Origin: Planctomyces sp.
GTDB lineage: Bacteria; Planctomycetota; Planctomycetia; Planctomycetales; Planctomycetaceae
Assembly: GCA_005778115.1 (NCBI GenBank)
Contig: SXKJ01000433.1
Location: 1 to 39,736 of the forward strand
DNA length: 39,736 bases
Direction: 5' to 3'
Of the stretch, positions 1 to 39,736 are shown piece after piece. Each line of letters opens with the position of its first letter. Within the stretch, counting starts at the first letter, position 1. The translations under genes and the position numbers were made by a program. A model generated the notes under the pieces. The model saw nothing but the letters and a program-made list of their open reading frames with translations, made no database searches and was not told the DNA's origin.

Positions 1-7
1 CCGACGC

Positions 8-38
8 GGTGGTTCTCGCGAGGCTCGACCCACCCTAC
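8..38. repeat. Partial twin-hairpin element (right arm, GGTGGGTCTCG family)
   Basis: The segment ends CTCGACCCACCCTAC, the same right-hand end as the elements at 4414-4491 and 12707-12784. The left arm is presumably outside the window or missing. It sits directly upstream of the vertex-protein start. Confidence 0.55.
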
Positions 39-50
39 GAAAGACGAGCC

Positions 51-353
51 ATGCGAATCGCGGAAGTCATCGGACGTTGCACTTTGTCGGTGTGTCATCC
101 GAGCCTACGCGGGGCGAAGTGGTTGATCGGCGTGCCGTTGACTCAAGAAGGAATTCAAAACGTTGCGGCTGGAAAGTCGAAGGACGCCGGGCGCAACGAA
201 GCGTTTGTGATTTACGACGATCTGGGAGCTGACAACGGAACCTTGATTGCCGTGAGCGAAGGAGCGGAGGCGGCAGCGCCGTTCGCTCCGAATTTGAAAC
301 CGATTGATGCGTATTCAGCCGCGATCTTGGATCGCGTGGTGATTGAGAAGTGA
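51..353 (+). CDS. EutN/CcmL-family microcompartment vertex protein
   Basis: A 100-residue protein opening MRIAEVIGRCTLSVCHPSL and continuing with the RGAKWLIGVPL segment, the usual start of EutN/CcmL/PduN proteins. These form pentamers that cap the vertices of bacterial microcompartment shells. The length matches the family. The ATG at 51 is chosen because this conserved beta strand begins there; reading could extend to a GTG at position 9, but those residues derive from a repeat arm. The next gene is an aldolase with a likely encapsulation peptide, so this looks like one end of the planctomycete-type microcompartment locus known for L-fucose and L-rhamnose breakdown. The other shell genes would lie upstream of the window. 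Family assignment is strong; the pathway is inferred from the neighbour. Confidence 0.9.
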   Translation: MRIAEVIGRCTLSVCHPSLRGAKWLIGVPLTQEGIQNVAAGKSKDAGRNEAFVIYDDLGADNGTLIAVSEGAEAAAPFAPNLKPIDAYSAAILDRVVIEK

Positions 354-360
354 ATTCCCC

Positions 361-425
361 GTAGGTCAGGCTTTTCAGCCTGACCCGAAATATCAAACAG
401 GGTCAGGCTGGAAAGCCTGACCTAC
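361..425. repeat. Twin-hairpin intergenic element (GGTCAGGCT family)
   Basis: Bounded by GTAG and CTAC. The left hairpin is GGTCAGGCT / AGCCTGACC (364-372, 377-385) with loop TTTC. The right hairpin has the same 9-bp stem (401-409, 414-422) with loop GGAA. The loops pair fully if one G-U wobble is allowed. It fills the gap between the vertex protein and the aldolase. A close relative lies at 25490-25563. Confidence 0.85.
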
Positions 426-438
426 AGATGAGGACAAC

Positions 439-1335
439 ATGGCCAATAACTGGAACAGCGGCATTCATGATCGCCGCATCAAAGAAGAAATCTGCGAGAT
501 TGGACGTCGCGTGTACGCGAAAGGCTTCGCGGCGGCGAATGATGGGAACATCTCGGTTCGCGTGGGACCGAACGAAGTGGTCTGCTCGCCGACGATGATC
601 TGCAAAGGGTTCATGAAGCCCGAAGATATCTGTGCGGTCGATCTCGACGGCAAGCAGATCGCGGGGACTCGCAAGCGGACCAGCGAGATCCTGCTGCACC
701 TGGCGATCATGCGTGCTCGACCGGACGTTGTTGCGTGCGTGCATTGTCATCCGCCTCACGCGACGGCGTTCGCGGTGGCTCGCGAGCCGATCCCGCAGTG
801 CATCCTGCCGGAGATCGAAGTCTTCATGGGCGAGGTGCCGATCGCTCCGTATGAAACGCCAGGCGGCCAGGACTTCGCGAACACTGTGTTGCCGTTTCTC
901 AAGCCGGGGACGAACACGATTATCCTCGCCAATCATGGCACGATCAGCTTCGGGCCGACGTTGGAGCAGGCGTATTGGAAGACCGAAATTCTCGACGCCT
1001 ATTGCCGGATTCTGTTGCTGTCGAAACAGCTTGGCGGTGTGACGTACCTCAACGAACAGAAATCGCGCGAGTTGCTCGACCTGAAGAAGAAGCTGGGCTT
1101 CGACGACCCGCGGTTTCATGTCGAGGACTGCGACCTGTGCGGCAACGGCGCGTATCGCGACGGCTACAAAGAAGAGATGCCGCAACCGTGTGCGTTCGAG
1201 CCGGCCCCGACGTATCCCGGTTACTTGCAGAAGCCGACCTACGCGGGAGGCAGTGTCGCAGCAGGAAACTCGCCTGATGTGGAAAGTCTCGTGAAGGCGA
1301 TCACCGAGCAAGTGCTGGCAGCGATGGGTAAGTAG
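439..1335 (+). CDS. Class II aldolase (L-fuculose-1-phosphate aldolase type), microcompartment-targeted
   Basis: A 298-residue protein. Residues 1-215 are a class II aldolase/adducin domain: the GNIS phosphate-binding motif is near residue 37, E83 is the likely catalytic acid/base, and H102, H104 and H166 are the expected zinc ligands (VHCHPPH and ILANHGT). It should cleave a deoxy-sugar 1-phosphate to dihydroxyacetone phosphate and lactaldehyde. The tail exceeds that of a plain FucA (about 215 residues). It has a cysteine pair (C231, C234), a Pro/Ala/Gly-rich linker and a final amphipathic helix, VESLVKAITEQVLAAMGK, typical of encapsulation peptides. A GAGG ribosome site precedes the ATG. 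With the vertex protein upstream, this is probably a core enzyme of a fucose/rhamnose microcompartment. Exact substrate is not provable from sequence. Confidence 0.9.
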   Translation: MANNWNSGIHDRRIKEEICEIGRRVYAKGFAAANDGNISVRVGPNEVVCSPTMICKGFMKPEDICAVDLDGKQIAGTRKRTSEILLHLAIMRARPDVVACVHCHPPHATAFAVAREPIPQCILPEIEVFMGEVPIAPYETPGGQDFANTVLPFLKPGTNTIILANHGTISFGPTLEQAYWKTEILDAYCRILLLSKQLGGVTYLNEQKSRELLDLKKKLGFDDPRFHVEDCDLCGNGAYRDGYKEEMPQPCAFEPAPTYPGYLQKPTYAGGSVAAGNSPDVESLVKAITEQVLAAMGK

Positions 1336-1344
1336 CTGTTCTTT

Positions 1345-1422
1345 GAGCGGAATGGCGCTATCCACCGGTGTCGTGGAGTCGGTTTCCCATGCGAAAAACC
1401 GGCGGCTAGCGCCGTGCCGCTC
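1345..1422. repeat. Twin-hairpin element (GGCGCTA family)
   Basis: The left arm (1345-1369) and right arm (1398-1422) match as inverted repeats at 21 of 25 positions. Two of the four differences are compensated locally: the left arm pairs T1353 with A1364 where the right arm has a C-G pair. It separates the convergent aldolase and DUF1501 genes. Related to 29182-29257. Confidence 0.7.
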
Positions 1423-1430
1423 ACTGTTAC

Positions 1431-2846
1431 TCACGCCAACAGCGGCTTCACGACTTCGCCAAGCACGTCGGTCAGGCGGTAGTAGCGGCCTTGGAATTTG
1501 AAGGTCAGGCGAGTGTGGTCGAGGCCCAGGCAGTGCAGCAGCGTGGCGTGCAGGTCGTGGACGTGAACTGGGTTCTCGGTGATGTTGTAAGAAAAATCGT
1601 CGGTCGCTCCGTGTGAGTAGCCGCCGCGAATGCCGCCTCCGGCCAGCCAGATCGAGAAGCAGCGTGGGTGATGGTCGCGACCGTAGTCCTCGGCGGTCAG
1701 CTTGCCTTGGCAATAGACCGTGCGACCGAACTCGCCGCCCCACACGATCAGCGTGTCTTCGAGCAACCCGCGTTGTTTGAGGTCGAGGATCAGCGCGGCC
1801 GACGGTTGATCGGTGTCGCGAACCTGGCCGCGAATCGCTTTCGGAAGGTTGAGATGCTGATCCCAGCCGCGATGGAAGAGCTGGATGAATCGCACGCCAC
1901 GCTCGGCCAGTCGGCGAGCCAGCAAGCAGTTCGCGGCGAAAGTGCCGGGCTTACGAGCGTCGGGGCCATAGAGGTCGAAGATGTGTTCCGGTTCGCTCGA
2001 CACGTCGGTCAGTTCGGGGACGGAGGTCTGCATCCGATACGCTAACTCATACTGGCTGATGCGCGTCGCGATTTCGGGATCGCGGTACTCGTCGAGCTTT
2101 AAGCGATTCAACTCGGCGAGATCATCAAGCACTCGTCGCCGGGTCGCCGCGTCCTGTCCCGGTGGATTCGAAAGATACAGAACCGGATCGCCGATGCTGC
2201 GGAACTTCACCCCTTGATACTTCGAGGGGAGAAAGCCGCTGCCCCATAGGCGGTCGTACAACGGTTGATCGGCCGGGTTGCCGCTGCCGTTGGAGATCAT
2301 GACGACGAACGCCGGCAAATCGGCGTTCTCGCTGCCAAGTCCATAGGCCAACCAACTGCCGATGCTCGGACGGCCCGCGAGTTGATTGCCCGTTTGAAAG
2401 AACGTGATCGCTGGATCGTGATTGATGGCCTCGGTGTGCATCGACTTGATGAAGCAGAGTTCGTCGGCGACTTTGGCGGTGTGAGGCAGCAACTCGCTGA
2501 TCGTTGCGCCTCCTTTGCCGTGCTTCGCGAATTTGAACATTGACGGAGCGATCGGGAAGCTCGCCTGGCGGCTGGTCATGCCGGTGAGCCGTTGGCCTTT
2601 GCGGATTGAGTCGGGGAGTTCAGTCGCTCGCAGATCGGCGAGGTTTGGTTTTGGATCGAACAGGTCCATTTGCGAAGGAGCGCCGGATTGAAACAGGTAG
2701 ATGATCCGCTTGGCTCGCGGCGAGAAGTGTGTTTGACCGCTCGGCGATTGATCGTCGGCGAGAAGGCTTGTGAGCGCGATCGAGCCGAGTCCGGCGGAGC
2801 AGGATTGCAGCCAGTGACGGCGGGTGAAGTCGGAGAGAGTTGGCAT
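1431..2846 (-). CDS. DUF1501 family exported protein
   Basis: A 471-residue protein of the DUF1501 family, which is greatly expanded in planctomycetes and distantly resembles the sulfatase/alkaline phosphatase fold. The N-terminus ([20 protein letters not shown]) carries a twin-arginine pair and a hydrophobic stretch, so Tat export is likely. Family landmarks include the [17 protein letters not shown] segment near the N-terminus, [10 protein letters not shown], and [10 protein letters not shown] near the C-terminus. The ATG at 2846 has GAGGAA six bases upstream and is preferred over a GTG at 2867. Such proteins usually sit beside a DUF1549/DUF1553 cytochrome protein; none is adjacent here. 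Biochemical function is unknown. Confidence 0.88.
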
Positions 2847-2870
2847 GGGAAGTTCCTCGAAGCCCACAAA

Positions 2871-2979
2871 CCCCGCCGGCCTTGTGCCGGTGGCTCGCGG
2901 GCTTTTGCACTACTTGCTGAATCGACTCGGACGGGCGTAGTGCAAAAGCCCGCGAGCCACTGGGACAAGCCCAGTGGGG
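2871..2979. repeat. Twin-hairpin element with 24-bp inner arms (TTTTGCACTAC family)
   Basis: Perfect 24-bp inverted arms (2890-2913 and 2937-2960) are flanked by two small hairpins. The left hairpin is CCGGC-CTTGT-GCCGG (2876-2890) and the right is ACTGGG-ACAAG-CCCAGT (2959-2975). The loops CTTGT and ACAAG are exact complements while the stems differ. It lies between the response regulator and the DUF1501 gene. Related to 20676-20787. Confidence 0.85.
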
Positions 2980-2992
2980 TGAAAGACTGAAT

Positions 2993-4333
2993 TCACACTT
3001 CGATTCCTAGTTCTTCGATCTTGCGGTAGAGGCTGGAGAGGCCGAGTTTTAATCGTTTGGCGGCTTCGCGTTTGTCGGGCCATTGGCGGAGGACTCGTGA
3101 GATGTGCAGCCGCTCGTAGTGTCGCAGGGCGGTGCGGAGGTCGTCGGTATCCGGCAATGGCTGAGTGATGCCGAGTAATTCCGGCGGCAGGTCGTCTGGG
3201 TGGATATGTTGGCCGTCGCACATCAGCACCGCGCGTTCGATGGCATTGTCGAGTTGTCGAACGTTGCCCTTCCATTGAGCAGACATCAGCACGCGAACCG
3301 TTTCGCTGGTGGCTCCGGCGACGCGTTTATTCATGGCTTTCGAGTGCCGGCCGATGAAGAACTCGACGAGTTCCGGGATGTCTTCGGAGCGATCGCGCAG
3401 TGGCGGGATCGTGAGCTTCACGCCGTCGAGCCGATAGAAGAGGTCGTCTTGAAAACGGCTCTCGGCGACTTCGCGCAAAAGATCGCGTGTGGTCGTCGCG
3501 ATCATCCGTGCAGAGACTCGCACCGGATCGGAACCGCCGAGCGGCAGGATCTCCTGGTATTCGATCGCACGCAGCAGTTTGGCTTGAGTGCTCAGCGGCA
3601 GCTCGCTGATTTCATCGAGCAACACGGTTCCCTCGCCGGCGTGCTGGAAGATGCCGACCTGATCCGCCGACGAACCGAGCTTCGAGCCGAAGAGCTGCGC
3701 CTCCAGCAACTCGACCGGCCGCGTGCTGCAATTGACGGCGAGAAACTTTTCGTGGCTCTTCGGCCCGGCTTTGTGGATCGCGCGAGCGAACAGTTCTTTG
3801 CCGGTACCGGACTCGCCGACGAGCAGCACGTTGGCGTTCGTCTTGGCGACTTTGCGGATCGCGTCCTGCAAATCGGCGAGCGGTTGGCTGGAGCCGACGA
3901 TCTGATCGAAGTCTTCACGCCGCGCGAGTTCGCGGCGCAAGGCTTGGTTCTCAAGATCGAGTGCTCGGAATTGAAACAGGCGCTGCAGCTTGTTGAGCAG
4001 GTCGTCGAAGATGACCGGCTTGACGAGGTAATCGAAGGCTCCGGCTTTGAACGCTTCGACGGCGTTCTCGACCGTTGCATAGGCGGTGATGACCAGCACG
4101 GACGTCCGCGGATTTAGACGGATCAACCGCTTGAGCAAGTCGATGCCGTCACCGTCGGGGAGCATCACGTCGCAGATGGCGACATCGAAGTCGTGGCTCA
4201 TCGCCAGTTGGACGGCGTCGGCGACTTTATCTGCCTGCGAGACGACATAGCCTTCGCTCGCCAGCAGCTCGGCCAGCGAGCGGCGGATGACCTCTTCGTC
4301 TTCGCAGATGAGCACGGAACGATGATGCGGCAC
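2993..4333 (-). CDS. NtrC-family response regulator (REC-AAA+-Fis HTH) without a GAFTGA loop
   Basis: A 446-residue regulator. Residues 5-120 are a receiver domain with acidic residues E11/D12, phospho-acceptor D55, T83 and K105. Residues 143-385 are an AAA+ domain with Walker A GESGTGKE (173-180) and Walker B GTVLLDEI (235-242). Residues 395-446 are a Fis-type helix-turn-helix (REAAKRLKLGLSSLYRKIEE). Oddly, the segment after LFG is SKLGSSADQVGIFQHA (217-232): the sigma54-contacting GAFTGA loop and its flanks are missing or replaced. It therefore may not act as a classical sigma54 activator. The start is a GTG, supported by GAGG about five bases upstream and by the receiver domain beginning there. 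No sensor kinase is adjacent. Confidence 0.9.
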   Translation of the reverse strand: MPHHRSVLICEDEEVIRRSLAELLASEGYVVSQADKVADAVQLAMSHDFDVAICDVMLPDGDGIDLLKRLIRLNPRTSVLVITAYATVENAVEAFKAGAFDYLVKPVIFDDLLNKLQRLFQFRALDLENQALRRELARREDFDQIVGSSQPLADLQDAIRKVAKTNANVLLVGESGTGKELFARAIHKAGPKSHEKFLAVNCSTRPVELLEAQLFGSKLGSSADQVGIFQHAGEGTVLLDEISELPLSTQAKLLRAIEYQEILPLGGSDPVRVSARMIATTTRDLLREVAESRFQDDLFYRLDGVKLTIPPLRDRSEDIPELVEFFIGRHSKAMNKRVAGATSETVRVLMSAQWKGNVRQLDNAIERAVLMCDGQHIHPDDLPPELLGITQPLPDTDDLRTALRHYERLHISRVLRQWPDKREAAKRLKLGLSSLYRKIEELGIEV

Positions 4334-4413
4334 GGGAACCTCGCGGTGACGGATGCGATGACGGTATTCAATCGGGTTCGATCGCGGATGTCATCTCGCA
4401 AAGGCTGATTCCC

Positions 4414-4491
4414 GTGGGGCGGGTCGAGTCATCGAGACCCACCACGAATTGATGCCGAATTGGTGGGTCTCGATGACTCGACCCACCCTAC
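4414..4491. repeat. Twin-hairpin element (GGTGGGTCTCG family)
   Basis: Perfect 24-bp inverted arms at 4421-4444 and 4461-4484. Each arm is itself a hairpin with stem GGGTC/GACCC; the loops are GAGTCATCGA (left) and TCGATGACTC (right), exact complements. It ends CCACCCTAC. It sits between divergent genes. Relatives are at 12707-12784 and, partial, 8-38. Confidence 0.85.
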
Positions 4492-4599
4492 ACTCGAATG
4501 ACGATCGAATTCGCTGAACGCTCGCGAACAGCGGGGAGAGTCGCTATCAAATCGCCCTTCGATTTTCATTCCCGTCTCAGAATTCGCGAAGGATCAACC

Positions 4600-5628
4600 A
4601 TGAGCAACGCTTATCCAAAACTGCACAACGCCATGTGGCCGGGCCTCGTGGGCAAAGGCTCTCCGGGTGCCGAGCCGTTTATCAGCCTCGATCGGATGCT
4701 GGAACTGACGACTCAGGCGAATGTCGGCGGACAGAAATTCGATGGCGTGGATTTGTTTCTGTTCGATCCGCACATCGGCATCGACCTTAAAGACGATGAC
4801 ATCAAGCGGATCGCGGACAAGATCGCGAACCTGGGTTTGGCGGTCGGTTCGGTGGTGGCTCCGGTCTGGCCGGGGACGGTCGGCGACAGCGCGATGGGTG
4901 GGCCGGAACAGCGGGCGAAGTTCGTGCTGGCGGTGAAGAAGGCGTGTCGGATCGCTCGCATCCTGAACGAACATGGCGTGCGGAAGTACGGAGTCATTCG
5001 TGTCGATGCGGCAGACGGGCCGAGCCATTGGCTGGAAGACCCGGTTGGCAACACGAAGAAGATTGCTTCGACATTCCGTGAGGCGGGTGTCGTGGCGGCC
5101 GCGCATGGCGAGCGACTCGCGGCGGAAGGAGAAATCTGCTGGGGCGGAATGCACTCGTGGAAGAACATGGTCGATCTGCTCGAACAGACCGATATGCCGG
5201 GCACCGTCGGGTTCCAAGCGGATCAAGCCCACACGTATTTGTATCTGATGGGCTACAACGCTCCGGAGCACGCGCTGCTCAAAGAGGGTTACACCCAGGC
5301 CGAGTTCGAGGCGGCGTACACGAAGCTGACCGATGCGCTGCGACCGTGGACGATCGACTTCCATGTCGCCCAGAACGACGGCACGGTGCATGGCTCCGGC
5401 TCGCACGACAAGACCGGGCGGCACTGCCGAGCGGATGACCCGAACGGCAAGCTCGATATCACGGCGACCGCCGGCTACTGGCTGAAGGGTGCGAAGGACC
5501 GTGGCATCCGGCATCTCTGCTGGGACGGCTGCATGTTCCCGAATTCGACGCTGGAGAATCCGGCCACCTGGAACACGATTCTCGGCGCGATGATCAAGGT
5601 CCGGGATGCTCACGGTTGGAGCGAATGA
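4600..5628 (+). CDS. Sugar phosphate isomerase/epimerase-like TIM-barrel protein
   Basis: A 342-residue cytoplasmic protein resembling the AP-endonuclease-2 / xylose-isomerase-like TIM-barrel superfamily. Suggestive segments are [82 protein letters not shown] and [11 protein letters not shown], giving several His, Asp and Glu residues that could bind a divalent metal at strand ends. The start is the ATG at 4600, with GAAGGA upstream; the extra 34 codons before it are not supported. No substrate can be assigned. It has no signal peptide and no partner gene. It is not obviously a close paralogue of the other TIM-barrel protein at 20809-21828. Confidence 0.75.
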
Positions 5629-5647
5629 GTTGTCCGAATTTTTCGCC

Positions 5648-5721
5648 CTTCATTTTCCGTCAGCTTGTCTTTGTTGGAATCGGGACGAGGGGCGGCGAAA
5701 AATGAGGGGCGGAAAATGAAG
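5648..5721 (+). repeat. Inverted repeat covering the start codon of the next gene
   Basis: The 12-bp CTTCATTTTCCG (5648-5659) is the exact inverse of CGGAAAATGAAG (5710-5721). The right arm contains the ATG at 5716. A second, imperfect copy of the right-arm motif (GCGAAAAATGAG) lies just before it. In RNA the stem would bury the start codon. It may be another intergenic palindromic element. Confidence 0.6.
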
Positions 5722-6738
5722 ACAGGTTTTCTCTTCGTTCTGGTGGCTATGTGGGGCTATCACGCGGTAGCAGCGGAGGAGTTGTTGTCGCACGAGAAGC
5801 TCACCGACTCCGTGCAGCGCGGAGTGCGGTTGCTTGAGAAGGCGGCGAAGAATTATCCGGAGCATCGGGATTGCTTCGCATGTCATCACCAGACGTTGCC
5901 GCTCTTGGGCATGGCCGAGGCGAGGCGGATCGGCGTGAAAATTGACGAGACGATTTTCGACAACACGTTGCAGTTCACTCACAAGTTTTTCGTGGATCGG
6001 CTCGAGTCGTTGCGTGAAGGACGCGGCATCGGTGGCGCGGCGCTGACGGTCGGCTACGCGGCTTGGACGTTCGACATCGCCAAACGTCCCGCGTTCGACG
6101 AAATGCGGCAGGCGATGGCCAAGTTCGTCATTCAGAGACAGGAACAAGACGGACGTTGGAAGCCGAGTGTGATTCGACCGCCGGCCGAGCAATCCGTCGT
6201 CAGCAACACTGTCCTCGCTCTGCGAGTCTTGCGAGGTGCGCCGGAGTTCAACGACGAATGGTCGGTCGCCGCTCGTGCTGCCGAGCAACGTGCCCGTGAA
6301 TGGCTCGACCGTCAACCGTGCAATTTGCAGGAAGACTTGGCCTTCCGTCTGTGGGGGCTGAAGTGGTTTGACGGTCCGGCCGATGAGCGTGCTCGAATCG
6401 TGGACAGGATCGTGAAACAGCAGCGCGAGGACGGCGGCTGGAACGCAGAAGAAAACTTCGACAGCGAAGCCTATTCGACCGGACTGACGTTGTTTGCTCT
6501 ACTCGACAACGAGGTGCCCGCAGATACGCCGGCGATTCGCCGCGCGGTCGAATACTTGGCGAAGACACAACACGCCGACGGATCTTGGTTCGTGCAGTCT
6601 CGTGCCAAGCCAGTGCAAGTTTTCTTCGACAACGGCGATCCGCACGGCAAGAGCCAGTTCATCTCGATCTCTGCGACCGGTTTCAGCACGGCGGCACTGG
6701 CGCGATACGTTGGGACGGCGTTTCCGCAGCAGCGGTGA
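5716..6738 (+). CDS. Secreted squalene-cyclase-like (alpha/alpha toroid) protein with CxxCH motif
   Basis: A 340-residue protein with an N-terminal signal peptide (MKTGFLFVLVAMWGYHAVAA, cleavage probably after AVAA). The body has helical repeats of the prenyltransferase / squalene oxidase type with QW-like motifs: QEQDGRWKPS, QREDGGWN and QHADGSW. It lacks the DxDD acid of true squalene-hopene cyclases, so it is unlikely to be a cyclase. Residues 53-57 read CFACH, a covalent haem-binding signature, in the segment RDCFACHHQTLPLLGMAEA; a haem-bearing periplasmic protein is possible. The ATG at 5716 begins the signal peptide and follows a GGGGCGG tract. Function unknown. Confidence 0.78.
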   Translation: MKTGFLFVLVAMWGYHAVAAEELLSHEKLTDSVQRGVRLLEKAAKNYPEHRDCFACHHQTLPLLGMAEARRIGVKIDETIFDNTLQFTHKFFVDRLESLREGRGIGGAALTVGYAAWTFDIAKRPAFDEMRQAMAKFVIQRQEQDGRWKPSVIRPPAEQSVVSNTVLALRVLRGAPEFNDEWSVAARAAEQRAREWLDRQPCNLQEDLAFRLWGLKWFDGPADERARIVDRIVKQQREDGGWNAEENFDSEAYSTGLTLFALLDNEVPADTPAIRRAVEYLAKTQHADGSWFVQSRAKPVQVFFDNGDPHGKSQFISISATGFSTAALARYVGTAFPQQR

Positions 6739-6797
6739 TGGGCGAGCCGGTCATTCCGATTGTGGCGATTTTAGCGAGATCATCCCTGAAGCGTATT

Positions 6798-6869
6798 GGC
6801 GAGCGGGGCGGCGTCAGCCCCCCGGTGCCGCAGCGAATGCACCGAGGGGCTGACGCCGCTCCGCTCGCC
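6798..6869. repeat. Long palindromic element (GGCGAGCGG family)
   Basis: The 30-base arms (6798-6827 and 6840-6869) match at 28 positions as inverted repeats. Inner loops GGCGTCA and TGACGCC are complementary. Close relatives are at 9345-9420 and 18344-18422, and a lone right arm is at 23825-23846. It lies just ahead of the pil-like operon. Confidence 0.85.
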
Positions 6870-6917
6870 TGATGATTTCGGTCGGCATGTTGCCAAAACG
6901 CGACCTATGTTGAGGGC

Positions 6918-7985
6918 ATGAAGCTCTCCTTCTCACATCCGCGCGGTACGGCGATCGGCCTGCACCTTGGTCCTCGTTTTGCCACGATGGTTCAAGTATC
7001 GGGTTCGGCCGAACGCGCCGAGTTGACCGCGCTGGCTCAGGGTTCGCTGCCCGCTCGCGGCGAACTGAGCGATGAGCAATACGACGAACAAGTGGCCTCC
7101 ACGCTCAAGCTGTTGACCAGCGAGCACGGTTTTCGCGGGCGACAAGTGGTGAGCTGCGTCCCGGCGGGTGACTTACATCTGCAAAGCGTCCGGCTGCCGA
7201 TGTTGCCGCCTGAGGAATTAGAAAGAGTCGTGCGTTTCGAAGCTCAGGAACGCCCGCCGTTCCCGGCCGCGAACGCCGAGTTGCGATACTTGCAGGCTGG
7301 GCAGATTCGACAGGACGCCAACGTCAAACAAGAGGTGGTGTTGATGGCCTGTCAGCAGACGGTGTTGCAGCGTCATCTGCGAATCCTCGAACGCGCCGCG
7401 CTGGTTCCCGTGGCGATTGACGTCGAGCCTTGTGCCGTGCTGCGTGCATTCCGGCATGGTCACAGTGACAACAACGATCGCGTGGCCTATCTGCATCTGG
7501 GAGATCATCTCACGACGGTCTTCATCGTGGATGGCGACACGATTCTGTTTCTGAAATATGTCGGATGCGGCGGACGCGAGATGGATCAAGCGGTCGCGAA
7601 ACATCTCGAACTCGACCTGCCGGAGGCGATGCGGTTACGAGCCTCCGTCACCAATTCGGCCGTGCTGGATTCACAGAGTGATGTGCATCGCTCGGTGATC
7701 GAGGCAATCCGGCCGCAGTTGGAAGCGCTCGCCTCTGAGTTGGAACTCTGCTTCCGTTACTTCATGGTTACGTTTCGCGGCCAGCAAGCCACGAAGCTGA
7801 TCGTCACCGGCTGCGAAGCGAGTCCGTGGTTGTCGGAATACATCGGCCATTCGCTGTCGTATCCAGTGGAGGTCGGCAATCCGTTCTTGTCTCTGACTCA
7901 GCCGCCAGAAGCTCCATCTGTGTCCGAACACCCGGGCCGCTGGGCCGCGGCGCTGGGATTGTCTCTGCGATCCGTTGGTGCCTGA
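6918..7985 (+). CDS. pilM: PilM-like type IV pilus / secretion assembly ATPase-fold protein
   Basis: A 355-residue protein with the actin/FtsA-like fold of PilM. It opens with AIGLHLGPRFATMVQVSG, the phosphate-1 loop region, and contains VAYLHLGDHLTTVFIVDGD and FLKYVGCGGREMDQAVAKHL as later nucleotide-binding segments. In type IV pili and related systems PilM sits in the cytoplasm and binds the N-terminal tail of PilN. It starts the run pilM-N-O-P-Q ending at 12703, with GAGGGC just before the ATG. No pilus ATPases (PilB, PilT) are in the window. The call rests on both sequence and gene order. Confidence 0.85.
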   Translation: MKLSFSHPRGTAIGLHLGPRFATMVQVSGSAERAELTALAQGSLPARGELSDEQYDEQVASTLKLLTSEHGFRGRQVVSCVPAGDLHLQSVRLPMLPPEELERVVRFEAQERPPFPAANAELRYLQAGQIRQDANVKQEVVLMACQQTVLQRHLRILERAALVPVAIDVEPCAVLRAFRHGHSDNNDRVAYLHLGDHLTTVFIVDGDTILFLKYVGCGGREMDQAVAKHLELDLPEAMRLRASVTNSAVLDSQSDVHRSVIEAIRPQLEALASELELCFRYFMVTFRGQQATKLIVTGCEASPWLSEYIGHSLSYPVEVGNPFLSLTQPPEAPSVSEHPGRWAAALGLSLRSVGA

Positions 7986-8017
7986 CACGAGATTTGAGAT
8001 TTGGAATTTGAGCACTC

Positions 8018-8749
8018 ATGGTTCCGTCGATCGACTTTCTGCCAGCCACCTATCACCTCCAGCGTCAGCGCGAGCACAAGACGCTGTGGCGGCGGATGAT
8101 GGTGTTTTTCTTTCTGGCTCTGGCGGTTCTGGGGACTTGGCAGCAGCGACAGATTCGCCACAAGTTGGAAGTCCGCCGCGATGAGTTGCAGTCGAAAGCT
8201 CAGGGGTTGATGCAGGCGGTGCCGGCGAAATCCAAGGTGACTCAGGAGCTCAAGGATCTGGAAACGAAGTCTCAGTTGTTGACGACTTTGGAATTGCGTG
8301 TGCCGATGACACGCGTGCTTTCGGCCGTGACGAAATCGCTGCCTGAATTGGTCAGCCTGAATGAATGCCAGGCGGAAGCCGGGTTGATGGAAACTTCCGG
8401 TGCCACTGCTCCGGCTATCGCCTCAGCTCCGATCAGCAAGGAGAAGCCGCCTCCGTTTGAAGCGGACCTTACAGAGCTTTGCAACGCGACGAGTCGTTCC
8501 ACGACGATGCTGACTCTGAGCGGAATCGCGCCGGATGACTTGGCGATTTCCAAGTATCTGGTCGCCTTACGCGAGACGAAGTTGTTCGAGCGAGTCACGC
8601 TGGCATTCACCGGGCAACATCAGGTGCGTGACGAGAACTGGCGCAACTTTCAGATCAAGTTGCAGGTGAGGCAACCGGCGACATGGCTGGATCGCGCTCC
8701 GGCGGCGAATCCGCGCGTGGTGCAAACACAAAGAGGAACGTCGCAATGA
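8018..8749 (+). CDS. pilN: PilN-like inner-membrane assembly protein
   Basis: A 243-residue bitopic membrane protein. A short cytoplasmic N-terminus (MVPSIDFLPATYHLQRQ) contains the Asn/Asp-Phe-Leu-Pro style motif by which PilN docks on PilM. One membrane span follows (about residues 27-44, MVFFFLALAVLGTW), then a coiled-coil stretch (about 45-90) and a ferredoxin-like periplasmic domain. Its stop codon overlaps the start of the next gene (ATGA at 8746-8749), a sign of translational coupling. The gap to pilM is 32 bases. In PilMNOP systems PilN pairs with PilO to align the machine in the inner membrane. Confidence 0.85.
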   Translation: MVPSIDFLPATYHLQRQREHKTLWRRMMVFFFLALAVLGTWQQRQIRHKLEVRRDELQSKAQGLMQAVPAKSKVTQELKDLETKSQLLTTLELRVPMTRVLSAVTKSLPELVSLNECQAEAGLMETSGATAPAIASAPISKEKPPPFEADLTELCNATSRSTTMLTLSGIAPDDLAISKYLVALRETKLFERVTLAFTGQHQVRDENWRNFQIKLQVRQPATWLDRAPAANPRVVQTQRGTSQ

Positions 8750-9335
8750 AGGACTCTTTGAAACGGGACAACCTGCTGACAATCGTGGGGACCGTCTTGA
8801 CGGTCGGCTTCTTCGTGTTGGTGGTGTACCTGCCGGGCGAACGAGCCTGCCAAGCGGCGCGGAGCGAAATCACCATCGCGAACCGCACGATTGATGCCAC
8901 GCCGACGCTCATCCTGGAAGCCGCACAGCTCGAACAGAAGCGCGGCGAGCGTTGCGAAAGCTCGACCGCTTGCTGGACGACGAGCACGAATTGCATGGCG
9001 TGTTACAGAAGGTCGCCAACCTGGCGCACTCGGCGGGGCTGAAGATGGACCGCATCCAGCCGCAATCGGCGATCAATCGCGAGACGTATCGAGTCGTGCC
9101 GTTTCAGGTGACGATCTCTGGCAACTTCCGCCGCATCGCGCAGTTCCTGCATGGCCTGGAATCGCAACCGACACTGTTCTCGGTCGAGCGGTTCAACGTG
9201 AAGTGTGAATCTGAGCAAGCCAGTGAAGCCTTGAAAGCTGACCTGACCTTCTCGGTCTTCGTAAAGCGGGCAAGCTTTGCTGGTTTTGCCGAAAAGAACG
9301 ACAGCCCGAATCCGGCTAAAGCCGATGAATCCTGA
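8746..9335 (+). CDS. pilO: PilO-like protein, split by an apparent -1 frameshift
   Basis: Translation starts at 8746 in the ATGA overlap with pilN. The first part gives a membrane anchor (LLTIVGTVLTVGFFVLVVYL) and coiled coil. That frame loses its PilO character after about 8945 and stops at 9042. The frame starting near 8943-8952 continues the protein with RKLDRLLDDEHELHGVLQKV, a typical PilO periplasmic core (SGNFRRIAQFLHGLESQP) and an end at 9335. Joined, the product would be about 195 residues, normal for PilO. The shift is equivalent to one missing base around 8941-8954. I see no slippery heptamer there, so a sequencing error or a recent mutation is likelier than programmed frameshifting. 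Confidence 0.78.
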
Positions 9336-9344
9336 TAGCACCCG

Positions 9345-9420
9345 TTGGCGAGCGGGGCGGCGTCAGCCCCCCGGTTCGTTCGCCACATGACCGGCGGGCT
9401 GACGCCGCCCCGCTCGCCAA
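9345..9420. repeat. Long palindromic element (GGCGAGCGG family)
   Basis: The 31-base arms (9345-9375 and 9390-9420) match at 30 positions as inverted repeats. It is nearly identical to 6798-6869 but sits inside the operon, between pilO and the PilP-like gene, so it would be transcribed within the polycistron. Confidence 0.87.
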
Positions 9421-9439
9421 AATCTCTGATGCGAAAATC

Positions 9440-10111
9440 TTGAACCTCTCCAAACTTTTTCAGCAACTCGCGCGTGACATGAAAGCCAGCGCCGCCAAGA
9501 CGGGCGTGCTAGGCTTGCTGTTGCTCGTCGGGTTCTATTTCTGGCTGCCGCCATTGCTGAGTGCGTTCTCGGGAGGCACGAGCGCCACCTCGCCCGCGCC
9601 TGCCACGGTGGCGAGCAGTCCGGCAGCGACGGCGACGAGCAGTTCGCCCGCAGGCACAAGCTCAACCAGTTCCACACCGAATCCCACTACGACGGACAAG
9701 CAACCGCACGACAGCGCGGTGATCAGCAAGTTGCTTCGCGAACATCCCCTGATGCAGCCGGTCAGCGCCGAGGAGATCCCCGAGAAACCGTTCGGCCTGG
9801 ACTATGACTCGATGCCACTGCCGGTGGAGATTGTCGAGGACTCGCTCGCCGAAGCTCTGCCACCGCCGTCCAAGCTGAAGCCTCCGCCGATTGAGAAGCT
9901 TGATGGACTTACGCTGAAGAGCACGCTGCTGGGCCCCACTCGCCGAGCAGCGATGATCAACAACCGGCTGTTCCAAGAGGGGCAGATGGTGCCGTGGAAT
10001 GACAAACAACTGCGGCTGGAGTCAGTGACACGCAAATCGGTGACGCTGACGGATGGCTCGCAGAGTTGGCAATTAACGTTGAAGGACTCGCGCGGCGAGT
10101 CAAAAGAATAG
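9440..10111 (+). CDS. PilP-like periplasmic adaptor with membrane anchor
   Basis: A 223-residue bitopic protein: a short N-terminus, one membrane span (about residues 22-42, TGVLGLLLLVGFYFWLPPLL), a low-complexity Ser/Thr/Ala/Pro linker (about 45-90), a Pro-rich stretch (PPPSKLKPPPIEK), and a small C-terminal beta domain (LTLKSTLLGPTRRAAMINNR ... LRLESVTRKSVTLTDGSQSW). That C-terminal domain resembles the PilP / GspC homology region, which contacts the secretin. The position between pilO and the secretin fits. The start is uncertain: a TTG at 9440 or the ATG at 9479 (MKASAAKTGVLG), neither with a strong ribosome site. Overall similarity to PilP is weak, so the role rests partly on context. 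Confidence 0.65.
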   Translation: MNLSKLFQQLARDMKASAAKTGVLGLLLLVGFYFWLPPLLSAFSGGTSATSPAPATVASSPAATATSSSPAGTSSTSSTPNPTTTDKQPHDSAVISKLLREHPLMQPVSAEEIPEKPFGLDYDSMPLPVEIVEDSLAEALPPPSKLKPPPIEKLDGLTLKSTLLGPTRRAAMINNRLFQEGQMVPWNDKQLRLESVTRKSVTLTDGSQSWQLTLKDSRGESKE

Positions 10112-10144
10112 ACCAGACTAGGCCCAGTCAGGGACGACGGCGGC

Positions 10145-12703
10145 ATGGCGAATACACCTCTTAAGACAGCCTCGCGAGCAATGTGCCTCGCCACGTTCCT
10201 CGTGGTGGGCTTCTCGGCGTGGGTGCTCACGACGCATGGCTCACAACCGCGTGCCAGTAGCGAGCCAACCACCGATGGACCGCGCAACGTCTCGTTCGCC
10301 GCGGTAACTGCGGCCGCGCCGGCCGAAATGCTTGCCGGCACCACGACATCTGCGCCGCGCCAACGGTCGAACGCCAACATCACTCAACCCGATATGGAAC
10401 GAGTCGACGAATCGTATTTCGACGAACGACCAGCACCGGCCCGGCTCGCCAAATCGGAAAGGCGTTCGCCGCCGCGCATCCAGCCGGACCTCGCGCGGTT
10501 GTCCAACCGCCCGCTGGACTCTGCCGCGCACGATCTGCCCGACGAGCGCGACTCGGCGGCCGATAAGGCGATCCGTCAGCCCCAAGCGGCTCGATCCAGC
10601 AGCCAACCCGCGGCCGTCTTCCGGCCGGCAGACGTCTTGCCGAGTTCCGAAGCGTCGCGCGTTGAGACGCAACTCTCTGCCATGCAGCGCCAACTTCTGC
10701 AACTCGCCCAGGCGCAGAACGAACAAAAGACGGGGGATCAACAGCGTGCCCTCGAACTGCTGGAACAAATTCAACAGCAGAAGCAGAGCGATCAGATCGA
10801 CAAGCTCTTGCAGGAATTGCAGGAGTCTCGGAAAAAAGCCCCAGCCGATCTCGAGAAGCCCGGCGCTGCCAAGCTCAACTCGGCGGCCGAAGAAAAGACC
10901 TTGGGCCCGCTCACAGACGAGCCACCGGCACCACCGAGAAAGCCCGGCTTGATGCAGGCCAAACCGGCCGTCAACAACAACGAGAAGTTTGAATCCATCG
11001 AGTTTCAAGACGCGGACATCAGCGAAGCGTTGGCCATGCTCGGCCAGCTTTCGGGAATGAATATCTTGATCGGCCGCGGTGTCTCCGGTCGTGTGCCCGC
11101 CATCAATTTGCAAAACGTCACCGCCGAACAAGCACTTGACGCGATCACCAAGTCGCTGGGCTACGTCTACGAACGCGAGGAGAACTTTGTCTTTGTCTGG
11201 ACCATCGCCGATGCGCAGGCTCGCAAACAGGCGGCGCGCAAGAGTGTCTCGAAGGTCTATCGGCCGCGCTACGTCAGCGTCAAAGAGTTGCAGACGATCG
11301 TCACTCCGCTGCTGTCGAAGCCGGGTGGTTTGATCGCCGTGACGAATCCCGCCGAGATGGGACTTGAAGAAACAAAAACGAAAGCCGGCGGCAACAGCTT
11401 GGCTCAGACCGACGCGCTGCTGGTGGTGGACTTCCCGGAAGTCATCGCCCAAATCGATGCCATTATTTGTGAACTCGACATCCCACCGGCGCAGGTGGTC
11501 ATCGAAGCGATGATCCTCAGCGTGACGCTGACGGACGAAATGAAGCTGGGAGTCAACTTTGCCTTGCTCAACGGCAGCAACAAGCAACTCGTCACCAGCG
11601 GCAGCGGCTCGCAGATCAATGGCAATGTTGGTTTCCCGGGAACAGATTTGATCGTGCCCGCGATGGGAGAGTTCCTCTCTGGTACAGCCGGGTTAAAGTA
11701 CGGATTCATCCAAGGCGACCTGACGGGCTTCGTGGAGGCTCTGGAAAAGCTGGCGGAAACCAGTGTCGTGGCCTCACCGAGCGTGCGTGTGCTCAACAAG
11801 CAGAAGGCCGAGTTGATTATTGGCAAGCGGTTGGGTTACCGAACCGTCACTCAAAATGGAGCGCAATCCGTCGAGAACATTAACTTCCTTGAGGTGGGAA
11901 CCAAGCTCTTGATCCGGCCGTACGTCGCACAGGATGGGCTGGTCCGTATGGAAATCCATCCGGAAAAGTCCGACGGGTCGATCAATGGCGACGGACTTCC
12001 AGAATCCCAAACCACCGAGGTCACCTCCAACGTCATGGTGCGTGACGGTTCGACGATCGTGATCGGTGGATTGATCGAAGAGCAGGCCAATCAAAATCAA
12101 TCGCGGATTCCCGGTTTAGGAGCGCTGCCTGTCGTCGGCAATCTCTTCAAACAGAAAGATAACAAAACGATCCGCACCGAACTGATCGTACTCATCACGC
12201 CGCGCATTGTGCAGGACTTCGATGCCGAAATCGAAGGCGATGTTGCCCGCGCTGAGAACGAACGCCGGCACCAGAACTTCCGCGACAAACTCTCGCCGGT
12301 CAATCGCAACAACTTAGCCCGCGTCGAATACGAACGGGCCGCACGCTACTTTGAAGAGGGGGACGCGAACCGCGCCAAACGACATATCGACGAGTCGCTG
12401 CGGCACAACCGCAACGACCTCAACTCGATCCGCCTGCGCGATCAGATTGCCGCAGCATTGGTCGATAAGAACTGGTTCAAGAAACTTCGCCGCAAGCCGC
12501 CGATCGAATACCACCGCGTTCCTTCGGCACCCACTTCGTCGCCCGCATCTTTGCCGAATGGCGAAGCGATCTTTGAGCAAGAGATTCCCGTTCTCTCGCC
12601 GGCGCCTCGCACCCCGGTCCCACCGGTTCCTGCGGCAGTCCCGGAAGTACTCCCGTCGCCTCCGGCTCCGGCCAATGATGCCGCCGATTCGAAGTCCGAG
12701 TAG
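10145..12703 (+). CDS. pilQ: Secretin (PilQ/GspD family) with long N- and C-terminal extensions
   Basis: An 852-residue outer-membrane secretin. An N-terminal hydrophobic segment (about 10-30) is followed by a disordered region and a Gln-rich coiled coil (about 170-232). A short N-terminal secretin domain (about 282-355; FQDADISEALAMLGQLSGMN) precedes a ring-building domain (about 364-445). The secretin beta-barrel domain spans about 446-690 and ends with VIGGLIEEQ, IPGLGALPVVGNLF and ELIVLITPRIV, the classic family signature. After it come a helical TPR-like stretch (ARYFEEGDANRAKRHIDESL) and a Pro-rich tail, both unusual for PilQ. It is the last gene of the pil-like run, 33 bases after the PilP-like gene. 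Confidence 0.9.
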   Translation: MANTPLKTASRAMCLATFLVVGFSAWVLTTHGSQPRASSEPTTDGPRNVSFAAVTAAAPAEMLAGTTTSAPRQRSNANITQPDMERVDESYFDERPAPARLAKSERRSPPRIQPDLARLSNRPLDSAAHDLPDERDSAADKAIRQPQAARSSSQPAAVFRPADVLPSSEASRVETQLSAMQRQLLQLAQAQNEQKTGDQQRALELLEQIQQQKQSDQIDKLLQELQESRKKAPADLEKPGAAKLNSAAEEKTLGPLTDEPPAPPRKPGLMQAKPAVNNNEKFESIEFQDADISEALAMLGQLSGMNILIGRGVSGRVPAINLQNVTAEQALDAITKSLGYVYEREENFVFVWTIADAQARKQAARKSVSKVYRPRYVSVKELQTIVTPLLSKPGGLIAVTNPAEMGLEETKTKAGGNSLAQTDALLVVDFPEVIAQIDAIICELDIPPAQVVIEAMILSVTLTDEMKLGVNFALLNGSNKQLVTSGSGSQINGNVGFPGTDLIVPAMGEFLSGTAGLKYGFIQGDLTGFVEALEKLAETSVVASPSVRVLNKQKAELIIGKRLGYRTVTQNGAQSVENINFLEVGTKLLIRPYVAQDGLVRMEIHPEKSDGSINGDGLPESQTTEVTSNVMVRDGSTIVIGGLIEEQANQNQSRIPGLGALPVVGNLFKQKDNKTIRTELIVLITPRIVQDFDAEIEGDVARAENERRHQNFRDKLSPVNRNNLARVEYERAARYFEEGDANRAKRHIDESLRHNRNDLNSIRLRDQIAAALVDKNWFKKLRRKPPIEYHRVPSAPTSSPASLPNGEAIFEQEIPVLSPAPRTPVPPVPAAVPEVLPSPPAPANDAADSKSE

Positions 12704-12706
12704 CGA

Positions 12707-12784
12707 GTAGGATGGGTCGAGTCTTCGAGACCGACCAAGTCGTTGACGGTTCGTGGTGGGTCTCGAAGACTCGAACCACCCTAC
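12707..12784. repeat. Twin-hairpin element (GGTGGGTCTCG family)
   Basis: Starts with GTAG four bases after the secretin stop and ends with CTAC at 12784. The left arm core is GGTCGAGTCTTCGAGACC (12715-12732); the right arm carries its inverse, GGTCTCGAAGACTCGAACC. Relatives are at 4414-4491 and, partial, 8-38. Confidence 0.8.
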
Positions 12785-12810
12785 GGTTGAGATTTCTACG
12801 GTTGAGATTT
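12781..12810 (+). repeat. 15-bp tandem direct repeat upstream of htrA
   Basis: CTACGGTTGAGATTT occurs twice head to tail (12781-12795 and 12796-12810). The first copy overlaps the CTAC end of the palindromic element. It could be a duplication scar or a tandem operator; the sequence alone does not decide. Confidence 0.7.
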
Positions 12811-12981
12811 CAACTGACCGTGACGAATCCGCACCGATTCTTGGCGGCTATCGTGAGGCCGGTTTATCATGCGCCGCCCAACGCTGCGGGCCGCGATCGC
12901 GTAGACACGCCAACCAACGCGCGGGCCGAGCCCGAGTTCGCGAGGGGCGAATTTCAATATGGAGAAAAGGAAAGGTGCATA

Positions 12982-14502
12982 ATGCGACGTCTCAGCACAC
13001 ACATTTCGTGGCTTTTGGGAGTGGTGGGGATCGTCTGTCTGGCGATCAATTTTTCGGACTTGCTGCCGCGCCGCGTGGTGACGGCCGCTCCGGGAGCGGC
13101 TGATGCTAGGAAATTGTCGGTGACGTTCCGCGAGGTGGCGCGCGAGGTGTTGCCCAGCATTGTTGCGATTGAAACAAAGGGCAAAGCGGCCGCGATGAGC
13201 GGCCTCGATTCCGACGACGAAGAAAATCCGCTCAATGAACTCTTCAAACAGAACCCCCAGTTCCGCGAGTTCTTCCGCGAGCGAAAGGGACAGCGTGAAG
13301 CTCCGCGCACGACGCGCGGCATGGGTTCGGGATTCATCATCGACGAAGCGGGCATCATTCTGACCAACAGCCATGTCGTGCGCGGCGCGGATGAGGTCAA
13401 CGTCCGACTGCATGACGGAAACAATTACGTCGCCACCGAAGTCAAAATGGATGACAACTCGGATATCGCCGTGCTGCGTATCAAGGACGCCAAGAATCTG
13501 AAGGCGCTCCGTCTCGGCGACAGCGATACGGCCGAGATCGGGGACTGGGTGCTGGCAGTCGGCAATCCGTTTGACGTCGGTATGACGGTCACGGCGGGAA
13601 TCATTAGCGCCAAGAGCCGAGGCCTAGGGATCGCCCGTCGCGAAGACTTTCTGCAAACCGACGCCGCCATCAATCCCGGAAACAGCGGCGGACCGCTGCT
13701 GAATCTGGATGGCGATGTTATCGGCATCAACACCGCCATCAGCAGCCGCAGTGGCGGCTCGGAGGGAATCGGCTTCGCGATTCCAGTCAACATGGTGAAG
13801 TGGATCAGCCAGCAACTCATTACGCACGGCAAGGTCCGCCGAGCGTACCTCGGCATTCAAATTCAGCCGCTGACCTCTGCCTTGTCGCGAAGCTTGAAGC
13901 TCGACGGCGTTGACGGAGCGCTCATCGCGCGAATCGGTCCGGACTCACCGGCGGCCAATGCCAAGCTGCAAGAAGGGGATGTGATTCTGGAACTCAACGG
14001 ACGCAAAGTCGCGACCACCCAGATGCTGCAAGCCGTGGTCGAACGGCTGGAAATCGATAAGACCTACAAAGCGCTGATCGTTCGCGATGGCGCGAAGTTG
14101 GAAGTCCCGATCACCGTGCGCGAGATGCCCGAAAACTTCCTCGCAGGCGGCCGTCCCGGCAATGGAGGTGGCCGTGGGCGACAGAGCCCGCAGCCCAAGG
14201 AAGAGTCCTTCAACGCTCTCGGATTACAAGTTAAAGAATTGACCGAGAGCGTGGCGAAAGAACTCGGCTTTGAAGACAAGGTCGCGGGAGTCGTGGTCAG
14301 CGGAGTCGATCCCAACAGCGCCGCCGCTCAAGCGGGCATCGTCGCCGGGCAAGTGATCGAGAAAGTCGGCGGGAAGAAGATCGCCTCGCTGAAGGAATTC
14401 GACGAGGCCCTCAAGACCGCGTCGCTTAAGGACGGAGTTACGCTGCTGGTCAGTAGTCCGACCGGCAAGTCCTTCGTCGTCGTGCAGAGCGACGGCAAGT
14501 AG
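12982..14502 (+). CDS. HtrA/DegP-family serine protease with two PDZ domains
   Basis: A 506-residue envelope protease. An N-terminal membrane segment (HISWLLGVVGIVCLAINF) acts as signal or anchor. The trypsin-like domain has H131 (TNSHVV), D161 (NSDIAVL) and S235 (GNSGGP), a complete triad. PDZ1 covers about 285-375 (LGIQIQPL ... GDVILELNG), then a Gly/Arg-rich linker (about 390-405) and PDZ2 about 410-506 (VVVSGVDPNSAAAQAGIVAG). It should degrade or refold damaged periplasmic proteins. The ATG at 12982 is preceded by GGAAAGG and starts the signal sequence; the in-frame codons upstream to 12712 come from the intergenic repeat and are not coding. Confidence 0.93.
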   Translation: MRRLSTHISWLLGVVGIVCLAINFSDLLPRRVVTAAPGAADARKLSVTFREVAREVLPSIVAIETKGKAAAMSGLDSDDEENPLNELFKQNPQFREFFRERKGQREAPRTTRGMGSGFIIDEAGIILTNSHVVRGADEVNVRLHDGNNYVATEVKMDDNSDIAVLRIKDAKNLKALRLGDSDTAEIGDWVLAVGNPFDVGMTVTAGIISAKSRGLGIARREDFLQTDAAINPGNSGGPLLNLDGDVIGINTAISSRSGGSEGIGFAIPVNMVKWISQQLITHGKVRRAYLGIQIQPLTSALSRSLKLDGVDGALIARIGPDSPAANAKLQEGDVILELNGRKVATTQMLQAVVERLEIDKTYKALIVRDGAKLEVPITVREMPENFLAGGRPGNGGGRGRQSPQPKEESFNALGLQVKELTESVAKELGFEDKVAGVVVSGVDPNSAAAQAGIVAGQVIEKVGGKKIASLKEFDEALKTASLKDGVTLLVSSPTGKSFVVVQSDGK

Positions 14503-14509
14503 CCGAATT

Positions 14510-14560
14510 GTAGTTCGGACGCCTACGTCCGAACGGCCCGGACGTAGGCGTCCGGGCTAC
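14510..14560. repeat. Compact twin-hairpin element between convergent genes
   Basis: The clearest example of the architecture. Bounded by GTAG and CTAC. The left hairpin is GTTCGGAC-GCCTAC-GTCCGAAC (14513-14534) and the right is CCCGGAC-GTAGGC-GTCCGGG (14537-14556). The loops GCCTAC and GTAGGC are exact complements. The stems differ by compensated pairs. It lies between the stop codons of htrA and the LarA-like gene and could serve as a bidirectional 3' end structure. Confidence 0.88.
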
Positions 14561-14576
14561 GGTGGAACGGACTCGA

Positions 14577-15845
14577 TCAGTGTTTGGCGAAAACCGGCAG
14601 CAGATTCCCGTTCGCATCAAACGCCATGTCCGCAGGGCCAGACAACACCGTCAGATCGGATCGTTTCTGAATTTCCGGCAAATACGCTTCGCTGATGAGC
14701 ACCTCGCTCAAATGCAGCGTGTTGGAGATGTGGACGATCTTCGCATTCGGCGGCTCGACCAGACCCAGCGTCGGCAGCGCGGCGGCGAGGACTTCGCGGT
14801 CGGTGTCGCAGGCGATCGGCAGCATCGCGGCGGTCGGATGGCCTCCGGTCAGACAATTGATGGCGGTGATCTTCCGATCGACTTGCTGGATCGTGCGCGA
14901 GTTTGTGAACTCGGCGAGTCCGATGCCGGTCGCGTTGCCGTGCGTTTCCTCGGTCAGCCCACGCACGAAGATGCGTTTGACCGAGACGTCGTCCTGATCG
15001 GTCGCGGCATGATCGTTGTACTTCCGGCCGATGACGTTCGTGTCCATGCCCGTGCCGCTGATGTTCTTGCCGATCTGGTCGATGATCAGCATTTGCACGC
15101 TGCTGAATGGCAGACGCGGCAACCATGTGCGAGCTTGAGTCAACAGCTCACTTTCCCGTCGGAAGAATTCCGATGGCGGGACGGCCGCGATCATGCCGGT
15201 CTCGTCGTAAGCGTTCTCTACGATCGCCAAGCCGGCAACCACTCGGCATTTTCGCAGCACGACGTCGGCGACGGCGCGAATGATTTCCAGGAAGTTGAAA
15301 TCTAAAATCGCGCGGTGATAGATCTTCGCTCCTTCGTGCTTGCCCAGTCCGATGAGCATCATCTTGTGCAAGCCCGACTCGACCGGCCCGACGAATCCGG
15401 TGTGCGGTTTGACTCGGCCGACGACCATGACGTGGTCGCAGTTGAAGGCGTGCTTGTCGAAGTGAACCGGGATGCCTTGTGGCGTCGTATCGACGATGAC
15501 CGTTTCCATCGACGCACGAATCTCCGCGCCGGTGAAGGCTTCGGTGACTCCGTAGCCTTCGATGATCTGCCGCTGTCCTTCGGGAGTTCCCCCGCCGTGG
15601 CTCCCCATCGCCGGGACGATGATTGGCTTGGCTCCCAGCGAACGAACGTGATCGCAGGCGGCCTTGATGATGATGGCAATGTTGGCGATCCCTCGGCTGC
15701 CGGCGGTGATCGCGACGGTCTGGCCGGGGCGAACCGTCTTGCCAAGAGCGAGCGTCGCCAGTTGCCGCTCGACTTCGCCGGGAATATCGTTCACGCGCGT
15801 CGCGTCAAACGTCTGCCGCACTCGCACCATTCGTGGAAAGCTCAT
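14577..15845 (-). CDS. LarA-like (DUF2088) protein, putative nickel-pincer racemase family
   Basis: A 422-residue protein similar to the lactate racemase LarA N-terminal family. It shows VPAMGSHGGGTPEGQ (H83), then VVGRVKPHTGFVGPVESG (K146, H148), and LHKMMLIGLGKHEGA with K161 in the place where LarA's lysine carries the nickel-pincer cofactor. LarA itself interconverts D- and L-lactate; many homologues act on other 2-hydroxy acids, so the substrate is open. No larB, larC or larE maturation genes are nearby. The start has GGAGG six bases before the ATG. It is divergent from the release-factor-like gene, 73 bases away. Confidence 0.75.
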   Translation of the reverse strand: MSFPRMVRVRQTFDATRVNDIPGEVERQLATLALGKTVRPGQTVAITAGSRGIANIAIIIKAACDHVRSLGAKPIIVPAMGSHGGGTPEGQRQIIEGYGVTEAFTGAEIRASMETVIVDTTPQGIPVHFDKHAFNCDHVMVVGRVKPHTGFVGPVESGLHKMMLIGLGKHEGAKIYHRAILDFNFLEIIRAVADVVLRKCRVVAGLAIVENAYDETGMIAAVPPSEFFRRESELLTQARTWLPRLPFSSVQMLIIDQIGKNISGTGMDTNVIGRKYNDHAATDQDDVSVKRIFVRGLTEETHGNATGIGLAEFTNSRTIQQVDRKITAINCLTGGHPTAAMLPIACDTDREVLAAALPTLGLVEPPNAKIVHISNTLHLSEVLISEAYLPEIQKRSDLTVLSGPADMAFDANGNLLPVFAKH

Positions 15846-15918
15846 GGAAACCTCCAGGGTTCAGGGTTTCGAGGCAGTTTAGACCTCGACCACGTTGCAA
15901 TCCACACGGCGAGATTCC

Positions 15919-16386
15919 ATGACCGCTTCCAAAGAAACAATTGAAGACGCCGACTCGACGAAAGACGTGCTCGACGTCACCGCTCGGATCCAGGTTCCGC
16001 ACGACGAGTTCACCTTCCAATTCGCTCGCAGTTCCGGCCCCGGCGGGCCGAACGTCAACAAGGTGAACTCGAAAGCCACGCTCCGCTGGCGACCGCTGCA
16101 ATCGCCGAGTCTCCCCGATGATGTGCGGCAACGATTCGCTGTCCGGTTCGCCTCAAAACTGCTGACCGACGGCAGCATCCTGGTCTCGTGCGAGAAATCT
16201 CGCAGCCAATTGCTCAATCGGATCGGCTGTCTCGAACAACTCACCTGCTGGCTGAAAGAGATCGCGATCCCGCCGAAGAAGCGCCGGCCAACCAAGCCGA
16301 CCAAGGGTTCAAAGACGCGCCGCTTGAACGATAAACGACTCCGCTCCGACACCAAACGAATGCGCGGTTCGCCGGGCGACGAGTGA
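15919..16386 (+). CDS. ArfB/YaeJ-like peptidyl-tRNA hydrolase domain protein with GGP instead of GGQ
   Basis: A 155-residue protein of the codon-independent release factor family (ArfB/ICT1), which rescues stalled ribosomes by hydrolysing peptidyl-tRNA. The catalytic-loop segment is RSSGPGGPNVNKVNSKATL; the family consensus is GGQ, but residue 44 here is proline (CCG at 16048-16050, one base from the CAG glutamine codon). The C-terminus (KKRRPTKPTKGSKTRRLNDK) is very basic, as in ArfB, whose tail enters the empty mRNA channel. The ATG at 15919 is preferred over a TTG at 15895. Either activity is lost or altered, or the base is a sequence error. Confidence 0.85.
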   Translation: MTASKETIEDADSTKDVLDVTARIQVPHDEFTFQFARSSGPGGPNVNKVNSKATLRWRPLQSPSLPDDVRQRFAVRFASKLLTDGSILVSCEKSRSQLLNRIGCLEQLTCWLKEIAIPPKKRRPTKPTKGSKTRRLNDKRLRSDTKRMRGSPGDE

Positions 16387-16397
16387 AAGGCAAAGCC

Positions 16398-16730
16398 ATG
16401 TCTGTTTTGGCACTCGCACCTCCGCACTATTTCGTTCGCTCGGGAGACGTCGCGTTGTTGTACTTATTGGTGGCGGTCCTCCCACATGTCGTTGCGCTTC
16501 TGCTTCGCTCGTCTTCGACGATTCAGGCCAGAATCCGTTTTAGAGTGATATTGGCATATGCGACGATCCTCGTCTGGATCAGTCCCGGTTTGGTTCGACT
16601 AGCCGATTCTCACGGAGTCGTGCAGCAATGGATCTTCGAGTGCGCTGTCATTGCGTCCGTCTCCAGTCTCGCAACCATTGTCGCAGCGCGACGACGTCAA
16701 AAAAAGATTCACCAAAACTCGGCCGAATGA
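16398..16730 (+). CDS. Small membrane protein of unknown function
   Basis: A 110-residue protein not recognised by family. It has three probable membrane segments: about DVALLYLLVAVLPHVVALLL, VILAYATILVWISPGLVRL and WIFECAVIASVSSLATIVAA, ending in a basic tail (RRRQKKIHQ). The ATG at 16398 follows AAAGG by about eight bases, and the start lies 12 bases after the release-factor-like gene, so the two are probably co-transcribed. It ends seven bases before the stop of a convergent methyltransferase gene. Confidence 0.6.
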   Translation: MSVLALAPPHYFVRSGDVALLYLLVAVLPHVVALLLRSSSTIQARIRFRVILAYATILVWISPGLVRLADSHGVVQQWIFECAVIASVSSLATIVAARRRQKKIHQNSAE

Positions 16731-16737
16731 CCGTGAT

Positions 16738-17478
16738 TCACGGATTCGACAACGTCGCGATCAAGATGCCCGTCGCTACGGAGACATTCAGCGAGGTCAC
16801 TTCGCCAAGCGGCGTGATGCGGCAGACGGAGTCGCAGTGTTCGGTGGTCAGGCGGCGCATCCCTTTTTCTTCGTTGCCGACGATCAGCAGCCACGGGCGG
16901 CCGCGATCGACTTGTGAGACATCTTCGGTCGCGTGCTCGGACGTGCCGAGTACCCACAGGCCCGATTCCTTGGCGACCGCGACGGCACGAGACAGATTCG
17001 GGACCAACGTGAACGGCACATGCTCAACACCGCCGGTTGCGACGTCGTACACCGCGCCGTTCAGCGGAGCCGAGCGGTCCTTCGTGACGACGATTCCTTG
17101 CACTCCGAAGAACGCGGCCGAGCGAAAGATTGCTCCGACATTGTGCGGGTCTTGCAGGTTGTCGAGCGCCAGCCAGAGCCCGTGTCCGTTGGCTCGCGTC
17201 GCGGCATCGGCGAAGAGTTCTTCGAGCGACACGTCAGCCCGCTCGCGCACGTTCGCGAAGATGCCGGTCTCGCGGCCGTCTTTCTCGCCGCCACGCCGAT
17301 CGCGCGACTGCGATCGGCCCCCGCGAATGATTCGGATGGCGTTCGCCTTCGCGATGTCGAGCACCTCCGACCAAGCGGGGCTCGGCGCGTTGGTCGCAAC
17401 CTGAATGTCGATCACGTCGAGCGGCCGAGTTTGAATCGCGGCGAGGACGCTGTGTGGGTTCTTGAGTTCGATGGCCAT
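16738..17478 (-). CDS. SpoU/TrmH-family RNA 2'-O-methyltransferase (second of a tandem pair)
   Basis: A 246-residue SPOUT methyltransferase. The N-terminal substrate-binding part (ELKNPHSVLAAI) is followed by the three family motifs: LDNLQDPHNVGAIFRSA, LIVGNEEKGM and ITPLGEVTSLNVSVATGI. The last two build the knotted S-adenosylmethionine site. Related enzymes methylate a ribose in 23S rRNA (RlmB, G2251) or in tRNA. A charged insert (SQSRDRRGGEKDGRE) joins the two domains. The ATG at 17478 is preferred, though a TTG at 17490 is possible; neither has a clear ribosome site. It follows a paralogue on the same strand with a gap of about 31 bases. Confidence 0.88.
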   Translation of the reverse strand: MAIELKNPHSVLAAIQTRPLDVIDIQVATNAPSPAWSEVLDIAKANAIRIIRGGRSQSRDRRGGEKDGRETGIFANVRERADVSLEELFADAATRANGHGLWLALDNLQDPHNVGAIFRSAAFFGVQGIVVTKDRSAPLNGAVYDVATGGVEHVPFTLVPNLSRAVAVAKESGLWVLGTSEHATEDVSQVDRGRPWLLIVGNEEKGMRRLTTEHCDSVCRITPLGEVTSLNVSVATGILIATLSNP

Positions 17479-17509
17479 GCTGTTGAACAAACCAAAAAAA
17501 GGAAAACGG

Positions 17510-18322
17510 CTACCGGCCTTCGGTGATCGGCTTCCGGCTGGACTCTGTCCGCTGTCGTTGCGCTTCGTAAAACAAGATTCCCGCCGAGACGGCAGCGTTC
17601 AACGACTCGATTGCTCCGAACTGCGGAATCGTGACTAGTTCGTCGCAAGCGGAGAGTAATTCATCCCGGATGCCAGTGCCTTCGTTGCCGATCACAACGG
17701 CAATTGAGCCGGTCAGATTGCACTCGAAAGTCGGGTGAACCGCGCGTTGGCTCGTACCGATGACTCGCACACCGCGCGATCGCAACAGCGCGGCGAGCGT
17801 GACCAGATCGTCGGCTTCTGCAATGTGGATGTGATTGACGGCTCCGGCTGAACTGCGAGCGACCTGAGCGGTGACCTCGACCTGTCCGCGAGTCGGCACG
17901 AATAGCCCATCGACGCCGAGCACGTGTGCTGAGCGAATCACGGCTCCGAAGTTGTGCGGGTCTTGCAGGCCGTCGAGGATCGCGAAGAGTGGCGGAGCCT
18001 TGGTGGCGGCCAGCACGTCTTCAACGCGGTCGTAAGAAAACTCCGCCATCTTGGCGAGGTAGCCTTGATGCTCGCGTGAGTGACAGAGGTTTGTCAGTTT
18101 CTCGGCGGGTTCGATGCTCAACGCCACGTCGTTGGATTGCGACCACTGTTCGACGAGGGCCAATTCCGCTTCAGGCAAGCTGTCCGCGACATGCAGTTCC
18201 AGCACCGGCCAGCGAGCCGCTCGTAGCGTTTCCGTGACGACATTCCGTCCCCACAGCCAGCACTTCTGATGATTTCCCAGCAGCTTGGATGGACCCTTGC
18301 GCCGCCGATACCGCTCGACCAT
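17510..18322 (-). CDS. SpoU/TrmH-family RNA 2'-O-methyltransferase (RlmB-like)
   Basis: A 270-residue enzyme with the RlmB arrangement: a basic N-terminus (VERYRRRKG), a substrate-binding domain beginning WLWGRNVVTETLRAARWPV, and a SPOUT domain with motif 1 LDGLQDPHNFGAVIRSA, motif 2 VVIGNEGTGI and motif 3 IPQFGAIESLNAAVSAGI. The catalytic Asn and Arg of motif 1 and the Glu of motif 2 are kept. The ATG at 18322 is chosen; 68 further in-frame codons upstream come from the palindromic element at 18344 and have no family similarity. It is the first of two paralogues in the same direction, so one may be RlmB and the other have a different target. Confidence 0.9.
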   Translation of the reverse strand: MVERYRRRKGPSKLLGNHQKCWLWGRNVVTETLRAARWPVLELHVADSLPEAELALVEQWSQSNDVALSIEPAEKLTNLCHSREHQGYLAKMAEFSYDRVEDVLAATKAPPLFAILDGLQDPHNFGAVIRSAHVLGVDGLFVPTRGQVEVTAQVARSSAGAVNHIHIAEADDLVTLAALLRSRGVRVIGTSQRAVHPTFECNLTGSIAVVIGNEGTGIRDELLSACDELVTIPQFGAIESLNAAVSAGILFYEAQRQRTESSRKPITEGR

Positions 18323-18343
18323 GTTGATTCCAAAACCAAAACA

Positions 18344-18422
18344 GGCGAGCGGCAGGGCGTCAGCCCTCCGAGAAATCCCACCACAGCGACGGACTCGGAG
18401 GGCTAACGCCCTGCCGCTCGCC
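18344..18422. repeat. Long palindromic element (GGCGAGCGG family)
   Basis: The 29-base arms (18344-18372 and 18394-18422) match at 28 positions as inverted repeats. The outer GGCGAGCGG is shared with 6798 and 9345, but the inner part (AGGGCGTCAGCCCT) differs. It lies between the methyltransferase start and the stop of the barrel protein. Confidence 0.85.
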
Positions 18423-18473
18423 AGACTGATTCGCTTCTCGCCGATGCGAGAATAGGGCCTGAGCTTCAGTGCG

Positions 18474-19523
18474 TCACTTGATGCGGATCGAAAAGCCGGT
18501 GCCCACGAAGTAATCGTCCGAAGCATCCGTCAGTCCGAGACCGGCGCGGATGTCGAACTGCATGTCAGGCGTCGGCCGATAGGTGAAGCCGCCGTCGATG
18601 TAGTGCTGGACCTGCTCGCTGTCCGCACCCGTTGGGAAGAAGGCAAACCATTCGGTGTAGGCTCCGACGTCCTCAGTCAGGGCATAGTTGATCGTGAAGG
18701 CTTGCGCCCATTCCGTATATTTTTGAGAGGTTCCGTCATCGACCGCGCTGTTGAACTGCGTGCTGCCTCCCACACCGATGAAGTCGTTGACGTCCCAGCC
18801 GTACAACCAATTGATGCCCGGCAGCCATTTGTTCGACGTCACTGAGTTGTGTCCTGTGGGCACGGTCATCTGCGGGACGATCGACATTTCCGGCCACCAG
18901 CCCTCTTGTGGAGTCAGGCCGATCTTGGCTCCCACATACAAATCTTCCAGTCCGCTGTTGGTCACGGCTGGCGAGGGATTGCCCACGACTTGGCTAAACG
19001 GAAACACGCCCAATCGCAGTTCCAACCAATCTTGCAGCACACCGTACCGCACCAAGACTTCTCCAGCGTTGTGCGTGATCGAGTTGTCGTCCGCATCCTT
19101 ATTGCGGGTGTAGGTGTAGCCGCTTTCGATTTGCAGCACGCCCCTGCCGACCGTCGTGCTGGCCTCGACGAAATCGGGACGGTCGGTTTGGATGGCGTCT
19201 TTCTCGAGGTCGATGCCCCCCTCAAACGAAGTGCCGTAGCTCCATTGAAAGAGCGTCTTGCGTGGCTCGCCTTCAGGCGGCCCAAAGACCTGCTTGGGTG
19301 CCACAAGTTGGTACTCGCCGTGGTCTGGAGTTTCGTCCGGCCAAAGCTCCTCGCCAAAGGCTGCCGAACTCACCAGCAAGAGGGGCGTGTTCCGGCCATT
19401 GATGCGATTCGGCTGAGATTTTTTTGCGTTAGTAGACGAACGGGGCAACCGTCCCGGTTCAGTGGCGACTAGCGTTGTACCACTCACCAAACACACGATG
19501 ATCGTGGCGATGTGGAATCTCAT
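18474..19523 (-). CDS. Outer-membrane beta-barrel 'transporter' protein (phenol MetA-pathway type)
   Basis: A 349-residue secreted protein with signal peptide MRFHIATIIVCLVSGTTLVA. The body matches the pattern of the 'putative MetA-pathway of phenol degradation' family (PF13557), often labelled simply 'transporter' in planctomycetes: KDAIQTDRPDFVEASTTVG, LQIESGYTYTRNKD, VLVRYGVLQDWLELRLG, and alternating aromatic beta strands to the terminus, ending FVGTGFSIRIK as barrel proteins do. AAGGGA lies six bases before the ATG at 19523. Residues 23-60 are low in similarity and contain a second hydrophobic patch (TPLLLVSSAAFG) that looks like a relic signal sequence. Function unknown. Confidence 0.75.
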   Translation of the reverse strand: MRFHIATIIVCLVSGTTLVATEPGRLPRSSTNAKKSQPNRINGRNTPLLLVSSAAFGEELWPDETPDHGEYQLVAPKQVFGPPEGEPRKTLFQWSYGTSFEGGIDLEKDAIQTDRPDFVEASTTVGRGVLQIESGYTYTRNKDADDNSITHNAGEVLVRYGVLQDWLELRLGVFPFSQVVGNPSPAVTNSGLEDLYVGAKIGLTPQEGWWPEMSIVPQMTVPTGHNSVTSNKWLPGINWLYGWDVNDFIGVGGSTQFNSAVDDGTSQKYTEWAQAFTINYALTEDVGAYTEWFAFFPTGADSEQVQHYIDGGFTYRPTPDMQFDIRAGLGLTDASDDYFVGTGFSIRIK

Positions 19524-19899
19524 CGGGAGTCCCTTCCCATTCACAGAGCCAAATAACGGCGAGCTTGAGCGTGCCATCCTGACAGACTCGTCCGGATTAA
19601 TCGGCGTCTCAGCATTGCGTGAGCACTAGTTGCGATAAGTTTGATGAATCAAAATCAAAACAATTACAAAGAGCCGGTGTAGTCTCGCCGGATTGCCAAA
19701 TTTACTTCGTTCGCCGAGTTTCTCATTGTCACAGCGACCTGACCGCTGCGTGGCGATTCAACTTGCCGAGTCGGTTCGCTAGTCTGCTGCCGCTGACAGC
19801 GGAGGTTACTTTCGGGGGATCGGCCCTCCGCGCCTTCGCGAACCGCCCAGCATCGGGTGGCCCATTAGTTTCCGAATTACCGATCACGAGGATTCCATC
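19524..19899. other. Divergent intergenic region, 376 bp
   Basis: Separates the barrel gene (-) from the cupredoxin-like gene (+) and must carry both promoters. An A+T-rich stretch at about 19618-19680 stands out against the G+C-rich surroundings and is the likeliest promoter area, but I could not find a convincing -35/-10 pair. A 94-codon open frame at 19619-19903 overlaps the downstream start and shows no protein features. No palindromic element is present here. Confidence 0.5.
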
Positions 19900-20664
19900 A
19901 TGAAATTCCAACCTGTCCTGCGACGTGCCTTGTTCGTTGTCACATTCGTCGCAGTCGGTCTGCCGTTGACTTCTACCGCTCAGGCCCAGTGGGGCGACCT
20001 CAAAGGGCAGTTCATTTTTGACGGCAATATCCCAGCGCCGGACGAAGCGGACAGCACCAAGGAAGCGATCTGTGCTCCGAAGTCTTTGACTGATGACCTA
20101 GTCGTCAACAAGGACAACAAAGGGATCGCCAACATCTTCGTCTTTATCCCGGCGAAGGAGAAACCGAAGGTTCATCCTGACCTGAAAACCCCTAAGGAAA
20201 ATGCCGTCGTCCTCGACCAAAAGTTGTGTCGATTCATCCCGCACGCTCAAGTGATGCGGACGGGGCAAATCCTCGACGTGAAGTCGATGGACAACTGCCT
20301 GCACAACACGCGCCCCAATCCGCTCAAGAACGATCCGACCAACTTCGCGGTCCCCGCGAACGCTCGCGAAGGACTGACTTGGAAAGTCACCGTTGCCGAA
20401 ACCAATCCCACGCAGGTGAAGTGCGACATCCATACGTGGATGTCGGCATACGTCTTGATTCTCGACCATCCGTATGCCGTCGTCTCGGACAAGGATGGCA
20501 AGTTTGAGATCAAGAACCTGCCGGCCGGTGAACTCGAATTCCGCTACTGGCACGAACGACCGGGCTATGTCGAGAAAGCCGTGAAGATCAAGATCGAGAA
20601 CGGCAAGACCAAAGACCTCGGCGTGATCAAAGTGAAGGGCGATAAGTTCGCCAAGCAGAGCTAA
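19900..20664 (+). CDS. Secreted cupredoxin-like protein with amicyanin-type copper site
   Basis: A 254-residue protein with a signal peptide cut probably after A29 (TAQA|Q). The middle is cupredoxin-like: H135 in DNCLHNTR and the loop CDIHTWM (C175, H178, M181) form a full His-Cys-His-Met type-1 copper set with the C-x2-H-x2-M spacing of amicyanin. The C-terminal part (about 185-245; VVSDKDGKFEIKNLPAGELE) resembles a carboxypeptidase-regulatory-like beta domain. Proteins of this layout are often annotated as methylamine utilisation protein, but no amine dehydrogenase genes are near. It could be a periplasmic electron carrier. Copper binding is inferred from the motif. Confidence 0.75.
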   Translation: MKFQPVLRRALFVVTFVAVGLPLTSTAQAQWGDLKGQFIFDGNIPAPDEADSTKEAICAPKSLTDDLVVNKDNKGIANIFVFIPAKEKPKVHPDLKTPKENAVVLDQKLCRFIPHAQVMRTGQILDVKSMDNCLHNTRPNPLKNDPTNFAVPANAREGLTWKVTVAETNPTQVKCDIHTWMSAYVLILDHPYAVVSDKDGKFEIKNLPAGELEFRYWHERPGYVEKAVKIKIENGKTKDLGVIKVKGDKFAKQS

Positions 20665-20675
20665 GAACACTCACC

Positions 20676-20787
20676 ACCCCACCGAGCTTGCCTCGGTGGT
20701 TCCAGGCTTCTGCACTACGCGCCGCAGCGCAATCCGCCGCGAAGTAGTGCAAAAGCTCGCGAGCCACCGGGGCAAGCCCGGTGGGGT
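20676..20787. repeat. Twin-hairpin element (TTTTGCACTAC family), possible terminator
   Basis: The left hairpin is CCACCGAG-CTTGC-CTCGGTGG (20679-20699) and the right is CCACCGGG-GCAAG-CCCGGTGG (20764-20784). The loops are exact complements. One stem pair changes from A-T to G-C with both sides altered. Inner arms TGCACTAC/GTAGTGCA are also inverted. The right hairpin is followed by GGTTTTCATT, so it may terminate the cupredoxin-like transcript. Confidence 0.88.
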
Positions 20788-20808
20788 TTTCATTCAAGGG
20801 ACTCCCAC

Positions 20809-21828
20809 ATGACTGCTGTTCCGCAAGTGATCCTCAGCGCCTTCGCCGATGAGGCCGCCAACCATAAGACCGCGTTGGAGCAACTCTCCGCGCTCGCCGC
20901 CGTTGGCTTGAAGCACTACAGCCCGCGATTCATCGACGTGAACTCAACCGGCGAGGTCAAGCACGTTGTCACGCTCAGCAAGGCCGAGTACCAGACGCTC
21001 GCGAAGTTGCACGTCGAATACGGCGTCCGAGTCACGAGCATCGGCTCGCGAATCGGCAAGGTGAAGCTCCAGAACAAAGAGGACGGCTCGCATAACAAGT
21101 TCGTGCCGTTCAAGGAGTACCTCAAGACCGAAGTCGCCGCGACGATCAACGCGGCCAACGAACTCGACACGCGATTGATTCGCGGCTTCTCGTTCTATCC
21201 ACCGCGTGGCGAAGACCCGCAGCCGTACTTCCAGCAAGCCGTCGATCAGATCGGCCAGATTGCCGACCTGTGCGCGAAAGCCGGACTGATCTACGGCCTC
21301 GAAATCGAGCCCAATTTGATCGGCGACACCGGTCCGATGATGGCCAAGCTGGCTCGCGCGGTGAAACGCAAAAACATGCTGCTGATCTTCGATGGCGGCA
21401 ACGTCGCCTGTCAGAACAAGATTCCAATGCAGTGCTACCAAGAGTATCTCGCGATGCGCGACTATCTCGGCTGGATGCACATCAAGGACTACAAGATCGA
21501 TCCGTCGTTGGTCTGGACCGGTACCGTCGATGAAGAGGGACTGAAGAACTTCGTCCCTGCCGATCGAGGCGATGGCGGTCACGACCTGGTGCTCAAAGAC
21601 CTGCGCGAACATCTGCCAAAGCTCGACAAACGCATGAAGTTGCTCGGAGCCCCCGGCTTCTTTCTGGAAGTCGAACCGCACTTGAAAGGTGGCGGCCAGT
21701 TCGGCGGCTTCAGCGGCCCGGATGGATTGGGAGTCGCGGTCCGTTGTCTCTGCCGGTTGCTGGACTACGTTCAGATCGGCTATCAACTCCGCACGTTCGA
21801 CGACATCCGCGCGCTGCGCGGATTCTAG
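20809..21828 (+). CDS. Sugar phosphate isomerase/epimerase family TIM-barrel protein
   Basis: A 339-residue protein of the xylose-isomerase-like TIM-barrel superfamily. It opens [20 protein letters not shown] and contains [67 protein letters not shown] and FFLEVEPHL: Glu, Asp, His and Glu at successive strand ends, the usual metal-binding set. Related proteins isomerise or dehydrate sugars or inositols. No signal peptide. The start at 20809 directly follows the palindromic element. Substrate unknown. Confidence 0.82.
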
Positions 21829-21837
21829 TTTTCCAAG

Positions 21838-21910
21838 CCGTACCGCGACCGTCAGGGAGCGGCCCGGATGAGTGTCCGACTCGGGCCGCTCCCTGACGGT
21901 CGCGGTACGG
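21838..21910. repeat. Palindromic element with perfect 29-bp stem
   Basis: The arms 21838-21866 and 21882-21910 are exact inverse complements (outer end CCGTACCGCGACCGTC). Within each arm CCGC/GCGG can pair locally, with complementary loops. It lies between the TIM-barrel and Trm112-like genes. No sequence relative was seen elsewhere in the window. Confidence 0.9.
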
Positions 21911-21933
21911 AAAAAAACTTAGACGGATCGTAG

Positions 21934-22155
21934 ATGTCCATCGACCTGCAACCCTACGCCCAACTGCTCGTCTGCCCCGCTTGCCGATCCAAGCTGGTGG
22001 TGGATGGGCGGAGCTTTCTCTGCCGCAAAGATTCGTGTCGTCTGCGATACGAGGTGAAGGACGACATCCCGGTGATGTTGTCTGATGAAGCCAAGCCTGT
22101 CGCTCCGGACGAATGGGCCGCCATCGTCCAGAGAGACTTGTCCGCCAACTCGTAA
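21934..22155 (+). CDS. Trm112-family zinc-ribbon protein
   Basis: A 73-residue protein with two cysteine pairs (C14-x2-C17 and C30-x4-C35) and the end motif YEVKDDIPVML, typical of bacterial Trm112/YcaR-like (UPF0434) proteins. Eukaryotic and archaeal Trm112 activates several methyltransferases; bacterial roles are less clear. It ends five bases before rfbC, so the two are probably co-transcribed. Confidence 0.85.
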   Translation: MSIDLQPYAQLLVCPACRSKLVVDGRSFLCRKDSCRLRYEVKDDIPVMLSDEAKPVAPDEWAAIVQRDLSANS

Positions 22156-22160
22156 TCCAC

Positions 22161-22706
22161 ATGCACATCGAAACCACCGCAATCCCTGGCTTGCTCGTGA
22201 TTCGTCCGAAGGTCTTCGGAGACCCACGCGGCTTCTTCACCGAGACGTTTCAACGTCAGCGTTACCGTGACGCGGGAATCACCGCCGAGTTCGTGCAGGA
22301 CAATTTCTCGCGCTCATCGAAGGGGACTCTGCGCGGCTTGCACTATCAGATTCAGCATCCGCAAGGAAAGCTGGTGCAGGTGCTGCGCGGGAAGATCTTC
22401 GACGTCGTGGTCGATCTTCGGAAATCATCGCCGACCTTTGGTCGCTGGCTGGGCTTTGAACTCAGCAACGAAACTTGCCAGCAGGTGTTCGTACCCCCCG
22501 GATGTGCTCACGGCTTTTGTGTGCTGAGCGACTCCGCCGACTTCACCTACAAATGCACTGACTATTACTTCCCGGAACACGAACGCACGCTGCTCTTTAA
22601 CGACCCCGCCCTCGGCATCGAATGGCCGCTGACGCAAGAGCCGCTGCTCTCCCAAAAAGATCGTGTCGGTATCCCGCTCGACCGAGCCGAAGTCTTCGCC
22701 GATTAA
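22161..22706 (+). CDS. rfbC: dTDP-4-dehydrorhamnose 3,5-epimerase
   Basis: A 181-residue cupin-fold enzyme of normal family length. It converts dTDP-4-dehydro-6-deoxyglucose to dTDP-4-dehydrorhamnose, a step toward dTDP-L-rhamnose for cell-surface glycans. Seen motifs: FGDPRGFFTETFQRQRY (substrate binding), QDNFSRSSKGTLRGLHYQ with catalytic H61, DVVVDLRKSSPTFGRW, VPPGCAHGFCVLSD, and YKCTDYY with the conserved Tyr near residue 130. The ATG at 22161 is chosen; an earlier in-frame start overlaps the Trm112 gene and adds no family sequence. The other rhamnose genes (rfbA, rfbB, rfbD) are not in the window. Confidence 0.95.
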   Translation: MHIETTAIPGLLVIRPKVFGDPRGFFTETFQRQRYRDAGITAEFVQDNFSRSSKGTLRGLHYQIQHPQGKLVQVLRGKIFDVVVDLRKSSPTFGRWLGFELSNETCQQVFVPPGCAHGFCVLSDSADFTYKCTDYYFPEHERTLLFNDPALGIEWPLTQEPLLSQKDRVGIPLDRAEVFAD

Positions 22707-22707
22707 C

Positions 22708-22771
22708 GTAGCACAGGCGGCTCGCCTGTGAGTTTTCGCACAATGACGAGCAGGCGAGCCGCCTGCTCTAC
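22708..22771. repeat. Twin-hairpin element
   Basis: Bounded by GTAG and CTAC. The left hairpin is CACAGGCG-GCT-CGCCTGTG (22712-22730) and the right is GAGCAGGCG-AGC-CGCCTGCTC (22748-22768). The loops are complementary and the stems differ with pairing kept. It occupies the gap between rfbC and pdxA. Confidence 0.87.
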
Positions 22772-22783
22772 GATTTTCCGAAC

Positions 22784-23809
22784 ATGCCTGCCGCACTACC
22801 CACGATTGCTCTGACTTTGGGAGATGCCGCCGGCATCGGCCCCGAAGTCGTCGTGCGAGCGTGTGCCGATTCCAAAATCACCACCGCATGCCGTCCGCTC
22901 CTCGTCGGACATCCCGAAATCGCGCGACGAGCAATCACTCACAGCGGCCTGACAATCGAACTCGCCGAAGTCGCACAGCCGGACGAACAACCGCCGCTCA
23001 ACACGCTGGCCTGTTGGAATCCGCCGACCGCACCGCACGATGTCATCGAAGTGCCACCTGGCCACAACGACGCGAGAGCTGGCCGAGCGGCTTACGAATA
23101 CCTCGTCGCCGCCGCGAACGCCGGACTGACCAAACAAGTCGCCGCGATCACGACCGCACCGCTCAGCAAAGCCGCGTTGCATCTCGCCGGACTGAAGTAT
23201 CCCGGCCACACGGAAATCCTCGCCGAAGTCTGCGGGGTGCGCGACTTCGGCATGATGCTGTACTTGCCCAGCGGCAACACCGTGAAATCACCGCACGGAC
23301 TCGGCGTCGTTCACGTCACGCTGCACACGTCGATCCGTAGCGTGCCGGACCAGCTCACGACGGTAGCCGTTGCCGAAAAAATCGAACTCATCGACGGCTT
23401 CACGCGCCGCATCGGCTGCCCCGCTCCGCGCGTCGCGGTCTGCGCGCTCAACCCGCACGCTGGAGAAGAAGGAATCTTCGGCGACGAAGAGTCACGCACC
23501 ATCGCTCCTGCCGTGCAGGCCGTTCGTAATCGCGGACGCATCAACGTCACTGGCCCGTTGCCCGCCGACACGCTCTTCCGCCGAGCCGCCGCTGGCGAGT
23601 TCGACGCGGTCGTCGCGATGTATCACGACCAGGGGCACATCGCCTTCAAGCTGATCGGCTTTCAATCCGCCGTGAACGTGACGCTCGGCCTGCCAATCGT
23701 CCGCACCAGCCCCAGCCACGGCACCGCGTTCGATATCGCCTGGCAATGCCCCGCCGATCCCAGCGGGATGATTGAGGCGATTCTGATCGCCGCGAAACTG
23801 GCGACGTAA
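22784..23809 (+). CDS. pdxA: 4-hydroxythreonine-4-phosphate dehydrogenase
   Basis: A 341-residue enzyme of pyridoxal 5'-phosphate synthesis. It oxidises 4-phospho-hydroxythreonine with NAD and feeds PdxJ. Motifs: ALTLGDAAGIGPEVVVRA at the N-terminus (usually GDPAGIGPE), TTAPLSKAALHLAGLKYPGH with the metal His in PGHTE, ALNPHAGEEGIFGDEE, and MYHDQGHIAFK followed by VRTSPSHGTAFDIA. These give the three zinc-binding histidines of the family. No other pdx gene is nearby. The ribosome site before the ATG is weak. Confidence 0.93.
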   Translation: MPAALPTIALTLGDAAGIGPEVVVRACADSKITTACRPLLVGHPEIARRAITHSGLTIELAEVAQPDEQPPLNTLACWNPPTAPHDVIEVPPGHNDARAGRAAYEYLVAAANAGLTKQVAAITTAPLSKAALHLAGLKYPGHTEILAEVCGVRDFGMMLYLPSGNTVKSPHGLGVVHVTLHTSIRSVPDQLTTVAVAEKIELIDGFTRRIGCPAPRVAVCALNPHAGEEGIFGDEESRTIAPAVQAVRNRGRINVTGPLPADTLFRRAAAGEFDAVVAMYHDQGHIAFKLIGFQSAVNVTLGLPIVRTSPSHGTAFDIAWQCPADPSGMIEAILIAAKLAT

Positions 23810-23824
23810 CGCTCACGAATAACC

Positions 23825-23846
23825 CTGACGCCGCCCCGCTCGCCAA
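23825..23846. repeat. Solo right arm of the GGCGAGCGG-family element
   Basis: CTGACGCCGCCCCGCTCGCC plus two A residues, identical to the right end of the element at 9345-9420, but with no matching left arm here. It lies between the convergent pdxA and carboxyltransferase stops. Confidence 0.7.
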
Positions 23847-23856
23847 AGTGTCGCGC

Positions 23857-25479
23857 TTACATCTGCATCATCCCCGTATGGAACTCGCCGCGCGTCGTTC
23901 CTTCCGGGATCAAACTCAGCGCCATCGCCAACCAATCGCGTGTCTCGGCCGGAGCGATGATCGCATCGACCCAGCCGCGAGCTGCGCCGTAGCGGATGTC
24001 GGTTTGATCCGTGTAACGCTGCCGAATCTCGTCTCGCAACCGCTTCTTGTCTTCGTCGGACAACGTCCGTCCTCCGCGTTCGGCGTCCCGCACTCGCAGA
24101 GTCAGCAGCGTGTCAGCGGCTTGGTCAGCTCCCATCACGGCGTACTTAGCGTTCGGCCAGGCGAGGATCAGCCACGGATCGTACGCCTTTCCGCACAGCG
24201 CGTAGTTGCCCGCTCCGAACGAGCCACCGATCACAACGGTTAGCTTCGGGACGACGCTGTTGCTGACGACGTTTACCAGCTTCGCCCCCGAGCGAATGAT
24301 GCCGGATTGCTCGGCCTGCCGGCCGACCATGAAACCTTGCACGTTTTGGAAAAAGACAATCGGCACCTTTGTCTGATTGCACTCCATGACAAACCGCGCG
24401 GCCTTCTCGGCCGAGTCGGCATACAGCACGCCGCCGATCTGCAACTCGCCCGTCGCCGAATGACAACGCTGACATTGATTGGCCACGATCCCGACCGCTC
24501 GACCACCGATCCGAGCAAACGCGGTCACGATCGTGTGTCCGTAGTCCGCGCGGAACTCTTGCAGCGAATCGGCATCGATCACGCATGCGAGCACGTCGTG
24601 AATGTCGAACTCCGTCCGCTCGGTTCCCGGTACGATCGTGTCGAGTTCGGACGGATCTCGCTCAGGCGCCGAAGTCGTGAGACTTCGGTCCGAACTCTCA
24701 CGAGTTCGGCTACTCGCTACTGGTTCATTCGGCAGCAACTCAATCAACGACCTCAACCGTTGCAGACACGCGCGGTCATCCGGTTCGCGGTAATCGACCG
24801 TGCCGCTGATCTCCGCGTGCATCTTCGCTCCGCCGAGTTCTTCGGGATCAACCTTCTGTCCAATCGCCGCTTTGACCAGCGCCGGCCCCGCGAGATAAAG
24901 CTGACTTCCCTCAGTCATCAGCAACGTGTCCGAGAGGACCGGCAGATACGCTCCACCCGCCACGCAGTTCCCCATGACCGCCGAATACTGCGGAATGCCC
25001 ATCGCCGAGATCACCGCGTTGTTCCGAAAGATGCGACCGAAATCATCCTCATCCGGAAAGATCTCGTCTTGCAGCGGCAGAAACACGCCTGACGAATCCA
25101 CGAGATACACCAGCGGCAAACGAATCGTCATCGCGATCCGCTGAGCCCGCAGCAGTTTCTTCACCGACTGCGGAAACATCGCCCCTGCTTTGACCGTCGC
25201 ATCATTCGCGACCACCATCACCGAGCGACCATGCACCTGCCCAATCCCCGCAACAACTCCAGCCGCCGGCACGTCGCCCCATTCGGGATACATCTGCCAC
25301 GCCGCCCACAAGCCAAGTTCTCGAAACGGCGTCCCCGGATCGAAGAGCTCATTGAGTCGTTTGCGAGCCGTCATCCGTCCGAGCCGTCGTTGCCGATCCT
25401 GTCCAGACGCGCCGCCACCCTCGCGCAGAGTCGCCTCTTGCTGCTGAATCTGCTGCGTGAGTTCGGAAAGTGCGGGCAT
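23857..25479 (-). CDS. Acyl-CoA carboxylase carboxyltransferase (beta) subunit, MCC type
   Basis: A 540-residue biotin-dependent carboxyltransferase with two crotonase-like halves. The C-terminal half (FFQNVQGFMVGRQAEQSGII, KLTVVIGGSFGAGNYALCGK, WPNAKYAVMGADQAADTL) resembles the 3-methylcrotonyl-CoA and geranyl-CoA carboxylase branch more than propionyl-CoA carboxylase. N-terminal landmarks are RMTARKRLNELFDPGT and YLVDSSGVFLPLQDEIFPD. Between the halves, residues about 254-273 (SSRTRESSDRSLTTSA) are encoded by an in-frame twin-hairpin element and are probably extra linker. No biotin-carrying alpha subunit is in the window. It follows prpD on the same strand (62-base gap), so a propionate or branched-chain acid role is plausible but unproven. 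Confidence 0.9.
   Translation of the reverse strand: MPALSELTQQIQQQEATLREGGGASGQDRQRRLGRMTARKRLNELFDPGTPFRELGLWAAWQMYPEWGDVPAAGVVAGIGQVHGRSVMVVANDATVKAGAMFPQSVKKLLRAQRIAMTIRLPLVYLVDSSGVFLPLQDEIFPDEDDFGRIFRNNAVISAMGIPQYSAVMGNCVAGGAYLPVLSDTLLMTEGSQLYLAGPALVKAAIGQKVDPEELGGAKMHAEISGTVDYREPDDRACLQRLRSLIELLPNEPVASSRTRESSDRSLTTSAPERDPSELDTIVPGTERTEFDIHDVLACVIDADSLQEFRADYGHTIVTAFARIGGRAVGIVANQCQRCHSATGELQIGGVLYADSAEKAARFVMECNQTKVPIVFFQNVQGFMVGRQAEQSGIIRSGAKLVNVVSNSVVPKLTVVIGGSFGAGNYALCGKAYDPWLILAWPNAKYAVMGADQAADTLLTLRVRDAERGGRTLSDEDKKRLRDEIRQRYTDQTDIRYGAARGWVDAIIAPAETRDWLAMALSLIPEGTTRGEFHTGMMQM
24668..24710. repeat. Twin-hairpin element inside the carboxyltransferase gene
   Basis: The left hairpin is CCGAAGTC-GTGA-GACTTCGG (24669-24688) and the right is CCGAACTC-TCAC-GAGTTCGG (24690-24709). 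The loops GTGA and TCAC are exact complements; the stems differ by one compensated pair (G-C versus C-G). It is in frame and adds about 15-20 residues in the linker between the two catalytic halves. Confidence 0.9.
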
Positions 25480-25489
25480 AGGGCATTCC

Positions 25490-25563
25490 GTAGGCCAGGC
25501 CTTCCAGCCTGACCCTTGCTGGTCTGATTACGAATTCGGGTCAGGCTGGAAAGCCTGACCTAT
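25490..25563. repeat. Twin-hairpin element (GGTCAGGCT family)
   Basis: Begins GTAG. The right hairpin GGTCAGGCT-GGAA-AGCCTGACC (25539-25560) is identical to that at 401-422. The left hairpin (25493-25514) is less perfect, with loop TTCC complementary to GGAA. Its right arm overlaps the 3' end of prpD and supplies that gene's stop codon. Confidence 0.85.
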
Positions 25564-26959
25564 TTGGCATCGTCATGTTCACAAAGTCGGGAACAGTTAG
25601 CTCATCGAAGCGCCGAGCGTCCTGAAAAAACGCTGCGAGCTTCGTCACTGACTCCTCCGACAATCGAGTTCCCGCGTTGCTGACAAACTTTTCGATCAAT
25701 GCCGGCCGAGACTCCGCGCGGCGACGTCGATGGCCCAGCGGGTATTCAACCTCGATCCGTTCCGACTGTGTTCCGTCCGTGAAGAAGACCTGCACGGCGT
25801 TCGCGATCGACCGTTTGTCCGGGTCGAGATACTCGCGCGAGTAACGTGGTTCCTCGACAACCTCGGTGCGTTCTCTCATGCGGTCGATCAGCGGATCAGC
25901 GGCGGCTTCGGCTTCGTAGTGCTCGGCGGTCAGCGAGCCGTGCCGCAGCGCGACAGCCACCATGTATTGCAGGCAGTGATCGCGATCGGCCGGGTTCTTC
26001 AGCGGGCCACTCTTGGCGATGATCCGCACGGCCGACTCTTGCGTCTCGATACGGATGCGTTTGATCTGGTCCCAGCGATCGCGAACTTGCGGATACAATC
26101 GCAGCGCGGCCTCGACGGCCGTTTGCCCGTGAAACTCGGCCGGGAACGAGACTTTGAAAAGGATGTTCTCCATCACATAACAGCCCAGCGGCCGAGCCAG
26201 CGTGATCGGCTTTCCTCGAAACAGACTGTCTTGAAAGCCCCACGTCGGGGTCGTCAACGCGGTCGCATAACCCTTCTCGCCCGCCATCGTCCACAGCGCC
26301 AACTGTACCGCTCGGCGAGTCGCATCTCCTGCCGCCCAACTCTTGCGCGAGCCGGTGTTCGGAGCGTGTCGATACGTCCGCAACGCACCCCCATCGACCC
26401 ACGCCTGACTGACCGCGTTGAAGATCTGCTCGCGCGAGCCCCCCAGCATCCGCGTCGTCACGGCGGTCGAAGCGATCCGGACCAGCAGCACATGATCGAG
26501 GCCCACGCGATTGAACCCGTTTGCCAGCGCGAGGACACCTTGAATTTCATAAGCCTGAATCATCGCCACGAGCACATCGCGAATCGTCAACGACTCACCG
26601 CGCCGGCTCATCCAATCGGCGGTCATCAGGATCGCTCCGAGATTGTCCGAGGGATGTCCCCACTCGGCCGCCAGCCAGGTGTCGTTGTAGTCCAGCCAAC
26701 GAACCATCGCCCCGAAGTTGAATGCTGCCTGAACTGGGTCTAATTCAAAATCGGTCCCCGGCACTCGCGTGCCACTGGGCAACACGGCACCCGGAACGAC
26801 AGGGCCGAGCAGCTTCGTGCATTCGGGAAAGTTCAATGCGAGCAAACTGCAACCAAGACTGTCGAGCAAACAGAGTCGCGCGGTTTGAAACGCTTCGTCA
26901 CTGGCCACGAGCGGCGATGATGCGTAATCGGCGATTTGTTCGATGACGTCGTCCGGCAT
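25541..26959 (-). CDS. prpD: MmgE/PrpD family protein, probable 2-methylcitrate dehydratase
   Basis: A 472-residue protein of the MmgE/PrpD family. PrpD dehydrates 2-methylcitrate to 2-methyl-cis-aconitate in propionate oxidation. Typical segments are [77 protein letters not shown], and [18 protein letters not shown]. The order prpB-prpC-prpD on one strand makes the methylcitrate role much likelier than other members of the family. TTAGGAAACC precedes the ATG. The last residues (RSGFPA) and the stop are encoded by the repeat at 25490-25563, so the native C-terminus may once have been different. Confidence 0.88.
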
Positions 26960-26976
26960 TGGTGGTTTCCTAAAAT

Positions 26977-27049
26977 GTGTGATAACGGCTTTCGGCGATC
27001 GGCCAACGGCTTTCAGCCGAATGCCGAGAGCCGATCGCCGTTATCACAC
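26977..27049. repeat. Palindromic element between prpC and prpD
   Basis: Outer arms GTGTGATAACGGC (26977-26989) and GCCGTTATCACAC (27037-27049) are perfect inverses. Inner CGGCGATCGGC / GCCGATCGCCG repeats are also inverted, and CGGCT-TTC-AGCCG forms a small central hairpin. It would lie inside the prp transcript. Confidence 0.8.
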
Positions 27050-28168
27050 TTATCGTTCAGTGATGGGTACAAACGCACGCGGTTCCGATCCAATGTAGTC
27101 GGCCGTCGGGCGGATCAAGCGGTTCTCCGATCGTTGTTCCAAAACATGTGCCGCCCAGCCGGCCGTTCGCGAGAACACAAACAGCGGCGTGAAGTACAAA
27201 GTCGGAATGCCCAGGAAGTGAAACACGCTCGCGCTATAGAAATCGAGATTCGGAAACAGCTTTTTCTCGCGCCGTAGCACCGCTTCGATCCGCTCCGATA
27301 CCGGATAGAGCCGCGTGTCGCCCACTTCCTCCGCAAGCCGTTTCGCCCAATGCTGAATGATCGGTGAGCGGGGATCGCAGTCGCGATAGACGCGATGCCC
27401 GAAGCCCATGATCTTTTCTTTGCGAGCCAACAGGTCCATCACGCCACGCTCCGCGTCGTCAGCAGTCGTAAAGCGATTGATCAAATCGAATGCCGCCTCG
27501 TTGGCTCCGCCATGCAACGGCCCGCGCAGCGTGCCGATCGCGCCGGTGATCGCCGAATAGATGTCGGACAACGTGGATGTGACGACCCGCGCGGTAAATG
27601 TCGAGGCGTTGAATTCGTGCTCGGCATACAGGATCAGCGACGAATCGAACGCTTGCCGATGCAGCTCACTCGGACGCTGACCGTGCAGCAGATGTAGGAA
27701 GTGTCCGGCGATCGAATCTTCTTCCGAGTGCGTTTCGATTCGCTTGGTCTGCGTTTGGAACCAATGCCAATACGCCAGCATCGACGGAAACGTGGCGAGC
27801 AACCGATCCGTCACATCGAATGTTCCTGCCGTCGCTGACTCCGGTTCCAAACAACCGAGCGCCGAGCAACTGGTCCGCAGGACGTCCATCGGATGCGCCG
27901 TGTCCGGAAGCTGTTCGAGCACCGCCTTCAACGCGGCCGGAAGTTCACGCAGGCTCTGCAAGCGAGCGCGATAGTCCGTCAATTGCTGAGCCGTCGGCAA
28001 TTCACCGCGCAGCAGCAGCCAACCGACTTCTTCAAAGGTGGCTTGCGCGGCGAGGTCTTCAATCGAATAACCACGATACGTCAGTCCGCAGCCCTCTTTG
28101 CCGACCGTACTGAGCGCCGTGCGGCCAGCGACGACGCCAGCTAAGCCCTGCGTTGAATGAGAAGTCAT
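27050..28168 (-). CDS. prpC: 2-methylcitrate synthase / citrate synthase
   Basis: A 372-residue citrate synthase-fold enzyme of the short bacterial type. H219 (RGPLHGGANEA), H258 (MGFGHRVYRDCDPR) and D309 (FPNLDFYSAS) are the expected catalytic residues, and H184 (YAEHEFNAS) lines the oxaloacetate site. The opening LAGVVAGRTALSTVGKEGCG is typical of methylcitrate synthases. With prpB upstream and prpD downstream it should condense propionyl-CoA with oxaloacetate, though such enzymes often also accept acetyl-CoA. The ATG at 28168 has GGAG about nine bases upstream; two earlier in-frame ATGs are less well placed. Confidence 0.93.
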   Translation of the reverse strand: MTSHSTQGLAGVVAGRTALSTVGKEGCGLTYRGYSIEDLAAQATFEEVGWLLLRGELPTAQQLTDYRARLQSLRELPAALKAVLEQLPDTAHPMDVLRTSCSALGCLEPESATAGTFDVTDRLLATFPSMLAYWHWFQTQTKRIETHSEEDSIAGHFLHLLHGQRPSELHRQAFDSSLILYAEHEFNASTFTARVVTSTLSDIYSAITGAIGTLRGPLHGGANEAAFDLINRFTTADDAERGVMDLLARKEKIMGFGHRVYRDCDPRSPIIQHWAKRLAEEVGDTRLYPVSERIEAVLRREKKLFPNLDFYSASVFHFLGIPTLYFTPLFVFSRTAGWAAHVLEQRSENRLIRPTADYIGSEPRAFVPITER

Positions 28169-28190
28169 AAGGTTCATCTCCATTTGGACT

Positions 28191-28288
28191 GCGACGACCA
28201 AAGTCGTCGCTTTTCAAAACGCGATTGGATTTCAAAAGACGTCAGCGGACATCAACGCTGTTTGAAAAGCGGCAGCTTGGGCTGCCGC
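28191..28288. repeat. Twin-hairpin element in the prpB-prpC gap
   Basis: The left hairpin is GCGACGAC-CAAA-GTCGTCGC (28191-28210) and the right is GCGGCAGC-TTGG-GCTGCCGC (28269-28288). Three stem pairs differ between them, each compensated. The loops match at three of four positions. Inner arms GCTTTTCAAA/TTTGAAAAGC (28209-28218, 28261-28270) are perfect. It ends 23 bases before the prpC start codon. Confidence 0.85.
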
Positions 28289-28297
28289 ACTCCAAAG

Positions 28298-29161
28298 TTA
28301 CGGGCCATCCAGCCGCGCCTCGAATGTGTGATAATCGAGCACATCGTACAACTCCGCTCGTGTCTGCAAGGTCGGCAGCAAGTCCTTCTGCGTTCCCTGG
28401 GATCGCAACGTCGCATACGCATTCACAGCCGCGAAGTTCATCGCGCGGAAAGCGGTCAGCGGATACAGCACTAAGCGAATACCAAGGTCACGCAACTCTT
28501 CGACGGTCAGCAACGGGCTCCGACCGAACTCGGTCATGTTGGCTAGCACTGGGACGCTCAGCGCCTGAGCGAATTTTCGAAAGTGAGCCGGCTCGGTGAG
28601 CGCTTCCGCGAAGATCATGTCCGCTCCGGCCTCGACATACCGAGCCGCACGTTCGATCGCCCCATCCAATGCCTCGCCAGCCGCCGCATCCGTGCGAGCC
28701 ATCAGCACGAAGCTGGCTTCCATCCGCGCATCGGCTGCGGCCTTCAGGCGATCGCACATGGCCTCTACCGAGACCAATTGCTTGCCAGGACGATGACCAC
28801 AACGCTTCGCATCGACTTGATCCTCCAGATGAATCGCAGCGACCCCCGCGCGAATCATCTCCTGCACAGTCCGAGCGATCGTCAGCGGGCTGCCCCAACC
28901 GGTATCGCAATCGACGAGCAACGGCAGGTCGGTCGTTCCCGTGATCCGACGTGCCTCTTCGACGACATCGTTGAGCGACGTCATGCCCAGGTCCGGCAAA
29001 CCAAACGCCGCGTTAGAGACGCCGGCTCCCGACAAGTAGATCGCTCGAAACCCGGCCCGCTCCGCCAAGCGAGCGCAATAGGCGTTGATAGTGCCGGCCA
29101 CCTGCAATGGCCGTTCTGCTTCCACCGCTTGCCGAAATCGAAGTCCCGGAGATTCGTGCAT
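28298..29161 (-). CDS. prpB: 2-methylisocitrate lyase
   Basis: A 287-residue enzyme of the isocitrate lyase / PEP mutase superfamily. It cleaves 2-methylisocitrate to pyruvate and succinate, the last step of the methylcitrate cycle. The catalytic loop KRCGH (C121 in DAKRCGHRPGKQLV) is intact. Metal and substrate residues appear in LLVDCDTGWGSP and AIHLEDQ, and YLSGAGVSNAAFGLPDLGM gives the N-terminal signature. It is first in the run prpB-prpC-prpD. AAGG lies about nine bases before the ATG. Confidence 0.94.
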   Translation of the reverse strand: MHESPGLRFRQAVEAERPLQVAGTINAYCARLAERAGFRAIYLSGAGVSNAAFGLPDLGMTSLNDVVEEARRITGTTDLPLLVDCDTGWGSPLTIARTVQEMIRAGVAAIHLEDQVDAKRCGHRPGKQLVSVEAMCDRLKAAADARMEASFVLMARTDAAAGEALDGAIERAARYVEAGADMIFAEALTEPAHFRKFAQALSVPVLANMTEFGRSPLLTVEELRDLGIRLVLYPLTAFRAMNFAAVNAYATLRSQGTQKDLLPTLQTRAELYDVLDYHTFEARLDGP

Positions 29162-29181
29162 CGTCGTTGCCTTGATCCCCT

Positions 29182-29257
29182 GAGCGACAGGGCGCTAGCC
29201 CTCGGTCAACCAGGGCATTGTTAATTCAAAGTACCGGTGGCTAGCGCCATTCCGCTC
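29182..29257. repeat. Twin-hairpin element (GGCGCTA family)
   Basis: The left hairpin is AGGGC-GCTA-GCCCT (29189-29202) and the right is TGGC-TAGC-GCCA (29238-29249). The loops are complementary. One stem pair is G-C on the left and T-A on the right, compensated. Outer arms GAGCG/CGCTC pair. It lies upstream of prpB and is related to 1345-1422. Confidence 0.82.
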
Positions 29258-29308
29258 ACGAAATCGTCCTATGTTCTACCGTCGCGGTAAGAGCGAGTCC
29301 GATTCTAT

Positions 29309-32300
29309 TCAATCCTGCGCGAGGTACGCGAACAGATCGCGAAGCTCCTGCGGCTTGAGCTGCTTGTATTGGTCGTCGGGCATCAGCGAGACCGGCGATT
29401 CGCGCAATTCCTCGATGTCGGCCACGGCGAGCGTGACTCGTTCGTTCTTCGCGTTCGCCAGCGTCAGCCCCGCGTCGCTGCGCTCGACGATCAGCCCGTT
29501 GAGCACCCGGCCATCGCGCATCTGCACGATGTGACTGAGGAACTCTTTGCGAATGACAACGCTGGGATCGATCAAGCTGATCAGCAGATAATCGCGGTCC
29601 TTGCGATTCGCCGTGGTCAGGTTCGGGCCGAGTTTCGTTCCCTCGCCACGAAACTGGTGGCAGGTGGCACACAGCTTTTTGAAGGCCGCTTGGCCAGCGA
29701 CAGTGTTGCCGCCAGCCGCGTGCAAATCGTTGTTGAGCCGCCGCACCTCGGCCAGCTTTTCTTCACGAGTCGCCGCGCCCAGCTTGCCCCAATGCTTCGT
29801 CACCAGTGCGTCGAGATCACGGTCCTCGAACAGAGCAACTCGGCGCACTTGATCGACCGGGATGTTGCTCGCTTTAAGCAATCCCCGATCGACGGATTTC
29901 AGCAACGCCGCCGCCGACGGCTTGCGTCCCAGCAACAGGTCAATCGCACGAGCATTCAGCTTCGCTGAGAACTTCGGAAGCTCGGCCAGGATTCGTGACG
30001 TGACCGACTCGTCCCCAATTCGTGACACGGCGACGAGCGCCACTTCTCGGACAGCTTCCGGCTCGGTGGGGGACAAGGCCAAGAGCAACAATGACTCCGC
30101 CGACTCCGGCTCGACCACGTCGGAGAGCAACGTCAACAACGCCACGCGCCGATTTGTGTCCGCTTGCGAATTCAGACATTCCTTCAACGTGCGGTCGTAG
30201 GCCGGCCGGTGTTTCAGCACGAGAGCAAACGAGAGCAACGTGCTGTCCTCTGGCTTCGCCCGCCAGCGCGACACCACGAACTCTTCCAGATCCACCGACT
30301 TCGTGGCCGGCATTCCGCGCGGAGCGTCACGCCATCCCGCCAGCAGCGGCACCAACAGCCGATCTCGTTCGTCGTCGTTTGGAGCTGCTCGCAGCAGCTG
30401 CAAGCACGAAGCGTGGTCGGCGGCTGTTCCCTCGGCCGTGTAACGCCGCACAAGCCGCGGCAGCAACGTCTCGCGCCCCAGTTTCGACTTCCACAAAGAC
30501 GGACGAACGAAGCGTTTCATCACTTCGTCCCGCCCGCTGACGCTGTGCCGCTCGACCGCCCACCACCAGAGCAGCGGCAGATATGGATCGGCGTTGTCGA
30601 TATCCCGATTGATGTTCGCGTTGATGATCGGCATCGCCTGATTCGCCGGCAGCCGAGCGGCGGTGCAGGCCAGTTGCTGACGAACATGAACCGACGGGTC
30701 GGTCTCGGCGAAGTCGTCCAAGTGATGAGCCATCTCCGTCGAGACCGCCTGCTTCGGATCGCCCAGCAATCGCACCGTCCAAATCCGCACGGCGGCATAT
30801 GGGCTGTCGAGCAACTTGAAAGCCAGCGCCTCGTTGAAGCCGCCACAGACATGGAGCGTCCACAACGCTTCCAGCGCGGCGGTTTCGTCGGTGTTGGTGA
30901 GCGCGGCCTGTTGCAGCTTCTCGACATTAGCACGACGCGCGAGCGAGTGGTCTTTCGCCGGTTGACCACTCGCGCGCGCGTCGTGCTGGGGAGGCGAACG
31001 CCTCGCCAACTCTTGTCGAGCGTGTCGGACATACCACTGACTGCGATGCGAGTGCAGCTTCAGCAACTCGTCGTTCGACAGCTTGGCGAAGTCGATCGGC
31101 GCGGCGGGCTTCGTCCCCTTCGGGGCGATGCGATAGATTCGGCCGTTCGAGCGGTCCCATTCGGCATCGGGATCAGGATGCGCCATTCGCGAGTCGTGCC
31201 AATCGGAAACGTAGATTGCTGAGTCCGGCCCCATCGTCACGTCGGTCGGCGCGAACCAGGTGTCGTTCGCAATCAGCAACTCGCCGCCGTGAGCCGTCTG
31301 AAACGTCGAGCCACGCGGTTCGATGTCGTGCCAATACACACCGTGGCCGAGCAGATCCCCGGCGATGTATTTGCCTCGGAACGATTCCGGGAACGAGTCC
31401 CCTTGATAGACGATGCCGCCGACCGTCACATGTCCGCCTCGAAAGTTCTTGTGAGGCACGTGATCGAAGAAGCCGTAAGCGTGCGGATTATGCAACGCTC
31501 CATGCTTGGCAAACGCCTTCACGAGATACGCACCTTGGACGCCGTGCAGCAGCACATGCCCGCCCCAATTCGTGCTGTAGAGCAGTTGCCCGGAGCGATC
31601 GAAGTCCAGCCCCCACGAGTTGCCCCCCCCTTCACAGAAGAGTTCAAACGCGCGGGTCAGCGGGTGATACCGCCACACCCCTTGTTGAAACTCGATGCCG
31701 CGCACGTTGGCGGTCACGGTGCTCCCCTGGCAGCCGTAGAGCCAACCGTCCGGCCCGAACGTCAGTGAGTTCGCGACGCTGTGAGCGTCCTCCATGCCAA
31801 AGCCGCTGAGCAACACTTCCGGTTCGGCATCCGGCACGTCATCGCGATTCTTGTCCGGATAGAAGAGCAAGTATGGCACGTTGAGCACGAACACGCCGCC
31901 ATGTCCGAACGCGATCCCCGTCGTGAGATTCAAGCCGTCGATGAAATCGCGACCACGATCCATGCGGCCGTCGCCGTCGATGTCTTCGAGGATCGTGATC
32001 CGATCGGCGCCGCGCGGCCCCTTCGGCGGCGGCTCCGGCACTCGGTCGTACTTCGTCCGCGAGAAGCGATCGACCTGCACCCGCTTCAGCCCCGCCGGGT
32101 TCGGGTACTGCAAATACTGAATCACCCACAATCGGCCACGATCATCGAATTCGATCGCCACAGGCTGCCGCACAAGCGGCTCGCTGGCGACAACGCTGAC
32201 CTCGAAGCCGTCCGCCACCTTCATCCGCTTGACGGCCTCATCGGGCGATAATTCTTGCCCGAATGCGGCGGACATTGAGCAGGCGACGATCACACAAACT

Positions 32301-32320
32301 CGAAATGCCGACGGCAGCAT
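29309..32320 (-). CDS. PVC-type secreted dehydrogenase with HEAT-like repeats and cytochrome c domain
   Basis: A 1003-residue protein common in planctomycetes. Signal peptide MLPSAFRVCVIVACSMSAAFG. Residues about 25-430 form a beta-propeller membrane-bound dehydrogenase domain (FEVSVVASEPLVRQPVAIEF, RITILEDIDGDGRMD, SLTFGPDGWLYGCQGST, DVTMGPDSAIYVSDWHDSRM). Residues about 460-850 are helical HEAT-like repeats. The C-terminal cytochrome c domain has C884-ATCH (haem) and ends with LKPQELRDLFAYLAQD. It is thought to oxidise sugars or similar substrates; the substrate is unknown. Residues about 445-464 (HDARASGQPAKDHSLARRA) come from an in-frame palindrome. GGGAGG stands seven bases before the ATG. 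Confidence 0.9.
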   Translation of the reverse strand: MLPSAFRVCVIVACSMSAAFGQELSPDEAVKRMKVADGFEVSVVASEPLVRQPVAIEFDDRGRLWVIQYLQYPNPAGLKRVQVDRFSRTKYDRVPEPPPKGPRGADRITILEDIDGDGRMDRGRDFIDGLNLTTGIAFGHGGVFVLNVPYLLFYPDKNRDDVPDAEPEVLLSGFGMEDAHSVANSLTFGPDGWLYGCQGSTVTANVRGIEFQQGVWRYHPLTRAFELFCEGGGNSWGLDFDRSGQLLYSTNWGGHVLLHGVQGAYLVKAFAKHGALHNPHAYGFFDHVPHKNFRGGHVTVGGIVYQGDSFPESFRGKYIAGDLLGHGVYWHDIEPRGSTFQTAHGGELLIANDTWFAPTDVTMGPDSAIYVSDWHDSRMAHPDPDAEWDRSNGRIYRIAPKGTKPAAPIDFAKLSNDELLKLHSHRSQWYVRHARQELARRSPPQHDARASGQPAKDHSLARRANVEKLQQAALTNTDETAALEALWTLHVCGGFNEALAFKLLDSPYAAVRIWTVRLLGDPKQAVSTEMAHHLDDFAETDPSVHVRQQLACTAARLPANQAMPIINANINRDIDNADPYLPLLWWWAVERHSVSGRDEVMKRFVRPSLWKSKLGRETLLPRLVRRYTAEGTAADHASCLQLLRAAPNDDERDRLLVPLLAGWRDAPRGMPATKSVDLEEFVVSRWRAKPEDSTLLSFALVLKHRPAYDRTLKECLNSQADTNRRVALLTLLSDVVEPESAESLLLLALSPTEPEAVREVALVAVSRIGDESVTSRILAELPKFSAKLNARAIDLLLGRKPSAAALLKSVDRGLLKASNIPVDQVRRVALFEDRDLDALVTKHWGKLGAATREEKLAEVRRLNNDLHAAGGNTVAGQAAFKKLCATCHQFRGEGTKLGPNLTTANRKDRDYLLISLIDPSVVIRKEFLSHIVQMRDGRVLNGLIVERSDAGLTLANAKNERVTLAVADIEELRESPVSLMPDDQYKQLKPQELRDLFAYLAQD
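30929..30987. repeat. Palindromic element inside the dehydrogenase gene
   Basis: The 24-base arms (30929-30952 and 30964-30987) match at 23 positions as inverted repeats (outer end AGCACGACGCGCG). It is in frame and lies at the junction of the beta-propeller and HEAT-like domains. A short extra hairpin with GAGGCG-AAC-GCCTCG follows at about 30991. Confidence 0.85.
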
Positions 32321-32353
32321 CTTGGAACCTCCCAATGGATGGGTGCCAAAAAT

Positions 32354-32463
32354 CTGTCCGGCCGAAAACTGCTGGCTGAGGGCTGATGGCTGTTATCCCA
32401 AACTCAAGTTGAGATAACAGCCATCAGCGTTCAGCTCACAGCCAACGGCCAACGGCCGGACAG
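32354..32463. repeat. Nested palindromic element
   Basis: Outer 11-bp arms CTGTCCGGCCG (32354-32364) and CGGCCGGACAG (32453-32463) enclose inner 16-bp perfect arms (32382-32397 and 32413-32428, GCTGATGGCTGTTATC). It fills the gap between the secreted hypothetical gene and the dehydrogenase. Confidence 0.85.
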
Positions 32464-32480
32464 GTGCAATGAGCAACCGA

Positions 32481-33578
32481 TTACGGCAGCGCGATGGTGT
32501 GGAGATCCTGCGAGCCGCTGGGAGACTGCGTGACGATTACTGCATGCGTGCTGTTTAGCTTGTCGAGTTGCACGACCCCTTTGAGCTCCTCGATCGTCTC
32601 GTAGGTTTGGCCGGCAACGCCGCCACCTTTGACGGGTTCGGTGAGCCCCGGATTCTTGGTAATCCCTTCGGTCGTGATCTTCATCACGCCGCGACGGTTA
32701 TTGGCCATCAGCAGGAATGACTTACCATCTTTCTGATAGACAATCATGTCGAGCGGCTGGTTTTGATTGCCGAGTTCGGCGACGGTCGTACCGCGAGTCT
32801 TCTCGCCGGGCTTCAAGGTATTGACGGGGAACTTCACGAGCGGCGTGCAGGTGAAGCCGGCCAGTAAGCTCGCTTCGCCGTCGATGTTGATCGGCAAGAA
32901 CGTACGGACGACGGCGTAGTCTTCAACTTTGCCGTGAGCGGCGTGATAGATCTCTACGCTGGTGCCGGCGTTGGCGTCCGTGAACGGGAACGGAATCTCG
33001 CGCACGTTGGACGGCGACCCGCCAGCCACACCCGAGACGTAAACTTTCCCTTCGGCATAGGCCAGGTCGGTGATCGACTGGTTGCGCAGGTTCGCCTTAC
33101 CACGCTTCGTTTCGACGTCTTTGTCCTCCGGAGCGTTCGGCAGTTCGATCTTTTGCATCAGCACTTTTTGCAGTCCAACCTGGCTGAGTTTTCCATCGGC
33201 CGCGATCTTCACGAGCGCCGCGCTGCCGGCCTTCGAAACCGACAAGTAGGCACTTCCCGTCAGAGGATTCACGGCAAGATCAACGATCGCGATCTTGTCG
33301 GCGTTCACACCGAGCAGCTCGGCGACCTTCGCGTTCACGCCGGAGACGTTGATCGCAACCTTGCTCGGATCGCCTTTCGTGTCGCCGGTGCCGATGGCGA
33401 AGACGGTCGCCCCCTTGGCATCGCCGACAAACAGAATCCCATCCGGACCAAACGCCAGCGGCCCGGCAGATTTGATGTCCGGGTTGCCTTCCTTCAGACC
33501 CCACTCGGCACCGAACGCGGCGCTCATCGAGACCAACAGGCCAGCGATGACACAGGGCACCAATCGAATCGCTCGCAT
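32481..33578 (-). CDS. Secreted protein of unknown function (beta-propeller-like)
   Basis: A 365-residue protein with signal peptide MRAIRLVPCVIAGLLVSMSA, cut near AFGA|E. The mature part has repeating blade-like segments (LAFGPDGILFVGDAKGATVF, IAIVDLAVNPLTGSAYLSV, SITDLAYAEGKVYVSGVAGG, LDMIVYQKDGKSFLLMANN), suggesting a beta-propeller in the periplasm. I do not recognise a specific family and see no catalytic or metal motif. A strong ribosome site (GGAG, seven bases) precedes the ATG. It lies upstream of the dehydrogenase on the same strand, separated by a palindromic element, so joint expression is possible. Confidence 0.7.
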   Translation of the reverse strand: MRAIRLVPCVIAGLLVSMSAAFGAEWGLKEGNPDIKSAGPLAFGPDGILFVGDAKGATVFAIGTGDTKGDPSKVAINVSGVNAKVAELLGVNADKIAIVDLAVNPLTGSAYLSVSKAGSAALVKIAADGKLSQVGLQKVLMQKIELPNAPEDKDVETKRGKANLRNQSITDLAYAEGKVYVSGVAGGSPSNVREIPFPFTDANAGTSVEIYHAAHGKVEDYAVVRTFLPINIDGEASLLAGFTCTPLVKFPVNTLKPGEKTRGTTVAELGNQNQPLDMIVYQKDGKSFLLMANNRRGVMKITTEGITKNPGLTEPVKGGGVAGQTYETIEELKGVVQLDKLNSTHAVIVTQSPSGSQDLHTIALP

Positions 33579-33715
33579 GATTCACTCCTGCTGTGGATTT
33601 CTCGCTGGGTGCCTGCGGCCACGCGGCCACGCCACCTAGCAACGACGGGCGAGCAGTATGCAATCCGGCTTCGTGAATGGAAACCAACACCAACGAATGG
33701 CGGTCTCAAAACGAA

Positions 33716-33750
33716 AGCACCCCGGTCCCTCCAACTTGGACCGGGGTGCT
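33716..33750 (-). terminator. Rho-independent terminator downstream of nrdJ
   Basis: A perfect 13-bp stem, AGCACCCCGGTCC (33716-33728) with GGACCGGGGTGCT (33738-33750), and a 9-base loop. Read on the minus strand it is followed by TTCGTTTTGA. It lies about 90 bases past the nrdJ stop and is distinct from the twin-hairpin elements. Confidence 0.8.
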
Positions 33751-33799
33751 CGATGCCAGGACGAGCCGCTCCGTCAGCAGCATCCCGTGCGTTTTGTGG

Positions 33800-33842
33800 C
33801 TCACGCGGCTCGCGTGAGTCGCAGGCGGGCCGCCCGCACTAC
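33800..33842. repeat. Twin-hairpin element at the nrdJ stop
   Basis: The left hairpin is CTCACGCG-GCT-CGCGTGAG (33800-33818). The right part, GCGGG-CCG-CCCGC (33825-33837), is followed by the terminal CTAC (33839-33842), whose complement contains the TAG stop of nrdJ. The loops are not clearly complementary in this copy. Confidence 0.65.
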
Positions 33843-36800
33843 GAACAGCCCATGCTGGCTCCGCAGTTGTGGCAGAGGTAGCAGTTGCCGTTGCGGACGG
33901 TGATTGCTCCGCAACTGTCGCAGGCGGGTGCGTCGCTTTGGAATCGAGCAAACTGCTTGCTGCGAATCGCGGGACTGTCACCCGATTCCGGCAACACATC
34001 CAATGCCGAACTCGCGTTGGCGAATTGGGCACCCGTGGAAGTCGAGCCGGCTCCGTTGACGTGCGTCTCGATCAACGAAGTCAGCTCTTTTGTGACGGAG
34101 TCGGTCGTGGCTGCCGGAGCAGCGTGGCCGTTGCCATGTCCGTTATTGCCGTTGAACCGCGGGCTGTTCGCTTCGCGGTAGTCAGGGACGAACTCCATGC
34201 CCAGCCAGCGGTAGATGTAATCGACCACCGACTTGGCGTGTGGAATGTCTTGGTTCTTCGTCCAGCCGCTCGGCTCAAACCGGCTGTGCGAGAATTTCTC
34301 GACAAAGACCTGCACCGGCACTCCGTACTGCAAGCCCATTGAAGTGAGCGTGCCGATGACGTCCATCAGACCGCCGATCGTGCTCCCTTCTTTGGCCATC
34401 GTGATGAACAACTCGCCGGGCGTGTTGTCCTCGAACAAGCCGACCGTGATGTAGCCGTCGTGATTGCCGACGCTGAACTTGTGCGTGATCGACTGCCGAG
34501 TGGCGGGCAAGCGACGACGCACCGGACGACCGGGAACCACTTCGACGGCACCATCCGCCTTCTTTTTGTCACCCTCTTTCGAGGTATTCAGCGGCTGCGA
34601 CTGTTTCGAGCCATCGCGGTAGATCGCCAGTGCCTTGAGGCCCAGTTTCCAGCCGTCGATGTAGGCGCTCTCGATGTCCTCGACAGTCGAATCGGCCGGC
34701 ATGTTGACGGTCTTCGAGATCGCACCGCTCAAGAACGGCTGAGCGGCCGCCATCATCTTGATGTGCCCACGCCAGCTAATCGTCCGCGATCCCTTGGGTG
34801 CCTTGAACGCGCAATCAAAGACTGGCAAGTCCTCGTTCCGCAATCCAGGAGCACCTTCGATCGTGTCGTTGTTCTCCAGGTAGTCGAGAATTCCCTCGAT
34901 CTGTGGCTGATCGTAGCCCAGCGACTTCAGCCCGATCGGGACCGTGCGGTTGATGATCTTCAACATGCCGCCGCCGGCGAGTTGCTTGTACTTGATGAGC
35001 GCGATATCCGGCTCGATGCCGGTCGTATCGCAATCCATCATGAAGGCGATCGTGCCAGTCGGCGCGAGCACCGTCGCCTGAGCGTTCCGGTATCCGTACT
35101 TGCGACCCGATTCGAGGCACTCGTCCCAGACTTGCTGAGCCGCCTGCCGCAGATAATCCGGGCAGCAGGGGTCGATGCGATACGCGGCTTCGCGGTGCAT
35201 CGACATCACGCGGAGCATCGGTTGCTCGTTCTCGGCATACCCGGCGAACGGGCCAATGCTGCTGGCGATGCGGCTGGACGTGAGATACGCCTGACCGTTG
35301 AGCAACGCCGTGATCGAACCGCACACGCCGCGGCCAGCGTCGCTGTCGTAGGGAATTCCCCACGACATCAGCAAGCTGCCAAGGTTCGCGTAACCGAGAC
35401 CCAGCGGCCGGAACAGATGGCTGTTCTCGGCGATGGCCGGAGTCGGATAGCTGGCGTGATCAACGAGAATCTCCTGAGCGGTGATGAAGATCGCGCACGC
35501 TCGGCGGAAGCTGTCGATGTCGAACTTGTTTCCCTCACGGGAGAACTTTCGCAAGTTGATGCTCGCGAGATTGCAGGCCGTGTCGTCGAGAAACATGTAC
35601 TCGGAGCACGGATTGCTGGCGTTAATGCGGCCCGTGTTCGAGCAGGTGTGCCAGCGATTGATCGTCGTGTCGTACTGCACGCCGGGATCACCACAGTACC
35701 AAGTGCCAGCGGCCATCTCCCGCATCATGTACTTCGCGTCGAATTCCGGGCCGGCCTTGTTGGAGTCGGTGACCCAGTGAGTCCGCCACTTCTTGCCTTC
35801 GAGGGCGGCTTGCATGAACTCATCACTGAGACGCACTGACAAGTTCGCGTTCTGGAACATGATCGAACTGTACGCTTCGCCGTTGAAGTTCGATTCGTAC
35901 TCACCCGAGTCGATCAGCAGCCGTGCCTTCTTCTCTTCCTTCGTCTTGCACTGGATGAACTCCATGATGTCCGGATGCCAGTCTTTGAGACTCTGCATCT
36001 TGGCCGCTCGGCGAGTCTTCCCGCCCGACTTCACAACGGCTGCGATCTGGTCGTAGACCCGCATGAATGACAGCGGCCCTGACGGGACTCCGCCGCCGGA
36101 GAGCTTTTCCTTCGAGCTTCGGATCGTGGACAAGTCGGTGCCTGTGCCGGACCCGAACTTAAACAACATCGCCTCGCTGCGAGCGAGACGCATGATGTCT
36201 TCCATGTTGTCTTCGACCGACTGAATGAAGCAGGCCGAACCTTGTGGGAACTCATACGGCGTATCGGGGCGGCGGATCGACTGCGTCTCGACGTCCCAAC
36301 GATAGTTCCCTTGCGAGCCTTTAACGCCGTATTGGTGATACAGCCCAACGTTGAACCATACCGGCGAATTGAAGCAGCCGTGCTGATGCAGCAGCAGCCA
36401 AGTCAGCTCACGATAAAACGTCTCGCCGTCGGCCGGCGTGGCAAAGTAGCCGTCCTTGATGCCCCAATCGGCCATCGTGCGCGAGACACGATGAATCACT
36501 TGCCGCACGCTCGTCTCGCGTTCCGGAGTCCCCGGCTCGCCGTAGAAATACTTGCTGACCACCACGTTCGTCGCGAGCGGCGACCAGTCCTTCGGGACTT
36601 CGCAGTTGGTTTGCTCGAACAGCACTTTGCCGTTCTCGTCCTTAATCGCGGCCGTGCGGTAATCCCATTCCGTTGTCGAGAACGGATCGACGTTCGCGGG
36701 GCAAAAATGCGGAGCGATCTTCATGGGAGTTGTTTGGGGCGTGAAATGCGGTCCAGACGGGACGTTGCCGCGAGTCGTCTCGCGAGATTGGCCGTTGCCA

Positions 36801-36880
36801 TTCGGCCCGCCAGCGTTGTGAGAACGAGTGGCCGAAGCGGAGAGATAATCAGCATCCAAAAGAGCGTTGGCGTCGTGCAT
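33839..36880 (-). CDS. nrdJ: Adenosylcobalamin-dependent (class II) ribonucleotide reductase
   Basis: A 1013-residue B12-dependent reductase that makes deoxyribonucleotides with or without oxygen. Motifs: FGSGTGTDLSTIRSSKEKLS, GGKTRRAAKMQSLKDWHPDI, NASNPCSEYMFLDDTACNLA (active-site NPCSE), ATVLAPTGTIAFMMDCDTTG, and a C-terminal zinc ribbon CDSCG...CYLCHNCG typical of the long NrdJ form. Before that ribbon lies a Gly/His/Asn-rich linker. Two adjacent ATGs (36883, 36880) are possible; AAAGGAG is six bases from 36880. A sigma70-like promoter at 37082-37109 gives a leader of about 190 bases. I could not find a cobalamin-riboswitch B12 box in the leader. Confidence 0.96.
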   Translation of the reverse strand: MHDANALLDADYLSASATRSHNAGGPNGNGQSRETTRGNVPSGPHFTPQTTPMKIAPHFCPANVDPFSTTEWDYRTAAIKDENGKVLFEQTNCEVPKDWSPLATNVVVSKYFYGEPGTPERETSVRQVIHRVSRTMADWGIKDGYFATPADGETFYRELTWLLLHQHGCFNSPVWFNVGLYHQYGVKGSQGNYRWDVETQSIRRPDTPYEFPQGSACFIQSVEDNMEDIMRLARSEAMLFKFGSGTGTDLSTIRSSKEKLSGGGVPSGPLSFMRVYDQIAAVVKSGGKTRRAAKMQSLKDWHPDIMEFIQCKTKEEKKARLLIDSGEYESNFNGEAYSSIMFQNANLSVRLSDEFMQAALEGKKWRTHWVTDSNKAGPEFDAKYMMREMAAGTWYCGDPGVQYDTTINRWHTCSNTGRINASNPCSEYMFLDDTACNLASINLRKFSREGNKFDIDSFRRACAIFITAQEILVDHASYPTPAIAENSHLFRPLGLGYANLGSLLMSWGIPYDSDAGRGVCGSITALLNGQAYLTSSRIASSIGPFAGYAENEQPMLRVMSMHREAAYRIDPCCPDYLRQAAQQVWDECLESGRKYGYRNAQATVLAPTGTIAFMMDCDTTGIEPDIALIKYKQLAGGGMLKIINRTVPIGLKSLGYDQPQIEGILDYLENNDTIEGAPGLRNEDLPVFDCAFKAPKGSRTISWRGHIKMMAAAQPFLSGAISKTVNMPADSTVEDIESAYIDGWKLGLKALAIYRDGSKQSQPLNTSKEGDKKKADGAVEVVPGRPVRRRLPATRQSITHKFSVGNHDGYITVGLFEDNTPGELFITMAKEGSTIGGLMDVIGTLTSMGLQYGVPVQVFVEKFSHSRFEPSGWTKNQDIPHAKSVVDYIYRWLGMEFVPDYREANSPRFNGNNGHGNGHAAPAATTDSVTKELTSLIETHVNGAGSTSTGAQFANASSALDVLPESGDSPAIRSKQFARFQSDAPACDSCGAITVRNGNCYLCHNCGASMGCS

Positions 36881-37018
36881 CATGCACTCCTTTTGCCAGA
36901 AGAAAAAAGGAAAAACCACGGGGCGTCATGACCCGCTCTGACTGGCCTCATGCCACAGAGTTGCCGGAAAAACAGCGACTTTGGTCGGCGAAATCGGAAG
37001 CGGTAAGGGACGAACTGA

Positions 37019-37036
37019 CCCACAATTAGTTGTGGG
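37019..37036. promoter_or_regulatory. Perfect palindrome in the nrdJ leader, possible operator
   Basis: CCCACAA-TTAG-TTGTGGG, 7-bp arms around a 4-base centre, about 40-55 bases downstream of the predicted nrdJ start of transcription. The size fits a dimeric repressor site. It does not match the NrdR box closely. It could also be a short RNA hairpin. Confidence 0.45.
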
Positions 37037-37081
37037 AGTTAGACAGGCCAGGCCCCACATCTAGTGATTGGACGGGTCTCA

Positions 37082-37109
37082 AATATAAATCGGCAAGTCG
37101 GATTGTCAA
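37082..37109 (-). promoter_or_regulatory. Sigma70-like promoter for nrdJ
   Basis: On the minus strand TTGACA (37109-37104) and TATATT (37087-37082) are separated by 16 bases, close to the vegetative consensus. Transcription would begin near 37075, about 195 bases before the nrdJ start codon. Confidence 0.6.
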
Positions 37110-37373
37110 GAGGATGATTTCTCTGCGAACTGTGCGAATTGATGGTCGCCCCGCCGTAACCTGCTCCGATTTCCGGGACTTAATGAGATCAGCAAAATTG
37201 AAAAAATCGTTAAGACCGCAAGACCACTGAGAGGCTTCGCCAAGGTCGCCAAAGGTCACGTCGAAACGCCTTCGGAGAGACCTTAGGACGTTGCGATCCG
37301 CCGGAACGCCGACTAAAAGCCGAACGCTTTAGAAAATCGACTTCGACTTTTGATTCTCGCAGCCGGCAAATCT

Positions 37374-38006
37374 ATGACTCGCAAGAACGCTCGCACCGCT
37401 TCCGAACCCGAATCTTCAAAATTGCTGCCGTACCCTCCTCCGGGTGCGTGGGCACGAACGGCCAACATGAAAGAGTCCGAGTGGGAAGCCGGCATCTTCG
37501 GTGACTTAACCGACAAGCAGACCGAATTGTTTCAGCAATTGATGGAGGTGCCGCGCAACAGTCGCGGGACGATCTTCTTCGACAGCGGCGGCGGCAGCAT
37601 CTATTGTGGACTGGCATTGGCGACGATGATCAAGCTGCGCGGATTGCGAGCGATTGGAGTCGTCGCGGGAGAATGTTCCTCGGCGTCGATCCTCCCCTTT
37701 GCAGCGTGCGAGCGGAGATTCGTCACGCCGCATTCCACGTTGTTGTTTCATCCGATTCGCTGGCAAAGCGAGGAAGAAGTTCGTCTGGAAGAAGCCGCCG
37801 AGTGGACCCGGCACTTCAAGCTCTTGGAGACCGACATCGACAGCCTGCTAGTCCGAATGTTGGGCATCGATCCAGAGAAGCTGCAAACGTGGACTCGACC
37901 GGGGCGATTCGTGTCCGGCCCCGAGTTTGTCGCTGAAGGTCTCGCCGAATTGATCGATCTCTTCGCGGGCGATGTGTGGACTCAGATTCGCAAAAGTGGC
38001 CGCTGA
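37374..38006 (+). CDS. ClpP/crotonase-fold protein, degenerate ClpP-like peptidase
   Basis: A 210-residue protein with a ClpP-like core: [19 protein letters not shown] (oxyanion glycines), [18 protein letters not shown] with S103 in the ClpP serine position, and THSTLLFHP-type segment with H126 in the histidine position. The third triad residue is not conserved: where ClpP has RDRF, this protein has [15 protein letters not shown], with G177 instead of Asp. The N-terminus (about 1-45) is Pro-rich and unlike ClpP. There is no clpX nearby. It could be an inactive or altered peptidase. The start at 37374 is likely but has no clear ribosome site; a TTG at 37350 is an alternative. Confidence 0.72.
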
Positions 38007-38025
38007 TTCCGAATGCGGATGACGC

Positions 38026-39174
38026 TCACGCTTCGTTGTTGATCACATCCACCATCTGCCGCAAGCGGCCGACCTTCTTGCGGTCGAATTGCATCGTGAG
38101 TCGCGGCAGTTCAATTGCATCGGGTTCGTCGGATTCCAGGCGGTGCGCGGTCGCTCGTTCGATGCGGCCGGCTTCCAGCAGGTCGGAGAATTCGTCGTTT
38201 AACCGCGTCAGCAAGTCGTCCGAGACTGTGAGGTTTAGGCGTAGCACTAACCGGCCGCGGACGAATCTCATGCCGTGGTAGGCTCGGAAAAAGTGCAGGA
38301 TTTCCTCGACTGCGGCATCGACGCTGTTGGTGACTTTGAACAGCGACAAGTCCTCCGGCGAGATCCAGCCCTCCGAAAGCAATTCGTCTTGCAGATACCG
38401 ACGCCACTTGCCCCAGTAGTCGTTGTTCGGTTCGTCGACACAGACAATCGGCATCAACTCGTGCTTGCCGGTTTGAATCAGAGTTAGCGTTTCAAAGCAT
38501 TCGTCCTGCGTGCCGAAGCCGCCGGGAAACAACACGATCGCGCCGACCTCTTTCACGAACAGCAGCTTTCGAGTGAAGAAGTATTTCAAATTGATGAGCT
38601 TGTGATCCTTGGCGATGATCGGGTTCGCTGCTTGTTCGAAGGGGAGCATGATGTTGACCCCCATAGCCATATCGCGACCGGCTCCAACGTGAGCTCCCTC
38701 CATGATGCCGCCACCTGCTCCGGTGACGACCATCCATCCGAGCGCAGCCATGCGGCGGCCGAATTCCACCGACTGCTGATAGCTGGGATGATCGGGCCGA
38801 GTTCGCGCCGAGCCAAACACCGTCACTTTGCGAACATGGCGATACGGAGTGAAGATCTTGAAGGCATAACGCAACTCTTTGAACGCACGCGCCAGAATCT
38901 TGACGTCCCCCAATGCCGCATTATCACGGCTGAGTTTGTCAGCGTTTTGCTTGATCTCCGCGATCAACGATTCCAACGTGACAGGAGCTCGCTGTTGGCG
39001 ATTGGGTTCGATCGGATCAGGATCGAAGATGTCGTCGGGAATCTCGTCAGACATGCGTCCGGCCAAGTCCTGCGGCGCGGCTGCTCGCAACAGTTCTTCG
39101 TGCGGGGTCGACAGGATCTCTTGATGGGACTGCGAAGGGTCGAATTCGTGAGGGGGATTCGGTCGATCCGTCAT
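38026..39174 (-). CDS. LOG-family nucleotide-binding protein (TIGR00730-like)
   Basis: A 382-residue Rossmann-fold protein. The LOG signature PGGFGTQDE (217-225) and the upstream [15 protein letters not shown] (152-166) are intact; in cytokinin-activating LOG enzymes these bind AMP-ribosides and perform phosphoribohydrolysis. It is longer than LOG (about 190 residues): an acidic N-terminal extension (about 1-110) and a C-terminal domain of about 120 residues of unknown role. This long form is often annotated only as 'TIGR00730 family Rossmann fold protein'. GGAAG precedes the ATG at 39174. It converges on the ClpP-like gene with a 19-base gap. Confidence 0.87.
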
Positions 39175-39232
39175 GAGTGCTTCCGTTACTTCCATGTCGC
39201 CGGAGCGGCGATGCCGATCCGAGCTCGTCTTA

Positions 39233-39616
39233 TCAGGTCGCCAATGCCGACAGCGCTTCCTCGCGCGAATCGTAAATTGCCCAGAGCGTGTCGAGCGACG
39301 TGACTCGCAGAAGTTCGCGAGCCATGTCGCTGGGACCGCACAAAACCAACTCGCCGCCGCGGCTCTTGACCAGCTTGTGGCAGCGCAGCAGTAGAGCCAG
39401 AAAAACCGAGCCGAAGTAATTCACATGGCTCAAATCAAAGATGACCATCGGCACGTTTTGAGACTTCAACGGCCCAAAGATGATCGCGGCGGCCGGTTCG
39501 ATCAGATCCCAGCGCATGCCCTCGACATTCGCCGCCGGGATGACGACGACACAACTGTCCTGCCATTTGATTTGGAAGCTTTCCGCAGGGTCGATGTCAT
39601 CTTTTAAGTCAAACAT
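39233..39616 (-). CDS. STAS-domain protein (anti-sigma factor antagonist-like)
   Basis: A 127-residue single-domain protein with a STAS fold: beta strands [11 protein letters not shown] and [14 protein letters not shown], then the loop [20 protein letters not shown] and [20 protein letters not shown]. In SpoIIAA-type antagonists the loop reads D-S-S/T-G; here it is G69-S70-V71-F72, so the serine that would be phosphorylated remains but the Asp and Gly are replaced. The ATG at 39616 is preceded by AAAGGCGAG. It may share a transcript with the LOG-family gene downstream (58-base gap). No partner kinase or sigma factor is visible. Confidence 0.82.
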
Positions 39617-39736
39617 GAGCTCGCCTTTCGATCGACCAAAAGCAGGCTGCCACGATCTCGCTTGGGGAGCGGATGTTACGACCGCTGGAAGTCGGCCTGC
39701 AAGCAGGCCACCTTGTTGAAATACGATTCGCCACAA

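Follow-up and report, generated by a model that had tools for sequence, protein, structure and literature searches.

Palindromic REP-like doublets of many families in the gaps of a Planctomyces genome, and their links to Y1 transposase genes

Most of the systems closest to the elements described here pair a REP hairpin with a transposase of the Y1 (HUH) family. In the sections of PMC6006769 used here, class 2 RAYTs are characterized by the HUH motif, a Y---N motif and the guide-binding residues W94, Q95, E/D100, H101 and R104, and class 3 TnpA-Y1 proteins by a Y----Q motif and non-GTAG hairpins, with a distribution mainly in Planctomycetes, Acidobacteria and Proteobacteria. TnpA-REP of E. coli is described as binding its REP at the foot and the hairpin, cutting it and rejoining it (in part PMC6006769). 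In-frame REPs within genes are already known from parts of PMC3733652 and PMC6006769, and the former notes that recB of two Xanthomonas species has different REPs at nearly the same position. Head-to-head GTAG REP dimers, REPtrons, TIRtrons and class 3 TnpA hairpins have all been published, Planctomycetes being named among the carriers (PMC3733652, PMC6006769), contrary to a preliminary description of the DNA analysed here, which knew of no described family with this layout.

That DNA, which we call the window, is a stretch of 39,736 nucleotides from Planctomyces sp. (assembly GCA_005778115.1, contig SXKJ01000433.1), in whose gaps the preliminary description had named 18 palindromic sites. Our main reading, to which we give a probability of about 90%, is that the elements are REP doublets similar to REPINs or BIMEs–that is, non-autonomous elements moved as single-stranded DNA by Y1 (HUH) transposases that are encoded elsewhere. 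By folding, all 18 named sites form strong hairpins, as had been described; site 33800 holds no more than a half-palindrome, and a separate hairpin resembling a terminator lies nearby at 33716–33750. Fifteen of the sites are among the 25 longest of the 61 inverted repeats in the window (1345, 20676 and 33800 lie outside those 25). Two further elements are intragenic, one in a carboxyltransferase open reading frame (ORF; 24668–24710) and one in a DUF7133 ORF (30929–30987), giving 20 elements that we followed.

Using a single fixed palindrome score throughout, with a cut-off of 14 or more, we found 15 palindromes in the window (0.38 per kb) and 73 in the 241,607 bases of 20 other stretches of the same genome (0.30 per kb). 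Markov-shuffled sequences had none at any of the four thresholds tried (5 shuffles for the sample, 10 for the window). This count against shuffled sequence bears out the statement of the preliminary description that the density is far above chance; the palindrome counts at score 14 correspond to about one per 2.6–3.3 kb rather than the one per 2 kb that it gave. The 88 palindromes of the window and sample have a median arm of 26 bp, a loop of 15.5 and a total length of 67. An inner stem of at least 5 bp lies within the arm in 36 of the 88, compared to 10.2 expected from shuffled arms, so the twin-hairpin shape that had been attributed to most elements is real for a part of them. By reading the sequences, we found that GTAG...CTAC bounds, previously said to occur often, are exact at 4 of the 18 sites (361, 12707, 14510 and 22707) and present at one end only at three (4414, 25490 and 33800). 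At 2871 and 20675, GTAG is on the inner side.

Most of the elements look like inverted doublets of REP-like units. Family C doublets (GTAGGTCAGGCT-TTYC-AGCCTGACC, an inverted pair) are located at 361–425 and 25490–25562, family B (TGAGCGG..GGCGCTAGCC) at 1343–1424 and 29180–29258, family F (GTAGGGTGGGTCGAGTCATCGAGACCCACC) at 4414–4491 and 12707–12784, family E (CCGTACCGCGACCGTCAGGGAGCGGCC) at 21838–21910, and family N at 2870–2980 (tail to tail, with GTAG inside) and 20675–20789. Family A (GGCGAGCGGGGCGGCGTCAGCCCC) is at 6798–6869 and 9345–9420, with a variant doublet at 18344–18422. Family P is a pair of hairpins at 28183–28296, family G (AGCACGACGCGCGAGCGAGTGG) is the doublet inside the DUF7133 ORF, and family D is the doublet inside the carboxyltransferase ORF. 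The others are a GTAG...CTAC doublet at 14510–14560, a GTAG doublet at 22707–22772 (family J), an element of a different type with short GGCGATCGGC-like units at 26977–27049, a long palindrome of short GCTGATGGCTG-like units at 32356–32463, and the half-palindrome at 33771–33836. By eye, a GTAG foot is present in families C, F, J and D and in the 14510 element, lies inside in family N, and is absent in A, B, E, G and P. A GNNA loop, also judged by eye, is common to several of the non-GTAG families.

As in REPINs and BIMEs, these closely spaced inverted units are dispersed in many copies. Families A and B together have 1183 sites in this genome (control 8), family C has 234 (control 0) and family E has 200 (control 0), with nearly equal forward and reverse counts in each case. 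Family C is present in all 12 genomes of the genus, with 2 to 304 sites; a search of 28 other genomes found it in 1, so that 13 of 40 genomes have it.

Copy numbers in the hundreds bear on whether the hairpins could be intrinsic terminators, or other RNA elements kept for a function in the host. They are long, GC-rich and next to gene ends, as terminators would be, and the hairpin at 33716–33750 does resemble a genuine terminator and is conserved in G002. T-tracts beside palindromes are rare yet above background (4 of 176 sides, compared to 0.6%), but the other 172 sides lack five or more Ts in the next 7 bases. In gaps of 40–700 bp, occupancy is alike whether the neighboring genes are co-directional (40 of 86 gaps), convergent (10 of 19) or divergent (9 of 20). 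We found no Rfam match in the window at the gathering threshold. Because T-tracts are rare and occupancy does not depend on gap orientation, we reject terminators as a general explanation, in agreement with the preliminary description, and we consider it very improbable that a host function of this kind accounts for the elements.

No RAYT gene was found within the window, as the preliminary description had also reported, and the transposase genes lie elsewhere in the genome. A search of the whole genome for RAYT-like or other HUH transposases, which that description had suggested, yielded 16 matches to the Y1 family, and there are Y1 matches in 11 of the 12 genomes of the genus, most of the genomes compared being drafts. 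We examined 83 Y1 loci: the 16 in this genome and 27 plus 40 others that are a subset of the matches in the genus. Palindromes of a single family are located at both ends of the gene in many cases–for example, family C at L012 and L100, family E at L014, family B at L115 of G010, family G at L105, and family N at L127 and L131, where they overlap called ORFs. Family G is also linked to L120. When the 20 window elements were aligned to the flanks, a procedure in which, by definition, one random window in 20 exceeds the 95% level, family F was found at both flanks of L016 and family P at both flanks of L116 and L119, and family A was linked weakly to L011, the weakest link of all. One-sided flank hits mean little, because copies are everywhere and random windows scored up to 60.

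In this genome or others of its genus, therefore, eight window families, comprising 14 of the 20 elements, are found at the flanks of Y1 genes. The cognates of families C, F and E are in this genome, and those of B, G, N and P were seen in sister species only. For six elements (14510, 22707, 24668, 26977, 32356 and 33771) we found no cognate among the 83 loci. Family E is commonest in the genome where its cognate was seen. Families that are not represented in the window show the same arrangement, with same-family palindromes at both ends of, for example, L097, L104, L108, L110, L118, L122, L128 and L130; the palindromes beside L097, L104, L106, L108 and L110 are GGGGTCGGG or GGGGTCAGG. Family B also occurs 22 bp upstream of two 5'-shortened Y1 genes, L013 and L015, which we rejected as its cognates because they lack the N-terminal part and belong to another protein cluster; L115 is the better candidate. 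The comparison with paired REPs and RAYTs drawn in the preliminary description was thus correct, and Y1 genes flanked by the same families, in the genome and in the genus, make it more than an analogy.

To score the sharing of sequence between the left and right flanks of a gene, we set a cut of 22 from a control of 75 ordinary genes, among which the maximum was 21. Of 56 Y1 loci that are not IS200-like, 53 could be scored and 33 reached the cut. Some loci with palindromes of window families fell below it: L012 (21), L120 (16), and L127 and L131 (13 each). Among the 27 IS200-like loci, 13 of the 25 that could be scored also passed, and these passes may reflect insertion-sequence ends.

The proteins encoded beside the palindromes fall into different classes. 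Against NF047646 (REP-associated tyrosine transposase, cut-off 80), L016 scores 184 bits and L012 scores 80 bits. By eye, both have the HUH motif, W, Q, D/E, H and R at the class 2 spacing that is tied to GTAG binding, and Y---N; on these motifs and the NF047646 scores they are class 2 RAYTs. The Y----Q motif occurs in L103, L105, L115, L120, L125 and L129, which have non-GTAG flanking hairpins and are putative class 3 TnpA-Y1 proteins. Y----Q proteins are the partners of families B and G and of families that the window lacks. The family E protein, L014, has YTLDEQ and scores below both NCBIfam cut-offs; the family A protein, L011, is cut by a contig end and has YVIEQ, one residue fewer. On inspection by eye, only some of the families show a 5' foot CnGA.

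A scan of named genomes for homologs of L012 returned 80 loci, and we read the flanks of ten. One of these, L152 (90% identical), has family C on both sides. Among seven more distant planctomycete homologs, 57–65% identical, five carry the L012 REP: L153, L155, L156 and L158 are flanked on each side by GTAGGTCAGGCTTTCCAGCCTGAC or a close match to it, and L154 has it upstream, its downstream flank being cut by a contig end. The other two have a GTAC-footed variant (L159) and another hairpin (L157). At 37–38% identity, L204 and L231 are flanked by different hairpins built on the same plan. A REP sequence can therefore remain associated with its transposase even when the proteins have diverged widely. 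There are 304 family C sites in G004, in which we found no L012 homolog at E = 1e-25, and 185 in G030, in which we found no close one; the sites in G004 fit loss of the transposase, and also fit other explanations.

These pairings bear on whether the elements, which the preliminary description had called a family, are a single mobile family whose members have diverged beyond recognition. The shared architecture and the recurrent GNNA loop would suit a single family. However, the linked families pair with Y1 genes of different protein clusters, although those of B and G are in the same cluster, and the sequence of family C is conserved between planctomycete genera. Clustering of the 88 palindromes by shared 9-mers gave 12 clusters of at least two and 19 singletons; the largest cluster, with 28 palindromes, lumps families A, B and others. 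Because of this clustering and the different Y1 protein clusters we reject a single mobile family, which is extremely improbable, in favor of many families with one architecture.

The doublet in the carboxyltransferase gene (23857–25479, reverse strand) lies in frame between the two halves of the protein, in the interdomain linker, and the linker is encoded by four different palindromes in this genome (G000), G004, G010 and G002. It is short in G005 and G009, and a further insert fills it in G011 and G007. By eye, the linker palindromes of G010 and G002 resemble those beside the Y1 genes L103 and L125. The four-way exchange among siblings is the striking part of this case.

Similar turnover is seen in the gaps. 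In 110 orthologous comparisons, between 60 gaps of this genome and three siblings with about 86–87% identical DNA, the two genomes had palindromes of different families in 35, of the same family in 19, and none in 18; the palindrome was only in this genome in 13 and only in the sibling in 25 (two with a decayed copy here). These counts define the same family by a similarity of at least 0.40, so that some different pairs are just under the limit (A and B at 9345 score 0.34), and a few of the palindromes counted are weak. Families A and B are swapped between this genome and G010 at 1343 and 9345. There are three families in six genomes at 22707, four palindromes in four genomes at 25490, and three families in four genomes at 28183, where a fourth is nested in G004 (at 28191); another nested element is in G010 at 6798. 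At 20675, by eye, G004, G002 and G007 have the same family and G010 has another; at 14510, G010 and G002 have the same doublet and G004 another palindrome; at 33771, G002 has a family C unit. Siblings have related sequence at the same site at 26977, and G010 and G002 have similar palindromes at 32356. In the literature consulted here, we found no description of such exchange between orthologous planctomycete gaps. Neither an empty site nor an insertion target could be read cleanly in the genomes compared.

Gaps seldom hold two palindromes. Only 3 of the 139 gaps of at least 40 bp contain two or more, compared to 12.7–14.4 expected, and 0 of 5000 simulations were as low; our simple ORF caller shortens some genes, which affects gap lengths. 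A bias in this direction is also seen in G010, G002 and G004 and in a pooled set (P from <0.0005 to 0.05 by set and threshold), and the results from G010, G002 and G004 are not independent repeats because their blocks are partly orthologous to those of this genome. Such numbers could mean that, on top of the REP mechanism, each gap requires, or can bear, just one long hairpin and that an arriving element displaces the one already there by inserting into its loop, after which the outer arms are lost, so that the shape persists and the sequence is exchanged. The frequency of different families at orthologous gaps and the two nested elements are what this would produce, and so are the 12 gaps in which elements of different families occupy corresponding positions (summed offset 161, null mean 804, 0 of 20,000 simulations). 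However, we do not rely on the position test, which is inflated because the ORF caller starts genes late and part of each gap is coding. Co-occupancy by different families, with shared copies excluded, does not clearly exceed what independence predicts (odds ratio 2.3, P = 0.077, from comparisons that are not independent), and we do not claim targeted re-use of sites. Moreover, one test on the pooled set reached only P = 0.05, and the same pattern would arise if small gaps were saturated and paired palindromes were deleted. Replacement of this kind is possible but on balance unlikely. A broader version is somewhat more doubtful: that a dozen transposase-driven REPIN lineages compete for fixed sites, with one hairpin per tolerant gap, the protein linker included, and with each new element inserting into the resident's loop and taking its place.

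Under our main reading, of REP doublets moved by Y1 transposases, two inverted REP units would be copied or moved as single-stranded DNA by the Y1 enzymes. By analogy with E. coli TnpA-REP, each transposase may bind its own REP on the lagging strand, at the foot and the hairpin, and then cut and rejoin it. Several REP/transposase pairs would coexist, with class 2 RAYTs serving the GTAG families C and F, and some of the non-GTAG families served by class 3-like proteins with the Y----Q motif. Insertions would fill tolerant gaps, mostly once, and turnover would leave sister species with different families at a given position.

The genus thus offers many REP/transposase pairs in one environmental group with near relatives available for comparison, and several of the pairs are class 3-like, a type described as rare and untested in the literature drawn on here. 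Direct tests become possible of specificity, of how families compete, of one-per-gap exclusion and of orphan REPs. Hairpin-dense gaps in planctomycetes should not be annotated as terminators or regulatory RNAs.

Compared with described systems, families C and F, which are linked to class 2 RAYTs, are like the GTAG REPs and REPINs of REPtrons; the 14510 element and families J and D are like them by layout only. The likeness consists of the inverted doublets, the 234 sites of family C, a RAYT gene flanked by its own family and in-frame intragenic copies. In PMC3733652, as far as the sections used here go, clusters of GTAG repeats are frequent and REPs lie mainly between unidirectional or convergent ORFs, whereas here the gaps mostly hold single doublets and divergent gaps are not avoided. 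The class 3 TnpA-Y1 hairpins of PMC6006769 share with our elements the Y----Q motif, non-GTAG flanking hairpins and, for family B, the many copies. They differ in that the elements here are near-perfect palindromic doublets and several class 3-like families occur in one genus, and the foot CnGA given in the same part of that paper fits, by eye, only some of our families. The GGGGTCGGG and GGGGTCAGG palindromes beside L097, L104, L106, L108 and L110 resemble the GGGGWSAS repeats of TIRtrons and their TIRYTs (part of PMC3733652); such families are present in the genus and in the sampled genome but absent among the elements of the window. Rickettsia palindromic elements (RPE), as cited in part of PMC3733652, are likewise palindromes in frame in protein genes, whereas the copies here lie mostly between genes (87 of 104, using a rough ORF caller) and many of the families have linked Y1 genes. 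The elements are therefore of a known kind, richly represented and with a layout already published; less ordinary are the rarity of gaps holding two doublets, the difference in family at orthologous gaps and the four-way exchange of the protein linker.

Family C of the inverted REP doublets forms large populations, with 304 sites in the sibling genome G004 and 185 in genome G030. By searching at a threshold of E 1e-25 we found no RAYT gene similar to L012, the class 2 RAYT that family C doublets flank in the window's own genome, in either G004 or G030, and the family C copies there are possibly orphan REPs.

Two Y1 (HUH) transposase genes, L013 and L015, are alike and 5'-shortened, and a doublet of family B lies upstream of each gene at a distance of 22 bp. 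The Y1 protein of locus L103, in sibling genome G007, has a C-terminus of repeated TRSVSEGE, which by eye appears to be a translation of that locus's own flanking palindrome. For IS200-like genes (for example, loci L001, L004, L005, L006, L007 and L008), a flank-sharing comparison revealed long repeats common to both flanks in 13 of the 25 that could be scored.

The interdomain linker of the carboxyltransferase is encoded by a REP doublet (24655-24716), and comparison across siblings showed that in three of them the same linker is encoded by other palindromes, three in all. G007 lacks the family E doublet matching window position 21838 and has CCGTACCG there instead (L061, about 9335-9342), perhaps a scar left by the doublet's deletion.

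A separate, terminator-like hairpin, AGCACCCCGGTCC (33716-33750), is retained at the same position in sibling G002. Palindromes at 32356-32463 and 26977-27049, which are built from short GCTGATGGCTG- or GGCGATCGGC-like units and have related sequences at the same sites in siblings, differ from the REP doublets.
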